This document shows, piece by piece, positions 1-64,000 of a stretch of 64,000 nt of DNA (position 1 is the stretch's first letter; every line of letters begins with the position of its first letter). Both the position numbers and the translations under genes were made by a program. The stretch is from assembly GCF_016859125.1 (NCBI RefSeq), contig NZ_CP069338.1, positions 248,001 to 312,000 of the forward strand, read 5' to 3'. The notes beneath the pieces were generated by a model. That model saw only the letters and a list, made by a program, of their open reading frames with translations, searched no databases and was not told the origin of the DNA. The DNA is from Archangium violaceum (GTDB lineage: Bacteria; Myxococcota; Myxococcia; Myxococcales; Myxococcaceae).

Positions 1-972
1 ACGCTCGTCTTCACCGCCTGGGACGAGGCGAGCGGCTTCGAGCTGTGGCGGAGTGATGGGACGGTCGCCGGCACGGTCCTCATCGAGGACCTCCGTCCCG
101 GAAGCGACAGCTCGGCGCCCTCGTGGCTGACCGTGGTGGACGGCAAGCTCCTCTTCAGCGCCGAGACCACGGAGTCCGGCCGCGAGCTCTGGTCGAGCGA
201 TGGCACCCTGGAAGGGACGGCGATGCTCCAGGACGCCGTTCCCGGACCCGGCTCCCTGTCGCCTTCGCTGCTCACGCCCGTGGGCCCGCGCGTCTTCTTC
301 CTCGCGGGTGACACCTCCGCCGCCGACGCGAGCGCCACTGGCGCCGAGCCGTGGGTGCTCAATGACTGCACGCCTCCGACGATCACCTGCCCCAGCGAGC
401 TGACGGCCGAGGCGAGGAGCGAGAGCGGTACGACCGTGACCTATCCGGCCGCCACGGGCTACGACAACAAGCCCGAGCCCCTGGTCTTCAGCTACAGCCA
501 CGCCGCGGGTGACAACTTCCCGCTCGGTTCGACCCAGGTCACCGCCATGGCGACCGACGAGTCCGGGAACGGCGCGCAGTGCACCTTCACCGTGAAGGTC
601 CGCGACACCCAGCCGCCGTCGGTCATCTGTCCGCAGGACCATGAGGTCTGGAGGACGACACGGTATGGGGCGACCGTGGACTACCCACGGGCCACGGCCA
701 CCGACACGGTGTCCCCGCCGGCGCTCACCTACGAGCCTCCGCCCGGCAGTGACTTCATCGTGGGAATCACCCCCGTTGTCGTCACCGCCACCGACGCGGC
801 CGGCAACACCTCGCGCTGCACGTTCCGGGTGGGAGTGAGCCGGCAGTACGCCCGCGGTGGCTGCGGCTGCGGAGCGGCCTCCGCCAGTGAGTTCGCTGGA
901 GGGTTGCTCCTGTCGAGCCTGGCTCTGCTGGGCGCGCGCCGCCGCAAGTCCGGGACGCGCCGCGACGGGTAG
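1..972 (+). CDS. ELWxxDGT / HYR-domain surface protein with MYXO-CTERM tail, 5' end missing
   Basis: The frame is open from base 1, so the N-terminus lies outside the window. The visible 323 residues start with ELWxxDGT repeats (ELWRSDGT, ELWSSDGT), which are thought to form beta-propeller-like extracellular folds. Two HYR-like immunoglobulin-type modules follow, each opening with a TPPTITCP or QPPSVICP motif and closing with a CTFTVKV/CTFRVGV strand. The C-terminus is a GGCGCG cysteine motif, a hydrophobic segment and an RRRK cluster, the MYXO-CTERM arrangement that sorts proteins to the myxobacterial outer surface. It ends 11 bases before the convergent kinase gene. A second ELWxxDGT protein lies at 53902. 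The domain calls rest on motif recognition; ligand and function are unknown. Confidence 0.85.
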   Translation, partial: TLVFTAWDEASGFELWRSDGTVAGTVLIEDLRPGSDSSAPSWLTVVDGKLLFSAETTESGRELWSSDGTLEGTAMLQDAVPGPGSLSPSLLTPVGPRVFFLAGDTSAADASATGAEPWVLNDCTPPTITCPSELTAEARSESGTTVTYPAATGYDNKPEPLVFSYSHAAGDNFPLGSTQVTAMATDESGNGAQCTFTVKVRDTQPPSVICPQDHEVWRTTRYGATVDYPRATATDTVSPPALTYEPPPGSDFIVGITPVVVTATDAAGNTSRCTFRVGVSRQYARGGCGCGAASASEFAGGLLLSSLALLGARRRKSGTRRDG

Positions 973-983
973 CGCCTCGCGGT

Positions 984-2486
984 TCAGGCCGAGGCCGGGC
1001 TCCGGGGCAGCCGCACGCAGAAGGTGGTGCCATCGAGCGCGTTGGACCGCACGTCGATGGTGCCACCATGGGCACGGATGATGTGGTCCACGATGAAGAG
1101 GCCGAGCCCGATGCTGCGGCTCGTCCTGTCGGAATTCTCACCCCCGCGTCGCATGGGCTCGAAGAGGTGGGCCTGGAGTTGGGGCGGGATGGGCTCGCCC
1201 AGGTTGTGGACCTCCATCACCACGCTGTTGGCTTCTCCGCGCGTGCGCACCGTGACCGGCGTCTCCCCCGGGCTGTACTTCAACGCGTTGGTGACCAGGT
1301 TGGTGATGACCTGCGCCACCCGGTCCGAGTCCCACGTTCCCACGCCACTGCCGCTCACCTCGACCCGCACCTCGCGCTCGGGATAGGACATGTGGACCTC
1401 CTCCACCACGTGGTGGAGGAGGGTGTGCAGGTCCATCTGCTCCCGGTGCAGGACGATGCCCCCGCCCAGCCGGGCCTGCGTGAAGTCGAGGAGATCCCTC
1501 ACCATCCGGATGGCGCGCTCGGCCGAGGAATGGATGCGCACGAGCGTCTTGAGGATGCGCTCGTCCAGGCCCTCGCGGCGCAGCAGGAGCGAAATCCCCA
1601 GGGAGATGGCGGTGATGGGGTTGCGCAGATCGTGGCTGACGATACCGATGAGCTGCTGCTCGAACTCCGAGCGCCGCCGCTCCTCGGCCCGGGCGTCCTC
1701 TTCCTTGCGCTTGCGCTCGCTGATGTCCCGGAAGAAGGCCGCGAGTCCCCCCTCCTTCGTGGGGTAGACGCTGACGTCCACCCACAGGTCCATGGGCGCG
1801 TAGAACTCCTCGAAGTGCACGGGCACCCGCTCGCGCATGGCCCGCTGGTACTCGGACCAGAACTTCGTCTTCGGGTCGGCGAGCAGTGGCCAGAGATCGC
1901 ACACCCTGCGCATCAGGGTCTCGTCACGCGGCTTGCGCGAGATGCGCTCCTGGTTGCTGTTGACGAGGACGACGCGACCGTCCTTGTCGAGGACGATCAA
2001 CGCGTCCCCGTGCTCCAGGACCTCGAGGGCGAGCTGGAGCCGGGACTCCGCGAGCCCCGTCCGCAGCCGCTGCTCGGTGAGGCGCTTGCGGATGTCCTCC
2101 TTCTCCACCGCGTTGCGCACGGCGCGGTAGAGGTTCTCGGGAGTCACCTCCGCCTTCACCAGGTAGTCGGACGCTCCCCCCCTGAGCGCCTTGACGGCGA
2201 TGCGCTCGCTCCCCCGCCCGGTCACCATCACCACGGGCGGACGCAGGAGGCCCTCGTCGATCTCCAGCCTCCGGAGGAACTCCAGCCCGTTGGCGCCCGG
2301 GAGCTCGTAGTCCAGGAGGATGCAGTCCACGGGCTCGCGCTTGCACACCTCGAGCGCCTGCTCCGCGTTCTCCTCCTCGAGGAAGCGGAAGGAGTACTCC
2401 TCCACCTGCTCCAGGTAGGTCCTGAAGACGTGCCGATCCTCCGGGCTGTCCTCCAGCAGGAGCAGCGTCAATTGTCGGCGGCTCAT
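984..2486 (-). CDS. Receiver - PAS - histidine kinase, third gene of the phytochrome operon
   Basis: This 500-residue cytoplasmic protein has an N-terminal receiver domain (about 6-120, phosphoacceptor Asp59 in ILLDYELPG), a PAS sensor domain (about 150-260), and a kinase core with His285 in GIVSHDLRNP and a standard ATPase module (NALKYSP, GLGLFIVDHI). There is no membrane segment. The start codon overlaps the stop of the receiver gene upstream by 4 bases (ATGA), so the two are translationally coupled. Its receiver is probably phosphorylated within the phytochrome relay, so it could receive light input and pass phosphate to an unlinked output regulator. No DNA-binding output lies beside it. 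Confidence 0.9.
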   Translation of the reverse strand: MSRRQLTLLLLEDSPEDRHVFRTYLEQVEEYSFRFLEEENAEQALEVCKREPVDCILLDYELPGANGLEFLRRLEIDEGLLRPPVVMVTGRGSERIAVKALRGGASDYLVKAEVTPENLYRAVRNAVEKEDIRKRLTEQRLRTGLAESRLQLALEVLEHGDALIVLDKDGRVVLVNSNQERISRKPRDETLMRRVCDLWPLLADPKTKFWSEYQRAMRERVPVHFEEFYAPMDLWVDVSVYPTKEGGLAAFFRDISERKRKEEDARAEERRRSEFEQQLIGIVSHDLRNPITAISLGISLLLRREGLDERILKTLVRIHSSAERAIRMVRDLLDFTQARLGGGIVLHREQMDLHTLLHHVVEEVHMSYPEREVRVEVSGSGVGTWDSDRVAQVITNLVTNALKYSPGETPVTVRTRGEANSVVMEVHNLGEPIPPQLQAHLFEPMRRGGENSDRTSRSIGLGLFIVDHIIRAHGGTIDVRSNALDGTTFCVRLPRSPASA

Positions 2487-2947
2487 CTGCGAGAGCTCTC
2501 CCGGCCGTCACCTTCCGGCATCACGATGTGGTCCAGCCAGAAGTCCTTGAAGAGCTGAATCATTCGCTCGAACCGGGTCAGATCCACGGGTTTGAGAAGG
2601 TAACCACTCGCGCCATTCGCGTAGACACTCTGAACGTCCTTCGGGTTGTCCGAAGTGGAGAACACGATGACGGGGATGCTCTTGAGAAGAGGGTCATTCT
2701 TGACATGCTCGAGTACCTGCCTGCCATCCAGGCCAGCGAGGTTCAGGTCCAGCAGGATGAGGCCCGGGCGGGGCGCCGGCTCCGGGCCCGCGTAGCGGCC
2801 GGTCCGGTGGAGGAACGCGAGCGCCTCCTCGCCCTCGGCACAGCGGTAGAGCGGATTGGGGATGCCCACGCCCTGGAAGGTCATCTGGAGCATGTCGAAG
2901 TCCTCGTCGTTGTCCTCCACCACGAGGATGGGCAGCTCGCGGTTCAT
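2483..2947 (-). CDS. Single-domain response regulator (Rcp1-like) of the phytochrome operon
   Basis: This 154-residue protein is a stand-alone CheY-like receiver with acidic residues in VVEDNDED, phosphoacceptor Asp67 (LILLDLNLAG), a conserved Ser/Thr (VFSTSD) and the Lys of GYLLKP. Single-domain receivers of this family (Rcp1, BRR) are the usual phosphate acceptors of bacterial phytochromes. Its start overlaps the phytochrome stop by 4 bases and its stop overlaps the next start by 4 bases. It has no output domain, so it should act by protein contact or as a phosphate shuttle to the downstream kinase. The insertion around residues 50-60 (RYAGPEPAPRP) is typical of this subfamily. Confidence 0.9.
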   Translation of the reverse strand: MNRELPILVVEDNDEDFDMLQMTFQGVGIPNPLYRCAEGEEALAFLHRTGRYAGPEPAPRPGLILLDLNLAGLDGRQVLEHVKNDPLLKSIPVIVFSTSDNPKDVQSVYANGASGYLLKPVDLTRFERMIQLFKDFWLDHIVMPEGDGRESSRR

Positions 2948-5238
2948 CTCCCGCCCCCTGTCGAAGAGGGCTCGTCCCTCTCACTGCCCAGGGTGAAGAA
3001 GAAGGTGGTGCCCTCGCCCGGCCGGGACTCCAGCCAGATACGGCCGCTGTGCCGCTCGATGAGGCGCTTGACGATGGTCAGACCCGTCCCGGTGCCCCCG
3101 CCGTATTTGTCCCGCCCGTGCAGGCGCTTGAAGATGCGGAAGATGGCCTCCTGGTACTCGGGCTTGATGCCAATGCCGTTGTCGCGCACGAAGTAGACGG
3201 TGTCGCCCTCGGGCGCGTTCGTGGCGCCGAGCTCCACCCACTTCGTGTCCTTGTCGTTGTACTTGATGGCGTTGGTGATGAGGTTGGTGAAGACCTCCAC
3301 CATGCGCACGCGGTCGCACCGCGCGGGAGGCAACGGACGGGGAATGCGCACCTCCACCTGGGCCTCGTCGATCCTCGGCTTGAGCACCTCCAGTACCGAC
3401 GCGATCACCTCGTTGAGGTCCGTCTCCCGGAGGGAGAGCTCGGTGCGGCCCACCTGCGCGTAGTGCAGCAACGAGTTGATGAGGCGCTCCATGCGCTGAG
3501 TGAGCCGCACCACCGTGTCCATGCGCGTGCGGTTGGTGGGCTCGAGATGGTTGGACTCCTCGCGCAGCACCAGGCTGGCGTAGTTGTGGATGCCCCGGAG
3601 CGGCTCCTTGAGATCATGGCTGGCCGCGTAGGCGAAGGAGTCCAGCTCCACGTTGCTGCGCTCCAGCTCCGTGTTGAGCTTGAGCAGTTCCTCGCTGCGC
3701 TGCAGGACGATGTCGATGATGTTCCTGCGCAGCTCCCGGGCCGCCTCCAGCTCGTAGTCCTTCCAGGGCAGGGACTTGCCGCGCACCGTCTCCTTCCAGA
3801 GCGCGAAGGACTTGCGCGGGTGGAGCCGTAGCTGGTCGTCCTGGACGTCCACCGGCTTGTTCGGGTTGCCGCCCCACTCCACCGTCTGCACCACCTCCGG
3901 GCGGAACCACAGGACATAGTTGTGGCGGCCACGTGACATGGAGGCGGCGATGAGGCCGGCCGCGACGTCCTTGAACGCCTCCGCCTCGGGGTACTCCCGG
4001 GACAGGCTGGTGGTGGAGAACACCTCCGTTGGATCCGGCTTCTCGCCCAGCCAGCGGATGAGGCCCTGGAGCTGCTCGTCCGAGGGGGCCTTGCCCACGA
4101 TGGTCGTCGCGCCGTTGAAGTAGACGGCCGCGCCGCTCGCGCCCGTGAGCTCGAGCAGCTCGGGCGGTGGGTGGCAGAGCCCCGCGGCGAAGTCCGCGCT
4201 GCGGGTCATCCGCTCGAGCAGCCGCGCCTGCACGGACCTGGCCCGGAGGCGCTGGTCATAGTCCTCGTAGCCCTCCTTGGAGGGGATGAACGAGGACATG
4301 AACTCGCCCACGAATTCGCAGGCCGTGCGCACCTCGTAGGGGATGTACCGGGGCCCGGACACGTCCGTGCAGGAGATGAGGCCCCAGAGCCGCCCCTCCT
4401 TCATGAGCGAGATGCTCATCGAGGCGAACGCCCCCATGTTGTGCAGGTACTCGAGGTGGATGGGCGACACGCTGCGCAGCACGCAGAAGGACATGTCGAG
4501 TGGACCCTGGGCGGCCTCCTCGGGCAACGCGAGGATGCGCGCGGGCACGTAGTCCACCGTCGGGATGATGCGCAGCCAGTTGAGGGTGTACAGCTCGCGC
4601 GCCTGGCGGGGGATGTCCGAGGCGGGGAAGTGCAGGCCCAGGTACGGGTCCGCCTTCTCCACCCGATCCTCGGCGAGGACCTGACCGTTCCACTCCGCGT
4701 CGAAGCGGTAGATGATGACGCGATCGAACCCCGTGAGCCGGCGGACCTCGCGGACGGCCTCCTCGCACAGCTCGCGCAGGTCCCTCGCGTCACGCAGGCG
4801 CGACATGGAGCCACGCGCCTGGTGGTAGAAGCCGAAGAAGGGGAGCGCCTCCTGCTCGGACGAGGGCTCGAGCTCGAGGAAGAGCCGGCCCTGGTGCCGG
4901 TGCGCGATGCCATTGAACGTGCGCTCGCCGCTCCCTCCCCGGATGGAGAGCTTGAGCGGGTTGCGGTCCTCGAGCCGCTCCAACAACAGGCTCGCGCGGA
5001 CGCTCTCGACCTGGGTGGCGGGCAGGAGGACCTCGAGCGTCCTGCCCAGCAGCTCCTGGGCCGGCACGCCGAGCAGGGCCTGCACGTTCTCGCTGACCTG
5101 GCGGATCTCCAGCGCGGGCTCTTTCAGGACGAGCAACACGCCGTGCGGCTGGATGGCTCCCGGGATGTGGATGGGCTCGCGATCGCAGTTGGTGAGATCC
5201 GCCGTCCGCCCGGCTCCGGCCGATTCCGTGCTCATCAC
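2944..5238 (-). CDS. bphP: Bacteriophytochrome (PAS-GAF-PHY histidine kinase), red/far-red photoreceptor
   Basis: This 764-residue protein has the canonical photosensory module. A PAS domain carries the biliverdin-linking Cys18 in LTNCDREPIHIPG, the GAF domain carries PASDIP with Asp208 and the pocket His261 (SPIHLEYLHNMG), and the PHY domain carries the PRxSF tongue motif (HPRKSFALWKETV). A kinase core follows (H-box ASHDLKEPLR; NAIKYN; GTGLTIVKRL). The second pocket histidine, His290 of Deinococcus BphP in the LIACHH context, is Thr291 here (LISCTDVSG). Biliverdin should bind at Cys18 and light should control autophosphorylation. It leads an operon with a receiver and a receiver-kinase. No heme oxygenase gene lies in the window, so biliverdin must come from elsewhere. 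Confidence 0.95.
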   Translation of the reverse strand: MMSTESAGAGRTADLTNCDREPIHIPGAIQPHGVLLVLKEPALEIRQVSENVQALLGVPAQELLGRTLEVLLPATQVESVRASLLLERLEDRNPLKLSIRGGSGERTFNGIAHRHQGRLFLELEPSSEQEALPFFGFYHQARGSMSRLRDARDLRELCEEAVREVRRLTGFDRVIIYRFDAEWNGQVLAEDRVEKADPYLGLHFPASDIPRQARELYTLNWLRIIPTVDYVPARILALPEEAAQGPLDMSFCVLRSVSPIHLEYLHNMGAFASMSISLMKEGRLWGLISCTDVSGPRYIPYEVRTACEFVGEFMSSFIPSKEGYEDYDQRLRARSVQARLLERMTRSADFAAGLCHPPPELLELTGASGAAVYFNGATTIVGKAPSDEQLQGLIRWLGEKPDPTEVFSTTSLSREYPEAEAFKDVAAGLIAASMSRGRHNYVLWFRPEVVQTVEWGGNPNKPVDVQDDQLRLHPRKSFALWKETVRGKSLPWKDYELEAARELRRNIIDIVLQRSEELLKLNTELERSNVELDSFAYAASHDLKEPLRGIHNYASLVLREESNHLEPTNRTRMDTVVRLTQRMERLINSLLHYAQVGRTELSLRETDLNEVIASVLEVLKPRIDEAQVEVRIPRPLPPARCDRVRMVEVFTNLITNAIKYNDKDTKWVELGATNAPEGDTVYFVRDNGIGIKPEYQEAIFRIFKRLHGRDKYGGGTGTGLTIVKRLIERHSGRIWLESRPGEGTTFFFTLGSERDEPSSTGGGR

Positions 5239-5454
5239 TCCTCCTCTTCGGGCACCTGGGAGCCCTGGCGTCGACCCGATTGGAACCGACCCCTATAAGC
5301 CGCCCGACAGCTCTCCCGCCCGGCTGCCTGGCGCTCCGGTGGCATGCGCGAAGGTAAATGTTCACATCCCATCAACCCAGGGAAGCCGGTAAGCAGAGGG
5401 TCGCGACCCGGGCCGCGGCCCTGTTAATGGGCCCATTCTGTTTCGGAGGATGGC

Positions 5455-8400
5455 GTGGAGGAGTCGGTAAATCGGGCGCGTGCCCAGCAGGACATGTTCG
5501 CCGGCCCGAGTGAGATGCACGCCCGCGTCCGGGCGCATGACTGGGCCAGTACTCCGGTTGGCCCCGTGGAGACCTGGCCGCAGAGTCTCAAGGCCCTCAT
5601 CCGGACACTGCTCTCCTCCAGCTACCCCATGGTGCTGACCTGGGGGCCCGCCTTCACCCAGTTCTACAACGACGCCTATTCGAGGCTGATCGGCGACGGA
5701 CACCCGGCCGCGCTCGGCATCGACATCCGCATCACCCTGGCCGCGTCGTGGGACACGCTCGGCCCGATGATCCACCGGGTGATGACCACCGGCGTGGCCA
5801 ACTGGACGCCGGCCCTCCCGCTCCTCATGGAGCGCTCGGGCTACCGCGAGGAGGCCTACTTCAGCGTCTCCCACGCCCCCGCCGAGGACGACGAGGGGCG
5901 GATCGTCGGCATGCTCGCCGTCTGCAGCGAGGTGACCCAGCAACTGCTCGGCGAGCGGCGGATGCGGCTGCTGAGGGAGCTGGCCTCGAGAACGGACGGG
6001 ACCCGCAGCGTCGAGAGGACCTGCGGCGATCTCTCCGCCGCCATCGCCGAGCACCCGCTGGATGTCCCCTTCGCGCTCATCTACCTGCGAGGCCCGGACG
6101 GGAGGACGCTCACGCGCGGCGGCGTCATCGGGCTGGACGAGAACGGCCCCGTGTGCCCGGCCTCCGTGGAGGTGGGGGTGGATGGCGACGACATCTGGCC
6201 CCTGGAGCGCGCGGCGGCCGGAGAGACGGTCCTCGTCGAGGACGTCGAGCGTCGCGTCGCGCTGGCGGGCGGCCCGTACAGGGCTCCGATCCGCTCGGCG
6301 CTGGTGATTCCCATCGCCTCCTCGGGACAGACGGCGCCCCTTGGCGTGCTGGTGGCGGGGGTGAGTCCCAACCGCGCGCTCGACGAGGGCTACCGCTCCT
6401 TCTACGAGTTACTGGCGGGTCAGGTGTCGGTGGCCCTGCGCAATGCCCAGGCCTATGAGGAGGAGCGTCGGCGCGCGGAGGCCCTGGCGGAGCTCGACCG
6501 CGCCAAGACGACCTTCTTCAGCAACATCAGCCACGAGTTCCGCACGCCGCTGACGCTGATGCTGGGGCCCACCGAGCACCTGCTCGAGGGGCGCGCGGGC
6601 GCCGTGTCGGAGAGCGTCCGGGCCGAGCTCCAGCTCATCCACCGCAACGCGGAGCGGCTGCTGCGGCTCGTCAACGCGCTGCTCGACTTCTCCCGCCTGG
6701 AAGCGGGGCGCATCGAGGCCAGCTACGCGCCCACGGACTTCTCCACGCTCTCCGCCGACCTCGCGAGCAGCTTCCGCTCCGCGGTGGAGCGGGCCGGGCT
6801 GAAGCTCCTCGTGGACTGCCCTCCCCTGTCCCAGCCCGTCTACCTGGACAAGGAGCTCTGGGAGAAGGTCGTCCTCAATCTCGTCTCCAACGCCTTCAAG
6901 TTCACCCACAAGGGGGAGATCTCCGTCCAGACCCACGAGCGGGAGGGACGCGCCGTGCTCATCGTCCGCGACACCGGGACGGGGATTCCCGCCTCGGAGC
7001 TGCCGCGCATCTTCGAGCGCTTCCACCGGGTGAGGGACGCGCACTCCCGGACGCACGAGGGCACGGGCATCGGACTGGCGCTGGTGCGGGAGCTGGTGCA
7101 GCTGCACGGGGGCACCGTGAGCGTGGACAGCACCGAGGGCCGGGGAACGACGTTCACCGTCGAGATTCCCCTGGGCTCGGCGCACCTCTCCCAGGAGCGC
7201 ATCAGCGCCCCGCGCGGCCTGCCCTCCACCGCCACCGGAGCCACCCCCTACGTCGAGGAGGCGCTGCGCTGGACCCCGGATGAGGCCCCGAGGCGGGAGG
7301 CGCCCCACCCGGCGAAGGCGAACGAGCCCCGGGCCCGGGTGCTCCTCGCGGACGACAACGCGGACATGCGCGACTACATCCGCCGGGTGCTGTCCCCCCA
7401 CTTCGAGGTGGAGGCGGTGGCGGACGGACAGGCGGCCCTGGAGTCGGCGTTGTCCCACCCGCCGGAGCTCGTGCTCTCGGACGTGATGATGCCGCGGCTG
7501 GATGGCGTGGGGTTGCTGCGCGCGCTGCGGGCGGCTCCGCATACGAAGGATCTGCCCATCCTCCTGTTGTCGGCCCGCGCCGGCCAGGAGGCCACGCTCG
7601 AGGGGCTCGAATCCGGGGCGGACGACTACCTCGTCAAACCCTTCTCCGCTCGCGAGCTGCTCGCCCGCGTGAGGTCCAACCTCGAGCGGGTGCGCATGCG
7701 CCGCGATGTGGCCCGGGAGCGGGCCCGCGTGGAGAGCCTCATGGAGGCGCTCCGGGCCCGGGACGACTTCCTGACCGTCGCATCTCACGAGTTGAAGACC
7801 CCGCTCACCGCCTTCCAACTCAATCTCAACGCCATCGAGCGGGGGCTGAGCCGGACGTCGGAGCACAACATCGGCGATCGGCTGGACGTGGCGCGCCACT
7901 CCGTCCGCCGGCTGGCCCGGCTCATCGAGACACTGCTGGACGTGTCGCAGCTCACCACCGGCCGCCTGCAGCTGATGCCCGAGCCGGTGGACCTGTCGAC
8001 TCTCGTCGGCGAGGTCGTGGCCAACACCCAGGAGGAGGCCCGGAAGCTGAAGACACCGCTGTCGGTCCGCATCGAGAGCCCGCTGGCCGGACACTTCGAT
8101 CCCGACCGGATGGAGCAGGTGGTCCACAACCTCCTGTCCAACGCCTTGAAGTTCGGCCAGGGGCGGCCCGTGGAGATCTCCCTGCGCTCGGAGGGCAACG
8201 TGGTGCAGCTGAGCGTGGTGGATCACGGCATCGGCATTCCCCCGGCGGACCGGGCCCGCGTCTTCGAGCGCTTCGAGCGGGCCGTCCCGGTGCGCAACTA
8301 TGGCGGTCTGGGGCTGGGGCTATGGGTGACGCGGCAGGTCGTCGAGGCGCACCAGGGCACCATCCTCATCGAGGAGACGCCTGGAGGCGGAGCGACCTTC

Positions 8401-8457
8401 CACGTCCGGCTGCCACGCAACGGCCAGGCGGGTAACGCCAGCTCCGCCGTGAACTGA
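5455..8457 (+). CDS. Hybrid sensor kinase with two kinase cores (PAS-like - GAF - HK - receiver - HK)
   Basis: This 1000-residue soluble protein has the order: PAS-like N-terminus (about 40-165), GAF domain (about 180-335), first kinase core (His360 in NISHEFRTPL, ATPase to about 590), receiver (Asp676 in LVLSDVMMPRL, Lys in DDYLVKP), and second kinase core (His778 in VASHELKTPL, ATPase to the end). Two complete kinase cores flanking one receiver in a single chain is a less common layout. The start is GTG at 5455, chosen because GGAGG sits 5 bases upstream; an ATG at 5450 is out of frame. It is divergent from the phytochrome operon across 216 bases and may share its promoter region. The signal it senses is not apparent. 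Confidence 0.88.
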   Translation: MEESVNRARAQQDMFAGPSEMHARVRAHDWASTPVGPVETWPQSLKALIRTLLSSSYPMVLTWGPAFTQFYNDAYSRLIGDGHPAALGIDIRITLAASWDTLGPMIHRVMTTGVANWTPALPLLMERSGYREEAYFSVSHAPAEDDEGRIVGMLAVCSEVTQQLLGERRMRLLRELASRTDGTRSVERTCGDLSAAIAEHPLDVPFALIYLRGPDGRTLTRGGVIGLDENGPVCPASVEVGVDGDDIWPLERAAAGETVLVEDVERRVALAGGPYRAPIRSALVIPIASSGQTAPLGVLVAGVSPNRALDEGYRSFYELLAGQVSVALRNAQAYEEERRRAEALAELDRAKTTFFSNISHEFRTPLTLMLGPTEHLLEGRAGAVSESVRAELQLIHRNAERLLRLVNALLDFSRLEAGRIEASYAPTDFSTLSADLASSFRSAVERAGLKLLVDCPPLSQPVYLDKELWEKVVLNLVSNAFKFTHKGEISVQTHEREGRAVLIVRDTGTGIPASELPRIFERFHRVRDAHSRTHEGTGIGLALVRELVQLHGGTVSVDSTEGRGTTFTVEIPLGSAHLSQERISAPRGLPSTATGATPYVEEALRWTPDEAPRREAPHPAKANEPRARVLLADDNADMRDYIRRVLSPHFEVEAVADGQAALESALSHPPELVLSDVMMPRLDGVGLLRALRAAPHTKDLPILLLSARAGQEATLEGLESGADDYLVKPFSARELLARVRSNLERVRMRRDVARERARVESLMEALRARDDFLTVASHELKTPLTAFQLNLNAIERGLSRTSEHNIGDRLDVARHSVRRLARLIETLLDVSQLTTGRLQLMPEPVDLSTLVGEVVANTQEEARKLKTPLSVRIESPLAGHFDPDRMEQVVHNLLSNALKFGQGRPVEISLRSEGNVVQLSVVDHGIGIPPADRARVFERFERAVPVRNYGGLGLGLWVTRQVVEAHQGTILIEETPGGGATFHVRLPRNGQAGNASSAVN

Positions 8458-8460
8458 CGT

Positions 8461-8512
8461 CCTCCGTCAGGAACCACGGGCACCCGCGTCCCTCCGGGCA
8501 GAACGACGGAGG
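8461..8512 (+). promoter_or_regulatory. Inverted repeat that can hide the ribosome-binding site of the vWA gene
   Basis: CCTCCGTC at 8461-8468 is perfectly complementary to GACGGAGG at 8505-8512. The second arm contains the GGAGG Shine-Dalgarno sequence for the ATG at 8520. If the transcript starts upstream of 8461 the hairpin could limit translation. The fold is seen in the sequence; a regulatory effect is inference. Confidence 0.4.
8462..8495 (+). promoter_or_regulatory. Upstream block shared with the ubiquitin-like/E1 pair (copy 1)
   Basis: This stretch reads CTCCGTCAGGAAC, eight intervening bases, then CCCGCGTCCCTCC. The same parts occur at 20715-20740 upstream of the ubiquitin-like gene as CTCCGGTCAGGAA directly joined to CCCGCGTCCCTCC. 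It lies 25-58 bases before the vWA start. It may be a shared operator or a copied promoter fragment. Confidence 0.45.
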
Positions 8513-8519
8513 GCAGCAC

Positions 8520-10286
8520 ATGACGACGCACAACCCGACCACGCCCACGCTCCCCGAGGCCCAGCTCGGCCCGGCCGAGAAGCTCCTGGAGCTGGTGCTC
8601 GGTGGCTCCGCGCACCTGTGGCACAACCGCCCGGGCCTGGACGTGAACGGCGTCTGGCATCCCGCGCAGGGCGCCAAGGACACCCTCGTCCGCCGGAGCA
8701 CCCCGGTGAAGCCCGGACTCTTCGTGCCCGCCGCGGTGAAGCTCTACCGCCAGCTGCTCGACATCTACCGGCTCAACACGGACCTGATGGCGCACTTCGC
8801 GTCCTACGCGCTCACGCAGACGGACTGGCGTGACCTCAAGGTGGCCACGTGCGCGCTGATGCTCGTGCAGAACCACTCCGGTCAGCCCGTGCGCGAGGAC
8901 GACGGCTCCATCGCGTTCCTCGACGACGACTTCCGTGCCATCGGCGCGGCCATGCTCCTGCACTACGAGCGCAAGTCCACGCGCATGCTCACGCCCAAGG
9001 CGGTGCTGCGGGTGGCCGAGCTGCTCGAGACGCCGGAGATCGCCCACCTCAACCGCGAGGCCGGTTTCGGTGACCCCGCGTCCCGCAAGCCGCCCCTCGG
9101 CCGGTGGAAGGCCGTGGCCACGAAGTGGCTGCGCGTGCGTGAGCAGAACCTGCCCATGCTCCAGGGCCTGGTGAAGGCCGGCTACAAGGAGACGCTGAAG
9201 AAGATCGCCCGCAAGGCCGGTTACAAGCCGGTGTCGCAGGCCTTCTTCGAGGTGCTCGGCTGGAAGCAGAAGCAGGCGGCCGCGGGCCACCGCTCGGTGG
9301 GGTTGGAGGGGCTGAACCTGGTGAAGCGGGAGCGCTTCGACGGGCTCTCGGAGGCGGAGATCTGCGAGTGGATCGAACGGGAGCGCCTCTCCTTCAAGGA
9401 GGTGGTGGGCCGGCTTCCCAAGGACGTGGGCCTGACGCCGGCCATCATGGCGGCGCTCCTGCCCTCGCTGTCCGACAGGGATCTGCGCATGCTGACGCCC
9501 ACGCTCGAGGAGCTGGGGTTGATGTCCGACCCCGCCATCCGCGCGCGCTGGGAGAAGGCGGTGCAGACGGCGACCGACCAGCGGGCGCTCCACATCGTGA
9601 AGAACGTCCGCAGCCAGGAGCTGAAGGCGAAGCTGGAGGAGGCGAGCGACAATGCGGCGAGGGCCGCGGTGGCGGAGGCGACGGCGGAGACGGACGTGAG
9701 GGTGATGTTCCTCATCGACAAGTCCGGCTCCATGGAGGGCGCCATCGAGCAGTCGAAGGAGGCGCTGTCTCGCATCCTCGCGGGCTTCCCGCTGGAGAAG
9801 CTGCACATCGCGACGTTCGACACGATGGGCACGGTGCTCAAGCCCAAGGCGGCGAGCCGGGCGGCGGTGCAGCACATGCTGCAGGGCATCCAGGCGTCGG
9901 GCGGTACCACGCACGCGGCCGGTGTGCATGCGCTGTACCGGGCGGAGGTGCGGGTGCCGCGGGAGGCGAAGCTCATCGTCATCGTCGTGGGTGACGAGGC
10001 CGGTGAGTCGGGTGAGCAGCTCGCCCGGGCCTTCAACGAGTGCGGCTACAGCGTGGCCGCCATGGCGCTGTTGCTGAGCGTGGTGAGCACGCGGGGCAAC
10101 ACCGTGCGCACGTGCGCGCGGCAGATGCAGGTGCCGTTCAGTGAGGTGTCGGTGGGCCAGTTCGAGGACCCCTACCAGGTCCCCCGTGTGTTGAAGGCGT
10201 TGCTGGACGCGCCGACGGTGCCCGGGGCCAGCCAGTCCGGCTGGGTCGAGCGGGTGATGCGCACGCCGCTGTTGAAGGTGGCGTGA
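8520..10286 (+). CDS. vWA-domain protein with a long helical N-terminus (TROVE/Ro-like layout)
   Basis: In this 588-residue protein the C-terminal part (about 395-560) is a von Willebrand A domain with an intact MIDAS metal site: DKSGSM starting at Asp400, the Thr in SGGTTHAAGV, and the Asp in VVGDEAGE. The first 380 residues are predicted mostly helical without membrane segments. Helical repeats followed by vWA is the layout of TROVE (Ro60/Rsr) RNA-binding proteins, but I cannot confirm TROVE homology by eye. The ATG at 8520 follows GGAGGGCAGCAC. Two genes follow closely on the same strand (17 and 10 base gaps), ending in a JAMM peptidase, so the three probably form an operon. Its partner or RNA is unknown. 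Confidence 0.75.
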   Translation: MTTHNPTTPTLPEAQLGPAEKLLELVLGGSAHLWHNRPGLDVNGVWHPAQGAKDTLVRRSTPVKPGLFVPAAVKLYRQLLDIYRLNTDLMAHFASYALTQTDWRDLKVATCALMLVQNHSGQPVREDDGSIAFLDDDFRAIGAAMLLHYERKSTRMLTPKAVLRVAELLETPEIAHLNREAGFGDPASRKPPLGRWKAVATKWLRVREQNLPMLQGLVKAGYKETLKKIARKAGYKPVSQAFFEVLGWKQKQAAAGHRSVGLEGLNLVKRERFDGLSEAEICEWIERERLSFKEVVGRLPKDVGLTPAIMAALLPSLSDRDLRMLTPTLEELGLMSDPAIRARWEKAVQTATDQRALHIVKNVRSQELKAKLEEASDNAARAAVAEATAETDVRVMFLIDKSGSMEGAIEQSKEALSRILAGFPLEKLHIATFDTMGTVLKPKAASRAAVQHMLQGIQASGGTTHAAGVHALYRAEVRVPREAKLIVIVVGDEAGESGEQLARAFNECGYSVAAMALLLSVVSTRGNTVRTCARQMQVPFSEVSVGQFEDPYQVPRVLKALLDAPTVPGASQSGWVERVMRTPLLKVA

Positions 10287-10302
10287 GAGAGGAGTGGGTG
10301 TC

Positions 10303-11223
10303 GTGGACTACCGGAAGTTCCTCGGGAAGGTGGAGTCGGCGGTGCTGCCCTACTTCGGCGGCGCTTGCGTCGACGCGCCCTCGCGGCGCCTCCGCGTGTC
10401 CACGCCGCCCGCTCCCGGCTGGTGGCGCTTCGACGTGCAGGGGCGCACCGCCACCGCGCGGGAGCCGGCCGGGCCGGAAGGGCTCGACGGGCTCCCGCTC
10501 ATTCGTGGACATCTCTGGGGTACGCGGCTGGTGCGTGAGGGCGCGGTGGCCGAGCCGGTGCAACTCCTCCCCGACGAGGAGCCACCGCGTTTCTCTCCGG
10601 TACGCGCCCGGCGCTGGCACGACGGCACGCTCGTCTTCGAGGCGCTCGAGTTCGAGGGCGAGGCCGAGGGCGGTGCACGCCTCATGCTGGAGGAGGGCCG
10701 GACGCTCGCGGAGGTGAAGGCCGTGCCGGCCTCGCTGCGGGCGGCGTTTGGCTACGCGGTGCTGGAGGGCACCTCGCGCGCGCTCGGCATCCGCTTCTCC
10801 CCCGTCGAGGTGCGAGGCCAGGTGCTGTCCGTGGCCGAGGGAGGTCGTCCCATCGCCGAGGCCCGGCTGCGGGCGCTGGCCACCGAGCGCGCGGTCCACG
10901 CAAGGGGGGTGGACGCACGGCCGCGGAGCGCTCCGCGTCACCAGGAGCGGCAGCCCCAGGGCACCATGCGGGTGGAGCGGGCTCTCGAATCAGCGGGAGC
11001 CCGGCTGCTCGACACGCGGCGGCTGGAGGGCGAGCGGCTCGAGGTGACGTTCGGCTTCATGGGCGAGCGCTTCATCAGCATCGTGGAGGCGGACTCGCTG
11101 CGGGTGGTGGACGCGGGCATCTGCCTCGCGGGGGAGGACCGGCAGGTGACGTTGGAGAGCCTGCCGTCGGTCATACGCGAGGCCATCGAGGACGACGTGC
11201 TGGTCATCACCCGGCACGCGTGA
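10303..11223 (+). CDS. Unrecognised protein between the vWA and JAMM peptidase genes
   Basis: This protein of about 306 residues has no signal peptide or membrane segment. The N-terminal 200 residues are rich in short beta strands and Trp/Arg (WWRFDVQG, RRWHDGTLVFEALEFEG). A basic linker (VDARPRSAPRHQERQP) separates a C-terminal module of about 80 residues with the pattern FGFMGERFISIVEAD - LRVVDAGICLAG - LPSVIREAI. GTG at 10303 is preferred because GAGAGGAG lies 8 bases upstream; the in-frame GTG at 10294 would overlap that ribosome site. The gene sits inside a probable three-gene operon. I looked for an E2-like fold and saw no convincing HxP...C arrangement, so no function is given. Confidence 0.7.
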   Translation: MDYRKFLGKVESAVLPYFGGACVDAPSRRLRVSTPPAPGWWRFDVQGRTATAREPAGPEGLDGLPLIRGHLWGTRLVREGAVAEPVQLLPDEEPPRFSPVRARRWHDGTLVFEALEFEGEAEGGARLMLEEGRTLAEVKAVPASLRAAFGYAVLEGTSRALGIRFSPVEVRGQVLSVAEGGRPIAEARLRALATERAVHARGVDARPRSAPRHQERQPQGTMRVERALESAGARLLDTRRLEGERLEVTFGFMGERFISIVEADSLRVVDAGICLAGEDRQVTLESLPSVIREAIEDDVLVITRHA

Positions 11224-11233
11224 GGGAGCAGCC

Positions 11234-11608
11234 ATGCGGCCACGTGAAGTCTGCCTGCTCATCGGCCGGGACGGGGCGGCGCTGTGGAGCGATGCCTCGG
11301 ACAGCCCCGTGTCGCTGCCGGACTCGCGCGCGCGCTGGGAGGCCATCTGGCGGCTGCGTGACGAGTTGGAGGAGATCGCCCACAGCCACCCCGTGGGGCC
11401 GAGGGCCTTCAGCGCCGAGGACGAGACGACGATGGAGGCACTCACCCTGGCGCTCGGCCGGCCCGTGCGCTTCTCGGTGGTGGCCCCCGACGGCATGGTG
11501 GTGCGCGAGCACGGTGGGGAGCGCATCCTCACCGAGGAGCCCGACTGGGCCCGACGTCTGCGAGCCGAATCGGGGATGCGGCACGCTCAGGACAACGGCC
11601 AGGTGTAG
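11234..11608 (+). CDS. JAMM/JAB-family metallopeptidase (deubiquitinase-like)
   Basis: This 124-residue protein has the complete zinc signature HxHx10D: His50, His52 and Asp63 in HSHPVGPRAFSAED, with the supporting Ser60, and an N-terminal Glu5 in REVCLLIG at the usual catalytic-glutamate position. It is a minimal JAB domain with nothing attached. Relatives remove or mature ubiquitin-like proteins, or cleave cysteine and small modifiers in sulfur-carrier pathways. It starts at an ATG 10 bases after the preceding stop with GGGAG upstream. The last 22 bases overlap the convergent DUF2378-like gene. The nearest ubiquitin-like protein and E1 are 9.2 kb downstream on the same strand. Confidence 0.8.
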   Translation: MRPREVCLLIGRDGAALWSDASDSPVSLPDSRARWEAIWRLRDELEEIAHSHPVGPRAFSAEDETTMEALTLALGRPVRFSVVAPDGMVVREHGGERILTEEPDWARRLRAESGMRHAQDNGQV

Positions 11609-12225
11609 ACCAGGTCGAAGTCCAGGCCCGGCTCCCGCCGACGCTCCACGGAGGCAGACAGGGAGTCGAGCCCGGAGCTCATCTGGAACGCCTTCGTGTA
11701 GATGCCGCGGATCCACAGCGGACCCATCAGCTCCCGCTTGAAGACGATGCGCGCGGAGGAGGGGCCCAACCGCTCGAACCTCCGGTTCCCATACGTGGTG
11801 ACGGCCCGGGTGGAGGCCATCGACAACTCCATGGACTTGAGCACGTCCGAGCCCGTGAGCCGCCGGAATGCCTGGCCCACGGGTGAGCGCTGATAGCTGC
11901 CCGCCAGGAAGATGCCGATCCGCTCCAACACTTCGGGGTAGGAGGCCAGGCCCCGAGCCTCGGCGGCGTTCGCTCCCGCGTCGGTCACGCGCAGCAGCTC
12001 CGCAATGGGGCAGGTGAAGAGCCCAAGCTCCACGGGCCCGGACGCGGCGGCCCGAGCCTCCTCCGCCACCTCGGAACCATAGAGCTGTGAAAAGCCGCCC
12101 AGGGTATCCATGAAAATCTGCCCATGGGTGCGCTCATCGGGCAAGGCAAGCGCAATTCGGCTTCGCACGGCCTCACGCGTATCCATTGACCACAACTTTA
12201 CAACTTGACCACCTGTCACTGCCAT
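11587..12225 (-). CDS. DUF2378-like protein (Myxococcales-restricted family)
   Basis: This 212-residue protein has no signal peptide. It matches the style of the DUF2378/TIGR02265 family, about 200 residues long and found essentially only in myxobacteria: a helical N-terminal half with repeated charged helices and a conserved middle (IGIFLAGSYQRSPVGQAFRRL) before a beta-rich C-terminus (GPLWIRGIYTKAFQMSSG). Function is unknown for the family. The listed start may be too long: the methionine in SMDTREAVRSRIA (residue 14, base 12186) is an alternative. It is convergent with the JAMM gene, with a 22-base overlap of the 3' ends. The family assignment is by resemblance only. Confidence 0.65.
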   Translation of the reverse strand: MAVTGGQVVKLWSMDTREAVRSRIALALPDERTHGQIFMDTLGGFSQLYGSEVAEEARAAASGPVELGLFTCPIAELLRVTDAGANAAEARGLASYPEVLERIGIFLAGSYQRSPVGQAFRRLTGSDVLKSMELSMASTRAVTTYGNRRFERLGPSSARIVFKRELMGPLWIRGIYTKAFQMSSGLDSLSASVERRREPGLDFDLVYTWPLS

Positions 12226-12328
12226 CTGACATCCACCACCCCCACCAACACATCATCCGACACGCGTTGCTCCCGGCTCCGGGTACATCCCGAGGAACAA
12301 GCATCCGCTCGTGCTCTAGGATGAAGCC

Positions 12329-12592
12329 GTGAGCGCGGATCTTCCCGAGGAAAGCGGGCGTACGGACCGTTGGCAGAGCCTGGTGGCGGGGGCCTTCCTG
12401 TTGGAGGAGACCCTGAGCGCGAAGGAGGCAGCGGAGAGCGGGGCGGGCGCGATGGCCCCCACCCTCCGCTATCTGGACAGCCTGCTCGAGGTCTTCCCGT
12501 CACATCTGGATCCACTGGAGGACTTCGAGGGCTATGCCGTCCGCCGCATGGCCCTGGCCCTGCGGCGCGCCCTGGAACAGAGAGGCCGCTGA
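12329..12592 (+). CDS. Small hypothetical acidic protein
   Basis: This 87-residue protein starts at GTG 12329 and ends 22 bases before the convergent DUF2231 gene. It is mainly helical (SLVAGAFLLEETLSAKEAAE, GYAVRRMALALRRALEQ) with no signal peptide, cysteine cluster or membrane segment. Codon use matches the neighbours, which is the main reason to accept it. I recognise no family. It is the only gene between two minus-strand genes and is probably transcribed alone. Confidence 0.55.
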   Translation: MSADLPEESGRTDRWQSLVAGAFLLEETLSAKEAAESGAGAMAPTLRYLDSLLEVFPSHLDPLEDFEGYAVRRMALALRRALEQRGR

Positions 12593-12614
12593 GCGCGCCT
12601 GACGGCGGTGGTGC

Positions 12615-13271
12615 TCACACCGGACGCAGCTCGGAACGGACCTCACCCGGCGTGGCCTGCTGCTGCGCCAGCTTCTCCTCGACGACCGTCATTCCGAACG
12701 CGCTCGGATCGAGCTGCTCGTCACCCGAGAAGACGCGACGGGCACGGCCCAGCAACCACCCGAGTCCCTTCACCGCGTCGCGAAGAATCCGCATGGGCGC
12801 CTGACGCGAGGCCAGCGGAGGGCTGAGCTGATCGAGCTCCGCGTCCTTCATCGTCAGTTCCTTCACGCCCACGCCGTGCGAGTACACCATCTCGCCGCCC
12901 AACCAGCCGGTGTAGGTGGCGAAGGCGAAGGAGCCCAGCCCCAACAGGCCGGAGATCAGCGACGAGCGGTGGGTGGTGCGCCACGCGGCGACCCCGAACG
13001 CGCTCAGCACGATGACCACGTTGCCCAGGCCGTGCAGGAACATCATGTCCCGGGTGTGCCGATCCGCCTTCACCTCCTGCGAGGCGGCCATACCAGCCAG
13101 GCCCGCCATCAACCCGCTCGCCGCGGTGGTCCACCACAACGTCCGGGCCGCCGTGTCCAGCTTCCGGTTCCCGGTGAGCGCCGCCGTCAGGTCGACGACC
13201 ACGGTGGACGGCAGCAGCGCCAGCGGAGCGTGGATCAACGTCGGGTGCAGCTCGTGTACGCGCATCTGCAT
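12615..13271 (-). CDS. DUF2231-family membrane protein
   Basis: This 218-residue protein has four hydrophobic segments in the first 150 residues. The opening MRVHELHPTLIHAPLALLP is the hallmark of the DUF2231 family, with HP-x-x-H in the first membrane helix; such His pairs have been suggested to bind metal or haem. The second pattern, FLHGLGNVVIVL, is also typical. The last 70 residues form a soluble, charged tail. ATG at 13271 is chosen because GAGGAGGG sits 7 bases upstream; the longer reading to 13358 would add 29 low-complexity Arg/Gly residues. Its role is unknown. Confidence 0.8.
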   Translation of the reverse strand: MQMRVHELHPTLIHAPLALLPSTVVVDLTAALTGNRKLDTAARTLWWTTAASGLMAGLAGMAASQEVKADRHTRDMMFLHGLGNVVIVLSAFGVAAWRTTHRSSLISGLLGLGSFAFATYTGWLGGEMVYSHGVGVKELTMKDAELDQLSPPLASRQAPMRILRDAVKGLGWLLGRARRVFSGDEQLDPSAFGMTVVEEKLAQQQATPGEVRSELRPV

Positions 13272-13462
13272 GCAATTCCCTCCTCGTCCTGGGAACCTTG
13301 GTGCGCGCCTCCCGGCGGACAACCCGCCCCACCGGCGTCCCACGGCTCCCACTCCCAATCAGAGGGGCACTCCGGGGAGGAGCAGGCGAGGCGGCATTCC
13401 CCTTGTCGAAGTGGCCGGACATGGGCAGACCACGGGCCACGACACGCTCGAGGGAGGACTCG

Positions 13463-13678
13463 GTGAAGCCGACGGGACTGATGTTGATGGTTGCGGGGGC
13501 GCTCCTCGTCGTCATCGGGCTGCTGATGTACTCGGGTGCGCTGTCCTGGTTCGGCCGCCTGCCAGGCGACCTGCGCTGGGAGGGCGAGCACACCCGGGTC
13601 TACGTCCCCTTCGCCTCCATGTTGCTGCTCTCGGTGCTGCTCAGTCTGATCGCCTTCGTCCTGCGGCGTCTCCTGTAG
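13463..13678 (+). CDS. DUF2905-family small membrane protein
   Basis: This 71-residue protein has two transmembrane helices around a conserved loop, GRLPGDLRWEGEHTRVYVP, the signature of DUF2905 (normal length about 70). The GTG start at 13463 follows AGGGAGG by 5 bases. Longer in-frame starts upstream (from 13298) give a basic, low-complexity leader that overlaps the ribosome site, so they are rejected. It is divergent from the DUF2231 gene across 191 bases. Function is unknown; both neighbours are small membrane proteins. Confidence 0.8.
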   Translation: MKPTGLMLMVAGALLVVIGLLMYSGALSWFGRLPGDLRWEGEHTRVYVPFASMLLLSVLLSLIAFVLRRLL

Positions 13679-13765
13679 CGCGCGCGTCGCATCACGGCCT
13701 CGCGATGCTTACGCATTCGTCGGGTGGAGCTCACTTCGCCCATCCAACGCCTGGAGGAACACCGA

Positions 13766-14248
13766 ATGTCCAGCGAGTCACCGCGCCCGCCACGGGAGGC
13801 CGAACAGCAGAACACGGCCGAGATGATCGCCCCCACCGCCAACCCACCCGGACAGGCCCCCGCCTCCGTGACGCCCACGGGCGAAGCGGGTGCCCGACGC
13901 AAGATGGGCAAGTCAGGGCCGCCGGGGCCCGCCAGGAAGGGGCGCACCGTCGCCAAGCGCAAGCCCGAGAAGAAGCGCCCAGCCCCCACCGGCGAGAAGA
14001 GGGCGGCCGCGAGCCGCAAGAACACGCGGGCCACCACCCATACCTTCCGCGAGAAGGAGGGCTGGAGCACCGAGCCCAAGGTGGGCGGCCGCAAGCCCTC
14101 GGCCTCGCAGAAGAAGAGAGCCACCAAGAAGACCGGCCCCGCCCGGAAGTCCCTGGCCGGACGCGCCGCCGCGAAGACGACGACGGTCGCCAAGCGTGCG
14201 CCAGCCGCCGCCCGACGTGCAGTGAAGCGCGCCACCGGCCGCCGCTAG
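13766..14248 (+). CDS. Lys/Arg/Ala/Pro-rich, histone H1-like basic protein
   Basis: This 160-residue protein has an acidic, proline-rich N-terminal 45 residues followed by about 115 residues dominated by Lys, Arg, Ala and Pro with repeated KKR, KRA and RKS motifs. The tail (TTTVAKRAPAAARRAVKR) resembles the C-terminal domain of eukaryotic histone H1 and bacterial H1-like proteins, which bind and condense DNA without sequence specificity. The ATG at 13766 follows TGGAGGAAC. Composition alone supports a nucleic-acid-binding role; no folded domain is visible except perhaps a short central segment (THTFREKEGWSTEPKVGGRK). Confidence 0.7.
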   Translation: MSSESPRPPREAEQQNTAEMIAPTANPPGQAPASVTPTGEAGARRKMGKSGPPGPARKGRTVAKRKPEKKRPAPTGEKRAAASRKNTRATTHTFREKEGWSTEPKVGGRKPSASQKKRATKKTGPARKSLAGRAAAKTTTVAKRAPAAARRAVKRATGRR

Positions 14249-14264
14249 GCCGCCTCCCCTCCCC

Positions 14265-16034
14265 TCACGGCCTGGCGAACGGAGCGGCCTGGAGCCGCCT
14301 CGACTCGAGCACCCCACGGAACGCGCTCTCCTTCCCGCTGGAGACGCACACCGCGTGGCCATCGAGCCGGCCGCACACCACCCGCTCCGGATGGCGCAGG
14401 AACGGCGCCAGATACGCGGGGTGCACCACGTAGACGGTGTCGGGCTGGAACTCGCCGCGCTCGGCTTCCTGCTGGAGCGCGGTGCAGTAGGCCTGGGCCG
14501 CCGCGGGGTCCACGCGCGCGAGGTACGCGCTGTTGAAGGTCATCCCGAGCGAGGCCGCGTGATACGCGAACATGGGGCTGAAGGGCGCGCCACGGCCGGG
14601 GTAGGGACAACCGCGGCCATTGCCGTCGTGGAGCTGCGGCGGGAACAGCACGAGGTGGCGGTAGTCGTCCTTCATCCGCCGCCAGTCGGGGGAGTGCAGG
14701 CCGTTCCAGGACAGGCTCTGGAAGCGCTCCCGCTTCACCACCCGGCTGAGGTCGAACACCTGCACGCCCACCGCGAGGGCGAGCAGCCCGATGGCCACCC
14801 ACGGCCGGCGGCGCCAGGCCCCCAGCACGAGCGCGAGGGCTCCCGTCAACAGCGCGTAGTGCAGCGGCCAGATGAAGCGCCCCGAGGAGCGGAACGGCTC
14901 CACGAGCCGCATCACCGGCTGGTAGAGCGCCTGGAGATCCAACACCAGCCGGCCCATGACGGTGATGCGCGAGGAGAACGCATACACGGCGAGCAGCAGA
15001 CAGCACACCGCCAGGGGCACCACGCGCTTCCAGTGAGGCGTCCAGTCCGAGCGCCACCGCCACCGCGCGAGCAGCGCGGAGCCCACGCCCACCCCGAGCA
15101 GCAGCAGAACGCCCACGCCCAGGTAGCCGAAGCCCTCGCCCTGGACGCGCGCCGCGATGGGCAGGGCGGGCAGCAGCCGGGACCAGTCCAGGGGGTTGAT
15201 GAGCGAGAGCACGTCCGAGGAGACATGGCCGAAGCCCTCGATGCCGGACGGGGTGCGCGTGCCCAGGTAGCCGAAGAGCCAGAACAGGGCCAACAGGAGC
15301 GCCACGAGCCCCCCCAGGCCGAGCCCCAGCCCGCGCCAGGAGAGCGTCCCGTCCACCCACCGCAGCCGCACCAGCGCCGCCGCGCCGAGCACCACCGCCA
15401 TGGCCGACAGGTAGGGGTGGATGGTGGCGCTCAGCCCCACCAGGAGGAACGTCACCGCGAGGGCTCGACGGGCCGCGGCGGCGTCCGGCCAGTCGCGCAG
15501 GTTCACCCAGAGCAGCCCCAGGACGAGCCAGTGCGCGCACAGGCTCTCGTGGCCCATGCGCCACAACAGCACGGGCGCGAGCGCGAAGAGGATGCCCCCG
15601 AGCAACTGCGCGAGCCGGTGGGAGGTGAACAACGCCGTCAGCCGGCTGCCCAGGAAGCCCTGGAGGAAGAAGCAGAGCGCGAGCCAGAGGCCCACGTATT
15701 GGAAGGGAAAGGGCAGCACGCCCGCGAAGGGGCGCAGGAGCAGGGCCACCAGGGGCGTGGAGTCCGTGAAGCCCACGGTCGTCCCGAGCGGGTGGGCCAG
15801 GCCGGGCACGGCACCGAGGGGGAAGCGCAGGGGCTCGTTGCGGAAGAAGAGCCAGCCCACCAGGTGCGTGGACCAATCCCCCTCCATCAACCAATCCACC
15901 TTCTGGGGATTGAGCGCCCGGTCGCCGTGGGCCTGGATGAACCAGAACACCCCGAAGGCACCCGCCAGCAGCGCGGCCACGTACTCCCGGCCCCGAGCCC
16001 ACATGTTCTTCACGGCCCCCATCGCGTCACGCAT
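14265..16034 (-). CDS. Multi-pass membrane protein (DUF6311-like, GT-C style)
   Basis: This protein of about 589 residues has roughly 11-12 hydrophobic helices in the first 480 residues and a soluble C-terminal part of about 110. An early periplasmic loop reads GDWSTHLVGWLFFRNEPLRF, then HPLGTTVGFTDSTPL, the pattern I associate with DUF6311, a family of polytopic proteins resembling lipid-linked-sugar glycosyltransferases (GT-C fold). The C-terminal domain carries RDRGAPFSPMF-like aromatic loops near the membrane. ATG at 16034 is preferred over the upstream start at 16136, whose 34 extra residues are a basic low-complexity leader. It may act on surface polysaccharide or lipoprotein; this is inference. 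Confidence 0.65.
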   Translation of the reverse strand: MRDAMGAVKNMWARGREYVAALLAGAFGVFWFIQAHGDRALNPQKVDWLMEGDWSTHLVGWLFFRNEPLRFPLGAVPGLAHPLGTTVGFTDSTPLVALLLRPFAGVLPFPFQYVGLWLALCFFLQGFLGSRLTALFTSHRLAQLLGGILFALAPVLLWRMGHESLCAHWLVLGLLWVNLRDWPDAAAARRALAVTFLLVGLSATIHPYLSAMAVVLGAAALVRLRWVDGTLSWRGLGLGLGGLVALLLALFWLFGYLGTRTPSGIEGFGHVSSDVLSLINPLDWSRLLPALPIAARVQGEGFGYLGVGVLLLLGVGVGSALLARWRWRSDWTPHWKRVVPLAVCCLLLAVYAFSSRITVMGRLVLDLQALYQPVMRLVEPFRSSGRFIWPLHYALLTGALALVLGAWRRRPWVAIGLLALAVGVQVFDLSRVVKRERFQSLSWNGLHSPDWRRMKDDYRHLVLFPPQLHDGNGRGCPYPGRGAPFSPMFAYHAASLGMTFNSAYLARVDPAAAQAYCTALQQEAERGEFQPDTVYVVHPAYLAPFLRHPERVVCGRLDGHAVCVSSGKESAFRGVLESRRLQAAPFARP

Positions 16035-16138
16035 CGGCCCCACCCTTAGCGGAAGAGAGGGGTGGGCGTCTCGCCCTGGCTGGGCGTTCAGACGCCTAGC
16101 GGGTGGACGAGCACGAGCGGTCTTGAGATGGTCCACCC

Positions 16139-17080
16139 ATGCGAATTGCTCGTCTGACCCCCCTCTTGACGTTGGCGTTCGCGACTCCCGCGGTCGCCAC
16201 CCGCCCCCCCGTGAAGCCCGCCATGACGAAGTCCGCCGAAACGAAAGCCCCCGACACGAAGCAATCCGAGCTCGAAGCGGAGACGCGCGCCTGGCACCAG
16301 AAGCGCATCGCCAATCTCACGAGCGAAGAAGGTTGGCTCTCCCTGGTGGGCCTGCACTGGCTGAAGGAAGGGGACAACCGCTTCGGCTCCGCCCAGGACA
16401 ACGATCTCATCTTCCCCGCCAACACGCCGGCGCACATCGGCACCCTCGCGAACAAGGGCGGCAAGGTGACACTGACCGTGCAGCCGGGAACCCCCCTCAC
16501 CCGGGCCGGCCAGCCCTTCACCGGAGGAGAGGTGGGTGACAGCGAGACCGAGAAGGACGTGCTCATGCTGGGCTCGCTGCGCTTCTTCCTCATCCGCCGG
16601 GGCGATCGGATCGGCGTCCGGGTGAAGGACACGGAGGCGCCCGCGCGCAAGCAGTTCCACGGCATTCCCACCTGGCCGGTGAGCACGGCCTGGCGCATCG
16701 AGGGCCGCTTCGAGCCGGCGGCCACCCCGCGGAAGCTGGCGGTGCCCACGGTGCTCGGCACGGTGGAGGAGGAGACCTCGCCCGGCACCATCGTCTTCAC
16801 GGTGAACGGCCAGGAGTACCGGTTGGATCCGGTGCAGTCGCCCGGCTCGAATCAGCTCTTCATCATCTTCGCGGACCTCACCAACCGCTCGGAGTCCTAC
16901 GGGGCGGGGCGCTTCCTGTACGCGGATCCGCCCAAGGACGGGAAGGTGGTGCTGGACTTCAACCGGGCCTACAACCCCCCGTGTGCCTTCTCTCCCTATG
17001 CGACGTGCCCGCTGCCGCCGCCGCAGAACCGGCTGAAGCTGCGCGTGGAGGCCGGCGAGAAGCGCTACGGCGACCACTGA
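16139..17080 (+). CDS. DUF1684-family exported protein
   Basis: This 313-residue protein has an N-terminal signal peptide (MRIARLTPLLTLAFATPAVA, about 21 residues). The DUF1684 signatures are clear: EEGWLSLVGLHWLKEGDNRFGS near the start and the C-terminal NRAYNPPCAFSPYATCPLPP. The family is widespread, about 200-300 residues long, without known function; the paired cysteines near the C-terminus are conserved. The gene begins 104 bases from the divergent DUF6311-like gene and ends 32 bases before the convergent kinase. Confidence 0.85.
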   Translation: MRIARLTPLLTLAFATPAVATRPPVKPAMTKSAETKAPDTKQSELEAETRAWHQKRIANLTSEEGWLSLVGLHWLKEGDNRFGSAQDNDLIFPANTPAHIGTLANKGGKVTLTVQPGTPLTRAGQPFTGGEVGDSETEKDVLMLGSLRFFLIRRGDRIGVRVKDTEAPARKQFHGIPTWPVSTAWRIEGRFEPAATPRKLAVPTVLGTVEEETSPGTIVFTVNGQEYRLDPVQSPGSNQLFIIFADLTNRSESYGAGRFLYADPPKDGKVVLDFNRAYNPPCAFSPYATCPLPPPQNRLKLRVEAGEKRYGDH

Positions 17081-17112
17081 GCCCGTGACATGACGTCCAC
17101 GAGGCTGGCCGC

Positions 17113-18240
17113 TCAGCTGGCCTCGTCCTCCACGAGGCAGGGCAGCCTCACGAAGAAGGTGGTGCCCTGACCCAGGGTGCTCCGCACGGACAGGGAGCCC
17201 CCCAGGACCCGCGTCAGCTCCTTGGCGAGCACCAGCCCCAGCGAGGTGCCTCCCACCTTGCGTCCCCGGGAATCCTCCGCCCGGCGGAAGTCCTCGAAGA
17301 GGAAGGGGAGCTGCTCCTCCGGAATGCCCTCCCCCGTGTCCTCGACGATGAGGAGGGCGTCGTGGCCCTCGGCGCGCGCGGTGAGCGCGATCCTTCCGGA
17401 GGCGGTGGCCTGGACCGAGTAGCCCAGCAGGTTGAGCAACACCTGCCGCAGCTTCAGCTCGTCCGTCCGCAGCAGGTACACCTGCTCGGCCAGCTGGGTG
17501 GTGAGCGTGAGCGCCTTGCCCTCAAGCGTCTCGCGCACCGTGCCGACACACTCCTCGGTCAGCTCCCGGAAGTTCACCAGCTCGGTCACCACATCCGTCC
17601 GGCCCGCCTCGAGCTTGATGAGCGCCAGGACGTCGTTGATGAGCGAGAGCAGCGCCTGGGCGTTCTTCTTCACCATGCCCAGGTCATGCAGGCCGTTCGG
17701 CGTCAGGTGGCTGCCCTCCTCGAGCATCAGGAGATCGCAGTAGCCGATGATGCCGTTGAGGGGCGAGCGGATGTCGTGGTTGAGGTCGGACAGGAACTCG
17801 CTCTTGCGCTGGCGCCGCTCCTCGGCCTGAAGGACCTGGCGGCGCTCGACGGCCCGCCGCACCTCCCGCTGGACCTCCAGCACCACCTGCGCCAGCCGCC
17901 CCATGTCCAGGTAGCCCTCGGTCCCCGCCGCCAGGGCCGCGCTCAGCTCCGCCTCCTCCCACCGAGGCGTGAGGACGAGGAAGGCCAGCGAGGGCGCCTT
18001 CTCGCGCAGCAGCGGCGCCGCCTCCCGGAAGCCCAGCCCCGTCACCTCCGAGCCACACACGGCCAGGTCCCAGGAATGCGCCAACGCCGCCGTCAGCGCC
18101 TCCGCCGTGCACACCCGCTCCGCGAAGACGTCCAGTCCCGTTCCCCGCAGTCGCTCCAACACCTGTCGCGTCTCGCTCTCGCCCGCCACGAAGAGCAGGC
18201 GCGCGGCGTCTCCTTGGCTCTCCGGACCTGGACTGCTCAT
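17113..18240 (-). CDS. Degenerate receiver - histidine kinase protein
   Basis: This 375-residue protein has an N-terminal receiver fold (about 14-125) that has lost its chemistry: the acidic pair is replaced (LFVAGESE), the phosphoacceptor position is Gly63 (DLAVCGSEV), and the usual Lys of YLxKP is Met (GYLDMGRL). A coiled segment leads to a DHp helix with a good H-box (His155 in DLNHDIRSPLNG). In the ATPase domain the N-box, normally NLLGNAVK, reads NLLGYSVQ, so the Mg-ATP-binding Asn is Tyr274. The G1 (DTGEGIPEEQ) and G2 (GTSLGLVLAKEL) boxes remain. It may be a weak kinase, phosphatase or scaffold. No partner regulator is adjacent. Confidence 0.85.
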   Translation of the reverse strand: MSSPGPESQGDAARLLFVAGESETRQVLERLRGTGLDVFAERVCTAEALTAALAHSWDLAVCGSEVTGLGFREAAPLLREKAPSLAFLVLTPRWEEAELSAALAAGTEGYLDMGRLAQVVLEVQREVRRAVERRQVLQAEERRQRKSEFLSDLNHDIRSPLNGIIGYCDLLMLEEGSHLTPNGLHDLGMVKKNAQALLSLINDVLALIKLEAGRTDVVTELVNFRELTEECVGTVRETLEGKALTLTTQLAEQVYLLRTDELKLRQVLLNLLGYSVQATASGRIALTARAEGHDALLIVEDTGEGIPEEQLPFLFEDFRRAEDSRGRKVGGTSLGLVLAKELTRVLGGSLSVRSTLGQGTTFFVRLPCLVEDEAS

Positions 18241-18331
18241 CCCTCAGTGCCTCCTGAACGCGAGGACCGTCAGCATCGTATTCCCGTGAAAGCCCGAGCA
18301 GACAGCGAAATGCGTGTCGAGTCCAGCGCCC

Positions 18332-18367
18332 CCCATCGAGCCCATTTCGAACCCATATTGGACCCAT
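18332..18367. promoter_or_regulatory. Four phased CCCAT motifs in a divergent promoter region
   Basis: CCCAT occurs at 18332, 18341, 18352 and 18363, spaced 9, 11 and 11 bases, about one helical turn each. Flanking bases are partly shared (CGAGCCCATTTCGAACCCAT). The run lies between the degenerate kinase and the Gcr-family gene and could be a tandem operator. No regulator is assigned. Confidence 0.35.
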
Positions 18368-18464
18368 TGAAGATGAACATGGAGCCACCACGGCTGCTCG
18401 CCGCGAGGTGGGTCCGCGAGTGGACAGGGGCTGCCCGCGCAGCAGGCAGGCCCCAAGGGCGCAT

Positions 18465-18491
18465 TTTGTTCCTTGTTGATTTGAGAACAAA
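18465..18491. promoter_or_regulatory. Inverted repeat TTTGTTC-N13-GAACAAA upstream of the Gcr-family gene
   Basis: There are perfect 7-base arms in an AT-rich patch that ends 14 bases before the ATG at 18506. The size and symmetry fit a dimeric repressor site. It could instead act in the mRNA leader. It is seen in sequence; the role is inferred. Confidence 0.35.
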
Positions 18492-18505
18492 CTTTCCTAC
18501 TGCCC

Positions 18506-20698
18506 ATGTTCACCCATCCCGTTCGCTCGACGCGCTCCGAACCCGGCACCCACCACGTCCCCACGCTGGAACAACTGCTGGCCCGCTACCCGAGCACACC
18601 CGAGACGGAGGAGCGCCTGCGCGAGCTGCATGCGCTGGTGACCTCGGCCCCGCCCCGAGCACCACTCGCCGAGCGCATGGACTGGCTGGAGGAACTGGTC
18701 CGCTGGCTCCGAGCACCGGGGGCCACGCCGTCGCGGCGCGGGCGGTTGGCGCCGGTGGAGTCCACGGGCTCGGCGCGCCTGCGGCTGCTGGCGGAGGTGC
18801 TCGGAGAGACCCCCGCGTGGTGCGAGGCCCTGCGGACCGTCGTCGCGTCGGTGCTCGCCGAGACCTCCGCGCTGGGATTGCTCGCCGAGCCGGGCCTGTC
18901 GGCCGGACGAGGCCTGCTGGGAGAGGCCCTGGCACGGCTGGGCCGCCGGATGGTGCCGCCCGCCCCCGACGAGCGGGCGCTGGCACCGCTGGTGTGGCGC
19001 CTGTTTCCAGGAGAGGAGGGACGGGCCTGGCTGGACGAGCTGTCGGTGGAGCCCGTGGCCGCCCTCTGTGCCGAGCTGGGGGCGTCGACCTTCGCCCCGT
19101 TGAGGGCGGCGGTGGAGGACGCGGTGTCGGTGCTCGCCTTGCGCGCGACCAACCTCGGACTGGCGAGCGACGTGCTGGCGCGGCTGCCTCCGATGCCCCT
19201 CGAGCAGACCGCCTTCATCCGCCTGCCTCGGGCATGCGAGGCGCTGCGGGACGCGGTGCGTGAGGGCGCCGATCGCCTCGGGGTGGAGCGGCAACGTGAG
19301 GCCTGCGCCGAGACCCTCGCGGGGTGCCGTGCCGCCGCGCAGGTGGTGCTGAACCACCTGCGTGCGCACGCGGTGGACACCGATCTCGTCTACCGGCTCG
19401 AGCTGCTCGGCCACACGTTGGATCGATTGGAGGCACTGCTGTGGCTGCTCGCCCCGGAGCGCGCGGGAGCCACGCCGGGTGCCGCCACCCGTCTGCTCTC
19501 CACCCTGGTCCGGGCGTACGAGGAGGAGCGGAGCCTGGCCGGGCTGCTGCGAGGCAGCGTGCGCTGCATCTCGCGGCGCATCTTCGAGCACACCGGTGAG
19601 GTGGGCCGCCACTACATCACCACCAGCGAGGACGAGTACCACCGGCTGGTGAGCGCGGCGGCGGGAGGAGGGCTGCTCACGGCGGGAACCGCGGCGCTCA
19701 AGCTGGCCATCACCTTCGCCGCGCTGCCGCTCTTCTTCGAGGGGCTGGCGGCGGCCACCAACTACGCGCTCAGCTTCACGCTCATCCAGTTGCTCGGCTT
19801 CACGCTGGCCACCAAGCAGCCCTCCATGACGGGCGCGGCCCTGGCGGCGTCGCTGGACGTGAAGGCCCGGGACAAGGAGATGAGTGGACTGGTGGAGCGG
19901 CTGGCCTGCATCACCCGCTCCCAGCTGGCCTCGGTCTTCGGCAACCTGGGCGCGGTGGTGGCCACGGTCTCGCTGGTGGGGCTCGGCATCCAGGTGTTCC
20001 AGGGGCGGCACCTGCTGGAGCAACGCGAGGCGGAGTACGTGGTGCGCTCGCTGCACCCCTTCAAGAGTGGGACGCTCTTCTTCGCCGCCCTGACGGGAGT
20101 GCTGCTGTGGTGCTCGAGCATCTTCGGGGGCTGGCTGGAGAACTGGGTGCACTACCAGCGCCTGCCGGAGGCACTCGCGCGCCACCGGGGCCTCATCGGC
20201 CTGCTGGGCGAGACGCGGGCAGGCTGGCTGGGTGAAGCGCTCGCGCGCAACGCGTGTGGCCTGGGAGCCAATGTCAGCCTGGGCCTGTTGCTGGGCATGA
20301 CCCCCGCGGTGGGCCGCTTCTTCGGCCTGCCGCTGGACGTGCGGCACGTCACCCTGAGCGCCGGCACGCTCGCCTTCGCGGGCACGGCGCTGGGGCCCGA
20401 GCAGCTGATGGAGCCGGACTTCCTCTGGGCGGTGATGGGGCTCGTCCTGGTGGGAGTCATCAACCTGCTGGTGAGCTTCTCGTTGGGGCTCTCCGCGGCG
20501 GTGCGAGCGCGAGGCCTGGCGCCGGTGGGCTTCCTGAGCGTGGTCCTCGTGGTCTTCGCCGGAGGCCTCCGCACCCTGTCCGGGTTCATCCTCCCGCCCC
20601 GCCCGCTGCTGCCAGCTCAACGCCCGAGCTCGCCCCAGGGCGTCCGCTCGGCGGCACGTGCGTGCGCCCCCTTGCGTGGGGGACACGAGCACGGGTGA
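18506..20698 (+). CDS. Gcr-family 'site-specific recombinase' membrane protein (PF10136 type)
   Basis: In this 730-residue protein the first 390 residues are soluble and helical. A conserved block follows: RRIFEHTGEVGRHYIT, then AAAGGGLLTAGTAALKLAITF and LATKQPSMTGAALAA. About seven membrane helices span residues 390-710. This is the pattern of the family named after gonococcal Gcr and annotated as a site-specific recombinase; the several membrane helices make that activity doubtful, and I regard the biochemical role as open. The start is ATG 18506 with a weak ribosome site. It lies 265 bases from the divergent degenerate kinase. The C-terminal 30 residues (GGHEHG end) are low-complexity. Confidence 0.75.
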   Translation: MFTHPVRSTRSEPGTHHVPTLEQLLARYPSTPETEERLRELHALVTSAPPRAPLAERMDWLEELVRWLRAPGATPSRRGRLAPVESTGSARLRLLAEVLGETPAWCEALRTVVASVLAETSALGLLAEPGLSAGRGLLGEALARLGRRMVPPAPDERALAPLVWRLFPGEEGRAWLDELSVEPVAALCAELGASTFAPLRAAVEDAVSVLALRATNLGLASDVLARLPPMPLEQTAFIRLPRACEALRDAVREGADRLGVERQREACAETLAGCRAAAQVVLNHLRAHAVDTDLVYRLELLGHTLDRLEALLWLLAPERAGATPGAATRLLSTLVRAYEEERSLAGLLRGSVRCISRRIFEHTGEVGRHYITTSEDEYHRLVSAAAGGGLLTAGTAALKLAITFAALPLFFEGLAAATNYALSFTLIQLLGFTLATKQPSMTGAALAASLDVKARDKEMSGLVERLACITRSQLASVFGNLGAVVATVSLVGLGIQVFQGRHLLEQREAEYVVRSLHPFKSGTLFFAALTGVLLWCSSIFGGWLENWVHYQRLPEALARHRGLIGLLGETRAGWLGEALARNACGLGANVSLGLLLGMTPAVGRFFGLPLDVRHVTLSAGTLAFAGTALGPEQLMEPDFLWAVMGLVLVGVINLLVSFSLGLSAAVRARGLAPVGFLSVVLVVFAGGLRTLSGFILPPRPLLPAQRPSSPQGVRSAARACAPLRGGHEHG

Positions 20699-20714
20699 AG
20701 CGCCGGGTTCGACG

Positions 20715-20740
20715 CTCCGGTCAGGAACCCGCGTCCCTCC
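20715..20740 (+). promoter_or_regulatory. Upstream block shared with the vWA operon (copy 2)
   Basis: CTCCGGTCAGGAA is joined directly to CCCGCGTCCCTCC, 43 bases before the ubiquitin-like ATG. Copy 1 at 8462-8495 carries the same two parts with an 8-base insertion and one G fewer. The 13-base second part is identical in both. Confidence 0.45.
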
Positions 20741-20783
20741 ACGTCCCCACGACCCGGGTCCCCATGACCCAAGGAGACGCGAG

Positions 20784-21029
20784 ATGGCAACGCTGAACAT
20801 CACCTTCAACGGCCTGTCCTCGGACCTGCCCCTGGAGCTGGACGGCCACGTGACGGACGTGGACGTGCGGCGCATCGCGGTGGAGGTGGTGCGCGCGGGC
20901 GGGGTACCGGGGCTGCACATCGCCCACCTGCCCGAGGACACCTTCAACCACTACGTGGTGGACCGGTTCCGCGGGCCCCGGGGCGAGGAGCGCATCTACC
21001 TGCGACCCAAGGTGCCCTTCGGGGCATGA
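20784..21029 (+). CDS. Probable ubiquitin-like (beta-grasp) protein paired with an E1-like gene
   Basis: The order of predicted elements in this 81-residue protein fits a beta-grasp fold. A hairpin (TLNITFNG ... LPLELDG) leads to a long helix (TDVDVRRIAVEVVRAG), a strand (LHIAHLP), and two closing strands (NHYVVDRF, EERIYLRPKV). It ends PFGA rather than the Gly-Gly tail of classical modifiers, so conjugation, if any, would differ or need trimming. ATG 20784 is chosen because AAGGAG lies 7 bases upstream; a longer reading from 20658 crosses this site. It ends 12 bases before the E1/ThiF-like gene. The fold call is by pattern and depends much on the neighbour. Confidence 0.55.
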   Translation: MATLNITFNGLSSDLPLELDGHVTDVDVRRIAVEVVRAGGVPGLHIAHLPEDTFNHYVVDRFRGPRGEERIYLRPKVPFGA

Positions 21030-21041
21030 GGAGGGCCCACC

Positions 21042-21620
21042 ATGCGCATCGTCTTCTGCGGGGTGGGGGCCATCGGCTCCACGGCGGCGGTGTTGTGCCG
21101 CAACCTGGAGGCCACGCTCGTCTTCATCGACTTCGACCGGGTGGAGTCGAAGAACCTGCTGGCGCAGGCCTTCGTGAAGCCGTCGGTGGGGAAGAACAAG
21201 GCGGAGGCGCTGAAGCTCCAGCTGCTCAACCTCCACGGGGTGAAGGCCGAGGCCTTCGGCGTGCGGGTGACGCGCGACAACGTGGCGGCGCTGTGCGGGA
21301 GCGCGGACCTGCTGGTGGACTGCTTCGACAACCAGGCGAGCCGATTGCTGCTGAGCGGATTCGCGCGGGAGGCGAACAAGCCGCTGGTGCACGCAGCGCT
21401 GGCGGCGGACGGCACCTTCGGACTGGTGCGCTGGGACGAGCGCTTCGTCCCGGACGCCGAGGACACCGAGGGACAGGCCACGTGCGAGGGAGGCGCCCAC
21501 CTGCCCCTCATCGGCCAGCTCGGCGCAACGCTCGCGCGGGTGGTGCAGGACTTCGCGAAGCACGGCACCCGCCGCGACGCGATGGTGAGCCTCGTGGCGG
21601 TGACACCGACCTCCGCATGA
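21042..21620 (+). CDS. E1/ThiF/MoeB-like adenylating enzyme (minimal Rossmann domain)
   Basis: In this 192-residue protein the nucleotide loop is GVGAIGST near the start, followed by DFDRVESKNLLAQAF, equivalent to the DxDxVxxSNLxRQ motif of E1-like enzymes but with Ala where the catalytic Arg usually sits. The Lys of VGKNKAEAL and the Asp of DCFDNQASRLLL are conserved. A possible catalytic Cys is in ATCEGGAH. These enzymes adenylate the C-terminus of ubiquitin-like or sulfur-carrier proteins. The start lies 12 bases after the ubiquitin-like gene, so the two are almost certainly co-transcribed. No thiamine or molybdopterin gene is nearby. The missing Arg leaves activity uncertain. Confidence 0.75.
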   Translation: MRIVFCGVGAIGSTAAVLCRNLEATLVFIDFDRVESKNLLAQAFVKPSVGKNKAEALKLQLLNLHGVKAEAFGVRVTRDNVAALCGSADLLVDCFDNQASRLLLSGFAREANKPLVHAALAADGTFGLVRWDERFVPDAEDTEGQATCEGGAHLPLIGQLGATLARVVQDFAKHGTRRDAMVSLVAVTPTSA

Positions 21621-21684
21621 GGAGTCCTGGGGTACGCTGGACGCCGAGATCAGCGCCCCCCTCTCATGCGCAGGCTCCTCAACT

Positions 21685-22570
21685 TCAACCCGAGTGGGAA
21701 TCAGTCGCAGCCGCACCCTGGGTCGGACCGAGGTCCGCCCATTGGATCCTGCCGTCGGGAACGCCCCAGCGCTCGTTGGTATAGCTCTCGAGGTCGATCA
21801 GCGCGTCGGCGTCCCCCCTGTTCTGGGTGCAGCAACCATCGCAGTCCGAGTCGGCGCACGTGTCGAGCACGGTGACCACGATGGTCTTCGAGCCGGACCT
21901 CAAGCAAAGGTCATGGAGCCTGAGCGCGTTCATGTTGGGGAACACCGCGGCGATGTTGTGCGCCGCCACCCACGCCTCCGACTTCTTCCCTTCGCACGCC
22001 GCAAACTGCCCTGCCCACGTGCAGCCGTTGTACCTGGTGCACTCGTCGCTGTCCGGATCCGGGTACGACGTGTAATGGGTCTTGTTGGCGGTCTTCCAGA
22101 CGAGGCCGGGAGAGTCACAGCGCGTAGCGGGAGGAGGCGGCGTCGTGCCTCCGGACAAGCTTGACGATGCGGAACGTCTCCCAGCCAAGGCGATTCCAGC
22201 TGGCGGCGTTCAGCGTCGAGCCGCCGCCGTTCGCGGCCTGAAAGTACTGCCCGGTGCCCGCGATGATGAAGATCGAGTCTCCACTCTCGAGGGCCCCGCC
22301 GTTGATGTCATCGATCGTGAACGTCTCCCACTCTTGCGCGACCGTCGCCGTCGCGCTCACCTCGCCGCCGCCGTTGTTTCGAGCGCCCACGTATCGATTG
22401 CCGAGCACCGTCTTGAAGCTCACGCCGGAGGTGAGCAATGGACTCGAGGCGGCCTCTGTTTCGTCGTCCTGCCCGTCAGGCGAACTGCTCACCGGAGTGC
22501 ACGCGCCCGAGAGCAACAGAGCCGAGCACGCGGCACGAAGGAACAGCTTTGAACGTTTGAAACGGAGCAT
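21685..22570 (-). pseudogene. Frameshifted lipoprotein: fascin-like domain + double-psi beta-barrel domain
   Basis: Two overlapping minus-strand frames make one gene. The first (22570 to stop at 22115) has a lipoprotein signal (ALLLSGAC) and a fascin/trefoil-like domain (KTVLGNRYVGARNNGGGE, GTGQYFQAANGG). The second (to 21685) has a Pro linker (TTPPPPATRC) and a cysteine-rich expansin/RlpA-like barrel (VTVLDTCADSDCDGCC, DLESYTNERWGVPDG). A one-base slip near 22150-22165, between IVKLV and SGGTTPPPP, would restore the whole reading of about 290 residues. The stop in frame one comes after a short nonsense tail (RRHDAASSRYAL). It may be a true mutation or a sequencing error; both halves look well preserved, so decay would be recent. 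Confidence 0.7.
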
Positions 22571-22825
22571 GAATCCTGCCTTGTTTGACGGGCGGAGGTT
22601 GAAGTTTGCCCTCACGCCTACAGAGACTCTTGCGGCTGGATTCGGGTCACTTGACTTCTTCCTATACGTTCCACGGCTTCCACCGGGCGGGGAGTCACTC
22701 GTCCCAAACGTGACGAAACGACGCCCTGAGGGGGAGAAACGAGGAGAGCGAACCCGACGAGGGGATGCCGCCCCACGAGCGGCCCCCTCGACGGATGCCT
22801 GGACCTCACCGCCGTCGCGGAGGAC

Positions 22826-23194
22826 CTATAGCGGGCCGTTGAAATTCAGGCCGAAGCCCGTACCGGAGACGTAGTACCAGGCCGGGTACGTGGAGCTGAA
22901 CTGCGGCACGTAGCACAGCACCTGGCCGCCATCGGCGCGCACCGTTTCGCGGACCTGCTGGAGGATGTCCATCGTCTCCGAGACGCTCGTCCCAGAGATG
23001 TTGCAGTAGACCCAGTTATTGTCCGTCGTGAGCGCGGTCACCTGGATGGTGTTGTTCCGCATGTGGACGAACCGGATGTTGGCATCGCGCCACTGGTTCG
23101 TCGCCTGGGAGTAGATGGACAACCTGGCGGGTACCGCCAGGGCGGTGCTCGAAGCCAGCAGCCCGAAGAGCAACAGCATGCGCATCATGCTCAT
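22826..23194 (-). CDS. Small secreted hypothetical protein
   Basis: This 122-residue protein has a signal peptide (MRMLLLFGLLASSTALA) and a mature part of about 100 residues rich in Asn, Thr and aromatic residues (WRDANIRFVHMRNNTIQV, NNWVYCNISG, YPAWYYVSGTGFGLNF) with two cysteines. ATG 23194 has AAGGAG 7 bases upstream; the longer frame to 23425 begins with an Arg-rich leader and is rejected. I recognise no domain. It is likely periplasmic or outer-surface. Confidence 0.65.
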   Translation of the reverse strand: MSMMRMLLLFGLLASSTALAVPARLSIYSQATNQWRDANIRFVHMRNNTIQVTALTTDNNWVYCNISGTSVSETMDILQQVRETVRADGGQVLCYVPQFSSTYPAWYYVSGTGFGLNFNGPL

Positions 23195-23298
23195 CACGAC
23201 ACTCCTTGTGCGGGGGTGATGCGGCATCTTACGAGGGGGCCCTGACACTCCGCGGAGGGCGAGCGTGTATCCACGAAATCGGGGCAGGCGCAGGCGCG

Positions 23299-23718
23299 TC
23301 AGGCGACGCCGCCGGCGTTTCCGAATGGGTTCACGTAGGCTGCCTCCGCGAGCAGGGCCCAGGTGTCGTGGCGCCCGTCCAGGTACTTCACCGGGACTCC
23401 GGAGAGATCCACGCCATCGAGGCACCGGATGTTCACGGCGTAGAACTCACCTCCCAGCTCCGGGATATCGCCGTGCCCGAATGGCTGGAGGCCGCAATCC
23501 TTGCAGCGCTGAGCCTTGCCCAGGAGGACGAGGTTGTCCCGGCCCATCAGGAGCCGGAAGGTGGCGGGTCTCGCGAGACACCCCCACCACCCGGTCTTGC
23601 TGCAGATGGTGCAGTTGCACCGGGTCGTTCCGGTGCTGAGGTCGAGGTCGGCTTCGAAGCGAATCGCGCCGCAGTGGCAGCTGCCCCGGTAGGTGCGGAG
23701 GCCCGAGAAGTTGCTCAT
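23299..23718 (-). CDS. GFA-family (glutathione-dependent formaldehyde-activating type) zinc protein
   Basis: In this 139-residue protein the Mss4-like zinc fold is recognisable: GSCHCGAIRFEADLDL, then RCNCTICSKTGWW, then a second Cys pair in AQRCKDCGLQPFG, matching the family's C-x-C and C-x2-C zinc sites. Founding members bind glutathione adducts of formaldehyde, but most relatives are uncharacterised, so the substrate is unknown. ATG 23718 is preceded by AGGAG. It is divergent from the next gene over about 90 bases, and downstream of it on the same strand lies an unrelated secreted protein. Confidence 0.85.
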   Translation of the reverse strand: MSNFSGLRTYRGSCHCGAIRFEADLDLSTGTTRCNCTICSKTGWWGCLARPATFRLLMGRDNLVLLGKAQRCKDCGLQPFGHGDIPELGGEFYAVNIRCLDGVDLSGVPVKYLDGRHDTWALLAEAAYVNPFGNAGGVA

Positions 23719-23809
23719 GAGATGATTCTCCTGGAGGGAGGACAGCCCCCTTGGGCTCGTCCTGATGACCGGGAGAGGTAAGTGGGATTGCGGACAGCTT
23801 CGGTCCTTG

Positions 23810-24244
23810 ATGGGCGAGTGGACGCGCGCCAGCCGCTGGCGCACCTTCACGGTCTGCTGCCTGATGCTCCTGTCCTTGCGCCTGGTCGTCCATGTGGTGG
23901 AGATGCAGGTGTATGGGTTGAATTGGGACATGACGCCTCGGCCCGTGACGCAGGAGGTGGCCGTGCAACCCGTCGTCGTGCGGCCTGCGCCCGTGCTGAT
24001 CAACAAGGCCGCGGTGGGCCAGAGGCCCATCGCCTATCCCCTGCCCCAGAAGCCTTTCACCGACCAGGCCAAGGCGCCCTGCATTCCCAATGAGGGCGAG
24101 GTGGAGATCAACGGTGGCTGCCGGGTGGCACTCGAGAAGCGCCCGCCCTGTTACGACAAGCAGGCCGAGTACAGGGGCAAGTGCTACCTACCGGCCTCGG
24201 CCAGCTCCCGGAACACGCGCGAGCCCCGGTCCCTGCGCCGGTAG
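23810..24244 (+). CDS. Single-pass membrane protein of a myxobacterial family often found beside Ser/Thr kinases
   Basis: This protein of about 144 residues has one hydrophobic helix near the N-terminus (TFTVCCLMLLSLRLVVHVV) and a proline-rich linker. A conserved cysteine module follows (APCIPNEGEVEINGGC, RPPCYDKQAEYRGKCYLP). I recall this Cys pattern from small myxobacterial genes adjacent to eukaryotic-type protein kinases, but no kinase of that type is here. The start is uncertain: ATG 23765 (frame 159 residues) and ATG 23810 both lack a strong ribosome site. The cysteine module probably lies outside the cytoplasm. Confidence 0.6.
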   Translation: MGEWTRASRWRTFTVCCLMLLSLRLVVHVVEMQVYGLNWDMTPRPVTQEVAVQPVVVRPAPVLINKAAVGQRPIAYPLPQKPFTDQAKAPCIPNEGEVEINGGCRVALEKRPPCYDKQAEYRGKCYLPASASSRNTREPRSLRR

Positions 24245-24348
24245 GCAAAGGGTCGCCACGGCGAGCAGGACCCTCGAAGCAACCCGCTCGTTCTCTAGTG
24301 CGAACGCCTGCGCGGACGATGAAGGACCCAAGGTCGGTCTGCCCTTGA

Positions 24349-24609
24349 CGCGATGAGGGCGATGTTGCGTGGGGAGAGGCGCGGTTCGAAGATCTGCAGG
24401 AGCTGGAGAAAAGAGGGGCCCTACCCGCGCAAGGGCGCCGGGTGTTGGCGTCCGTGACAGCACCCAGCGGGGTGCGCGCCATTCTGGAGCACCTGGGACT
24501 GCCCTCTCGGCCTTCGAAGCTGGCCCCGGCGCAGGGGCCACCCCAAAGCGCATGGTGGATGGTACGAGCTACCGAGGACGGTTGCGGAACGGGCGCTCTA
24601 AACGCCTGA
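24349..24609 (+). pseudogene. C-terminal fragment of an IS91-type transposase
   Basis: Reading the frame that includes 24361, the translation contains RRVLASVTAPSGVRAILEHL, GLPSRPSKLAPA and QGPPQSAW. This resembles the C-terminal tail of IS91-like (Y2/HUH) transposases, where a conserved ILxHLGLP block is followed by a Pro/Ala-rich end. The upstream frame closes at a TGA (24346-24348), so the catalytic part is gone. It lies in a gene-poor stretch (24245-24735) between two unrelated genes. This is a decayed mobile element identified by resemblance only. Confidence 0.4.
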
Positions 24610-24735
24610 CCTGAGCCTTCCATCCTGCTCCCAATGGGGCATGATCGGTTCGGCGGGGGGTCAGTGCGCACGTCCAAGAGACGCCACCTTTCCCTCTCCC
24701 ACTCGTTCTTCCCCCGCCACCCCCGGAGGAACCCC

Positions 24736-25395
24736 ATGCTCACCCTCTACGGCTTCGGACGCGTCCATCCGCCGGTCATCGGCGAGACGCGGGACCTGCG
24801 CGTGCAATGGGCGCTCGAAGAGACCGGCCTGCCGTACCGCGTCCACCCGCTGGATCACACGGGCGGCGAGATGGACGGACCCGCCTACGGCCGGATCAGC
24901 CCCTTCCGTCTGGTCCCGGCCATCGATGACGACGGCTTCGTCGTCGCCGAGTCCGGGGCGATCCTGCTCTATCTGGCCGAGAAGGCCGGCCGGCTGATCC
25001 CAGCGGACACCGAAGGCCGGACGCGGGTCGTCCAGTGGTGTTTCGCCGCCCTCTCCACCGTCGAGCGGCCGCTGATGGAGATCCAGCTGATCGACAAGTT
25101 CGGGGACGCCGAGGCCGACGCCGACCGCCGCGCCAAAATGGTCCAGGAGGCCGGCCGCTGGCTGTCCGGGCTGGAGCGCCGGCTTGAGGGCCGCGACTGG
25201 ATCGCCTGCGCCGACTTCACCGTCGCCGACATCCTGCTGGCCACCGTCCTGCGCGAGATCCGCGGGACCGACCTGCTCGATCGGTATCCCCGGGTGAAGG
25301 CCTACTACGACCGCGCCCTGGCCCGCCCCGCGTGGGAGCGGACACTGGCGGCCTATGCCGAGCGGCTGGGGGTTGCGGTGGAGGACATTCGGTAG
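24736..25395 (+). CDS. Glutathione S-transferase family protein
   Basis: This 219-residue protein has a thioredoxin-like N-terminal domain (about 1-80) with LRVQWALEETGLPYRVHPLD, a cis-Pro loop (FRLVPAI) and the glutathione-contacting ESGAILLYLAEK. An all-helical C-terminal domain follows with DFTVADILLATVL, the usual N-capping motif. It should be cytoplasmic and conjugate or isomerise small electrophiles; the substrate cannot be told. ATG 24736 follows CGGAGGA. Extensions to 24634 are low-quality. A transposase fragment lies just upstream, consistent with acquisition, though codon use is ordinary. Confidence 0.88.
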   Translation: MLTLYGFGRVHPPVIGETRDLRVQWALEETGLPYRVHPLDHTGGEMDGPAYGRISPFRLVPAIDDDGFVVAESGAILLYLAEKAGRLIPADTEGRTRVVQWCFAALSTVERPLMEIQLIDKFGDAEADADRRAKMVQEAGRWLSGLERRLEGRDWIACADFTVADILLATVLREIRGTDLLDRYPRVKAYYDRALARPAWERTLAAYAERLGVAVEDIR

Positions 25396-25404
25396 GGGCG
25401 CGGG

Positions 25405-25611
25405 GCCTCCGACCGCGACGATTGAGCTGTGTCCCGCTCCGGTCCACTTCCGCGAGCGTCTTGGACCGTAGTGCGCCGGTGGTGTCCACCGCCCAGTGTC
25501 CCGGTGGGAGCATTGGAATGGATGGATTCCACCGTCGCGCCCATCGCGGGAAGCGCGACGAACAACACCAACACGCACCAGGCGAGTGCTTTGCAGTGAA
25601 GTTGCGCATGG
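25405..25611 (-). pseudogene. Remnant of a TPM-domain (DUF477-type) secreted protein
   Basis: The 434-base gap between the GST and the next gene holds minus-strand traces of a gene start. One frame gives a signal peptide (CVLVLFVALPAMGATVESI, HSNAPTG). A neighbouring frame continues GHWAVDTTGALRSKTLAEVD, which resembles the first conserved strand of TPM domains (xVxDxxGxLSxxxxxxLxx). At least two frame changes are needed and the rest of the domain is missing, the sequence running into the GST gene. I see nothing else coding in the gap. Confidence 0.35.
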
Positions 25612-25736
25612 GAGCCGTTGCTTCCAACGCCACTGGATGGAGCGGACTTTCGTGCGCATGCCTCATCGCCCGGTCAGCGCCTCCACGGGAGTTGAAACCA
25701 GCGCTCCCCATGGCCAGCCCAGCGCAGGCCCATGAG

Positions 25737-25762
25737 CTCCTACGAGTCATCTGACACCCTGG
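25737..25762 (+). repeat. 26-bp direct repeat, copy 1
   Basis: CTCCTACGAGTCATCTGACA followed by CCCTGG. It is repeated at 26769-26794 with one difference (A to G in GTCATC/GTCGTC). The copies flank the secreted-protein gene at 25830. Confidence 0.6.
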
Positions 25763-25829
25763 TTGGTTGGGAACCTGGAGCCGAGCCAGCGTTCTCTTGT
25801 GCGGCGATGTCCTGATAGGCTGAGCGCCG

Positions 25830-26729
25830 TTGATTCGCGCCCCTTCGAGCCGTCTCCTGCCGGGCCTGGCCCTTCTGTTCTGTGTGGCGGTGTGCCCGCT
25901 GTCCGCCCACGCGGGCCCGCAGTCTCTTCTGGCGGGCTGTACGGCGGAGCCGTTCGGCGGTGAGGGGTGGAGCTACAAATGCGATGACTTCAGTGCCATC
26001 CTCTCGGACCACGCGGGTATCTCCGCCCAGAGGCTGTGGCAGCGCAGCCGCCGCACCTTCCAGAGACAAGCCGCTGGGGGAGTGACGTTCAAGGAGGTGA
26101 AGGCCACGCTGGCGGGCCGCAAGGTGCGCCTCCTGCGCATGCGCGCGAAGGTGCCGGAGGCGCAGGAGGCATCGGTGTTCGCTGTCGTGCCGGTGAAGGG
26201 AAAGGGGGCGCGGCGGGTCCTCTGCAAGGCCCGCGTCACGCCGGAGCTACAGGCCCGCTGTGGGCGGGTGCTGGAGCAGCTCGCGGCGCAACCCTGGAGG
26301 GCCCTCCCCGAGGAGGGGGTGGCCGTGGCGCAATCGGATGCCGCGCTCGCGGGCCGGGAGCTCGTCGCGCCCGACGGGTGCAACCTCACGGCGGAGAATG
26401 GCAGCGGTCGGATTGAGTGCGGCGACGGCTCACGACTCGACTGGACCCGGCTCCCCGATGCCTCCCGCCTGCGGGACTCCGTGCGGGAGGGCCTGCTGAT
26501 GTTCAAGGACGTCCCCCGGGCGAGCTACCTGGAGTCGCGCCTTCCCTGCGCCATCGACGGCGCCAGGACGGAGTGCACGTACCTGCGCATGCTCGACTCG
26601 AGTGAACGGCGGGAAGCGTACTTCGCGGGTGCGGTGGTGCGCGGGATGCCGACTGTCATCTCGTGCATCGCGGGAAGGTCCTCGCGGCTGTTGCCCCAGG
26701 CGTGCCAGCAGGTACTCAGCATCCACTGA
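25830..26729 (+). CDS. Secreted hypothetical protein with internal duplication of Cys motifs
   Basis: This 299-residue protein has a signal peptide (LLPGLALLFCVAVCPLSAHA). The mature protein appears to hold two related halves. The first has LLAGCTAEPFGGEGWSYKCD and a DHAGISAQRLWQRSRRTF region. The second has LVAPDGCNLTAENGSGRIEC and a DASRLRDSVREGLLMFK region. Each half then carries RVLCKARVTPELQARC or VISCIAGRSSRLLPQAC near its end. The start is TTG at 25830; no better codon is nearby, so the start is uncertain. The gene is flanked by 26-bp direct repeats. The family is unknown to me. Confidence 0.65.
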   Translation: MIRAPSSRLLPGLALLFCVAVCPLSAHAGPQSLLAGCTAEPFGGEGWSYKCDDFSAILSDHAGISAQRLWQRSRRTFQRQAAGGVTFKEVKATLAGRKVRLLRMRAKVPEAQEASVFAVVPVKGKGARRVLCKARVTPELQARCGRVLEQLAAQPWRALPEEGVAVAQSDAALAGRELVAPDGCNLTAENGSGRIECGDGSRLDWTRLPDASRLRDSVREGLLMFKDVPRASYLESRLPCAIDGARTECTYLRMLDSSERREAYFAGAVVRGMPTVISCIAGRSSRLLPQACQQVLSIH

Positions 26730-26768
26730 GCAGCCCATGAACCGCGAAGGGCTCGACCCACCTCGCCT

Positions 26769-26794
26769 CCTACGAGTCGTCTGACACCCTGGAC
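26769..26794 (+). repeat. 26-bp direct repeat, copy 2
   Basis: CTCCTACGAGTCGTCTGACA followed by CCCTGG, one base different from copy 1 at 25737, start to start 1032 bases apart and in the same orientation. The sequence beyond each copy differs. Confidence 0.6.
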
Positions 26795-26866
26795 GCTTCG
26801 CAGCCGGTGGCGGTGACACCGACGACCGTTTGAGCCGCTCCCGGACGGGGCGCGAGAACGCCCTGC

Positions 26867-27097
26867 TCAGCGCGCGGCCTCCTTCGAACCGACGACGGTC
26901 AGGTTCATGCCGATCTGCACCGACAGCGGCTTGCCATCGACGGTGACGGTCGTCTTGCCGTTGATGTACCAGCCGAAGGAACCAGTCGAGAACGACTTGA
27001 CCTCGGCGATCATCTCCTGACCGTTGATCACCACCTTCAACGGTTCGGCTTTCTCCATGAACTGCGGATGCGTGACGGGGCAAGGGGACTTGGCCAT
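26867..27097 (-). CDS. Small conserved-looking protein downstream of the ATP-grasp pair
   Basis: This 76-residue protein opens SPCPVTHPQFMEKAEPLKV and continues with beta-strand-like segments (VVINGQEMIAEVKSF, STGSFGWYINGKTTVTVDGK, VQIGMNLTVVGSKEA). It appears to be a small all-beta protein without signal peptide. It starts 36 bases after the stop of the second ATP-grasp gene on the same strand, so it is probably the third gene of that operon. It does not look like a typical graspetide precursor (no Thr/Ser-rich and Glu/Asp-rich core repeat), but it is the only small same-strand protein near the ligases. Confidence 0.7.
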   Translation of the reverse strand: MAKSPCPVTHPQFMEKAEPLKVVINGQEMIAEVKSFSTGSFGWYINGKTTVTVDGKPLSVQIGMNLTVVGSKEAAR

Positions 27098-27133
27098 GGG
27101 ACCGGCACCCTACCACTGGCACACCCGACCGGC

Positions 27134-28156
27134 TCATTGAAACGTCAAGGCGCCCGAACCACCCGCCAGGGGCTTCGGACCGAGCCGGCGCGCCTCGCGT
27201 CCGGTGAGCACGTCCGCCAGGGCCTCGTCGATGGGCAACCCCGGGTGCCGCATCAGCCACATGAACTCACCCGCCGGGTTCACCTCGAGGAAGACATGTC
27301 GCCCCTCGGGCGTGACGATGAAGTCGAACGCGCCGTAGTTGAGCCCCAGCGCATCCATCAACCCGAGCACCCGCGCCCGCACCGGCTCGGGCAGCGTGTA
27401 GGGCATCCACGCATCGACGAGCGCCAGCCCCTCACGACGCCAGTCCTCTCGCGCCCCCGGCAGCGCCTGCGAGTCGATGGCCGCCGCCATCACCCGCTCG
27501 CCCACCACCGTCACCCGCAGCTCCAGCCGCTTGGCCAGGCGCTCCTGGAAGGTCATCGGACACAGCTCCAACCCCTCCAACTCCTCCAACTCCCGCGCGT
27601 CCAGCGGCGTGGTGAAGACCACCTGCTCCCGGCCCCGCGCGTCGTGGACGGCGAACGACGACATCATCTTCGTCACCACCCCCTCGGGGCAGCTCGCTGC
27701 GAAGGCCCGCACCTCCTCCGGGTCATTGGTCATCAGCGTGCGCGGAACCTCCAACCCCAGCGCCCGAGCCAGCGCCAGTTGCAGCGGCTTGTGCTCTGCG
27801 CGCCGCAGGGTCTCGAGCGCGTCCAACTGAAACACCCCGAGCGCCGCCAGCATCCCGAACACCAGCCGCCGGCTCTCCTCCACCGAGGGGTTGCGCAGCC
27901 GCGGCGCCAGCTCCCGGGGAATGCGCCCCCCCGTCGCGTTGCGGCGGTACCAGACCGCGGAGATCTCCGACAGCGCGAGCACCCCCTCGGGTCCGGAGAG
28001 CCGCCCCCCGCCCCGCTCGTCGAGCGAGAGCTGGAGCCCGGTGGGGAACAGGTCGGTGTCGAACCGGTAGACCCGCTCGCCGCGTAACGCGAGGGCACGT
28101 GCCACCCAGTGGGGCGACACGTTGTCCTGCGAGTGGGTGACGATGAGGATGGCCAT
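27134..28156 (-). CDS. MvdC/MvdD-type ATP-grasp ligase (second of a pair)
   Basis: In this 340-residue protein the N-terminal MAILIVTHSQDNVSPHWVA and FDTDLFPTGLQLSL are the usual opening of the graspetide/microviridin ligase family. The ATP-grasp core has KMMSSFAV, the FQERLAKRLELRVTVVGE strand and the metal-binding C-terminal block DFIVTPEGRHVFLEVNPAGE. Family members form ester or amide side-chain links in ribosomal peptides. ATG 28156 follows AGGAG by 6 bases. It lies 20 bases downstream of a paralogous ligase. No classical precursor gene is evident within 2 kb, so the substrate may be distant or non-standard. Confidence 0.85.
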   Translation of the reverse strand: MAILIVTHSQDNVSPHWVARALALRGERVYRFDTDLFPTGLQLSLDERGGGRLSGPEGVLALSEISAVWYRRNATGGRIPRELAPRLRNPSVEESRRLVFGMLAALGVFQLDALETLRRAEHKPLQLALARALGLEVPRTLMTNDPEEVRAFAASCPEGVVTKMMSSFAVHDARGREQVVFTTPLDARELEELEGLELCPMTFQERLAKRLELRVTVVGERVMAAAIDSQALPGAREDWRREGLALVDAWMPYTLPEPVRARVLGLMDALGLNYGAFDFIVTPEGRHVFLEVNPAGEFMWLMRHPGLPIDEALADVLTGREARRLGPKPLAGGSGALTFQ

Positions 28157-28176
28157 GGACGCTCCTGCGAAAACAC

Positions 28177-29202
28177 TCAGGGAGAGCCGCCCTCGGACGC
28201 GAGTGCGTCGGCCAGGGCCGCGGCGATGGGCAGGCCGAGATCGCGCTCGAGCATGCCCCACTCGCCCCCGGGATTGACTTCCAGGAAGACGTGCCGGCCC
28301 TCGGGTGTGACGATGAAATCGGCGGCGCCGTACACCAGACCCAGGGCCGCCACCAGACGCACCAGGCGTGCCGCCACCTCCTCGGGCAGCTCGCCCGGGC
28401 GCCAGTCGCACTCCTCCGGCCGGGCCCGCCGCCAGTCCACCTGCCCCTCCACCGAGCGCGAGGCATCGATGGAACCCACGAGACAGCGCTCCCCCACCAC
28501 GGCCACCCGCAGCTCATGGGCCTTGTCGATGCGCTCCTGGAACACCATGGGGCTGTGGCGCAGCCCCTCCTCCAGATCGTCGAGGTGCTCGGGGCCGATC
28601 GCGCTCGTGTACACGAAGGGCTGCCCTCCGGACATGGATTGCGTCAGGGGCGTCAGCATCTTGGCCACCAGGCGTCCGCGCACCTGCTCGAAGAAGGACC
28701 GGACCCGGGCCGCGTCGTTGGTCACCAGCGTGCGGGGCACCTCCAACCCCAGCGCACGGGCCATCCGGAGCTGGCGCGGCTTGTTCCCCGCCACCCGGTC
28801 CGCTCCGAGCGGGTTGATGAACCGGCACCCCGCCCCCTCCAACCCATCAAGTGCCCCCTCGAGCGCCGCCTCCGACTCCCGCTCGCAGCTCTCGCGCCAG
28901 GTGGGCTCCAGCGCCTCGTCGAGCCGGGGTGGCACCCTCCGGCGCAACCACACCGACCGGACGTCCTCCGCGTGCACCTCGCCGGCCGCCGTGCGAAGCA
29001 CCACCTCGCCCCCATCGCTCCCCGGCATCGACGTCAGTTCCAGCCGGGCCGGAAAGGCATCCGTGTCGACGCGCAGCGGGCGCAGGCCTCGCCGCGACAG
29101 CTCGTCCGCCACCCGATCGACCGTGTAGTGGTCTCCCGAGTGGGTGAGGAGCAGGACGACGTCGCGGGCAGCACCCACCGCCACCTGTTCCGGCTTCTTC
29201 AT
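28177..29202 (-). CDS. MvdC/MvdD-type ATP-grasp ligase (first of a pair)
   Basis: This 341-residue protein is paralogous to the next gene. It has the N-terminal motif VVLLLTHSGDHYTVDRVA with VDTDAFPARLELTS, a core with KMLTPLTQ, VFQERIDKAHELRVAVVGER and the final DFIVTPEGRHVFLEVNPGGE. The start is ATG 29202 with AAAGGAGG upstream; longer readings to 30360 are antisense to the DUF4123 region and rejected. It is divergent from the gene at 29279 across only 76 bases, so both probably use one promoter region. Tandem ligases in microviridin systems introduce ester (MvdD) and amide (MvdC) links in turn; which is which cannot be told here. Confidence 0.85.
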   Translation of the reverse strand: MKKPEQVAVGAARDVVLLLTHSGDHYTVDRVADELSRRGLRPLRVDTDAFPARLELTSMPGSDGGEVVLRTAAGEVHAEDVRSVWLRRRVPPRLDEALEPTWRESCERESEAALEGALDGLEGAGCRFINPLGADRVAGNKPRQLRMARALGLEVPRTLVTNDAARVRSFFEQVRGRLVAKMLTPLTQSMSGGQPFVYTSAIGPEHLDDLEEGLRHSPMVFQERIDKAHELRVAVVGERCLVGSIDASRSVEGQVDWRRARPEECDWRPGELPEEVAARLVRLVAALGLVYGAADFIVTPEGRHVFLEVNPGGEWGMLERDLGLPIAAALADALASEGGSP

Positions 29203-29278
29203 CCCCCGCCTCCTTTGTCCCCCCGGTTGCCGGTATGCTGCGATGGATTCGAGCACCCGCACACTCCGAGGAGCGACG

Positions 29279-29800
29279 ATGCAGAACGCCCCCGAGGCCC
29301 AGCGACGCGTCTGGCGTCTCAAGACCGCCTCCCATGAGTATGAGGTCATCCGGGAGTTCGAGCTGGACGAGGAGGAGGCTCCCCAGGTGGTCCCCCTCGA
29401 GGAGCTCCAGCGGGAATTCGACGGGTGGGTGAGGTACTCCCTGAACACCCTTCGCGGGATGCTCGGCGCGATGGACCGGGTGCTGCCCGACCTGTCTCCC
29501 ACCGAGGAGAGCCGGCAGCTCAAGCGGCTGCTCACCGAGGTCTTCCAGTCCGGCCGGCTCGTCGCGTTCCGCCGCGAGTCGAGGCAGCCCGCGTTGGGCC
29601 TCTTCGTGAAGCCGGCGCCCCCCGTTCCCAAGGATGTCGTCGATGCGGCGGTGCTGGCCCGGGAGCCCAAGCCCGCCCAGGCCCCTCCCGCTCGCAACGT
29701 CGACGTGGCCCAGCAGGACAGCTGCCTGGGGAGCGCTGCCCAGGACGGCACCCCTTTCTGCGAGGTGTGCGACAACATCAAACGAGGGATCACGACCTGA
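29279..29800 (+). CDS. Protein upstream of a DUF4123 adaptor; possible type VI effector-related protein
   Basis: This 173-residue protein has no signal peptide. It has a charged N-terminal segment, a helical middle (LQREFDGWVRYSLNTLRGML, LKRLLTEVFQSGRLVAF), a proline/alanine linker and a C-terminal block GSAAQDGTPFCEVC. I associate this xxGTPFCExC ending with proteins beside type VI secretion adaptors, but the match is from memory. ATG 29279 follows GAGGAG. The next gene starts 14 bases on and encodes a DUF4123 protein, so it is either that adaptor's cargo or part of the cargo's N-terminal region. No toxin domain is recognisable. Confidence 0.65.
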   Translation: MQNAPEAQRRVWRLKTASHEYEVIREFELDEEEAPQVVPLEELQREFDGWVRYSLNTLRGMLGAMDRVLPDLSPTEESRQLKRLLTEVFQSGRLVAFRRESRQPALGLFVKPAPPVPKDVVDAAVLAREPKPAQAPPARNVDVAQQDSCLGSAAQDGTPFCEVCDNIKRGITT

Positions 29801-29814
29801 AACGGTGAGCCGCG

Positions 29815-30372
29815 ATGACCGCTCCGCAAGTCGAGAAGATCCTCCAATCCGTGTGGCCGCCGCCCAAGGCACGCAACCTCCTGGATGTGTATGTCCTCCT
29901 GGATGCCGCCCGTGACGAGGCCATCCTCCCCGCCCTCCAGAACAGCGACCTGGAGGTGGACTGCCTCTTCTCCGGAGTGCTGCCCCCGGAGCTGAGCCGG
30001 GTGGCCCCCTATCTGGTGAGACTCAGGCGCGGGACCCCCTTTCCGGCGTGGCTCATCGAGCACTCCTGGAGCAGGAGCTGGGGGGTGTTCCTGCAGGCGA
30101 CGGGTGACAGGCAGCTCGTGCGCAAGCACCTGCAGTCGCTGCTGCTGGTGCGCACCGAGCAGGGCAAGGAGCTCTACTTCCGGTACTACGATCCCCGCGT
30201 CCTCCGGGTGTACCTGCCCACCTGCACCGCGAAGGAGGTCCAGCACCTGTTCGGACCCGTGCGGAGCTTCTTCGCCGAGGGCGCGGATGGAACGACGCTG
30301 ATGCAGTACGCCCTGCGCATCGGCCAACCGGGGATGCCCCCTCTGGAAGTCTCGGCCCACGCGGTGGCCTGA
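29815..30372 (+). CDS. DUF4123 protein (type VI secretion effector adaptor)
   Basis: This 185-residue protein has the DUF4123 pattern throughout: DVYVLLDAARDEAILPAL at the start, SWGVFLQATGDRQLVRKHLQ and LLLVRTEQGKELYFRYY, then DPRVLRVYLPTCTAKEVQHL and FGPVRSFFAE. DUF4123 proteins are cytoplasmic chaperones that load effectors onto VgrG spikes. They are normally encoded between VgrG and the effector; neither VgrG nor a large effector is in this window, so this may be an orphan module. It begins 14 bases after the preceding gene (probable co-transcription). Family confidence is high, context function moderate. Confidence 0.85.
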   Translation: MTAPQVEKILQSVWPPPKARNLLDVYVLLDAARDEAILPALQNSDLEVDCLFSGVLPPELSRVAPYLVRLRRGTPFPAWLIEHSWSRSWGVFLQATGDRQLVRKHLQSLLLVRTEQGKELYFRYYDPRVLRVYLPTCTAKEVQHLFGPVRSFFAEGADGTTLMQYALRIGQPGMPPLEVSAHAVA

Positions 30373-30455
30373 AGGCTGACGGGAAATTCATCGGAAAACA
30401 CCGCGTCAGGAATCGCCGGGCCCGGCGTCTCTTCTCAGCGAAAGGAGCGGTGACG

Positions 30456-30593
30456 ATGCTGACGATGACGATGCCGAGCAAGATGAATCCGAAGCAGAAC
30501 AACAGTCTGGCCGGTTTCGCCCCCGTGCACGTCAGTGCCTTTCCGGCCCCCTCCTCGCGGTTGCCGTATCGCCGGTATCCCGGTCTCTTCTGA
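30456..30593 (+). CDS. Possible 45-residue peptide ahead of the tRNA array
   Basis: ATG 30456 is preceded by AAAGGAG at the right distance. The peptide starts MLTMTMPSKMNPKQNN and ends in a Pro/Arg/Tyr-rich tail (SRLPYRRYPGLF). There is no signal or membrane segment. The only support is the strong ribosome site and an uninterrupted frame; it could be a leader peptide of the transcript that carries the tRNA array. It is one of few things in the stretch 30373-30679. Confidence 0.3.
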   Translation: MLTMTMPSKMNPKQNNSLAGFAPVHVSAFPAPSSRLPYRRYPGLF

Positions 30594-30600
30594 TGCTCCG

Positions 30601-30658
30601 CCTCCAGACGTGAGGCGGCGCGAACGAGGCCGGGTTCCCGAAAGGGTCCCGGCCTCTC
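30601..30658 (+). terminator. Tandem hairpins before the tRNA array
   Basis: A small hairpin CGCCTC-N7-GAGGCG (30601-30619) is followed by a strong one (30628-30658). The second has arms GAGGCCGGG/CCCGGCCTC enclosing a second stem CCC-GAAA-GGG with a GNRA tetraloop. No T-run follows, so it is either an intrinsic stop of unusual form or a processing/structural element of the tRNA transcript. Confidence 0.45.
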
Positions 30659-30679
30659 GCATTTCCAGCCTCACCTCCT

Positions 30680-30760
30680 GGGGACGTAGAGCGTTACGGA
30701 GACGCGCCGGCCTGTAGAGCCGGAGCCATGGCCCGCTGGGTTCGACTCCCAGCGTCCCCA
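30680..30760 (+). tRNA. tRNA-Tyr(GTA)-like
   Basis: 81 bases. Acceptor GGGGACG/CGTCCCC with discriminator A. Anticodon arm CCGGC-CTGTAGA-GCCGG gives anticodon GTA, and the T-arm is CTGGG-TTCGACT-CCCAG. The variable region is extended (about 12 bases with a short GCC/GGC stem), as expected for bacterial tRNA-Tyr. The D-arm is weak (GCG/CGC) and set off by four bases instead of two. No encoded CCA is seen. Confidence 0.7.
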
Positions 30761-30841
30761 CTCGCAGCGCGCCGTACGCGGCTCTCTGACAACTGAATCG
30801 CAGTGGTGAAGCGCCGCCTGCCCACACGAGGGGCGGCACAC

Positions 30842-30912
30842 GCCTCCGTAGCTCACGGGTAGAGCATCCGCCTCTTAAGCGGACGGTGAGGGTTCGAGTC
30901 CCTCCGGAGGTA
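30842..30912 (+). tRNA. tRNA-Lys(CTT)
   Basis: 71 bases. Acceptor GCCTCCG/CGGAGGT (one G-T pair), D-arm GCTC/GAGC, anticodon arm TCCGC-CTCTTAA-GCGGA (anticodon CTT), T-arm GAGGG-TTCGAGT-CCCTC, discriminator A. All four stems are intact; the D-loop is short. CCA is not encoded. Confidence 0.85.
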
Positions 30913-30926
30913 CTCATGCAACACAT

Positions 30927-30998
30927 TCCACAGTGGCTCAATGGAAGAGCGGGCGGCTGTTAACCGCCAGGTTGGGGGTTCGAGTCCCTCCTGTGGAG
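30927..30998 (+). tRNA. tRNA-Asn(GTT)
   Basis: 72 bases. Acceptor TCCACAG/CTGTGGA, D-arm GCTC/GAGC, anticodon arm GGCGG-CTGTTAA-CCGCC (anticodon GTT), T-arm GGGGG-TTCGAGT-CCCTC with one G-T pair, discriminator G. It is 14 bases after the Lys tRNA. A T at position 1 is unusual for a bacterial tRNA-Asn. Confidence 0.85.
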
Positions 30999-31004
30999 CA
31001 TCAC

Positions 31005-31078
31005 CTGGGTGTGGCTCAAGCTGGTAGAGCGCGCGGTTCGGGTCCGCGAGGTTGCAGGTTCGAATCCTGTCACCCAGA
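31005..31078 (+). tRNA. tRNA-Pro(CGG)
   Basis: 74 bases. Acceptor CTGGGTG/CACCCAG, D-arm GCTC/GAGC, anticodon arm CGCGG-TTCGGGT-CCGCG (anticodon CGG), T-arm GCAGG-TTCGAAT-CCTGT (one G-T pair), discriminator A. It is 6 bases after the Asn tRNA. All stems are intact. Confidence 0.85.
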
Positions 31079-31084
31079 TGTTTC

Positions 31085-31157
31085 GCCGTCCTTGCGTAGG
31101 TGGTCCGCGCGCCCGTTTGAAAAATGGGAGGACCAGGTTCGATTCCTGGGGTCGGCA
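31085..31157 (+). tRNA. tRNA-Phe(GAA)
   Basis: 73 bases. Acceptor GCCGTCC/GGTCGGC with one T-T mismatch, D-arm GCGT/GCGC (one T-G pair), anticodon arm CCCGT-TTGAAAA-ATGGG (anticodon GAA), T-arm CCAGG-TTCGATT-CCTGG, discriminator A. It is 6 bases after the Pro tRNA. The acceptor mismatch suggests relaxed constraint. Confidence 0.75.
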
Positions 31158-31178
31158 TTCGAAGGAGCTCCCCAACCC

Positions 31179-31253
31179 GTCCGCGTGGCCCAACAGGGAG
31201 AGGCGGCTGGCTCAAACCCAGCTCACGTGCGAGTTCGACTCTCGCCGCGGACA
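31179..31253 (+). tRNA. tRNA-Leu(CAA)-like with a short variable loop
   Basis: 75 bases. Acceptor GTCCGCG/CGCGGAC, D-arm GCC/GGC with a long loop, anticodon arm GCTGG-CTCAAAC-CCAGC (anticodon CAA), T-arm GCGAG-TTCGACT-CTCGC, discriminator A. Bacterial tRNA-Leu should carry a long variable arm, but only about six bases (TCACGT) are here, so its charging identity is uncertain. Confidence 0.65.
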
Positions 31254-31279
31254 TATCCCCGAAGAAGGACACCCGAGTC

Positions 31280-31822
31280 ATGGAGACGCTGGTCCTCAAC
31301 CAGTCGTATGAGCCCGTGGCACGGATCTCCTGGCAGCGCGCGATGATGCTGCTGTGGCAGGGCAAGGTCGAGGTGGTCGAGGAGTACGATGACCGCCTCG
31401 TCCGCTCCGTCACCCTGGAGCTCCGGATGCCTTCCGTCATCCGCTTCCTGCGCGGCGAGCGGCGCAAGGGGCGCGGCATCAAGTTCAGCCGCGACAACGT
31501 GTACATGCGCGATGGCTGCAAGTGCCAGTACTGCGGCCGGAAGGTGTCGCGCCCCGAGGCCACGTACGACCACGTCGTGCCCCGGGCCCAGGGGGGCCGC
31601 ACCACCTGGGAGAACATCGTGATTGCCTGCGTGCCCTGCAACCAGAAGAAGGGCGGGCGCACGCCCGTGCAGGCCAACATGAAGCTGCTCTCCGCTCCGG
31701 AGAAGCCCCGGAAGCTCCCGGGCTCGGTGCAGCTCACGTTCGCCTACGAGAAGGGCATGCCCCTCTCGTGGAAGAAGTTCCTCCGTGACGTCGCGTACTG
31801 GCACACGGAGCTGGAGGAGTGA
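31280..31822 (+). CDS. HNH endonuclease inside the tRNA array
   Basis: In this 180-residue protein the HNH/zinc module is complete: Cys82 and Cys85 (CQYCGRKV), Asp97-His98 (YDHVVPRAQGG), Asn112 (WENIVIAC), Cys117 and Cys120 with CNQKKGG. The N-terminal 70 residues (METLVLNQSYEPVARISWQR) are typical of a widespread chromosomal HNH family of this length. It should nick or cut DNA with a single catalytic metal. It starts 26 bases after the sixth tRNA and a seventh follows 144 bases after it, so gene and array form one block. A role in mobility or repair of the array is inference. Confidence 0.88.
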   Translation: METLVLNQSYEPVARISWQRAMMLLWQGKVEVVEEYDDRLVRSVTLELRMPSVIRFLRGERRKGRGIKFSRDNVYMRDGCKCQYCGRKVSRPEATYDHVVPRAQGGRTTWENIVIACVPCNQKKGGRTPVQANMKLLSAPEKPRKLPGSVQLTFAYEKGMPLSWKKFLRDVAYWHTELEE

Positions 31823-31862
31823 GCGGCGGGTACAGGGGGACCTCCTGAGGGGGTGCCCCGGC

Positions 31863-31885
31863 CCTGCTCCCGAGGGGGGAGCAGG
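31863..31885 (+). terminator. Hairpin downstream of the HNH gene
   Basis: Perfect 9-base arms CCTGCTCCC and GGGAGCAGG around GAGGG, 40 bases after the HNH stop. There is no T-tract, so Rho-independent termination is plausible but not certain. Confidence 0.4.
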
Positions 31886-31966
31886 TGCCTACAGGGGAGG
31901 CCAGAGGCATCCCCCGGCCCGTACGCCCCGCGCGCCGGCAGGCGGGTGCAGCTGCCGGCCCATCCT

Positions 31967-32055
31967 GGAAGTGTGAACTGGCGATGGCGCCAGGCCCCGT
32001 TGCTACCGGGTGCGGACCGGGTCTCCGGTCTGGGGTTCGAGTCCTCCACCTTCCG
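31967..32055 (+). tRNA. tRNA-Ser(GCT)-like, divergent
   Basis: 89 bases. The 5' GGAAGTG can pair with CACCTTCC at the 3' end with one bulged C. The D-arm is CTGG-CGATGGCG-CCAG and the anticodon arm CCCCG-TTGCTAC-CGGGT (one mismatch, anticodon GCT). A long variable arm GACCGG-GTCT-CCGGTC is present as required for Ser, and the T-arm GGGG-TTCGAGT-CCTC has one G-T pair. Four bases rather than two separate acceptor and D-stem. This is the only feature besides a hairpin in 31823-32202. Confidence 0.55.
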
Positions 32056-32202
32056 TTGATTGGTCAATCACCAGCCCGGAAACCCAGAAAGGTTTGGAAC
32101 CCATCAGTCCAAGCATTCCCTGACGCGCGGCGTAATGAACCCACACGGGGGCCGGGGGCATGGATGCGTACTGCCGTATTTCTTCTGACGCGGAGGACGC
32201 AC

Positions 32203-32409
32203 ATGGAGTGGCTCGAGTTCGGTCGTTGGTCTCCGGAGGTGGAGCAGCTCCTCGCGAACCAGGCAGCCCGCCTGAGCGCGACGGCTCATCCCCTCGTTCC
32301 CTCAACCCCGGCGCGAGAGAACGCCAGCACCCGGGCCCAGAGGCTGCAGGCCCTGCTGCGGCAGACCCCGGCCACCAACCCCTGGGGGCACCCGGTCGCG
32401 GACTGCTGA
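32203..32409 (+). CDS. Small hypothetical protein after the tRNA array
   Basis: This 68-residue protein has ATG 32203 preceded by GGAGG at good spacing, which decides the start over an ATG at 32161. The first half is helical (SPEVEQLLANQAARL), the second half rich in Ala, Pro and Thr (QALLRQTPATNPWGHPVADC). There is no signal peptide. I recognise no family. It stands alone between the tRNA-Ser-like gene and the ClpB-type gene. Confidence 0.5.
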   Translation: MEWLEFGRWSPEVEQLLANQAARLSATAHPLVPSTPARENASTRAQRLQALLRQTPATNPWGHPVADC

Positions 32410-32548
32410 GCCGGGTACCACCGGTGTCCATGGCGGGCGGGAATCCTCGATTTCGGGGAAGGAAAGACTCCGGCCCGGGAGGGTCGGGGTCCACCACTGC
32501 GGTTCAGCACGTTAGAGTGCTCCCGCGCCCGGCGAGGCGTTCCCGACC

Positions 32549-35377
32549 ATGGCCACCAGGAAGAGCGAGGACAACGAGCGGCTCATCGACCGAGACCTGA
32601 CCGCGCTGGCGCGGGAAGGAAGGATTGCGGCCGCGCACGGCGTGGACGGACCCGTGATGGAGGTGCTCGGCCTCCTGTCGCGTGGGGGCAAGCACCCGCT
32701 GCTCTCCGGAGACCCGGGCGTGGGCAAGTCCGCCCTGGTGCAGGAGGTGGCGCGCCGCATCGTCGAGGGCCGCGTGGACGCGGAGCTGGCCAACGCGCGG
32801 ATGGTGGAGGTGTCCGTCGCCAACATCCTGGCGCGCAGCACCCAGCGTCAGGCGGCGGAGACGTTCGAGGAGCTGCTGGCCTGGCTCAGCAGGCACCCCT
32901 GCCCCATCGTCTACATCCGCGACCTGCCGGCGGTGATTGGCGGGCCCCTGGCTCCCGTGGCCTTCCGGGCCCTGCGCACCGGGGGCATCCGCTTCATCTT
33001 CGAGACCGAGCCCAAGCGCGTGCAGGAGTTGCTGCGCGCGGACGAGGCCTTCGCCGAGCGGCTCCACCTCATCCCCCTCCAGGAGCCCCCCGCCGAGCGG
33101 GCCCGGTGGATATTGGGCCGCGTGGCCGAGGAGCTGGAGCGCGAGCTGCGCCTGCCCATCGACCCGGCGGCGTGCGACCTGACGCTGCGGCTGGCCTCGA
33201 AGTTCCTGCTGGCCCAGAGGCTGCCACGCAAGGCGATTGAATTGCTCAAGGAGACGGCCGCGGAGGCCGCCGGTGGGGCCAAGGACCGCGTGGGTCCCGA
33301 GGACGTCCTCACCCGCTTCTGCACCGCCACCCGGCTGCCGCGCTTCGTCGTGGACGACGCCATGCCGCTGGACCTGGAGGAGACGGAGCGCTTCTTCGGC
33401 GAGCGGTTGCTCGGGCAGACGGACGCGGTACAGGCCGTGCTGCGCTCCGTGGCGCTGCTCAAGGCGGGGTTGAACGACCCGCGCCGCCCGTTGGGCGTGT
33501 TCCTCTTCGCCGGCCCCACCGGCGTGGGCAAGACGCAGCTCGCGAAGCTGCTCGCAGAGTACCTCTTCGGCTCACAGGACAGGCTCGTCCGCCTCAACAT
33601 GGCGGACTTCCCCAACGACGGTGACGAGAGCGTCCCCTTCGGGGCTTCGTGGGCTCCCGCGCTCGAGACGAAGCGCGGCGAGCTGACGGCGCTGCTCGAG
33701 GGGAAGGTGTTCACCGTGCTGCTTCTCGACGAGTTCGAGAAGGCCGCGCGCAGCGTGCACGACCGCTTCCTCCAACTGTTCGACGAGGGCACCTTCGTGA
33801 ACGGAGCGGGAGAGACCATCTCCTGCAACAACACCGTCATCGTGGCCACGTCCAACGTGGGCGCCGAGGTGTACCGCGAGCCGGCCATCGGCTTCATGGG
33901 CTCGCGCCGGGCCGAGGAGCTCATCACCGAGGTGGACCGGCGCATCGCCGAGGCCTTCCGCCCCGAGTTCCTCAACCGCTTCGACGCCATCTGCCACTTC
34001 CAGCCGCTGACGAAGGTGGAGATCCGGAAGATCGCCCAGCGCGAGGTGGGCCGGGTACTGGAGCGCGAGGGTATTCGCGCGCGCGGGCTGGACGTGGAGG
34101 TGACTCCGGCGGTGGTGGATCTGCTGGTGGACCGGGGCTACTCGCCGCAGTTCGGCGCGCGCTACCTGCAGCGGGAGATTGAAAAGACGCTCACCGCGGC
34201 GCTGGCGGTGGAGATCGCCCGCCGTCCGCTCCCACCGGGTGCACCGGTGCGGGTGGAGACGCGCCCGGGAGGCAAGGTGGTGGCGGTGGCGGAGCTCGCA
34301 CCGCGCCCGCGCCAGGAGACTGCACAGCTCGCGCTGCCCACGGAGAAGTCGGTGTCCGCGGTGAAGCGGCGGCTGGACAAGAAGTCGCTGCTCAACGAGA
34401 TGGACCGGCTGGTGGGCCGTGCTCGAGCGCTGGCGGTGTCGGCCAACCGGCCGAGACTGGAGGAGCGGCGCACGGAGCTGTTGGCGGCGACGCAGGCCCC
34501 GAACCTGTGGGACGACCCGGATCGGGCGGCCTCGACACTGAGGGCCTTCCGCTCGGTGGAGGCGCAGCTCAACGAGCTGGACCGGATGGAGGAGCGGACC
34601 ACCTTCGCGCGGCGGCTGGTGCGCGAGGCGAAGGGAGAGGCGCAGCTCGCGTCGGCGGCGAAGCAGGTGGAGGAAGTGGCCCGCGAGGTCCAGATGGCCG
34701 AGGCACTGGGCGCGGCGGGGGCGACGGACCACGGCGACGAGGCGCTGGTGGACATCTGCGCGAGCGAGACGGGCGAGGGGCAGGACGCGTGGGTGCAGGA
34801 GCTGGCGACCATGTACCTGGGCTGGGCGGAGCGTCGCGGCTACGAGGCCATGGCGGTGGCGGAGGCGGAGGAGCCCTTCCGGGTGGTGGTGCGCATCGCG
34901 GGACCGGGGGCCTACGGCTACCTGTCGGGAGAGGCGGGCCTGCACCGGCGGATCGAAGACGAGAAGCGCCAGCGCGCCTACGTGCGCGTGCACCGGGGTG
35001 GGCCGGTGGAGGATGAGGAGAGCCTGGACGTGGAGGGCCGCGAGGTGAGGCGGCACGAGGGCACCTACCTCGCGCGGGTGAAGACGGAAGTGACGGTGCG
35101 GGACGAGAGCACGGGCCGGATGATGACGCTGGCGGGCGCGGGCGATCTGGGCGAGATGAAGGACATCGCCTCGCGGGTGGTGAAGGGCCAGGGGAGCAGC
35201 AACACAGCGGACGAGGCCCGGCGCTACCACATGGGCCGAGGCGCGCGGGTGGAGGATCCGCGCACCGGAGCCGGCACTCCTCGCGTGAAGGACGTGCTGC
35301 GCGGCGAGCTGGACGTCTTCATCGCCGCGTGGATTTCACGTCCACCCGCCACGGGCCCCACGAGCGCCGCGAGCTGA
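32549..35377 (+). CDS. ClpB-like double AAA+ protein fused to a release-factor-2-like domain without GGQ
   Basis: In this 942-residue protein the first AAA+ module (about 30-260) has Walker A GDPGVGKS (54-61) but a broken Walker B (PIVYIRDLP, no Asp-Glu). The second (about 285-590) has Walker A GPTGVGKT (from 322), Walker B LLLDEFEK (Asp394-Glu395) and the Clp C-terminal QFGARYLQREIEKTL. From about 605 the sequence is RF2-like: NLWDDPDRAASTLRAF, then EGQDAWVQELATMYLGWAER, GYEAMAVAE and GPGAYGYLSGEAGLHR. The GGQ peptidyl-tRNA hydrolysis loop is absent; the matching region reads RHEGTYLARVKTEV. The ClpB coiled middle and N-domains are also missing. An unfoldase acting at ribosomes is a reasonable inference. 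Confidence 0.85.
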   Translation: MATRKSEDNERLIDRDLTALAREGRIAAAHGVDGPVMEVLGLLSRGGKHPLLSGDPGVGKSALVQEVARRIVEGRVDAELANARMVEVSVANILARSTQRQAAETFEELLAWLSRHPCPIVYIRDLPAVIGGPLAPVAFRALRTGGIRFIFETEPKRVQELLRADEAFAERLHLIPLQEPPAERARWILGRVAEELERELRLPIDPAACDLTLRLASKFLLAQRLPRKAIELLKETAAEAAGGAKDRVGPEDVLTRFCTATRLPRFVVDDAMPLDLEETERFFGERLLGQTDAVQAVLRSVALLKAGLNDPRRPLGVFLFAGPTGVGKTQLAKLLAEYLFGSQDRLVRLNMADFPNDGDESVPFGASWAPALETKRGELTALLEGKVFTVLLLDEFEKAARSVHDRFLQLFDEGTFVNGAGETISCNNTVIVATSNVGAEVYREPAIGFMGSRRAEELITEVDRRIAEAFRPEFLNRFDAICHFQPLTKVEIRKIAQREVGRVLEREGIRARGLDVEVTPAVVDLLVDRGYSPQFGARYLQREIEKTLTAALAVEIARRPLPPGAPVRVETRPGGKVVAVAELAPRPRQETAQLALPTEKSVSAVKRRLDKKSLLNEMDRLVGRARALAVSANRPRLEERRTELLAATQAPNLWDDPDRAASTLRAFRSVEAQLNELDRMEERTTFARRLVREAKGEAQLASAAKQVEEVAREVQMAEALGAAGATDHGDEALVDICASETGEGQDAWVQELATMYLGWAERRGYEAMAVAEAEEPFRVVVRIAGPGAYGYLSGEAGLHRRIEDEKRQRAYVRVHRGGPVEDEESLDVEGREVRRHEGTYLARVKTEVTVRDESTGRMMTLAGAGDLGEMKDIASRVVKGQGSSNTADEARRYHMGRGARVEDPRTGAGTPRVKDVLRGELDVFIAAWISRPPATGPTSAAS

Positions 35378-35392
35378 GCCGTCGCTCAATCC

Positions 35393-35424
35393 CCTCTCCC
35401 TTTGGGAGAGGGTCAGGGTGAGGG
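35393..35424. repeat. REP-like hairpin repeat, copy A
   Basis: CCCTCTCCC-TTT-GGGAGAGGG followed by TCAGGGTGAGGGTA. The same elements occur inverted at 35481 and 39646. It lies just after the ClpB-type gene and could also act as its terminator. Confidence 0.6.
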
Positions 35425-35480
35425 TATTCCCTTCCCGTGTTCCTGAATGGGAACCAAGGGTGGCACGCGGGTGACGACGA

Positions 35481-35517
35481 CCCTCACCCCCCGCCCTCTC
35501 CCAGAGGGAGAGGGAGC
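35481..35517. repeat. REP-like hairpin repeat, copy B (inverted)
   Basis: CCCTCACCCCCCGCCCTCTCCC followed by AGAGGGAGAGGGAGC. It is inverted relative to copy A about 60 bases away, forming a paired arrangement like a bacterial interspersed mosaic element. Confidence 0.6.
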
Positions 35518-35536
35518 ATGCAGTAGGATGAGGGGG

Positions 35537-36655
35537 ATGAGACGTACGCATTGGAAGTTGATGGGAATGCTGGTGGCCCTGGCCGCACTCAGTGGCTGTC
35601 GCACTGTCCCCGTCCAGGTCTCCCCCCAGGCCCCGGAGTTGCGCTTCGGTGGCCGCGTGGACCGGGAAGACCCACAGGGGCCTCGTCTCTCCTGGGGTGG
35701 CACGTCCCTGACCGTGCGCTTCACCGGCACGTCCCTCGGCCTGCGCCTGCTCGACCTGCCCAAGGTCGAGGAGCACGCACCCAATCGCTTTCGCTTCAGC
35801 GTGGATGGCTCGCCCTTCCGCGACCTCTACGTGGGCGAGGGGCGCATGCTCTACCGCATCGCCGAAGGTCTCCCCAAGGGCGAGCACGTGCTGCGCCTGG
35901 AGAAGGAGACCGAGCCCGTCGTCGGAGAGACCCAGGTCCTCGGGCTCGAGCTGGACCCAGGGGCCCGAGTGCTGCCCGCGCCTCCGGGGCCCAGGCGCCG
36001 CATCGAGTTCGTCGGAGACTCGGGACTCACCGGCTTCGGCATCGAGGGCAAGAACGAGTTCTGCAGCTTCAACGCGGAGACCCAGCGCAACTCCCGCACC
36101 TGGGCCTCACTCACCGCGCAGGCGCTCGGCGCCGAGGCCTCCATCGTCGCCTTCTCCGGTAAGGGCGTGGCCGTCAATTACGCCAACGACCCCACTCCCC
36201 TCCTGCCCCAGCTCTACGAGCGCACCCTCCCCCATCGCGAGGACAGCCGCTGGGACTTCACGTCATGGGTGCCCGACGCGGTGGTCATCCAGCTCGGCTC
36301 CAATGACTTCTGGAAGGAGCACCCCGGCGAGGAGCGCTTCCGCGACGCCTACCGCTCCCTCGTGGAGGGCATCCGCGGCCACTACCCCGGTGCCCACATC
36401 GTCTGCGTCCTGGGCTCCAGCCTCAGCGACAGCCATCCCAAGGACGTCAAGGCGCGCACCCACGCCCGAGCCATGATCTCCGGCGTGGTGGAGACCCTGC
36501 GCCAGGCCGGCGATGCCCGCGTGCACTTCGTCGAGGTCCCTCCCAGACTCGAGGACGAGGGCTTCGGCTGCACCTGGCACCCCAGCCGCAAGACGCACCA
36601 GCGCGTGGCCGAGCAGATGACGCTCTATCTCCGCGGGTTGCTCGGCTGGAAATAG
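35537..36655 (+). CDS. SGNH/GDSL-type carbohydrate-esterase-like lipoprotein
   Basis: This 372-residue protein has a lipoprotein signal with lipobox LSGC near residue 20. An N-terminal jelly-roll-like domain (about 35-150) includes LRFGGRVD, GTSLTVRFTGTSLGLRL and SVDGSPFRD, as in carbohydrate esterase family 2. The SGNH domain follows with block I EFVGDSGLTGFG, the Asn-containing block IQLGSNDFW and the catalytic Asp/His near the end (GCTWHPSRKTH). It should deacetylate glycans at the cell surface. Start ATG 35537 (or 35528, adding three residues). The frame upstream of it runs through a REP-like repeat and is not used. Confidence 0.8.
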   Translation: MRRTHWKLMGMLVALAALSGCRTVPVQVSPQAPELRFGGRVDREDPQGPRLSWGGTSLTVRFTGTSLGLRLLDLPKVEEHAPNRFRFSVDGSPFRDLYVGEGRMLYRIAEGLPKGEHVLRLEKETEPVVGETQVLGLELDPGARVLPAPPGPRRRIEFVGDSGLTGFGIEGKNEFCSFNAETQRNSRTWASLTAQALGAEASIVAFSGKGVAVNYANDPTPLLPQLYERTLPHREDSRWDFTSWVPDAVVIQLGSNDFWKEHPGEERFRDAYRSLVEGIRGHYPGAHIVCVLGSSLSDSHPKDVKARTHARAMISGVVETLRQAGDARVHFVEVPPRLEDEGFGCTWHPSRKTHQRVAEQMTLYLRGLLGWK

Positions 36656-36665
36656 CGCCAGCGTC

Positions 36666-38909
36666 TCACGGATTCGGCTGCGTGGGCGGCACCGCCGGAG
36701 AAGCGCCCGGTGACAGCACGGCCTCGCACGTGCTGCCGGGCAGCCACTGCCGCTTACAGGCCTCGCGCATCAGCGGCTCACGGAACTGCCAGAGCACGAC
36801 GAAGAGGAGGAGGAGCGTGATGCCCACCCGGAGACCCGGCGAGCGCTCCTCTTCCTCGTCATCCTCGCGCACCTTCACGAGGGCCGAGCGCAACATGTCC
36901 GTCCGGTCCACGGTGGCGTTCTTCGGCAGCCTCGGCCTCCGGGTGATGAGGGCCGCCAGGTCGCTCGTGAGCATCAGCCTGTCATTGAGCGCCCAGCCCG
37001 AGCCCTCCAGCAGCAGCGCCAGGTTGCGCTTGCGCAGCTTGAGCCACCCCAGCAGGCCCGATGGCAGCATCACCAGGGCGGCGACAATGATGGACGCCGA
37101 GAGGACATCGAAGAGCGTCAGCGACTTCACCTGCGTCACGATGAACGCGAGTGACGAGCCCACCGCCGCGAACGCGATGCCCGTGGCCGCGATGAAGCCA
37201 CCCGGCCCCGCCGCCGGGGAAGCCGCGGGAGCCGCCGGAGCCGGTGTGGCTGGAGCCGTCGCCGCCGTGGCCGCGACCGTGGAGCCGTGCGCGTAGCCCT
37301 TCTCCAGCGACGCATCGAGCGTCTTCTCCCCGGCCGCCGCCATCCCCTCGATCTTCTTGGAGATGAACTGGCCGATCCGCTCGAACGGCATCGTCATCGC
37401 CTCCCACAGCGACACGGGCTGGCGGACGACCTGCGTCACCACGGCGTCGAACTCGCGGCCCTCCACGTCGTAGAACACGCCGCGCTTGCCCACCGCGAGG
37501 CCACCACTCCGGCCACGCGTGGCGGGCACGGCCACCTCGTAGCTCTCACCGCCATCCTTCGACGCCACCTGCACGTAGAGGGTGCAGGTCGTCCCCTGGC
37601 TCGTCAGCGCGGAGTGCGCCGCCCGGTTCGTCACCAGCACCGACAGCCTGTACCGGCGGCCCCCCAGGATGAGCGTCCCCTTCTCCATCAGCGCGCGCCG
37701 CTTCGTCTGGTACAGGTCCGGCATGCTGATGAAGTTGTTGGCGAACGTCAGCAGCCAGCGCTGGTAGAGGATCAACCGCTCCAGCTCGACCACCGCGTCC
37801 AGCTTGTCCTTCAACGCCAGGTCCGCCCGGCACGCCGCCTCCAGGCCGTCGAGCGCGGACTCGGGGATGTCCGCCAGTCCCTCCACCCACCCATGCAGGG
37901 GGCTCGCATCCAGCCTCGCCTGCCACGCCAGGATGGCATCGGCCCTCGTGCACATCTCCCGCCAGGTGGCGTCCCCGAGCGTCGCCATGTCCGCGGTGAT
38001 GGGCACGGCCACGTCCTTCCGGAAGGCATCGAGCTTCTCGAACGCCTGGCCCCGGTACAGCCGGGACCAACGCAGCGCGCCTCCAGGCTCGGGAGGCGCG
38101 ACGGGCAGCTCCGACACCACCCGCGCCAGCGCCTGGGTGTCTCCGAGCGCCCCCTGCACCCTTCCCGCTTCCAGCTTGAGGCTCGTGACCGCCTCGGGCT
38201 GGGCCGCCACGAGCCGGCACTGCAGGAAGTACGTGTCCAGCAGCGCGCGGATCTCCTGGATGCGCCGCGCGCGCTCCACGCTCTGCGCCCCCCACACGAG
38301 CACCGACTCCTTCCCGGCCAGGTGCGTCAACAGCGCGCTCCGCTCCTCGCGGAAGCGCTGGAGCATCGGCAGGTCCACGCCCGCCTGCCCCGCCCGGTTC
38401 TTCACCTCGGGGAAGCTGGCCATGAGCCTCTCGGCCAGGGGACGCAGCGGCTCGGGCAGGAAGGCCGGGGCGACGATGCCGTCCCCGTTCTGCCCCGCCT
38501 CGCGCAGCGCCTTCTCGCTGGCGCGCACCTGCTCCAGCGAAAGGCGTGTCCGATCCTCGGCCTTCAGCGTCCCCAGCAGGATGCCCGCCACGTCCCGGAG
38601 CTTCGCGCCTTCCTCGGAGAGCGCGTCCAGCACGAGCACGTCGCTCGCCGCGTCCGCGCCCTGGTGGGACTTCAGCAGCTTCGCCGTGTGCTCGACGGCG
38701 GCGCGCAGCTCGGCGACCCGGATGCGTCCGTTGTGGTCGGCATCGAGGAGCTCGAGGAAGCGGCGATCACAGTTGAGCCCTTCGAGCGGGCAGGCGGTGG
38801 CGAGCCACTGGGTTTCTGGAATCCGGATGGCCTCCACGAGCACATCGAAGGAGGGGATGGAGACCTGGAGGGAGCCGCCATAGCGGCGATAGATGAGAGG
38901 GCGCGACAT
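36666..38909 (-). CDS. Large EF-hand-containing membrane protein of unknown function
   Basis: In this 747-residue protein a single EF-hand calcium loop lies near residue 58 (DADHNGRIRVAE). A long, mostly helical soluble region extends to about 500, with a strand-rich patch (GTLILGGRRYRLSVLVTN). An Ala/Pro linker is followed by two hydrophobic helices around 570-620 (GIAFAAVGSSLAFIV, SIIVAALVMLPSGLLGWL) and one at the C-terminus (ITLLLLFVVLWQF). ATG 38909 is chosen over TTG 38918; the ribosome site is weak. It is convergent with the SGNH gene (10 bases apart) and divergent from the next. I recognise no family. Confidence 0.7.
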   Translation of the reverse strand: MSRPLIYRRYGGSLQVSIPSFDVLVEAIRIPETQWLATACPLEGLNCDRRFLELLDADHNGRIRVAELRAAVEHTAKLLKSHQGADAASDVLVLDALSEEGAKLRDVAGILLGTLKAEDRTRLSLEQVRASEKALREAGQNGDGIVAPAFLPEPLRPLAERLMASFPEVKNRAGQAGVDLPMLQRFREERSALLTHLAGKESVLVWGAQSVERARRIQEIRALLDTYFLQCRLVAAQPEAVTSLKLEAGRVQGALGDTQALARVVSELPVAPPEPGGALRWSRLYRGQAFEKLDAFRKDVAVPITADMATLGDATWREMCTRADAILAWQARLDASPLHGWVEGLADIPESALDGLEAACRADLALKDKLDAVVELERLILYQRWLLTFANNFISMPDLYQTKRRALMEKGTLILGGRRYRLSVLVTNRAAHSALTSQGTTCTLYVQVASKDGGESYEVAVPATRGRSGGLAVGKRGVFYDVEGREFDAVVTQVVRQPVSLWEAMTMPFERIGQFISKKIEGMAAAGEKTLDASLEKGYAHGSTVAATAATAPATPAPAAPAASPAAGPGGFIAATGIAFAAVGSSLAFIVTQVKSLTLFDVLSASIIVAALVMLPSGLLGWLKLRKRNLALLLEGSGWALNDRLMLTSDLAALITRRPRLPKNATVDRTDMLRSALVKVREDDEEEERSPGLRVGITLLLLFVVLWQFREPLMREACKRQWLPGSTCEAVLSPGASPAVPPTQPNP

Positions 38910-39009
38910 GTCACGCAAGAGAGCACAGCTCCCCGCCCAGCTGACAGTCCATCCGCTCGCCTGCCCGCTTCAGGCCTCGACCTGCTTGCATCCAGCGTCC
39001 TCGCGGGGC

Positions 39010-39567
39010 ATGTCACAGGGTGTGAGCCAGCCAGAGCAGCAGCAGATGGGGTCGATCGCGATGGGCCAGGGTCAGCAGAAGCCCATCTTCCGCGCCTACA
39101 CGGAGCAGCAGCGCGTCCGTTTCAACCCTCGCATCCTCCTCTACCCCGCGGCCCTGCTGCTCCTCATCGGGCTCGGCATCTGGACGGTGTCCCTCGAGCA
39201 GGAGGCCACGCCCATCCGCGTGGAGACGACGTGGGGCCTGCGGACGGTGCGCAAGGGGATGTCGCCCCAGGACGTCTCGGGCATCCTCGGCCAGCCCACC
39301 AGCAAGGAGCGCCGCGGCAACCAGGAGTGCTTCCAGTACGGCCGCCCCAGCATCAAGGTGGAGTCCTTCGTCCTGCACGTCGTCTGCTACGAGGAGGGCA
39401 AGCTGCGCGAGGTCAGCGAGAAGCGCTACAACTCGTGGGTCGTGACGCAGGACGGAGCCATCTCCCCGGCGCCGCTCGAGCCCGAGGAGCTCGCCCCCCC
39501 GGCCACCGCGCCCGGCGCGCCTGGCGCTCCCAGCACCCCGAGCGTCGCGGGCCAGACCACGCCGTAG
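39010..39567 (+). CDS. Single-pass membrane protein with a BamE/SmpA-like domain
   Basis: This 185-residue protein has one transmembrane helix (RILLYPAALLLLIGLGIWTV) followed by TWGLRTVRKGMSPQDVSGIL, GQPTSKERRGNQECFQYG and KVESFVLHVVCYEEGKL. The kGMsxxxVxxiLGxPt opening is the motif of BamE/SmpA-type folds. The tail is rich in Pro and Ala (about 40 residues). ATG 39010 gives a short hydrophilic N-terminus; the longer frame to 38893 overlaps the divergent gene. It may act in envelope assembly, but true BamE is a lipoprotein and this is not. Confidence 0.65.
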   Translation: MSQGVSQPEQQQMGSIAMGQGQQKPIFRAYTEQQRVRFNPRILLYPAALLLLIGLGIWTVSLEQEATPIRVETTWGLRTVRKGMSPQDVSGILGQPTSKERRGNQECFQYGRPSIKVESFVLHVVCYEEGKLREVSEKRYNSWVVTQDGAISPAPLEPEELAPPATAPGAPGAPSTPSVAGQTTP

Positions 39568-39636
39568 GCCCACGCGACCTGCTCCTCTTCGATTCAACCC
39601 GTGGCCCACGGTGTGGACAGTGGGTTCAACCCGGGT

Positions 39637-41742
39637 TCACCCGATACCCTCACCCCGTCCCTCTCCCGAGGGGAGAGGGGAAATGGCCGCGGACAAGTCA
39701 GCGCGCACCGCGTGCCGGGGGAGCCTCACGGTGAAGGTGGTGCCCTCCTCCGCACTGGAGCGCACCGAGATGGTGCCCCCGTGGCCGCGGACGATGCTCT
39801 CGATGATGTAGAGGCCCAGTCCCAGGCCCGAGGCCGGGTGCGGGCTCGCCCGGGTGAGCCGCCGGAAGGGCTCGAAGATGGTGGCGAGCTGCTCGGCCGG
39901 AATGGGTGTCCCCCCGTTGTTCACCTCCAGGACGACGCTCTCTCCCTCGTCGCGCAGCGTGAAGCGCACGGGCGTCTCCTCGGGGCTGTAGTCGAGCGCG
40001 TTCTTCCCCAGGTTGCCCACCACCTGGGCGAGCCGATCCGGATCCCACGCCCCCTGGAAGTCGCCCTCCGCCTCCAGGTGCAGCTCGCGCCCGGGGTGGC
40101 CGGCCTCCAGCTCCTCCATCACGTGCCGGACGAGGTGGCGGAGGTTCATCGGCTGGGGTGACACGGGAATGCCTCCCCCCAGCCGCCCACGCGTGAAGTC
40201 CAGCAGCTCGCCGATCATCCGCGCCATGCGCTCGGTGCTGGTGACGACGCGGCGCACGGCCTTGAGGTGGCGCGCGGGCAGATCCTCGGAGCACATCAGC
40301 GTGGTGGCGGACAGGAGGATGGCGTTGAGCGGGTTGCGCAGGTCATGCGAGACGATGCCCAGGAAGCGCTCGCGGAACTCCGCCGCCCGGCGCAGCTCCG
40401 CCTCGGTGCGCTGGCGCTCGGTGATGTCCACCACCACCATGCCCACCCAGTGCACCTCGTCCCGCCTGTCCCGCACCGGGTAGATGCTCACCAGGAAGTG
40501 GTGGGGCCGGCCCGCGTCCACCTTCGAGGAGAGGGTCAGCTCCACGTCCCGCAGGGGCTTGCCCGTCTGGAAGACCTGGCGCAGCAGGGGCTCCAGGGCG
40601 TTGGTTTCCTCGTCGGGGAGCACCTCGCGCACGGTGCGCCCCAGCGCCCGCTCCATGGGCACGCCGTGGATGTCCGCGAGCATGCGGTTGAGGCGCACGT
40701 AGCGCAGCGCCTGGTCCACGAAGGACAGGCCGATGGGCGCGGTGGACAGCAGCGCGTCCAGCAGCGCGAGCGTCTCGGACTGCCGCTCGGCCTCGGCGTT
40801 GAAGAGGCGCAGCAGCTCGTCGCGCGTCCGCGTCTCCTCCCGCGCCTCGCGCTCGCGGGTGGCGAGCCGGGTCTGCACCAGCAGGGCCGTGGCCCGCCCC
40901 ACCATCGCCCGGAAGAGGAGCTTGTCCTCGTTGGAGAACTCGAAGGCGGTGGTGCTGCCCATGAGGGCCACGCCGAGCAGCTCCTCCCCGGCGATGAGCG
41001 GCACCCCGTAGAGGGCTCGCGTCCCCCGCTCCTGGAGCAGCTGGACCGAGCGCACCTCCAGTGGCCGCCGCTCGGCGGCGATCTTCCCGGCGAGGTCCCC
41101 GCCCAGCACCAGGCCCACCGAGGCCCTCGTCCGGAGCGCGTCGCCCTCGCGCAACAACAGAGTGACGGAGTCCACCGCCTCGGTCGTCTCCAGCGCCACG
41201 CGCAGCAGCCGCTCCAGGAAGGAGTCCAGGTCCTCCGTGCCGAGCGCCGCCTCGGAGATGCGATCCAACGCCACCAGCAGGCGCTCCCGGGCCCGCGTAT
41301 AGCGGGAGACGGCGATGGACACGGCCTCGTCGAATAGCGTGTCGAAGCGCTCCACCTCCCGCAGCAGCAGCTCCACGTCACCCGCGCCGTGCCCTCCCAG
41401 GTACCGCCCGTAGAGCCGCAGGACACTGGCGCGCAGCAGGGCGAACTCGTTCGTCACCTGCTCCAGGTCCGCCCCCACGTCCAGCCGCTGCAGCGCGTGG
41501 ATCTCCGGCAACTCCTCCAGCGAGCCCCGCTCGCCGGTGTGGACGTCCTCCACCAGGCTCGCCACCCGATCCAACAGGAGCGGCAGGTGGTTGAGCAGCT
41601 GGGGGGAATCGAGCTGCCGGGCAGAGGGAATCCGCCGCACCGCGCGCTCCCAGTCCTCCAGGATCACGGTGCGCTGCGCCCGGATGAAGTCACAGAGGCG
41701 GAGCCGCCCCTCGGCTTCGGTCACTGGCTCATGCGTGGCCAT
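39637..41742 (-). CDS. RsbR-type N-domain - GAF - PAS - histidine kinase
   Basis: This 701-residue protein has an N-terminal helical RsbRD-like domain (LCDFIRAQRTVILEDWERAV ... LYGRYLGG), a GAF domain (about 190-330; GVPLIAGEELLGVALMGS), a PAS domain (about 350-465), and a kinase core with H-box GIVSHDLRNPLNA and ATPase motifs (NALDYSPEET, GLGLGLYIIESI). There are no membrane segments. ATG 41742 is preferred over 41841, whose extension is low-complexity. The last 14 codons (SPLPSGEGRGEGIG) and the stop are supplied by a REP-like hairpin repeat (39646-39685). No partner regulator is adjacent; the signal is unknown. Confidence 0.88.
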   Translation of the reverse strand: MATHEPVTEAEGRLRLCDFIRAQRTVILEDWERAVRRIPSARQLDSPQLLNHLPLLLDRVASLVEDVHTGERGSLEELPEIHALQRLDVGADLEQVTNEFALLRASVLRLYGRYLGGHGAGDVELLLREVERFDTLFDEAVSIAVSRYTRARERLLVALDRISEAALGTEDLDSFLERLLRVALETTEAVDSVTLLLREGDALRTRASVGLVLGGDLAGKIAAERRPLEVRSVQLLQERGTRALYGVPLIAGEELLGVALMGSTTAFEFSNEDKLLFRAMVGRATALLVQTRLATREREAREETRTRDELLRLFNAEAERQSETLALLDALLSTAPIGLSFVDQALRYVRLNRMLADIHGVPMERALGRTVREVLPDEETNALEPLLRQVFQTGKPLRDVELTLSSKVDAGRPHHFLVSIYPVRDRRDEVHWVGMVVVDITERQRTEAELRRAAEFRERFLGIVSHDLRNPLNAILLSATTLMCSEDLPARHLKAVRRVVTSTERMARMIGELLDFTRGRLGGGIPVSPQPMNLRHLVRHVMEELEAGHPGRELHLEAEGDFQGAWDPDRLAQVVGNLGKNALDYSPEETPVRFTLRDEGESVVLEVNNGGTPIPAEQLATIFEPFRRLTRASPHPASGLGLGLYIIESIVRGHGGTISVRSSAEEGTTFTVRLPRHAVRADLSAAISPLPSGEGRGEGIG
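39646..39685. repeat. REP-like hairpin repeat, copy C, inside the kinase gene end
   Basis: ATACCCTCACCCCGTCCCTC then TCCCGAGGGGAGAGGGG: the same elements as copies A and B. Here it overlaps the 3' end of the kinase gene on the minus strand, including its stop codon region. Confidence 0.6.
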
Positions 41743-41837
41743 ATCCCAAGGATGTGAACGCAAACCCTGTACCGGAGGCGGAGACGCGCACGGGCTCCGT
41801 TGCCCCTGCGCCCGCCGGGTAGACGGCCCGGCAGGCG

Positions 41838-42149
41838 TCACTCCCCTGGCGAGAGCTTCCGGGGGAGACGACGCTCCACCTCGAGCAGCAGCACCCGCCG
41901 GCTCGAATGGTCCACGTCGTAGAGGACGACGGCGTCATCGACCACCACCGACAGCTTGGGGGGAGCCTGCTCGTCCGTCTTCACCTTGTTGGGCCTGGCG
42001 CTGGGCCCGGCGCGGTGCCCCTGCTGCGTGAGGGAGACTGCGACGGCATCCAGCTCCTCGCGGATACGGCGGTAGGTCTCCAGCGTCAGATGGGCGAGCT
42101 GGGTCCACGCGGGAGGGCTGATGTCGACGGTGTAGACGGAACGGTGCAT
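41838..42149 (-). CDS. RelE/ParE-like small protein, no partner visible
   Basis: This 103-residue protein opens HRSVYTVDISPPAWTQLAHL and continues TLETYRRIREELDAVAVSL, with a closing strand pair (KLSVVVDDAVVLYDVDHSSR, RVLLLEVERRLP). This matches the RelE/ParE fold: strand, two helices, then an antiparallel sheet. A 20-residue insertion (HRAGPSARPNKVKTDEQ) breaks the fold's middle. The usual antitoxin gene is not found on either side: upstream is an AT-rich gap and downstream, 95 bases on, is the kinase. Start ATG 42149; an in-frame start at 42224 adds 25 residues. It could be an orphan toxin or a repurposed relative. Confidence 0.55.
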   Translation of the reverse strand: MHRSVYTVDISPPAWTQLAHLTLETYRRIREELDAVAVSLTQQGHRAGPSARPNKVKTDEQAPPKLSVVVDDAVVLYDVDHSSRRVLLLEVERRLPRKLSPGE

Positions 42150-42324
42150 GAAACGTCGCGGTTGGGGTCTTCTCGTATTTTGAGCACAAAACAGGCCAAC
42201 GTACATCTTCGAGAGATCAACCACTTACGAGCAGCGTTCACTGACGAACGGAAGCTCTTACAGGGGGTGGACGGAAGATGTTTCAGAGGTTCTCGGCGAA
42301 CGGGCTGAGCCGCACTGGCGGTGA

Positions 42325-42371
42325 GAAACGGAGGCTTCCGGTGCCACGTCCCCCCACCGGCGCCGGGTTTC
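42325..42371 (+). promoter_or_regulatory. Nested inverted repeats in the argJ leader
   Basis: Outer arms GAAAC (42325) and GTTTC (42367) enclose inner arms CCGGTG (42338) and CACCGG (42355), ending 23-65 bases before the candidate argJ starts. It could be an mRNA leader hairpin or an operator. No function is assigned. Confidence 0.3.
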
Positions 42372-42393
42372 CGTCATTGATTCGCGCGCGGGA

Positions 42394-43755
42394 TTGCGGC
42401 ACCAAGCGCCATCCCCCTCGCCACGAGGTACCGCCATTCCCAGCACGAACCTGACCTTCCCGTCCGCCGAGGCCCACCGGAACTGGCTGGAGGGCCAGTC
42501 CGCCCTTCCGCGCGGCTTCCGCGTCGGACGCACGAGCCTCGAGTTCATGCCCGTCGAGGTGGCGAAGCCCGCGAAGATGAACCTGACACTCATCGTGCTC
42601 GACGAGCCGACGCCGTCGTTCGCGGCGCTGTTCACCCGGAACGCCTTCCCGGGAGCGCCGGTGCTCATCGGGCGCGAGCGGCTGAAGGAGCCCACGCTGG
42701 GCGCGGTGGTGGTGAACAACAAGGTGAGCAACGTGTGCGCGCCAGGAGGCGTCGAGGCCTCCGAGCGGCTGTGCGCGGCGGTGGCGGGGAAGCTGGGGCT
42801 GAGCGCCTCGCACGTGCTGCCCTGCTCGACGGGCGTCATCGGCTGGCGCCTGCCGGTGGACGCGATGGTGGAGGCGGTGCCCCAGGCGGTCTCCGCGCTC
42901 GACACGGGCTCGGTGATGCCCGCCGCCGAGGGCATCATGACGACGGACCTGTACCCCAAGGTGCGCCGGGCCACGGTGGGGAGCGGGAGCATCGTGGGGA
43001 TCGCCAAGGGGGCGGGGATGATCGAGCCCAACCTGGCGACCATGCTCGTCTTCCTGATGACGGACGTGGACGTGCCGCGCGAGGCCCTGCGCACCACGCT
43101 GCACGCGGTGACGCAGAGGACCTTCGGCTGCATCAGCGTGGACAGCGACACGAGTACGTCGGACTCGGTGGCGCTGCTGTCGTCGAGGAAGGTGCCCTGC
43201 CCGAGCCTCCCGGAGTTCGAGGCCGCGCTGGAGCGGGTGTGCGCGGACCTGGCCGAGGACATCGTGCGCAACGGCGAGGGCGTGCACCACGTCATGCGCG
43301 TGCGGGTTAGGGGGGCGCCGAGCGAGGAGGTGGCGCGGGGCATCGGCAAGTCGGTGGTGAACTCGCCGCTGTTCCAGTGCGCGGTGAACGGGAACGATCC
43401 GAACGTGGGCCGGCTGGTGGCGGCCATCGGCAAGTACGTGGGAGCGCACCACCCCGAGGTGGACCTCTCGCGCTGCACCCTGCGCCTGGGAAGCCGGGTC
43501 ATCCTCGAGCACGGAGCCTTCCGGCTCGACAACGAGGCCGAGAAGGCGCTGGTGGCCCACATGAAGGGCGCCGAGCTCTACGCGAGCGTGCCGCCGGCGG
43601 ACGGGCTCACCTTCCGCCCGCCGGTGTCGTTCCCTCCGCACGAGCGCGCGGTGGAGATCGAAGTGGACCTCGGCACCGGCCCGGCGGCCAGCACGGTGCT
43701 CGGCGCGGACCGGAGCCACGAGTACATCAGCGAGAACGCGGACTACCGCAGCTGA
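42394..43755 (+). CDS. argJ: ArgJ-family glutamate/ornithine N-acetyltransferase
   Basis: In this 453-residue protein (as read from TTG 42394) the self-cleavage motif of the ArgJ family is intact: KGAGMIEPNLATML, with the nucleophile at Thr216, plus STGVIG, MTTDLYPK and the C-terminal HEYISENADYRS, close to the usual YVxINAxYRT end. ArgJ transfers acetyl groups between ornithine and glutamate in arginine synthesis. The start is unsure: TTG 42394 lacks a clear ribosome site, while an in-frame ATT at 42436 is preceded by GAGG and would give 439 residues. No other arginine gene is nearby. It is convergent with the next kinase (6 bases). Confidence 0.85.
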   Translation: MRHQAPSPSPRGTAIPSTNLTFPSAEAHRNWLEGQSALPRGFRVGRTSLEFMPVEVAKPAKMNLTLIVLDEPTPSFAALFTRNAFPGAPVLIGRERLKEPTLGAVVVNNKVSNVCAPGGVEASERLCAAVAGKLGLSASHVLPCSTGVIGWRLPVDAMVEAVPQAVSALDTGSVMPAAEGIMTTDLYPKVRRATVGSGSIVGIAKGAGMIEPNLATMLVFLMTDVDVPREALRTTLHAVTQRTFGCISVDSDTSTSDSVALLSSRKVPCPSLPEFEAALERVCADLAEDIVRNGEGVHHVMRVRVRGAPSEEVARGIGKSVVNSPLFQCAVNGNDPNVGRLVAAIGKYVGAHHPEVDLSRCTLRLGSRVILEHGAFRLDNEAEKALVAHMKGAELYASVPPADGLTFRPPVSFPPHERAVEIEVDLGTGPAASTVLGADRSHEYISENADYRS

Positions 43756-43761
43756 ACGCGC

Positions 43762-46224
43762 TCACGTCATCATCGGTATCGGTGCGTCCGGCTCACCGGT
43801 GGGGCGCGCCTCGAGCGGGAAACGCGGCAGGCGTACCTCGAAGGTGGCGCCCTCTCCCGGCTGGCTCCGGACCTCGATGGAGCCCCCGAGGTGCATCGCG
43901 ATCCGCCGGACGATCCACAGCCCCAGGCCGAGCCCCCCATAGTGGCGCTCGGAGGCGGCACGCTCGAAGCGCTCGAAGATGCGCTGCTGGTCCTCCGGTG
44001 CGATGCCAATGCCCCGGTCGCGGATCCGGATGCAGTACCCGGCCTCGTCCCCTTCGAGCGTGACATCGATGGGTTTGCCCCGCCCGTACTTCGCCGCGTT
44101 GGCGAGCAGGTGGGTGAGGATCTGCTCCAACCGCATCGGGTCCACCCGGGCCATGCGCGCATCCCGGAGTTGGAGCCGCACCTCCGAGCCACTGTTCTGG
44201 AGCGCTGTCCGCTGCCTTTCCAACAGCTCGCGCACCAGGCGGGCCACGTCGACGGTCTCGAAGCGCAGCTCCATCCGCCCGGAGTTGAGCCGGGAGATGT
44301 CGAGCAGATCATCGACGAGCCGGGCCAGCCGCCGCACCTGGTGTTCGGCGAGCTCGAGCTTGCGCGTGACCCGCTCGGCGGCGAAGGCGGCGCTCCCCTT
44401 CGAGGCCAGCACGCGCAGCGTCTGCAGGTGGAGCTGGAGGGGGGTGATGGGAGTCTTCAGCTCGTGCGAGGCCACCGAGAGGAACTCGTCACGCAGGCGG
44501 ATGGCCTCCTGAGCCTCCAGGTAGAGGCGGCTCCGCGCCTCCTCGGCCCGCCGCCGGCGGGTGATGTCCGCCATGGCTCCGATGAGCCGCACCGGCCGAC
44601 CGTCCTCGCGCACCACATAGCCCTGGGACCTCACCCAGGCGTAGCTGCCATCCCCTCGCAGGAAGCGGAACTCGGCGCTCCAGCGCTCCTCTCCGTCCTC
44701 GAGCACATGCACCAGCCCCGCCAGCACCTCCTCCCGGTCCGCCGGGTGGATGCGCGCCTCCCACCAGCTCGGATGACTGGCGTCCTCTTCCTCGGCGTAC
44801 CCCAACCGTCCCAGCGCCTGCTCGCCCCACTCCATCCGGTTCTGGAGGAGCTCCCATTCCCAGATGGACTCGCGCGTGGCGCGGCTCACCAGTCGGTAGC
44901 GCGCCTCGCTGCGCTCCAGCCGCGTCCGCGACAGGTGGCGCTCGGTGACGTCCCGGCTCACCACCGAGAACCCCCGGACCTCGCCGTCTCGTGACCACAG
45001 CGGGAACACCGTATCCTCGGAGAGGAACCGCGTGCCGTCCTTGCGGATGCACCAGCTCTCGAACTCGGCGCGGCCATCCTCCGCGGCTTGCGCCAGCATC
45101 TCGCGCACCATGCCGGGATGAGAGAGCTCGCCCTCATGGATGAAGGTCACCGAGCGGCCAATGATCTCCTCCGTCCGGTAGCCCTTGAGCCGCTCCGCGC
45201 CGCGGCTCCAGCTCGCCACCCGGCCCTCCGCGTCCAACATGATGATGCCTTGATCGTGGAGCCCATCCACCATCTGGCGCAGTTCCGCCTCGACGCGCCG
45301 CAGCTCCCGTTCGGCCCGCTTCAGGCCGGAGATATCGGTGGCCATCAGTCCGAGGACCGCCGGCCCACCGCTCGGGTCGTGAAGCGGGAAGCGCTCCACC
45401 AGGAAGAACAGGGCTCCCTCGGGCAGCTCGAGCTCCTCCTCGAGCTCCCGCGCCTCGCCCGAGGCCCGCACCTCGTCGTCATGGGCGCGCAACCTCCGAG
45501 CCATGTCCGAGGGGAAGAGCTCCTCGTCGGTGCGTCCGAGCACCTCGTCCACGGACCTGCGCAGGTAGGCGGCGAACCGGCGATTCACATAGGCATAGCG
45601 TCCGTCCGGCCCCTTCAGGCAGATGACCAGGGGTGAGCGCTCGAGGAGTGCCTCGAGCCGGGCCACCTCCTCCCGTCGCGTCCGCTCCTGGCGCTCGCGG
45701 GTGATGGCCGCTCCGAGGATGTGGGCGACGGCCTGGAGAAAGGAGATGGTATCCACGTCGAGGCGCCGCTCCGGGTACACCGCGAGAGCCAGCAGGGCCA
45801 CGGTCTCCCCCAGGGCATCCGGCAGCCGGACCAGAATCCCTCGCGCGCCCGTCCCGAGCGGCGTGAGAGGGACCCGCGCCTCTTGGCCAAAGACCTCCGC
45901 GGTGAGGGAGCGCGTCGCGAGGAGCGTCCGCCACCCGCCGAGCTCCGACGGCTCCAGGATTCGACCGGGCTCCAGGGAGGCTCCGAAGCTGGCCACACAC
46001 TGGAAACGGCCCCCGGCGAGGTGCTCCAGCAACACGCCCTGGGACAGCTCCAGGGATTCGAGGATCTGGGCGAGCGCCTCACGCACGAGGCTCGTCAGGG
46101 AGAGTCCCTGCAAGGCGAGCTGCCCCAGGCTCGCCAGCGCGCCATACCGCCCCATCTGGGCCTGCTGTGCCGCCTGCTCCAGGTGGGCAATTCCCACTGG
46201 AGTGTGGCCGTCCTCTGCTCCCAC
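43762..46224 (-). CDS. Multi-sensor histidine kinase (GAF - PAS - PAS - PAS - HK)
   Basis: This 820-residue soluble protein begins with a GAF-like region (about 40-190). A first PAS is near GRYAYVNRRFAAYLRR. A second starts at LHDQGIIMLDAEGRVASWSR with GAERLKGYRTEEIIGRS, the pattern of oxygen/redox-type PAS domains. A third is the PAS_3 type (ESIWEWELLQNRMEWGEQAL). The kinase core has H-box SVASHELKTPITP and ATPase motifs NAAKYGRGKP and GLGLGLWIVRRI. GTG 46224 is chosen because GAGGAGG lies 6 bases upstream; the frame runs on to 48270, but that extension is antisense to the amidohydrolase. The signal is unknown. Confidence 0.88.
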   Translation of the reverse strand: MGAEDGHTPVGIAHLEQAAQQAQMGRYGALASLGQLALQGLSLTSLVREALAQILESLELSQGVLLEHLAGGRFQCVASFGASLEPGRILEPSELGGWRTLLATRSLTAEVFGQEARVPLTPLGTGARGILVRLPDALGETVALLALAVYPERRLDVDTISFLQAVAHILGAAITRERQERTRREEVARLEALLERSPLVICLKGPDGRYAYVNRRFAAYLRRSVDEVLGRTDEELFPSDMARRLRAHDDEVRASGEARELEEELELPEGALFFLVERFPLHDPSGGPAVLGLMATDISGLKRAERELRRVEAELRQMVDGLHDQGIIMLDAEGRVASWSRGAERLKGYRTEEIIGRSVTFIHEGELSHPGMVREMLAQAAEDGRAEFESWCIRKDGTRFLSEDTVFPLWSRDGEVRGFSVVSRDVTERHLSRTRLERSEARYRLVSRATRESIWEWELLQNRMEWGEQALGRLGYAEEEDASHPSWWEARIHPADREEVLAGLVHVLEDGEERWSAEFRFLRGDGSYAWVRSQGYVVREDGRPVRLIGAMADITRRRRAEEARSRLYLEAQEAIRLRDEFLSVASHELKTPITPLQLHLQTLRVLASKGSAAFAAERVTRKLELAEHQVRRLARLVDDLLDISRLNSGRMELRFETVDVARLVRELLERQRTALQNSGSEVRLQLRDARMARVDPMRLEQILTHLLANAAKYGRGKPIDVTLEGDEAGYCIRIRDRGIGIAPEDQQRIFERFERAASERHYGGLGLGLWIVRRIAMHLGGSIEVRSQPGEGATFEVRLPRFPLEARPTGEPDAPIPMMT

Positions 46225-46392
46225 GGGCACCCTCCTCGAAATGGAAAGATGCACACCCTGCCCGGATGCCGTCCCAGGGACGCCTGCCCCCCGGTGGCAA
46301 GGTCCACCCCTGGTCAACACGGCGGGGCCACGAGCCCCTCCCCCCTTGAACGAGGTTAGGGTTCGGCGTTGCGACCCCACCTGGAGGGCCCC

Positions 46393-48144
46393 ATGACTGC
46401 TTCGCCGTACGAGCTCATCATCGCCAATGGCCTCTTCTTCGACGGGCGGGGCAGCCCTCCGCGCGTGCGGCACCTGGGCATCCGCGATGGACGGATCTCC
46501 GCCGTCAGCGAGTCGCCGCTGCCGCACGGGCCCGGGGCGCGCGTCATCGACGCCACGGACCGCTGGGTGATGCCCGGCTTCATCGACCTGCACACCCACT
46601 ATGACGCCGAGGTGGAGCTGGCGCCCTCGCTCTCCGAATCCGTGCGCCACGGTGTCACCTCGGTGATGGTGGGGAGCTGCTCGCTCAGCCTCGCGGTGGG
46701 CACCCCCGAGGATCTCGCCGATCAGTTCTGCCGGGTGGAGGCCATCCCCTATGACACCGTGCGCTCGCTGCTCGAGCGCAAGAAGGACTGGGAGACGCAC
46801 GGCGAGTACCTCGCGCACCTGGATGGGATGCCGCTGGGCCCCAACGTGGGCTCCTTCGTGGGCCACTCGGCCATCCGCGCCCATGTGATGGGACTGGAGC
46901 GCAGCCTGGACCGCACGGTGAAGCCCTCCTCCGAGGAACTGGCCCGGATGGAGACCCTGCTGCGCGAGGGGCTCGACGAGGGCTACGCCGGCCTCTCCAT
47001 CATGACGCTGAAGTGGGACAAGATTGGAGGCAGCCGCGCCATCCGCAGCCAACCCCTGCCCTCCACCTTCGCGAGCTGGTCCGAGTACCGCCGCTTCACG
47101 CGCATCCTCCGCGAGCGGGGCCGCGTCTTCCAGGGCGTGCCCAACATCACCACCAAGGTGAACGTCTTCCTCTTCCTCTGGGAGAGCGTGGGGCTGCTGC
47201 GCCAGCCGTTGAAGACGACGGTCATCTCCATGATGGACAGCCGCGCCAACCGGGGCATTCACTGGCAGGTCGGCCTGCTGTCCCGCTTCTTCAACCGGCT
47301 CTTGAAGGCGGACTTCCGCTGGCAGGCGCTGCCGGAGATCTTCGATCTGTGGTCGGACGGCATCGACCTGGTGGTCTTCGAGGAGTTCGGCGCGGGAGCG
47401 GCGGCGCTGCACCTGCAGGATGCGGCGGAGCGCAAGCGCCTGCTGGAGGACCCGAAGTACCGGGCCCGCTTCAAGCGGCAGTGGAAGAGCCGGCTGCTGC
47501 CCAAGGTGTTCCACCGGGACTTCAACCAGTCCCGGATATTGAAGGCGCCGGATCCATCGCTGGTGGGGCGCTCGTTCGCGGACATCGCCCGGGAGCGGGG
47601 GCAGGACGTGGTGGACACCTTCCTGGACCTGGTGGCGCGCCATGGCCCGGAGCTGCGCTGGTACACGGTGATGGCCAATGATCGGCCGCGCGAGCTGGAG
47701 TCCATCGTGAGCCACCCGGACGTGCTCATCGGCTTCTCGGATGCGGGGGCGCACCTGCGCAACATGGCGCACTACAACTTCCCGCTGCGGATGCTGCGGC
47801 TGGTGCGCGAGGCGGAGAAGCGCGGCGAGCCGGTGATGTCCATGGAGCGCGCGGTGCACCGGCTCACCGGGGAGCTCGCCGACTGGCTCGGGCTGGACGC
47901 CGGGACGCTCGCGCCGGGCCGCAGGGCCGATGTGGTGGTGATGGACCCGGAGCGGCTCGGCGCCGGGCTGGACGTGCCCCGGGAATCCACGATGGAGGGC
48001 TTCGACGGCTTCGCGCGGCTGGTGAACCAGAACGGTGGCGCGGTGGAGACGGTGCTCATCAACGGCCGGCTCGCGGTGCATGGCGGCGCGCTCCAACCGG
48101 AGCTGGGCCGGGAGCGCGGCTTCGGGCGGGTGCTGCGCGTGTGA
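46393..48144 (+). CDS. Amidohydrolase of the N-acyl-D-amino-acid deacylase type
   Basis: In this 583-residue protein the metal motif is His67-x-His69 (GFIDLHTHYDAE), with the D-aminoacylase-like opening ANGLFFDGRGSPPRVRHLGI and the late catalytic-Asp block GFSDAGAHLRNMAHYNF. Length and layout (beta-sandwich ends around a TIM barrel) fit the family that hydrolyses N-acyl-D-amino acids or related ring amides. The final part (TLAPGRRADVVVMDPERL) closes the sandwich domain. It starts at ATG 46393 after TGGAGGG. It is divergent from the kinase across 168 bases and convergent with coaA, whose end is 2 bases away. The exact substrate cannot be told. Confidence 0.85.
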   Translation: MTASPYELIIANGLFFDGRGSPPRVRHLGIRDGRISAVSESPLPHGPGARVIDATDRWVMPGFIDLHTHYDAEVELAPSLSESVRHGVTSVMVGSCSLSLAVGTPEDLADQFCRVEAIPYDTVRSLLERKKDWETHGEYLAHLDGMPLGPNVGSFVGHSAIRAHVMGLERSLDRTVKPSSEELARMETLLREGLDEGYAGLSIMTLKWDKIGGSRAIRSQPLPSTFASWSEYRRFTRILRERGRVFQGVPNITTKVNVFLFLWESVGLLRQPLKTTVISMMDSRANRGIHWQVGLLSRFFNRLLKADFRWQALPEIFDLWSDGIDLVVFEEFGAGAAALHLQDAAERKRLLEDPKYRARFKRQWKSRLLPKVFHRDFNQSRILKAPDPSLVGRSFADIARERGQDVVDTFLDLVARHGPELRWYTVMANDRPRELESIVSHPDVLIGFSDAGAHLRNMAHYNFPLRMLRLVREAEKRGEPVMSMERAVHRLTGELADWLGLDAGTLAPGRRADVVVMDPERLGAGLDVPRESTMEGFDGFARLVNQNGGAVETVLINGRLAVHGGALQPELGRERGFGRVLRV

Positions 48145-48146
48145 AG

Positions 48147-49100
48147 TCAGAGCTTGCGCATGCGGACGCGGCGCACCTTGTGATCGGACCCCTTCACGAG
48201 GATGAGCCGCGCCCGGGAGCGCGTGGGCGCGATGTTCTGCGCCAGGTTCGGCCCGTTGATCTCCCCCCACACGGACTCGGCGCGGGCGATGGCCTGCTCC
48301 TCGGTGAGCTCGGCGAAGCGCCGGAAGAAGGAGCGCTCGTCACGGAACGCCGTCTGCCGCAGGCGCAGGAAGCGGTCCACGTACCAGCGGCGGATGTCCT
48401 GCTCGTGCGCGTCCACGTAGAGGGAGAAGTCGAAGAAGTCCGAGAGGAAGGTGTGCGGCAGCTTCCCGCCCTCCACCGGCCCCGTCTGCAGCACGTTGAG
48501 CCCCTCCAGGATGAGGATGTCCGGCCGGCGGATCGTCACCACCTGGTCGGGGACGATGTCGTAGACGAGGTGTGAGTAGACGGGCGCGGTCACCTCGGCG
48601 CGTCCGGCCTTGAGCTCGGCGAGGAAGCGCACCAGGGCGCGCCGGTCGTAGCTCTCCGGAAAGCCCTTGCGGTGCATGATGCCGCGCTCGGTGAGCACGC
48701 GGTTGGGGAAGAGGAACCCGTCCGTGGTGACCAGCTCCACGTGTGGGTGATCCGGCCACCGCGAGAGCAGCGCCTGGAGGATGCGCGCCGTGGTGCTCTT
48801 GCCCACCGCGACGCTGCCCGCGATGCCGATGATGAACGGCACCTTCTGGGTGATGCCGCCGAGGAACGCCTGCTGCGCCGCCCAGAGGCTCTGCGTCGCC
48901 GACACGTGCAGGTTGAGCAGACGGGAGAGCGGCAGGTAGACGTCCGCCACCTCCTCCAGGTCCAGGTGCTCCCCCAGCCCGCGCAACCCCTCGACCTCCT
49001 CCGCGGTGAGGGGGAGCGGGGTCGCGGCGCGCAGGGCCCTCCACGTCTCACGTTCGAAGTCGACGAACATGGACGCGGACTGGTGCTTGGGGACGGACAT
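48147..49100 (-). CDS. coaA: Type I pantothenate kinase (first step of coenzyme A synthesis)
   Basis: This 317-residue protein is the usual CoaA length. The P-loop is GSVAVGKS (95-102) in [20 protein letters not shown]; family motifs [28 protein letters not shown] and [10 protein letters not shown] are all present, as is [11 protein letters not shown]. It phosphorylates pantothenate in the cytoplasm and is normally feedback-inhibited by CoA. ATG 49100 is chosen with GGTAGG 9 bases upstream; ATG 49109 would overlap that site. It ends head-on with the amidohydrolase gene. Confidence 0.95.
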
Positions 49101-49289
49101 GGCGGCCATCCTACCCAAGCGTCCGGCGGCAAACGGAATCCTCGTGAACCGTCCGCCACTTCACGTCCGAAACATCCTCCGGGTGACGTTCAGGCGGAAC
49201 ACGGAGTGCGGGACCTTTTCAGGATTGCACAAACAGCGGCATTTTCTTTGAAAGCGCGCTTTTGGCCCATCGCACAGGGGGGGAAGTGA

Positions 49290-50231
49290 ATGCAAACGAC
49301 GATGATCCGGAAGAGCCACCATGTCCTTCGATGCCTGGGAGTCGGCCCGCACCTGGTGGCGCTGCTGCTGGCGAGCACGGCGTGTGAGCCGGTGGATGAA
49401 GCCGCCGAGCTCCAGGAGCCCGCAACGCAGTCCCAGGGGCTCGAATCCACCAATGGCGAGGCGCTCAACGGGCTGGCGTTCAATGGCCTCGCCTTCAACG
49501 GGCTGGCGTTCAACGGCCTCGCCTTCAACGGGCTGAACGACGCGCGCTTCTCGTCCTGGTTCGAGCAGGACCCCGCCCAGGCCGCGATGGTCATGAAGTA
49601 CATCACCGCCTGTGCCGTACCCGCTGGAGAGACGCGCACCTACCAGGACGACAACGGCGGTGTCTACGTGTGGGAGGGGGCGCTGGGACTGGCGCCGGAC
49701 TGGGCCAGCGGCATGCCCGCGACGGTGCTGGAGCAGCAGCTCATCTCCGCGTGTCTGGCCGCCCACGTCAACAAGTACGGGCGGAAGGTGGCCATCTCCG
49801 TACAGGGGAACGACGCGAACGGTCAGCCCATCCCCACTCCGCCAGAGGAGCTCCAGGAGTTCGGGCAGCGGGAGGGATGCTTCTTCGGCAACCTCTTCAT
49901 CCACGAGGGCGTCTTCTCCGGCCACGATGCCCGGCCGCTGGCCTGGAACGAGAGCAGCGTGCGGATCTGCGCGCTCGGGCAGGGCAGCGGCAACGCGTGC
50001 GAGCCCATCACCCGGATTGGAAGCTGTGCCGCGAACTGCACGCCCGACCCCACGAACAAGTACTACACGCACTGCACATACAAAGGCACCACCTACGCCG
50101 CCATCACCACCCGCATCCATCCCCAGGACATCTATTGGTGCGGTGACGGCACCTGCCAGTTCACCGAGTCCTGCGGCCTCGGAATCAGCACCCGGCACTG
50201 CGCCCTGGACTGCGGCCTCTGCCTCTTCTGA
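49290..50231 (+). CDS. Lipoprotein with NGLAF repeats and a cysteine-rich C-terminus
   Basis: In this 313-residue protein the signal ends in lipobox LASTAC (Cys32). After an acidic linker comes NGLAF repeated four times in a row (about residues 60-79), then a Trp-rich domain and a cysteine-rich tail with at least 11 cysteines (GSCAANCTP, THCTYKG, WCGDGTCQFTESCG, HCALDCGLC). The repeat DNA alternates two codon versions (AACGGGCTGGCGTTC and AATGGCCTCGCCTTC), so a 30-base unit occurs twice (49468-49527). It is likely on the outer surface. The start is ATG 49290 with a G-rich ribosome site. Function is unknown. Confidence 0.75.
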   Translation: MQTTMIRKSHHVLRCLGVGPHLVALLLASTACEPVDEAAELQEPATQSQGLESTNGEALNGLAFNGLAFNGLAFNGLAFNGLNDARFSSWFEQDPAQAAMVMKYITACAVPAGETRTYQDDNGGVYVWEGALGLAPDWASGMPATVLEQQLISACLAAHVNKYGRKVAISVQGNDANGQPIPTPPEELQEFGQREGCFFGNLFIHEGVFSGHDARPLAWNESSVRICALGQGSGNACEPITRIGSCAANCTPDPTNKYYTHCTYKGTTYAAITTRIHPQDIYWCGDGTCQFTESCGLGISTRHCALDCGLCLF

Positions 50232-50270
50232 GCCAGGCTCCCGGGCCCCGGCTGTGGCACAGTCCCGTGT

Positions 50271-50735
50271 GTGAACCGCTCCGCGCTCCTCCCGTGGCTG
50301 CTCCTGTGCTGTGCCCTGGCCTGCTCGCGCAAGCTGGAGTCCCACACGCTCGGGCTCCAGTACGAGCCCCCCTCGGGCATGGCCCTGCGCACCGAGGAGC
50401 CGGGTCCACCCGCCGTGGCACGCTTCGACGGAGGCCTCGAGGTGCGCTCGGTCGCCGGACAGGGCGTCCCCAAGGTCGATTCGCCCCCCGAGGACGTGCT
50501 GGGCGCCGCGGGAGTCCCCGTGCCCGGCAGGCGGCTGAACGCCACCCAGGGGACGCTCCCCGCCGGGCCGGTGGCGCGCTACGAGTTCCAGCAAGGCACG
50601 TCCCGGACCCTCGTGTACTTCCTTCCTCTCGAGGACCGGTTCGTGCTCGTCCTCTACACCGCGCCGGAGCGTGACTACGGGCCCGGCTCGGCCCGGGTGG
50701 AGCGCTCGCTCTCCACGTTGAAACCCACGCGCTGA
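50271..50735 (+). CDS. Small lipoprotein of unknown function
   Basis: This 154-residue protein has GTG start 50271, a signal with lipobox ALAC (Cys18), and a mature domain with strand-rich segments (LGLQYEPPSGMAL, VARFDGGLEVRSVAG, VARYEFQQGTSRTLVYFLP, DRFVLVLYTAPE). It shares a pattern with small periplasmic proteins that have a single beta-sandwich, but I cannot name the family. It lies between two exported proteins on the same strand; the downstream gene begins 60 bases later. Confidence 0.65.
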   Translation: MNRSALLPWLLLCCALACSRKLESHTLGLQYEPPSGMALRTEEPGPPAVARFDGGLEVRSVAGQGVPKVDSPPEDVLGAAGVPVPGRRLNATQGTLPAGPVARYEFQQGTSRTLVYFLPLEDRFVLVLYTAPERDYGPGSARVERSLSTLKPTR

Positions 50736-50795
50736 GCCGGCGGGGGTGCCGGGCACTTCCCACCCGGGGATCCCACCTGGGAGGATGGCCCGGCC

Positions 50796-53123
50796 ATGCC
50801 ACTCCCGAGACTCCTGCTGCTGCTGTCCGCGCTCGCCACGCTGCCCGCCCGCGCCGAGGCCGGTTTCGTGCTGACCGAGCCCCCTTCCTGGGTGGAGCCC
50901 ACCGCGGTGGATGGGGAGCGCGCACTTCGCGCGGAGGACGCCGTCTCGGGCCTCCACCTGCTGCTGTCCGAGGAGCAGGTCCGCGTCTCGCCGGAGGGGA
51001 CGGAGCGCTTCTCGCGCCAGGTGCGGCGCGTGGTCAGCAGCCGGGGCGTGGAGACGGGCTCCGAGCTCCGGGTCACCTTCTCCAACACCCACCAGCGCCT
51101 GCGCCTGCACGGCATCTGGCGCACCCGCGAGGGCGTGCGCACCCAGCTGCTGCGCGCCGGGGACGTGAAGCTGCTCCAGCAGGAGCGCGCGCTGGACATG
51201 GGCATCTACAGCGACGAGCGCACCGCCCTCGTCTTCCTCCAGGACGTGCGCGTGGGCGACCTCATCGAGGAGTCCTACACGGTGGAGGACGTCCATCCGC
51301 TCTTCCGCGGCCATCACCTGGACGCGATCTCCCTGGTGGGCCCGGTGCCCACGGGACACCTCGTCCACCGGCTGCTCGCCCCGGCGGACCTGAAGCTGCA
51401 CTTCAAGACCCATGGCGCGGCGGCGGCCGAGCCCACGGTGCGCGAGGTGGGCGGCCTGAGCGAGTACCGGTGGGAGCGCAGGGACGTGCGCGCCATCACC
51501 CAGGAGGACGGCGTCCCCGCCGACGTGGAGGTCTGGCCCCATGTCCAGGTGAGCAGCTTCCAGAGCTGGGCGGACGTGGCCGCCTGGGGCCTCGCGCTGC
51601 AGGAGGGGCTGCCCGGCTCCCCCGAGGTGACGGCACGGGCCAAGTCCTGGCGCTCCCTTCCCACCGAGGAGGCGCGCTTCCTCGCCGCCGTGCGCTTCGT
51701 CCAGGACGAGGTGCGCTACCTGGGCATCGAGCTCGGCCCCAACACCCACCAGCCCCATCCCCCGGGGCAGGTGCTCGCCCAGCGCTTCGGCGACTGCAAG
51801 GACAAGGCGCTCCTGCTGGCCACCCTGCTGCGCACGCTGGACATCCCCGCGGACGTCGTCCTGGTGCACTCCCGCCGGCGGGGCGGCGTGGCCTCCCTCC
51901 TGCCCTCCCCCTACGCCTTCAACCACGCCATCGTTCGCGCCCGGGTCGCCGGGCGCACCGAGTGGGTGGATGCCACCCTCACCCATCAGCGGGGCCGGCT
52001 CGGCGCGCGCCGCCCACTCCCCTATGGGAAGGCGCTCGTGCTCGCGCCCGGCACCACCGGCCTGGAGTCCATCCCCGAGCCCGCTCCCGGAGAGCCGGAG
52101 CTGGACGTGCGCTATGTGCTCTCCGTGGAAGACGATGGGACCGGGACGCTCGCCGTCACCACCCGCCTCTCGCGCTCGGAGGCGGACAAGGCGCGCTCGT
52201 GGCTCGCGAGCCTGTCCGAGGAGCAGCTCACCACCCGCGGCCTGGAGCGCTACCGCCCCCTCTTCCCCAAGCTCCAATCCGAGGGCGCTCCGCGCGTCCA
52301 GGACGACGAGGACGCCAACACGGTGACGCTGGAGGAGCGCTACAAGCTCGAGGATGTCTGGGCCAGTGGCGGACTGAGCGTCTCCGTCGCCCAGCTCGGC
52401 GGAGAGCTCGCCCTCCCGCGCCACACCGAGGGCCGTGCCTTCCCCCTGGCGGTGGCCCACCCCAGCCACCTGCGCGTGCGCTGGGAGGTGCGCTCGGGCT
52501 CCCTGTTGAGCGTGGCCCCGGAGCAGCACACGGTGGAGGGTCCGGCCTCGCGCCTGGAGATGTCCGTGCTCCCCGAGTTCAGCGGGTTCGTCTACCAGGT
52601 GGAGTACCGGAGCCTGGCGGACCGGGTGGCACCGGACGCGGTGGCCCGGCACGTCGAGGCGATGGGAGAGATGCGCTCGCACCTCGGCCTGTCCTTCTCC
52701 GCGCCGCCCGGCGCCATCTCCAGCGCGTCCGCGTCCAATCCCGCGGCGCTCTCGCGGACCACCAGCCTCGCCATCAGCGCCACGTTCCTGCTGCTGCTGG
52801 GTGTCTTCGGGCTGCGCCTCCCCCAGCGCCTGCGCCGGCTCGTGCGCGAGCGCAGGGCCCGGAGGAACGTCGCACCCCGCCCCGTGCGGCATCTGCGCGT
52901 GCGCGAGGAGGGCCCGGCGCCCTTCATCGTGGAGAGCCTGGATCAGGCCGAGCGGCATATCCGCGGGGAGCGCTGCTCCTGCGGCGGGAGCTTCGAGCCC
53001 GTACCGGACGCCCAGCAACTGCGGCACACGGGGAGCGATGGCCGGACCCTCACCGTCCTGCGCGTGCGGTGCTCCACCTGCCGCGCGCCCCAGTTCCTGT
53101 CCTTCGACGTGCGGCCCAACTGA
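50796..53123 (+). CDS. DUF3857 + transglutaminase-like protein with a C-terminal zinc ribbon
   Basis: This 775-residue protein has a signal peptide (LLLLLSALATLPARAEA). A DUF3857 domain follows (about 50-260; SRQVRRVVSSRGVETGS, LQDVRVGDLIEESYTVED), then a transglutaminase-like domain with all three catalytic residues: Cys334 (RFGDCKDKALLLATLL), His377 (FNHAIVRA) and Asp392 (WVDATL). A membrane helix near 645-665 (SATFLLLLGVFGLRL) is followed by a basic region and a four-cysteine ribbon (GERCSCGGSF ... RCSTCRAPQF). The catalytic part should be periplasmic and the ribbon cytoplasmic. This C-terminal ribbon is not usual for the family. The substrate is unknown. Confidence 0.82.
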   Translation: MPLPRLLLLLSALATLPARAEAGFVLTEPPSWVEPTAVDGERALRAEDAVSGLHLLLSEEQVRVSPEGTERFSRQVRRVVSSRGVETGSELRVTFSNTHQRLRLHGIWRTREGVRTQLLRAGDVKLLQQERALDMGIYSDERTALVFLQDVRVGDLIEESYTVEDVHPLFRGHHLDAISLVGPVPTGHLVHRLLAPADLKLHFKTHGAAAAEPTVREVGGLSEYRWERRDVRAITQEDGVPADVEVWPHVQVSSFQSWADVAAWGLALQEGLPGSPEVTARAKSWRSLPTEEARFLAAVRFVQDEVRYLGIELGPNTHQPHPPGQVLAQRFGDCKDKALLLATLLRTLDIPADVVLVHSRRRGGVASLLPSPYAFNHAIVRARVAGRTEWVDATLTHQRGRLGARRPLPYGKALVLAPGTTGLESIPEPAPGEPELDVRYVLSVEDDGTGTLAVTTRLSRSEADKARSWLASLSEEQLTTRGLERYRPLFPKLQSEGAPRVQDDEDANTVTLEERYKLEDVWASGGLSVSVAQLGGELALPRHTEGRAFPLAVAHPSHLRVRWEVRSGSLLSVAPEQHTVEGPASRLEMSVLPEFSGFVYQVEYRSLADRVAPDAVARHVEAMGEMRSHLGLSFSAPPGAISSASASNPAALSRTTSLAISATFLLLLGVFGLRLPQRLRRLVRERRARRNVAPRPVRHLRVREEGPAPFIVESLDQAERHIRGERCSCGGSFEPVPDAQQLRHTGSDGRTLTVLRVRCSTCRAPQFLSFDVRPN

Positions 53124-53147
53124 GCGGGAGGGCCGGAAGCGCGTGCC

Positions 53148-53624
53148 TCAGAAGTCGAGGAACACGGTCTCCCCGTTCGAACAGCTCCGGGCCTTCACCT
53201 GGAGGGTCTTGACCACTCCCTGCTCGGGCAGGGTCTCCGGCACCAGGGGAGTGCCCTCCTGGCCCACCACGCCGCCGCCCTGCTCCGCGCACCGGCTCCG
53301 CGCGAGCCCGGGGGCCGGAGCGATCCACACCGTCACCTCCAGGTCCTCCGGCACACAGCCCAGCTCGTCCAGGGTGGTCAGGAACTTCACGGGTGCGGAA
53401 GGGGCCTCGCAGAAGTAGCCCAACCGGCTGCCCCGTGTGTAGGACGGAAGGCCCACCCGGGTCGTGTAGAGGATGCCCACTTCCGCCGGGAAGCCCGACT
53501 CCCACTCCGCCTGGAATCGCTGGGAGACGGTCACCTCCACCGGCACGGTGAAGGAAGGATCACAGGCGCAGAGACACGACACGGCCATCAGGGAGAGCAG
53601 CAGACGACGAGGGGGCTTCGTCAT
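53148..53624 (-). CDS. Small lipoprotein
   Basis: This 158-residue protein has a signal with lipobox CLCAC, then a mature beta-rich region (TVPVEVTVSQRFQAEWES, PAEVGILYTTRVGLPSY) with four more cysteines (YFCEAPS, LGCVPED, SRCAEQG, RSCSNGE). ATG 53624 follows GGAGGAACACCC. It is convergent with the transglutaminase-like gene (24 bases). I recognise no family; it is likely an outer-membrane or periplasmic lipoprotein. Confidence 0.65.
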   Translation of the reverse strand: MTKPPRRLLLSLMAVSCLCACDPSFTVPVEVTVSQRFQAEWESGFPAEVGILYTTRVGLPSYTRGSRLGYFCEAPSAPVKFLTTLDELGCVPEDLEVTVWIAPAPGLARSRCAEQGGGVVGQEGTPLVPETLPEQGVVKTLQVKARSCSNGETVFLDF

Positions 53625-53901
53625 GGGTGTTCCTCCCAGCGAAAAAGCACCCCAGGCGCTCGCAAACTCCATGCCGGGCCGTCCTCCCTCTGGGCGCGCA
53701 GCGGAGGACCCCGCCGGGTATGACGCGCGTGTCGCGGAATGACAGGGAGGGCCCTCGGAAATGCCCGGGAGTGAATCGCTCCGCACCCGGGGACGGAGCA
53801 TGCGAACAAGAGCCAGGGGCATTCCCATTCCAGGGGGGGCACTGGACGAACCGCCCTGGTCGCCCCACCCTCCGGTATCACCAAATGCATGGAGGTAGGG
53901 G

Positions 53902-55461
53902 ATGGGTGCGTGGCATCACGTGGTACTGCTCTGCTCGCTGACGGTGGGATGTGGCGGGCAGCTCCCCGAGGAAGCAATTCAAGAAGACGAACGGCCGGAG
54001 GCTCGCTCACCGTCCGAGGAAGAGGACGGAGAAGCCGCCGCGCAGGGGAACCGCCCCGCGTTGGGGACCCCCCGGCTCGTGAAGGACCTCTTCCCTCCCC
54101 TCTCGGGGCCCGCGTGGTACGGGCCCCATCCGGAGAACCTGGTGGAGTTGCGCGGCAGGCTCTTCTTCGCCGCCAACTTCGAGGACGGTCGCAGGGAGCT
54201 GTGGACGAGCGACGGCACCCCGGAGGGCACCGCGCCGATCAAGCAGTTCCCACCGCTGTCGGGGCCCATCTTCTCCAGCTCGCTGACGCAGCTGACGCCC
54301 CTGGGCACGCGGCTCTTCTTCGTGGTGAACGACGAGACGCACGGCAGCGAGCTGTGGGTCAGCGATGGAACCCCCGGGGGCACCCGGCTGGTGAAGGACA
54401 TCGCGCCGGGGCAGGAGGACTCGGGTGCGTACAACCTGAAGGCCGTGGGGAGCACCCTGCTCTTCTTCCGCTATGTCTCCGCCACCACCACCACCCCCGC
54501 GCGCAATGAGCTGTGGCGGAGTGATGGCACCGACACCGGTACGGTGATGGTGAAGGATCTGGGGCCCGACGCGTCCCTGATCTTCTCGCAGGCCATCGTG
54601 GGCAACACGCTCTTCTTCGCCCTCTCGGATGCGGCGCACGGGAGCGAGCTGTGGAAGAGCGATGGCACCGAGGCCGGTACGGGGCTCGTCAAGGACATCG
54701 TCCCCGGCCCCGACAGCTCCAACCCGTTCTCCCTGCGCGCCGTGGGCCAGCACGTCTTCTTCACCGCGGCGGAGGCCTCGCACGGGACCGAGCTGTGGAG
54801 GACCGACGGCACCGAGGCGGGCACGACGCTCGTCGCGGACCTGCTGCCGGGCCCGGACAGCAGCTTCCCGCAGCTCCTCGCGCCGGCCGGCTGCGACCTG
54901 TACCTCACGACGAGGGACACGGCCAACCGCTCGATGCGCCTGTACAGGCTGAGGAACGACGCCACGGGCGTCAACGTGAAGTTCGTCGCCCCGCTGCCCA
55001 ATTCCTCCATCGATCCGGACACGTCCCTCTCCGTCACCACCTCCACCGTGGCGAACGGGAAGCTCTTCCTCGCGCTGTCCCTCCAGGGCATGGGCCCGGC
55101 TCCGCTCGATACCCAGCTCTGGGTGAGCGATGGGACGAGCGCCGGCACGAAGCTGCTGCACCACCCGCTGAGCCTGTCCGACGAGTTCGGCTCCACGCTG
55201 TACACCCTGGACGACCGCGTCCTCTTCAGTGGGAGCGATGACGCGAACGGTCTGGAGCCCTGGGTGAGCGACGGAACGGAGAACGGCACGCGGCGGGTAC
55301 GGGACATCGCGCCGGGTGCCACCTCCTCGTTCCCCCGGGACTTCACCCGCGTGGGCTCGAAGGTCTTCTTCGTCGCCAACGACGCGGTCCACGGCAACGA
55401 GCTGTGGCTCCTCCCCCTGGTGAACTCGCAGGACGGAGCGAACGCGTCGCTCCAGCCCTGA
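53902..55461 (+). CDS. ELWxxDGT-repeat lipoprotein
   Basis: In this 519-residue protein the signal ends in lipobox TVGC. At least seven copies of the ELWxxDGT unit follow, each about 50 residues: ELWTSDGTPEGT, ELWVSDGTPGGT, ELWRSDGTDTGT, ELWKSDGTEAGT, ELWRTDGTEAGT, QLWVSDGTSAGT and EPWVSDGTENGT. Each ends near LVKDIxPGxxSS. Such arrays likely build a beta-propeller on the cell surface. It is a paralogue of the truncated protein at base 1 but lacks HYR domains and the MYXO-CTERM tail. A perfect 13-base inverted repeat terminates it. Confidence 0.85.
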   Translation: MGAWHHVVLLCSLTVGCGGQLPEEAIQEDERPEARSPSEEEDGEAAAQGNRPALGTPRLVKDLFPPLSGPAWYGPHPENLVELRGRLFFAANFEDGRRELWTSDGTPEGTAPIKQFPPLSGPIFSSSLTQLTPLGTRLFFVVNDETHGSELWVSDGTPGGTRLVKDIAPGQEDSGAYNLKAVGSTLLFFRYVSATTTTPARNELWRSDGTDTGTVMVKDLGPDASLIFSQAIVGNTLFFALSDAAHGSELWKSDGTEAGTGLVKDIVPGPDSSNPFSLRAVGQHVFFTAAEASHGTELWRTDGTEAGTTLVADLLPGPDSSFPQLLAPAGCDLYLTTRDTANRSMRLYRLRNDATGVNVKFVAPLPNSSIDPDTSLSVTTSTVANGKLFLALSLQGMGPAPLDTQLWVSDGTSAGTKLLHHPLSLSDEFGSTLYTLDDRVLFSGSDDANGLEPWVSDGTENGTRRVRDIAPGATSSFPRDFTRVGSKVFFVANDAVHGNELWLLPLVNSQDGANASLQP

Positions 55462-55479
55462 CGGCGGATGGAACCAGAA

Positions 55480-55506
55480 GAGGCCCGCGAGTGACTCGCG
55501 GGCCTC
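55480..55506. terminator. Perfect 13-base inverted repeat between convergent genes
   Basis: GAGGCCCGCGAGT and ACTCGCGGGCCTC flank a single G. It lies 18 bases after the ELWxxDGT stop and 6 bases before the convergent gene's stop, so it can serve as a terminator in both directions. No T-run is present. Confidence 0.75.
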
Positions 55507-55512
55507 CAGGCT

Positions 55513-55866
55513 CTACCTGGCGAGCAGGCTGCGCAGGCAGAGCGACGCGTACGCCGCGGACAGTCCCGCCATGACGGACTGGGACACGATCGCGATGGGC
55601 CGCTCGACCTTCTCACCGCGCAGCAGGGCGGGCAGCTCGCGGAGTCCTCGGGCGGCCCCCAGGAAACCAAGCAGCCCGACGAGCGCCGAGCCCCCCAATA
55701 CCCCTCGCGGCGAGGACCCGCGGCGCGCCAACAGCCCCAGGCCGAGCGCGGCCGTCCCGAAGCCCGCGGGGATGAGCGCCGTCTTGTGTTGCGCCCCCGT
55801 CGCGAGGAACCCGCCCACTCCGAGTGTCGTCAGCAGCGATCCATAGCCAAGCGTCAAGTTCTCCAT
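55513..55866 (-). CDS. Small four-helix membrane protein
   Basis: This 117-residue protein has four hydrophobic helices with short loops (LTTLGVGGFLATGAQ, ALIPAGFGTAALGLGLLA, GGSALVGLLGFLGAARG, SQSVMAGLSAAYASLCL). The glycine-rich packing resembles small TMEM14-like proteins, but I would not name the family. ATG 55866 follows GGAG; longer readings to 56190 lie antisense to the next gene and are rejected. Function is unknown. Confidence 0.7.
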   Translation of the reverse strand: MENLTLGYGSLLTTLGVGGFLATGAQHKTALIPAGFGTAALGLGLLARRGSSPRGVLGGSALVGLLGFLGAARGLRELPALLRGEKVERPIAIVSQSVMAGLSAAYASLCLRSLLAR

Positions 55867-55955
55867 ACCGCATCTCCTCGATTCCGGATCGTCCCGGTCA
55901 CGTAAGGCCCCGGGAATGTGGACACGAAGAGTGCGTCCTGCCCGGCCCGTGGCAC

Positions 55956-56399
55956 CTATTCCCCGAGCCGGGTGATCGTGGCGTTCTGGAAGAAGGAGCC
56001 CGTGTACATCTTCCCTCGCGCCGTGGCCGTCACGGTGCCGGCCATGTCGAACCGGCCGCTCCCGCCAGAGAGGGAGAACGTCCCGTGCGTGAGGGTCAGG
56101 GTGAAGGAGACGCCGCTGTCGCTCCAGGAGCACGAGGCACCCCGTGTGAGGCTCGCCACCTCTCCCTCCACCTCCGCGAGCAGGAAGCACTTCCCCTCCG
56201 AATCGGTGAGGACGAGCTCCGATGTCGTCCCCTCCGACACGAGGAAGGTCTCGGAAACCTGGGAGGAGCGGTTGCCGAGCTCCTGGATGCTGGAGTGGGC
56301 GGTCCCCGTCACCGCGTAACGGCCGAGGAACCGCTCACCGGCGGAACCACAACCCAGGACGGAGAGCAGGAGAAAGGGAACGACATACAGGCGCTTCAT
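55956..56399 (-). CDS. Small lipoprotein, beta-barrel-like
   Basis: This 147-residue protein has a signal with lipobox SVLGC and a mature part of about 130 residues with alternating strands (FLGRYAVTGTAHSSIQEL, SETFLVSEGTTSELVLTD, CFLLAEVEGEVASLTRG, VSFTLTLTHGTFSLSGG). It looks like a small lipocalin-like or up-and-down barrel, without any recognised motif. ATG 56399 is chosen by the signal peptide; the ribosome site is weak and ATG 56420 adds seven residues. The family is unknown. Confidence 0.65.
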   Translation of the reverse strand: MKRLYVVPFLLLSVLGCGSAGERFLGRYAVTGTAHSSIQELGNRSSQVSETFLVSEGTTSELVLTDSEGKCFLLAEVEGEVASLTRGASCSWSDSGVSFTLTLTHGTFSLSGGSGRFDMAGTVTATARGKMYTGSFFQNATITRLGE

Positions 56400-56551
56400 G
56401 AAGGGTGCTCGTGGAGTCATGGCGGCGTCCCGTGTGCAGGCGCCCTGCCAACTCCAACGAGGAAAACGTTCCGAGCGTCACATCCGACGATGCGGTCCGC
56501 CGCCCATCCCGGATGCGGGATGGGGATCGCGCCCACGAAACGGAGCGCCCC

Positions 56552-57082
56552 TCAGTGCAACAGCGAGACGGGGTTCGGCACCGGACCACGGGGCAGCTCC
56601 ACCGTGAAGGCCGAGCCAGAGCCTTGCCTGCTGGTCACGGAGACGGAGCCGCCCAGCCTGTGGACGATCTCCCGGACGATCCACAGTCCCAGACCGAAGC
56701 CGCCGTAATGCTGCTCGGACACGGCCCGCTCGAAGCGCTCGAAGATGCGCTCCTGATCCCTCGGCGCGATGCCAATTCCCTCGTCGCGCACGGTGATCCA
56801 CACGTGGTTTTCATCCACCTCGAGCTTCAACGTGATGGGCCGGCCCTGCCCGTACTTGATGGCATTGGTCAGCAGGTTGACGACCACCTGCTCCAGACGT
56901 AGCCGGTTCCAGCGCCCCACCACGGGCGAGTTCAACCCGCGGCGCAGCGCATCCAGCCTTCGCTGGCGGCGGAGGGCCTGCTGGATTTCCCGCAGCGAGT
57001 CCTCCACTCCCGCGTGGGTGCCCTGACCCGAAGACGGCCTCAGGCCGCCGTGTGCCTGCTCCTCTGGGTGTGACCCGGCCAC
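56552..57082 (-). CDS. Stand-alone histidine-kinase ATPase domain (no dimerisation/H-box)
   Basis: In this 176-residue protein a complete HATPase_c module (about 60-170) has NLLTNAIKYGQGRP, RDEGIGIAPRDQERIFERF and GGFGLGLWIVREIV. Before it there are only about 55 residues, with no His-containing DHp helix. It is similar to the C-terminal part of the kinase at 43762. GTG 57082 has AGGAGG at good spacing, so translation as a short protein is plausible. It may be a degraded kinase, or act like anti-sigma-type or accessory ATPases. The DNA upstream (57083-57284) shows no kinase remains. Confidence 0.7.
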   Translation of the reverse strand: MAGSHPEEQAHGGLRPSSGQGTHAGVEDSLREIQQALRRQRRLDALRRGLNSPVVGRWNRLRLEQVVVNLLTNAIKYGQGRPITLKLEVDENHVWITVRDEGIGIAPRDQERIFERFERAVSEQHYGGFGLGLWIVREIVHRLGGSVSVTSRQGSGSAFTVELPRGPVPNPVSLLH

Positions 57083-57230
57083 GACCCCTCCTGAAGGCAG
57101 GAACAGCAGCAGCCCAGGAGGGATTGCGGGCGGAGGGAGCGCGGAGCGCCCGGGCCCCTCGCCGCGCCTCGGCGTTCGCGGGAGGAGCGCGGCTCCGGCT
57201 TCAGGGTGGGAGGAGTCGTCGCTGTGCAGG

Positions 57231-57265
57231 GGCGGTCACGGGTTCGAATCCCGCTACATCTTCCG
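57231..57265 (+). other. 3' fragment of a tRNA (possible attachment-site relic)
   Basis: GGTCACGGGTTCGAATCCCG followed by CTACATCTTCCGG has a complete T-arm (CGGG-TTCGAAT-CCCG) and an acceptor-like strand but no 5' half, D-arm or anticodon arm within 100 bases. 3' ends of tRNAs are the usual target of integrases, so this may mark one edge of an old insertion. Confidence 0.4.
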
Positions 57266-57284
57266 GGGCCCGGACGGGGCCGTA

Positions 57285-58349
57285 TTACGAGTCCTTCCGC
57301 CGAGACGCGTGTACCCCGCCGTCCAGCACCTCGGAGAGGGTCGTGGCCTGGAGGGCCCGGTCGAACCAGCTGTCGAGCGTGTCCACGTCCGTGCAGTCGA
57401 GGATGCGCTGCCGGGCTCCTTCCTCCACGTGAACCCTCCGTATGGCGAGAATCCGCAGGATGTCCTCGGCACGTCCTCGGCTCAGCCCCCGTGCCAGACC
57501 CTCTTCCCTGCCTCGCACCAGCCCCTGCGCCAGGCCCTGCTGACGTCCCTGCTCGATGAGTTCCTCGCCATAGCTCCGCATCAACTCCTCCGCGCGTTGC
57601 TCATCCAGGACTGAATGTAGCACCTGACCCGTGGCGTCATGGACTGCCTTGTCCCCAGTCCACAGCAGATAACGGATGACCACCATCAGGTGTTCGGAGC
57701 CCTCTGGAGCCGCCTGGACCTGGGCAAAAAGGCCTACCCACTCCGGCAGCTTCCGCGCCAGTTCCCCGGTACGCCCGTAGCGCAGCACCAACCATGCCAG
57801 CCGTACCAGCGGAGGACCGGGCCGTGCTTTCAACGCCTCTTCCCGCTCGGCCGTCAGGTCATCGAGCAGGTACTCGAAGCGCGGCACCCACGCTCTCCAG
57901 CGATTCCTCTCTTCCTCTATCTCTCCCGGCAGCTCGAACAGGTCCTCCACCCGCCGCGGCGCGGTCCAGGCCCCCTCCGGCCCGTGATACATCACCAGCG
58001 GGATGATGACCGGCAACAGTGAGCGCTCCGGGTGCTCCTGACGCCAGCGCTCCACCTGGCGCACCACGTAGCGCAGCATGCGCAGCGCCATCCACCTGTC
58101 CACAGTGGACTGGTGCTCCAGCAGCACGTACAGCAGCAGCGAGCGGCCCGTACGCAGGCGGGCGGTGAAGAGCAGATCGCTCTCTGTCTCCCGCAGCTCC
58201 GGGTCCACCACGCTGCCAGGCTCCAGACGCAGACTCGACCAGTCCACCTCGGAGACGACATGGGCGGGCAGGACGGCACGCAACTCGGCCTCCGCCCGTT
58301 CGGGGCGGCCAAAGGTATAGCGGGCGAAGAGGTCATGAGGTCCGGGCAT
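57285..58349 (-). CDS. Rpn/YhgA-type nuclease (recombination-promoting, putative transposase)
   Basis: This 354-residue protein opens GPHDLFARYTFGRPERAEAE and has the PD-(D/E)xK-type core near SDLLFTARLRTGRSLLLYVL followed by LEHQS. The long repeated Gly/Arg/Glu segment (QQGLAQGLVRGREEGLARGL) near the C-terminus is typical of Rpn proteins. Rpn nucleases cut DNA and promote RecA-independent exchange; many are annotated as transposases. ATG 58349 overlaps the end of a truncated permease frame. The gene sits between that fragment and a tRNA fragment, consistent with insertion. Confidence 0.85.
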   Translation of the reverse strand: MPGPHDLFARYTFGRPERAEAELRAVLPAHVVSEVDWSSLRLEPGSVVDPELRETESDLLFTARLRTGRSLLLYVLLEHQSTVDRWMALRMLRYVVRQVERWRQEHPERSLLPVIIPLVMYHGPEGAWTAPRRVEDLFELPGEIEEERNRWRAWVPRFEYLLDDLTAEREEALKARPGPPLVRLAWLVLRYGRTGELARKLPEWVGLFAQVQAAPEGSEHLMVVIRYLLWTGDKAVHDATGQVLHSVLDEQRAEELMRSYGEELIEQGRQQGLAQGLVRGREEGLARGLSRGRAEDILRILAIRRVHVEEGARQRILDCTDVDTLDSWFDRALQATTLSEVLDGGVHASRRKDS

Positions 58350-59004
58350 GGCGCACGGCGCCCCAGCACGGAGCGGGCCAGTAGCACACCGCGGGGAGCC
58401 AGCAGGCCGCGTACGTCCGCTTCCGCCCCCTTCGTCCCGTCAGCGAGACGATGCGGGCCACCCCCACCGGATAGCGGTGCCGCAGGTACAGCCACGCCGC
58501 CCCAGCCAGCACCAGCGCCGGAGGCAACGCCACCATCATCCACACCGAGAAGCCGATGGGCCGCGAGGGCTCCAGCGCCGCCGCGGCGATGGCGTTGGGA
58601 GGACTGCCGATGACCGTCCCCATCCCTCCCAGGTTCGCCGCCACCGGGATGCCCAGCAGCAGGGCCTTCCCGAAGGGCTCGTCCTGACGCAGGCCCGCGA
58701 CGAGCGGCCCCACCGCCGCCAGCATCATCGCCGTGGTGGCCGTGTTGGACATGAACATGGAGAAGGCGAACGTCAGCCCCATCGCCCCCAGCATCGTCCA
58801 CGGGGGGTTGCCGCCGGACCAGCGCAGCACCCGGTTGGCCAGCGCCCGCTCCAGCCCCGTGCGGCTCGCCGCCTTCGCCAAGGACCGCATCGAGGCCCTC
58901 CTCCGGGAAAGGCCGCGAGCCCTCGCGTATGTCAGCCAGTAGAAGCCTTGAAACGTGGCGGCCAACGCATCACCCGCGACCTTGCTTTCGCCACTGAGTT
59001 GCAT
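58333..59004 (-). pseudogene. Truncated SLC13/DASS-type anion permease
   Basis: The frame holds about 130 residues of a permease core: RTGLERALANRVLRWSGGNP, FSMFMSNTATTAMMLAAVGP and LGIPVAANLGGMGTVIGSPP, the last two being the conserved substrate-binding loops of the SLC13 family. Full members have 450-600 residues. Before residue 48 and after residue 190 the translation turns into unrelated sequence. Both ends are missing; the 3' end is replaced by the Rpn gene. The permease cannot work. Confidence 0.65.
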
Positions 59005-59069
59005 ATAGCCTCCGGAGCGCGACGGTGGAGTTCCACGAGCCGTCGCAGTTGATTCGGAGCGAGGAGAGC

Positions 59070-59810
59070 ATGTCCGATGTCGTGAATACCGGCGCCTTGG
59101 AGGCGATCGGGCTCGAGCACCGCTACGGCGAGAAGACCGTTCTCCGGGGGCTGAACTTCACCGTGGAGCCCGGTCAGATCTATGCCCTGCTCGGCGGCAA
59201 CGGCGCGGGCAAGTCGACGACGCTCAGCATCTTCCTTGGCCTGGTTCGCCCGACGGCGGGGCAGGCCCGGGTCTGTGGCCACGACGTGGCGGTCGACCCC
59301 CGGGCCGCGCGGTCGCGGCTGGCCTATGTCCCCGAGAACGTGGCCCTCTACGAGCACCTCAGCGCGCGGGAGAACATCGACTACTTCCTGACCATCGCGG
59401 GAAGCGAGCAGCGCTCACCGTCGAACATCGACGAGGCGCTGGAGGCGGTCGGACTGGCGCGCGAGGCGTGGGGAAAGCGCGTGGGCGGGTTCTCCAAGGG
59501 CATGCGCCAGAAGGTGGCGATCGCACTCGCCATCGCCCGGCGCGTACCGGTGCTCCTGCTGGACGAACCGACCTCCGGCCTGGATCCGCGGGCGACCGGC
59601 GACTTCAACCGGCTGCTGGACACGGCGCGCACGCGCGGCGTCGCCACCCTGATGGTGACGCACGACCTGCTGAGCGCTGCCGAGATCGCCGACCGGATCG
59701 GCTTCCTGGCTCAGGGCCGGCTCGAGGAGGAGCTGGCCGCCACCGGCGAGGAGCGGTTCGATGTCAGGGCCCTGCATCAGCGCTATGCGCATGCGGGGGA
59801 GGCGGCATGA
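59070..59810 (+). CDS. ABC transporter ATP-binding protein
   Basis: This 246-residue protein has Walker A GGNGAGKSTT, Q-loop-equivalent AYVPENVALYEHLS, signature GGFSKGMRQKVAIALAIARR, Walker B LLLDEPTSGLDP and the switch His in MVTHDLLSA. It is of the ABC-2 exporter type (CcmA/drug-exporter-like). ATG 59070 follows GAGGAG. Its stop overlaps the next start by 4 bases (ATGA), and the next pair also overlaps by 4, giving a tightly coupled three-gene operon. It energises the two DUF3526-type permeases. The substrate is unknown. Confidence 0.92.
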   Translation: MSDVVNTGALEAIGLEHRYGEKTVLRGLNFTVEPGQIYALLGGNGAGKSTTLSIFLGLVRPTAGQARVCGHDVAVDPRAARSRLAYVPENVALYEHLSARENIDYFLTIAGSEQRSPSNIDEALEAVGLAREAWGKRVGGFSKGMRQKVAIALAIARRVPVLLLDEPTSGLDPRATGDFNRLLDTARTRGVATLMVTHDLLSAAEIADRIGFLAQGRLEEELAATGEERFDVRALHQRYAHAGEAA

Positions 59811-61243
59811 GCTTCCGAAGCACGAAGGTGCTGAGGGTCGCCGCCGAGGAGTGGCGGGCCCTGGTGCGAAACCGGGTGGCGATGATCGCCAGTCTCACGC
59901 TCACGGCCCTGATCGTGACCTCCGCCATCCTGGGAATGGAGCAGCGCAATGCCACGAAGGCGGCCAGGGCCCGCTACCAGGCCACGTCGGACGAGGCGTT
60001 CGATGCCCAGCCGGACCGCCATCCGCACCGGATGGTGCACTATGGGCAATTCGTCTTCCGGCCGCTCTCGGCGCTGGCCTTCTTCGATCCGGGGGTGGAC
60101 GGCTTCACCGGCAACACGGTGTTCCTGGAAGGACACAGGCAGAACAGCGCCAACTTCAGCGAAGCGCGGCAATCCTCGCTGCTGCTGCGGTTCGGCCAAC
60201 TGACGCCGGCCTTCGTGCTGCAGACGCTGGCGCCGCTGCTCATCGTCTTCCTCGCCTTCGGCGCCGTCTCACGGGAGCGCGAACAGGGAACCCTGCGGCT
60301 GCTCCTGGCCCAGGGGCTGAGGCCATCCGAGCTCGCCGCGGGCAAGCTGTCGGCCTATGTCGGCGTGGTGGCCGCGATCGCCGCGCCGGCGCTCCTGGTG
60401 CTGGCGGCCGCCGCGCTCGCCGGCCAGGCGCCGCCGGTCCCAAGCCTGCTGATGGTGTCCGGCTATCTCGTCTATCTGTCCATCTGGGCGGTCGCGGCCC
60501 TGCTCGTGTCGCTGCTGGTACGGCGCGCCCGGGACGCGCTGATCGTCCTGGTCGCGGCGTGGATGGGGGTGGTCATCCTCGCGCCTCGGATCCTTCCCGA
60601 GCTCGCGGTGGCGCGGATCCCGACGCCGACGCGCATCGAGACGGACGTGGCCATTCATCACGCCCTCAAGCAGATTGGCGACAGCCACAATCCAGATGAC
60701 CCCTACTTCTCCGAGTTCAAGGCGAAGACCCTCGCCCAATACGGCGTCGAGAAGGTCGAGGATCTTCCGGTCCAGTGGGCGGGACTGGTCGGCATGGAAG
60801 GAGAGCGTCTGACGAGCGGGCTGTTCGACCGCTATGCACGGGAAGCCTTCGCAAGAGAGGCCGAGCAGAACCGGCTCGTGCGCCAGTTCGGGGTCATCAG
60901 CCCGCTCATCGCCGTGCGCCAGCTCTCCATGAGTCTGGCCGCCACCGACACCGAGAGCCACCAGGACTTCCTCGAGCAGGTGGAACGGCACCGCTACCAT
61001 TTCGTCCAGGCGCTGAACCTCCTGCAGGTGACGAAGATCCCCAACCGGAACGCCGGAGCGGACCCCCGGATATCCGCCGCTCATTGGAAGACGCTGCCGA
61101 GCTTCACCTACCGGGAGCCGAACGTGCTCCAGCTCGCGGGCGACCGGATCCGGGCCAACCTTCTGATTCTGGTCTGCTGGCTGGCGGCCCTGCTCGCCGG
61201 TTGCGGCCTGGCTGCCCGCCGTCTGGGGGAGGTCGCACGATGA
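59807..61243 (+). CDS. ABC-2 type permease (DUF3526 family), first subunit
   Basis: In this 478-residue protein one N-terminal helix (VAMIASLTLTALIVTSAIL) is followed by a large periplasmic loop (about 130 residues, with FDAQPDRHPHRMVHYGQ), then four to five helices, a second large soluble loop (residues 260-440) and a final helix. The combination of periplasmic loop and FGAVSREREQGTLRLLLAQG is typical of the DUF3526 permeases, which come in pairs with one ATPase. It couples to the ATPase at 59070 by a 4-base overlap. Confidence 0.85.
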   Translation: MSFRSTKVLRVAAEEWRALVRNRVAMIASLTLTALIVTSAILGMEQRNATKAARARYQATSDEAFDAQPDRHPHRMVHYGQFVFRPLSALAFFDPGVDGFTGNTVFLEGHRQNSANFSEARQSSLLLRFGQLTPAFVLQTLAPLLIVFLAFGAVSREREQGTLRLLLAQGLRPSELAAGKLSAYVGVVAAIAAPALLVLAAAALAGQAPPVPSLLMVSGYLVYLSIWAVAALLVSLLVRRARDALIVLVAAWMGVVILAPRILPELAVARIPTPTRIETDVAIHHALKQIGDSHNPDDPYFSEFKAKTLAQYGVEKVEDLPVQWAGLVGMEGERLTSGLFDRYAREAFAREAEQNRLVRQFGVISPLIAVRQLSMSLAATDTESHQDFLEQVERHRYHFVQALNLLQVTKIPNRNAGADPRISAAHWKTLPSFTYREPNVLQLAGDRIRANLLILVCWLAALLAGCGLAARRLGEVAR

Positions 61244-62613
61244 ACGCCTGGAAAGCGGATCTCCGATTGCTGTTCCGGGCACCCTTGAGCGCGGGCGCGC
61301 TCCTGCTGCTCCTCATCGTGACGGCCCTGTCGGTGGCGGCCGGCCTCGCGGCGACCGCTCGGCAGGAGGCCATCATCGAGCGGGTGGAAGCCGCCCAGCG
61401 GAGGGACCTGGCCTCGGTGACGAGGGATTACGGCAAGCCCGACGGAGACGCGGGCAACGCCGCCTACTACACCTTCCACCTCACCACGGACCCACCGTCG
61501 CCCCTGGCCTTCGCGGCGCTCGGCCAGCGGGATGTGCAGCCCTATGTCCTCCGGGTGCGGCTGCTGGGCCTGCAATCGCAGCTCTACGAGTCCGAGACCT
61601 TGAACCCGGAGCTCGCGCTTCCGGGCGCCTTCGACTTCGCCTTCGTGCTGATCTACCTGGCTCCGCTGGTCATCATCGCCCTGATGCACGACCTGGTGTC
61701 GGGTGAACGTGAGGCAGGGCGGCTCCGGCTCCTGGTCTCCTTGCCGGCATCCGGTCGCGGGGTGTGGGTACGTCGCAGCGTCCTGCGCTATCTGCTGGTC
61801 CTGGGCGCCCTGCTCGTGCCGCTCGTGATGGGCGCCGCGATCAGCAGGGCTCCCGTGGCGGGGACCTTCGCGATCGCCCTGGCGGCGGCGCTCTATGTGG
61901 CGTTCTGGTTGGGGCTGGCGCTTCTCGTCGCCGCTCGGGGCCGGAGCTCGGCGGCCAACGGCGCCACGCTGATCGGATGTTGGATCGTCCTGACCCTGCT
62001 GGCGCCCGCGCTGGCCAACGCCGTGCTCTCCCGCGCCATCCCCGTGGCCAAGGGAATCGACCTGACCCTGGCCCAGCGTGAGCGGGTGCACCGCGCCTGG
62101 GACATTCCCAAGGAGGAGACCTTCCGTCCCTTCTTCGTCAAGCATCCGGAGTGGCGCGACACGCCGCCGGTGCTCGGTCGCTTCCACTGGAAGTGGTACT
62201 ACGCCATGCACGAGGTGGGCGACGACGGGGTCGCCGCCGAGGTCGCGGACTACCGCCAGAGCCTGACGGCCCGCGAGGTGTGGACCGCCCGGCTCGGCTG
62301 GGTCCTGCCGGCGGCCGCCGTCCAGACGATCCTCCACCGGGCTGCGGACAGCGACCTGCTGGCGCATCTGGCGTACCAGGGCAGCATCGAACGGTTCCAC
62401 ACACGGCTTCGCGACTTCTACTACCCGTACATGTTCCATGAGCGGCCGTTCCAGCAGGCAGACTTCGAGCAGATGCCCCGCTACCAGCCCAGGCCGTCGA
62501 GCGCCTCCCTGCCGATCTCGCCGATGATCGGGCTGCTGGTGTTGGCGGCGCTTGTCTCCGGCGCCGCCGTCACCGGCGTACGGACCCTGTCGTCGTCCGC
62601 GGCCCGGGAGTGA
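61240..62613 (+). CDS. ABC-2 type permease (DUF3526 family), second subunit
   Basis: In this 457-residue protein the layout mirrors the first subunit: N-terminal helix, periplasmic loop with PDGDAGNAAYYTFHLTTDPP, then LMHDLVSGEREAGRLRLLVS, several helices and a soluble segment before the last helix. The start overlaps the stop of the first permease by 4 bases. Two unlike permeases plus one ATPase should assemble into a heterodimeric exporter. DUF3526 operons elsewhere often sit beside TonB-dependent receptors; none is seen here. Confidence 0.85.
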   Translation: MNAWKADLRLLFRAPLSAGALLLLLIVTALSVAAGLAATARQEAIIERVEAAQRRDLASVTRDYGKPDGDAGNAAYYTFHLTTDPPSPLAFAALGQRDVQPYVLRVRLLGLQSQLYESETLNPELALPGAFDFAFVLIYLAPLVIIALMHDLVSGEREAGRLRLLVSLPASGRGVWVRRSVLRYLLVLGALLVPLVMGAAISRAPVAGTFAIALAAALYVAFWLGLALLVAARGRSSAANGATLIGCWIVLTLLAPALANAVLSRAIPVAKGIDLTLAQRERVHRAWDIPKEETFRPFFVKHPEWRDTPPVLGRFHWKWYYAMHEVGDDGVAAEVADYRQSLTAREVWTARLGWVLPAAAVQTILHRAADSDLLAHLAYQGSIERFHTRLRDFYYPYMFHERPFQQADFEQMPRYQPRPSSASLPISPMIGLLVLAALVSGAAVTGVRTLSSSAARE

Positions 62614-62661
62614 GCATCAGGGCCCTTCTCCCATGGGAAGCGCTTCGTGGGCATGAGCGCC

Positions 62662-63597
62662 TCACTCCACCTTCCGCACCTGGAAGCCGAGGCGGGGGAA
62701 GTGCACGACGACCTCGCCCGCGCGAGCGTCGACGCGCCGGACGGCGACCTCATTGGGGCGCGAGAGCACGAGCTCCCCTTCCACCGGATCGATGCCGTAG
62801 TCGGTCGGCGCCACCGTCACGCGCTCGCCACGCGCGAGGCCGTGCAGGTCGAGGAAGTCCTCACCCTCCGTGGACGCCGGCGTGCTGGCGGCGGCGAGCG
62901 CGACGGCCGCGCCACTCTCCATCGTCTCGGAGGTACCGTGGCCCAGCGCCCGGACGCGCTCCATCCATGCCACCAGGTGCGGGTGCGCTTCGAGGATGCC
63001 CGCGACCGCTGTCGCCCCCTGGACGAACCAGATCCCGTGGTAGACGGAGAAGTCGGCGATGCTCGTGGACCTACCGAGCAGCCAGGGCCGGCCGTCCGCG
63101 AGCTGGGCCTCGAGCTGTTGGAGATACAGCCGCAACGCTCCGACCGCTTCCGGAACGTGCATGCGCGGTGCGTTGCCACGGAAGGCCGCCCGGTCCGCAA
63201 TGAACGCCTTGATCTGCTCGGGCGGCTGGTTGCCGAAGACGCTCTGCACGCCCGCCGGCTGGAAGCAATAGGTGATCACGGTCCAGAACAGCGTGAAGTC
63301 CGCCCACTGCGCCTGGATGCGCGCCACCCCCGCGGACTCGGCGGGATACAGCGTTGGCGTGGGGGCGAGCCGCTCCAGCACGTCGGCGATCAGCGCCGTA
63401 TCGCAGTAGATGTCCGCGCCGATCTGCAGCAGGGGCGTTCTGCGATAACCGCCCGTCAGCGAGATCACATCCGGCTTGGGCATGACCGTGGGGATGATGA
63501 CGGAGTTCCAGTGCAGGCCCTTGAAGCCGAGGATGGCACGGACCTTCTCGGAGAAGGGTGAACGCGGGTAGTGGTGGAGGATGAGTTGATGGGACAT
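62662..63597 (-). CDS. Glutathione S-transferase-like protein with an extra C-terminal domain
   Basis: In this 311-residue protein the thioredoxin-like domain opens LILHHYPRSPFSEKVRAILG, with GYRRTPLLQIGADIYCDTAL, and is followed by a helical domain (about 90-220; STSIADFSVYHGIWFV). A further 80 residues form a small beta-rich domain (GEDFLDLHGLARGERVTVAP ... VVHFPRLGFQVRKVE) that is absent from ordinary GSTs. It should be cytoplasmic. ATG 63597 is chosen by the conserved N-terminus; the ribosome site is weak. The role of the extra domain is unknown. Confidence 0.82.
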   Translation of the reverse strand: MSHQLILHHYPRSPFSEKVRAILGFKGLHWNSVIIPTVMPKPDVISLTGGYRRTPLLQIGADIYCDTALIADVLERLAPTPTLYPAESAGVARIQAQWADFTLFWTVITYCFQPAGVQSVFGNQPPEQIKAFIADRAAFRGNAPRMHVPEAVGALRLYLQQLEAQLADGRPWLLGRSTSIADFSVYHGIWFVQGATAVAGILEAHPHLVAWMERVRALGHGTSETMESGAAVALAAASTPASTEGEDFLDLHGLARGERVTVAPTDYGIDPVEGELVLSRPNEVAVRRVDARAGEVVVHFPRLGFQVRKVE

Positions 63598-63845
63598 GCG
63601 CGGGGACTCTAGCCCGCTCCCCCCCTCGACCTCCGGGTACTCTCTTCGCCCACTTGTCCGACAGTCTGCCTCCGTCGACGAGCGGCCCGGTGGGGACCCG
63701 ATTCGCGCCCTGCCACGCCCACAATCGAGGACCTGTCCTGTCGAGTGAACAGGTCCTGTTCTCGGGAGAGGACAGGAGAAGCGCGACAGCGGGCCCGCCG
63801 GGTACGAGGCATCGCGCAAGCCCCAACGTGCCCTATCCTCGAGCC

Positions 63846-64000
63846 ATGGGACGAGACTGGGTCAGGATGCTCGCGGGAAGGGTCAGACGGTCGTGGCCAA
63901 GCATGGTGCTGGGGAGCTGCGTGCTCCTCCAGCCCCTGTCTGGCGCCGCGGCCCCCGGCGACTGGTTCTCGGATGACTTCGAGACGGGAACGCTGCGCAC
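63846..64000 (+). CDS. Start of a secreted protein, 3' end outside the window
   Basis: The first 51 residues are visible: a basic N-terminus, a hydrophobic stretch (SMVLGSCVLLQPLSGAAA) with a likely cleavage site, then PGDWFSDDFETGTL. The SDDFETGT pattern often opens lectin-like (LamG/concanavalin-type) domains of secreted myxobacterial proteins. The ATG at 63846 is the first in frame. The frame stays open to the window edge. Confidence 0.55.
   Translation, partial: MGRDWVRMLAGRVRRSWPSMVLGSCVLLQPLSGAAAPGDWFSDDFETGTLR

Follow-up and report, generated by a model that had tools for sequence, protein, structure and literature searches.

A putative ubiquitin-like conjugation gene set of Archangium violaceum, split over two clusters and recurrently linked to tRNA genes

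Bacterial gene sets for ubiquitin-like (Ubl) conjugation that come closest to the one analyzed here have been described in several forms. Operon type 6d, described by Iyer, Burroughs and Aravind in 2006 (PMC1779556), shares with the myxobacterial set an E1, a separate JAB peptidase, a small Ubl whose C-terminal Gly is conserved, and an E2-like protein that has a conserved Cys but lacks the usual E2 His. In type 6d only, the JAB carries an additional domain at its N-terminus and an alpha-helical gene is a member. For BIL (BilABCD), PMC11354881 likewise describes Ubl, E1, E2, and JAMM in one operon, with the JAMM trimming the Ubl to its Gly; peculiar to BIL are a BilA with two Ubl domains and a BilD whose E1 is in two parts and includes a Cys domain. 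The FtsH-type vWA-MoxR ternary systems with Ubl conjugation (Kaur et al. 2020; PMC7159879) also combine vWA, JAB, E1, Ubl, and E2 and occur in multicellular bacteria, deltaproteobacteria among them. Further components of these systems are MoxR, a double FtsH, a RING E3, a Ubl-E2 fusion, and EAD1 effectors.

In this study, we analyzed a window, meaning one whole stretch of 64,000 nucleotides of A. violaceum DNA, to which all coordinates refer (Table 1). An initial annotation had placed genes of a possible ubiquitin-like system in two separate clusters, and the five ORFs for the vWA protein, U309, JAMM, Ubl, and E1 were indeed found at their positions on the same strand, with vWA-U309-JAMM and Ubl-E1 lying 9 kb apart. 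The start codon of U309 was assigned by comparison with relatives.

Table 1. Coordinates of the features discussed, in nucleotides of the window.
Feature	Position	Strand	Remarks
vWA protein gene	8520-10286	+	588 aa
U309 gene (unknown protein)	10294-11223	+	start probably GTG at 10303
JAMM/JAB metallopeptidase gene	11234-11608	+	124 aa
Ubl modifier gene	20784-21029	+	81 aa, C-terminal end RPKVPFG-A
E1-like adenylating enzyme gene	21042-21620	+	192 aa, ThiF match
Six-tRNA array (Tyr, Lys, Asn, Pro, Phe, short Leu)	30680-31253	+	ARAGORN
HNH nuclease gene, directly 3' of the tRNA array	31280-31822	+	HNH 1.6e-15, HNH_5 2.7e-15

A single tight operon with identical gene order was observed in 16 of 72 related loci and a split five-gene set in 14, the remaining 42 having fewer than five genes, most of them truncated by contig or flank ends. 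The existence of such contiguous operons elsewhere shows the two clusters of the window to be one system. Also, U309 and JAMM are kept together in Hyalangium, away from the vWA-Ubl-E1 locus, so that a broken set is not necessarily a lost one. No consensus promoter or terminator was found within 11550-11800. Searches with vWA, Ubl, and E1 gave strong matches in exactly the same 27 of 97 genomes of the phylum, with a strong JAMM match in 26 of these 27, and U309 adjoins the vWA gene in all 27 (the other 70 genomes were outside the U309 search). Within the family of the window, 26 of 35 genomes are strongly matched by all four of vWA, JAMM, Ubl, and E1, and 9 by none of them. The co-occurrence in other genomes that had been set as a check by the initial annotation is thereby given, and JAMM, Ubl, and E1 hold up as members of one conserved set with the vWA protein and U309.

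For the 81-aa Ubl, no Pfam or NCBIfam family was matched above noise. Its ORF is not a chance one, since it was found in 27 of 97 genomes with 68-80% identity inside the family. The product was modelled with the strand order of a beta-grasp fold (mean pLDDT 89.8), as had been presumed, and the 50 listed structure matches include MoaD (5mpo_B; Z 5.5), ubiquitin (5oxh; Z 5.3), PI3K domains, and GB1, most of these 50 belonging by their class to beta-grasp or look-alike folds. Z-scores below 8 are middling, structures missing from such listings exclude nothing, and Foldseek alone found nothing at E ≤ 0.001 for the model. Counted on full ORFs, the C-terminal motif RPK[VT][PA]FG is present in 58 of 58 distinct sequences and followed by a variable tail of 0-61 residues; the annotated PFGA end was thus seen in the window, with PFG or AFG conserved throughout. 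A conserved Gly with a variable tail resembles Ubl precursors that are trimmed to glycine, and a beta-grasp modifier with a C-terminal Gly is one criterion of bacterial Ubl-conjugation systems that is met here. Against the conjugation reading counts that the end is FG and not GG. The processing-site character of PFGA goes beyond the initial annotation, as do the probable E2 in U309, the phage copies, and the link to tRNA arrays.

The JAMM peptidase contains Glu5 and HSHPx7SxxD and matches Prok-JAB (E 3.6e-5) with 24.1 bits, slightly below the cut-off of 25 bits. All 86 distinct cores retain the catalytic motif intact, which bears out the full catalytic site reported before and meets a further criterion of such systems, a JAB peptidase with the full catalytic set. 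At loci L170, L182, and L183, no JAMM was found between U309 and Ubl, and the Ubl stops exactly at the Gly in all three, versus 5 of 55 other loci (56/30856 = 0.0018; calculated by hand, kinship ignored). L170 and its close relative L144 differ in both JAMM presence and tail. The E1-like protein was confirmed by its match to ThiF (E 1e-20), and its nearest solved structures in the PDB are Uba4 and MoeB. Cys148 lies within TCExGxHLP, of which TCExG is present in 66 of 66 sequences, and aligns with a Cys of MoeB, so that an E1 adenylation domain with Cys, another of the criteria, is also available. The Ala noted earlier at the position of the usual catalytic Arg is correct, this position being occupied by A, S, or G in all 66 sequences.

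In the initial annotation no E2 was visible, which is probably wrong. According to its AlphaFold2 model (pLDDT 82; strands 237-273 with flanking helices), U309 is predicted to consist of an N-terminal all-beta, OB-like part, followed by helices and a C-terminal E2/RWD-like domain with Cys277. Residues 60-127 gave OB-fold structure matches, and the C-terminal region matched the RWD proteins FANCL (Z 4.6) and Ctf19 (Z 4.4) at middling Z, but also the non-E2 folds of DsbC (Z 4.5) and a designed protein (Z 4.2). Cys277 is kept in 61 of 61 scored ORFs and is aligned without gap on the Cys of Prok-E2_B in a weak local profile alignment (Prob 1.5%, P 0.033), which was not found in global mode. Database searches gave no support for the E2 identity: no E2 family was matched in Pfam or among PDB sequences, and Foldseek found nothing at E ≤ 0.001. 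A conserved HPN is absent. From topology, conserved Cys, and weak profile match, each a weak piece, we regard the C-terminal domain of U309 as the probable 'missing' E2. The genes could also be real without U309 being an E2, its Cys domain then being structural and the Ubl a non-covalent regulated subunit of a vWA complex. The absence of any significant sequence or fold match of U309 to a UBC protein and the missing Arg of the E1 would fit such a complex, but the invariant Cys with its ungapped position on that of Prok-E2_B, the conserved Ubl Gly with variable tail, and the tailless Ubl accompanying JAMM absence do not, and we consider it quite unlikely.

The vWA protein consists of a helical N-terminal part and a vWA domain with an intact DxSGS MIDAS, and its orthologues share 71-82% identity within the family and 45% in genome G002. 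Of the vWA/TROVE-like partner named in the initial annotation, the vWA part is well supported (VWA_2; 4.8e-9), whereas the TROVE part remained weak. PF05731 (TROVE) gave no match at E ≤ 1 for P0001 and none at E ≤ 0.001 for G000, and no Ro60 appeared in a PDB profile search with the vWA protein; TROVE membership was rejected on these negatives. A profile alignment preserves the TROVE-vWA register, but when only the N-terminal part is considered, 2 of 30 shuffles reach an equally high score, so that the alignment is only suggestive and the N-terminal part is possibly, judged from sequence alone, a divergent TROVE-like module. Ro60/Rsr are TROVE-vWA ribonucleoproteins, and a possible co-linear helical module plus vWA and the tRNA context would be common to both; the vWA protein differs in the missing PF05731 and Ro60 matches. 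We know of no Ubl genes accompanying known TROVE proteins. TROVE occurs in jumbo phages (PMC7824862).

Compared with type 6d, only the myxobacterial set has a vWA member, an E2-like domain behind an OB-like part, and a Ubl and E2 without Pfam match; a word search of the text of PMC1779556 found neither vWA nor Myxococcus. Unlike BIL, it has a minimal E1 of 192 aa, a vWA protein, tRNA linkage, and one Ubl domain, and this single 81-aa domain does not meet the BIL criterion of two BilA-type Ubl domains. The PRTRC criterion, the PRTRC_ThiF cut-off, is not met by the E1 (28.8 vs 144.75 bits). MoxR, double FtsH, and RING were absent from the five-gene unit and the 18 Pfam-scanned ORFs of the window (neighbours at other loci and whole genomes were outside this search), as were Ubl-E2 fusions and EAD1 effectors. 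In the literature searched, neither the five-gene set nor a phage-borne Ubl cascade nor the tRNA link was found described; most subscription journals were outside this search, and an earlier mention is possible.

Among 11 viral records found, 10 carry all five cassette genes in conserved order; the 11 include six contigs of 197-529 kb, L200 and L201 have an identical cassette, and the terminase family PF03237 was matched in none of the 11. A dedicated BIL-like anti-phage system tagging virion proteins, with the phage copies as decoys or inhibitors, could be inferred from the patchy presence in 26 of 35 family genomes and from the parts of BIL, likewise Ubl, E1, E2, and JAMM (PMC11354881). We regard this as very unlikely, because the observed phage copies comprise the whole cassette with intact motifs and not a decoy, the chromosomal copies group largely by lineage in the vWA tree (no comparison with a species tree), a search of 72,556 plasmid records with the vWA protein gave no match at E ≤ 1e-15, and PADLOC has no model matching four of the five proteins. 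Filing the set as a known defence system was rejected as well, since the E1 was matched by generic E1-E2 models only.

The six tRNAs of the window belong to a second tRNA set, divergent and numbering about 19, with 57-77% identity to tRNAs of the same anticodon elsewhere in the genome and 73-93% to array tRNAs of other genomes. Downstream of E1, tRNAs were observed in 20 of 27 stretches and were absent from the other 7; none was found at L194-L196, and the tRNA link is not universal. A relative of the HNH gene adjoins the array tRNAs in 10 of these 27 stretches (window counted), and HNH relatives are also located near tRNAs in phage-clade loci. Upstream of the vWA gene (≤ 3 kb), tRNA calls were obtained for 9 of 67 chromosomal-clade loci, all nine co-oriented (1.11 expected; P 2.6e-6 before kinship correction), two of them without proper anticodon. 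Bacterial and viral cassettes often adjoin co-oriented tRNA genes. For the array and the HNH gene this is association only, neither being a proven cassette part. Large phages commonly carry tRNA arrays, so that the linkage there may be shared storage. An origin of the second set from phage arrays was unsupported, phage tRNAs not being closer to the bacterial second set (of 79 compared, 35 were closer to the Hyalangium array and 42 to the main set). According to PMC11555353, phage tRNAs rescue phages from tRNA-depleting defences. A tRNA-related target or trigger is suggested by the co-oriented linkage that recurs both in bacteria and in large phages, and Ubl tagging may act with or protect tRNAs, this target being inferred.

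A Ubl with a minimal E1 in a tRNA context is also known from TtuB/TtuC and Urm1/Uba4, and Urm1 and TtuB serve both as sulfur carrier and as conjugated Ubl. The set could therefore serve tRNA thiolation in the same way, with a Ubl thiocarboxylate feeding a tRNA-modifying enzyme and the linked tRNAs as substrates. The structural proximity of the E1 to Uba4 and MoeB, the adjoining tRNA genes, and the OB-like matches of U309 are in line with a sulfur carrier, which we nevertheless consider unlikely. Sulfur-carrier Ubls (ThiS/MoaD/Urm1/TtuB) end in C-terminal Gly-Gly, a criterion not met by the Phe-Gly in 58 of 58 sequences; JAMM and an E2-like Cys protein are present, for which a sulfur carrier has no need; and neither a thiouridylase nor a rhodanese belongs to the conserved five, a thiolase being likewise absent. 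Among the 40 largest neighbour clusters listed, none supplies a sixth gene common to more than a few distant loci.

We favour, at somewhat better than even confidence, one reversible ubiquitin-like conjugation system with an operon split in this lineage. The sequences show which genes are present and in what order, their co-occurrence, the conservation of catalytic residues, the phage copies, and the tRNA linkage, with folds predicted; every chemical step and the biological role, covalent Ubl adducts included, are inferred only. In this conjugation system, JAMM would trim the Ubl tail to expose ...PFG, E1 would adenylate the Gly and form a thioester on Cys148, and the Ubl would be passed on to Cys277 in the E2-like part of U309, a protein that may bind RNA through its OB-like N-terminal part. 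The vWA protein would bring the target to which the Ubl is joined, and JAMM could also take it off again. An example of a role would be to protect or manage the spare tRNA set under attack on ordinary tRNAs. Only tentatively, and with more doubt than belief, we propose a module of Myxococcota and large phages that would link a full Ubl cascade to the spare, divergent tRNA set. In it, a vWA scaffold that binds RNA, together with an OB-fused E2, would place the tag on tRNA itself or on proteins bound to it.

If true, this tRNA-tagging module would let cell or phage translate on while ordinary tRNAs are cut, and to our knowledge no other Ubl system is devoted to tRNA supply and no full Ubl cascade has so far been known from phages. 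A separate puzzle is posed by the second tRNA set, whose leucine tRNAs are short-armed. The cassette occurs widely in Myxococcota, the model genus Myxococcus among them, and large phages carry it whole. Prokaryotic Ubl cascades inform the origin and first role of ubiquitin, and in this family a single Ubl and a minimal E1 of one domain go with an apparent OB-fused E2, a JAMM, and a vWA protein; its tRNA linkage offers a testable class of targets.

In the Archangium violaceum window, the five ORFs lie on a single strand in two groups, positioned as described in the initial annotation. Pfam recognised vWA in P0001 (the vWA protein) and ThiF in the E1, while Prok-JAB fell slightly under the cut-off in the JAMM protein; the unknown protein U309 and the ubiquitin-like protein (Ubl) had no Pfam match. 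Pfam matches (DUF2378, DUF2231, DUF1684, DUF6311, histidine kinase) were obtained for five of the nine gap ORFs scanned. Also, a gene for a PF10136 'site-specific recombinase' family protein (E 8e-175) and a sub-threshold THF riboswitch match (30 bits, below the gathering score 36; E 0.0055) were found.

Coordinates of the features discussed (window positions unless another sequence is named)
Feature	Location	Strand	Remark
vWA, U309 and JAMM genes	8520-11608	same as Ubl and E1	first group of ORFs
Ubl and E1 genes	20784-21620	same as vWA group	second group of ORFs
PF10136 family gene	18506-20698		immediately ahead of Ubl gene
THF riboswitch match	14595-14683		sub-threshold
Six tRNAs	30680-31253	same as E1	array ahead of HNH gene; 6 second-set tRNAs
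HNH nuclease gene	31280-31822		directly after tRNA array
Hyalangium tRNA array	L119 16176-18395
L243	G000, 3.08 Mb		7 second-set tRNAs
L245	G000, 1.58 Mb		3 second-set tRNAs
L246	G000, 0.92 Mb		2 second-set tRNAs
L266	G000, 1.52 Mb		1 second-set tRNA

Ubl was present in 27 and JAMM in 26 of 97 genomes of the phylum. E1 gave weak matches in 87 genomes and strong ones (E ≤ 5.4e-38) in 27, and vWA any match in 34 and strong ones (E ≤ 4.8e-122) in 27. Ubl, strong E1 and strong vWA matches occurred in the identical 27 genomes, i.e. 26 of the 35 of the window's family, Myxococcaceae, and the distant G002, in which JAMM was not found by a single-sequence search that a divergent JAMM could escape. The co-occurrence check on vWA, JAMM, Ubl and E1 was thus passed. 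U309, looked at in these 27 genomes only, adjoins vWA in all of them, the window included. Six genera of the family carry the set and six others none of the four searched genes; due to kinship, the genomes are not fully independent in these counts.

A vWA profile scan of genome contigs from 84,980 species yielded 72 loci, mostly labelled as myxobacteria or Deltaproteobacteria. Other labels were found for L154, L163, L164, L171, L174 and L180; the last is labelled Comamonas sp. KCTC 72670, yet is a Myxococcus-type locus and probably mislabelled. All five genes were visible in 30 of the 72 loci, in the order vWA-U309-JAMM-Ubl-E1. Sixteen of these have a compact cassette (15 of the chromosomal clade, plus L184, a short contig of a Myxococcota MAG), and in the other 14 JAMM and Ubl are 2.8-7.9 kb apart. 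The compact loci show that both groups of the window belong to one system. Fewer than five genes were seen in 42 loci, most of them cut by contig or flank ends; L119, L156, L170, L171 and L183 are real departures from the order within the available sequence. The two groups lie on one strand 4.3-10.7 kb apart in the 19 family genomes with both in a single stretch, about 21 kb apart in G008 and G028, and on separate contigs in G070. In the Hyalangium locus L119, U309 and JAMM are absent between vWA and Ubl and occur together outside this 21.8-kb locus. The split loci and this arrangement show that the five genes can persist as a set even if separated.

The model of the 81-residue Ubl (pLDDT 89.8) shows the order beta-beta-alpha-beta-beta and a flexible terminus. 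VIA-align rows included MoaD (Z 5.5, rmsd 2.7, 65 aligned), ubiquitin (Z 5.3, rmsd 2.9, 60 aligned) and ISG15 (Z 5.0, rmsd 3.1, 60 aligned), as well as PI3K and GB1 domains; Foldseek alone gave no match at E ≤ 0.001. Topology and the first three rows agree with the beta-grasp fold suspected initially. All 58 distinct Ubl sequences contain RPK[VT][PA]FG, followed after the Gly by no residue in 8, one in 10, two in 29 and more in 11 (maximum 61), and the letters of longer tails are unrelated between sequences. Judged from these sequences, a conserved Gly with a free tail looks like a processed Ubl precursor. No JAMM gene could be detected between U309 and Ubl in L170, L182 and L183, and the Ubls of these loci stop exactly at the Gly (3/3, against 5/55 of the others). 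The chance that all three fall among the 8 tailless Ubls of the 58 is 56/30856 = 0.0018 (by hand, kinship ignored). The near relatives L170 and L144 differ in both respects, L144 having JAMM and the Ubl tail CL. Maturation of Ubl by JAMM is inferred from this.

The nearest solved structures of the E1 are Uba4 and MoeB. Its conserved C148 in TCExGxHLP falls on a MoeB Cys in a profile alignment, a position that holds the catalytic Cys in Uba4/MOCS3. TCExG is kept in 66 of 66 E1 sequences, and the usual Arg, initially noted as replaced by Ala, is absent from all of them, with Ser in 38, Ala in 27 and Gly in one. A sulfur route of the Urm1/TtuB type is the main rival explanation and is not excluded.

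For Ubl conjugation, an E2 had not been visible in the initial annotation. The model of U309 (pLDDT 82, pTM 0.54) shows an all-beta part at the N terminus, then helices and a C-terminal domain of a helix, a four-strand meander and a helix. Structure rows for residues 60-127 were largely OB folds. C-terminal rows comprised FANCL (Z 4.6, rmsd 4.0, 80 aligned) as well as Ctf19 (Z 4.4, rmsd 3.5, 67 aligned), the matched stretches of both being RWD folds, which are related to E2, and also the non-E2 DsbC (Z 4.5, rmsd 5.0, 53 aligned) and a designed protein (Z 4.2, rmsd 4.5, 65 aligned). The Cys of a G[IVLM]C[LI] motif past the last strand is kept in 61 of 61 scored U309 ORFs, not all distinct; the helix after the Cys was recognised by pattern, and non-matching ORFs remained unscored. 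Ten myxobacterial Prok-E2_B proteins (from 10 of 193 genomes) served for comparison. Local profile alignment placed Cys on Cys over 29 ungapped columns with weak significance (score 18.8, Prob 1.5%, P 0.033), and the alignment was absent in global mode; the same profile scored 14.8, 12.8 and 7.9 against JAMM, Ubl and E1. Each piece is weak and activity is inferred only, but model, RWD rows, conserved Cys and local alignment combined in our judgement tip the balance towards U309 being an E2-like enzyme. U309 proteins range from 309 to 455 aa, the stretch between helical part and E2-like domain being very variable (e.g. L094, L112).

In the proposed vWA/TROVE-like partner, the vWA domain of the window protein has an intact MIDAS; no TROVE was recognised in the N-terminal half. 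Aligned to four TROVE proteins, this half nevertheless lay in register with them (197-382 on 195-384), whether the vWA part was included or left out. The N-terminal part alone scored 21.3 vs 17.8 for the reversed control, and 2 of 30 block shuffles reached at least 21.3.

In the pathway that we favour, JAMM would mature Ubl, E1 would charge it, U309 as E2 would pass it on, and the vWA protein would bring targets. In kind, the cassette would be a prokaryotic Ubl-conjugation system, nearest to type 6d (PMC1779556). It fails one defining test each of BIL and PRTRC. Of the extra genes of FtsH-type vWA systems (PMC7159879), none was seen near the cassette. The literature searched contained no description of the vWA protein and the OB-E2 as partners, of copies in phages or of the link to tRNAs.

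Among 50,697 phage records, tblastn with vWA gave one match at E ≤ 1e-15, Virus Rctr197k (197 kb; 37.7% over 97%), and an IMG/VR scan added ten contigs between 12 and 529 kb long, of which five reach or exceed 200 kb (counting 199.6). Ten of these 11 viral records carry the whole cassette in the same order, L200 and L201 having the same one; in L193 only vWA is visible, and the contig stretch stops shortly after. In the sequences inspected, the Cys motifs of E1 and E2-like protein, the JAMM motif and the Ubl end (tails 0-61) are intact. The terminase profile phrog_2 matched 6 of 10 viral records, one weakly and with stops, and also 11 of 14 control genomes; the gp23 capsid profile matched 1 of 11, a seventh record, and terminase PF03237 none of 11. 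The Rctr197k annotation includes terminase-like and head genes, and the three shorter contigs L195-L197 showed no terminase or capsid hallmark by these profiles. A vWA tree with 47 rows has a 100/100 branch that separates 14 rows (ten viral, plus the short Myxococcota MAG contigs L181-L184) from 33 including the window. L181-L183, with tRNAs next to their cassettes, are possibly phage contigs, in which case Myxococcota would by inference be likely hosts. The viral contig L203 has a different ThiF-like protein, detected with the E1 profile, the other four genes being absent in the 9.8 kb examined.

The viral cassettes lie within or beside tRNA genes (L192 41; L198 22; L202 18; L200/L201 14; L199 7; L193 3; L197 2), apart from L194-L196, where no tRNA gene was found at the locus. 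The pattern recurs on chromosomes. Downstream of E1, stretches of 3.3-18.5 kb were examined in 26 family genomes and in Hyalangium; 20 of these 27 contain tRNAs, with 20 in G093, 25 in Hyalangium and 1-9 in the others. They share the strand of E1, the sole exception being an overlapping prediction in L115. Seven stretches have none; in four of these (G075, G083, G086, G087), array-like matches follow on the same strand after about 48, 16, 40 and 26 kb, and in some of them elsewhere too. Upstream of vWA, a tRNA was called at a distance of up to 3 kb in 9 of 67 chromosomal-clade loci, 9/9 co-oriented, with 1.11 tRNAs expected at G000 density (P 2.6e-6; kinship and densities of other genomes ignored); two calls (L156, L165) lack a proper anticodon. 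HNH relatives stand beside tRNAs in 10 of the 27 downstream stretches and near tRNAs in phage-clade loci as well.

The window tRNAs belong to a second, divergent tRNA set of myxobacteria, about 19-25 in number, which forms one array in Hyalangium and is dispersed in G000, the genome of the window. For 19 of the 25 array tRNAs, one of five places among the 72 tRNA matches of G000 holds a same-anticodon tRNA of 79-100% identity; other same-anticodon copies, where present, are only 53-81% identical. The long variable arm of ordinary bacterial Leu tRNAs is missing from the array Leu tRNAs (74-77 nt in 18/18), whereas 5 of 7 G000 copies elsewhere have 82-86 nt, the remaining two (76 nt) being second-set members. 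Among the matches listed, the Hyalangium array as query reached E ≤ 1e-16, a cut set after the list was seen, in 24 of 26 cassette-bearing family genomes vs 1 of 9 without (G079); genomes of other families reach 3.6e-20 via single tRNAs.

The neighbourhood of the cassette points to tRNA-related targets. According to PMC11555353, phage tRNAs rescue phages from tRNA-depleting defences. By this analogy a role of the cassette in tRNA protection, not shown here, would be reasonable.
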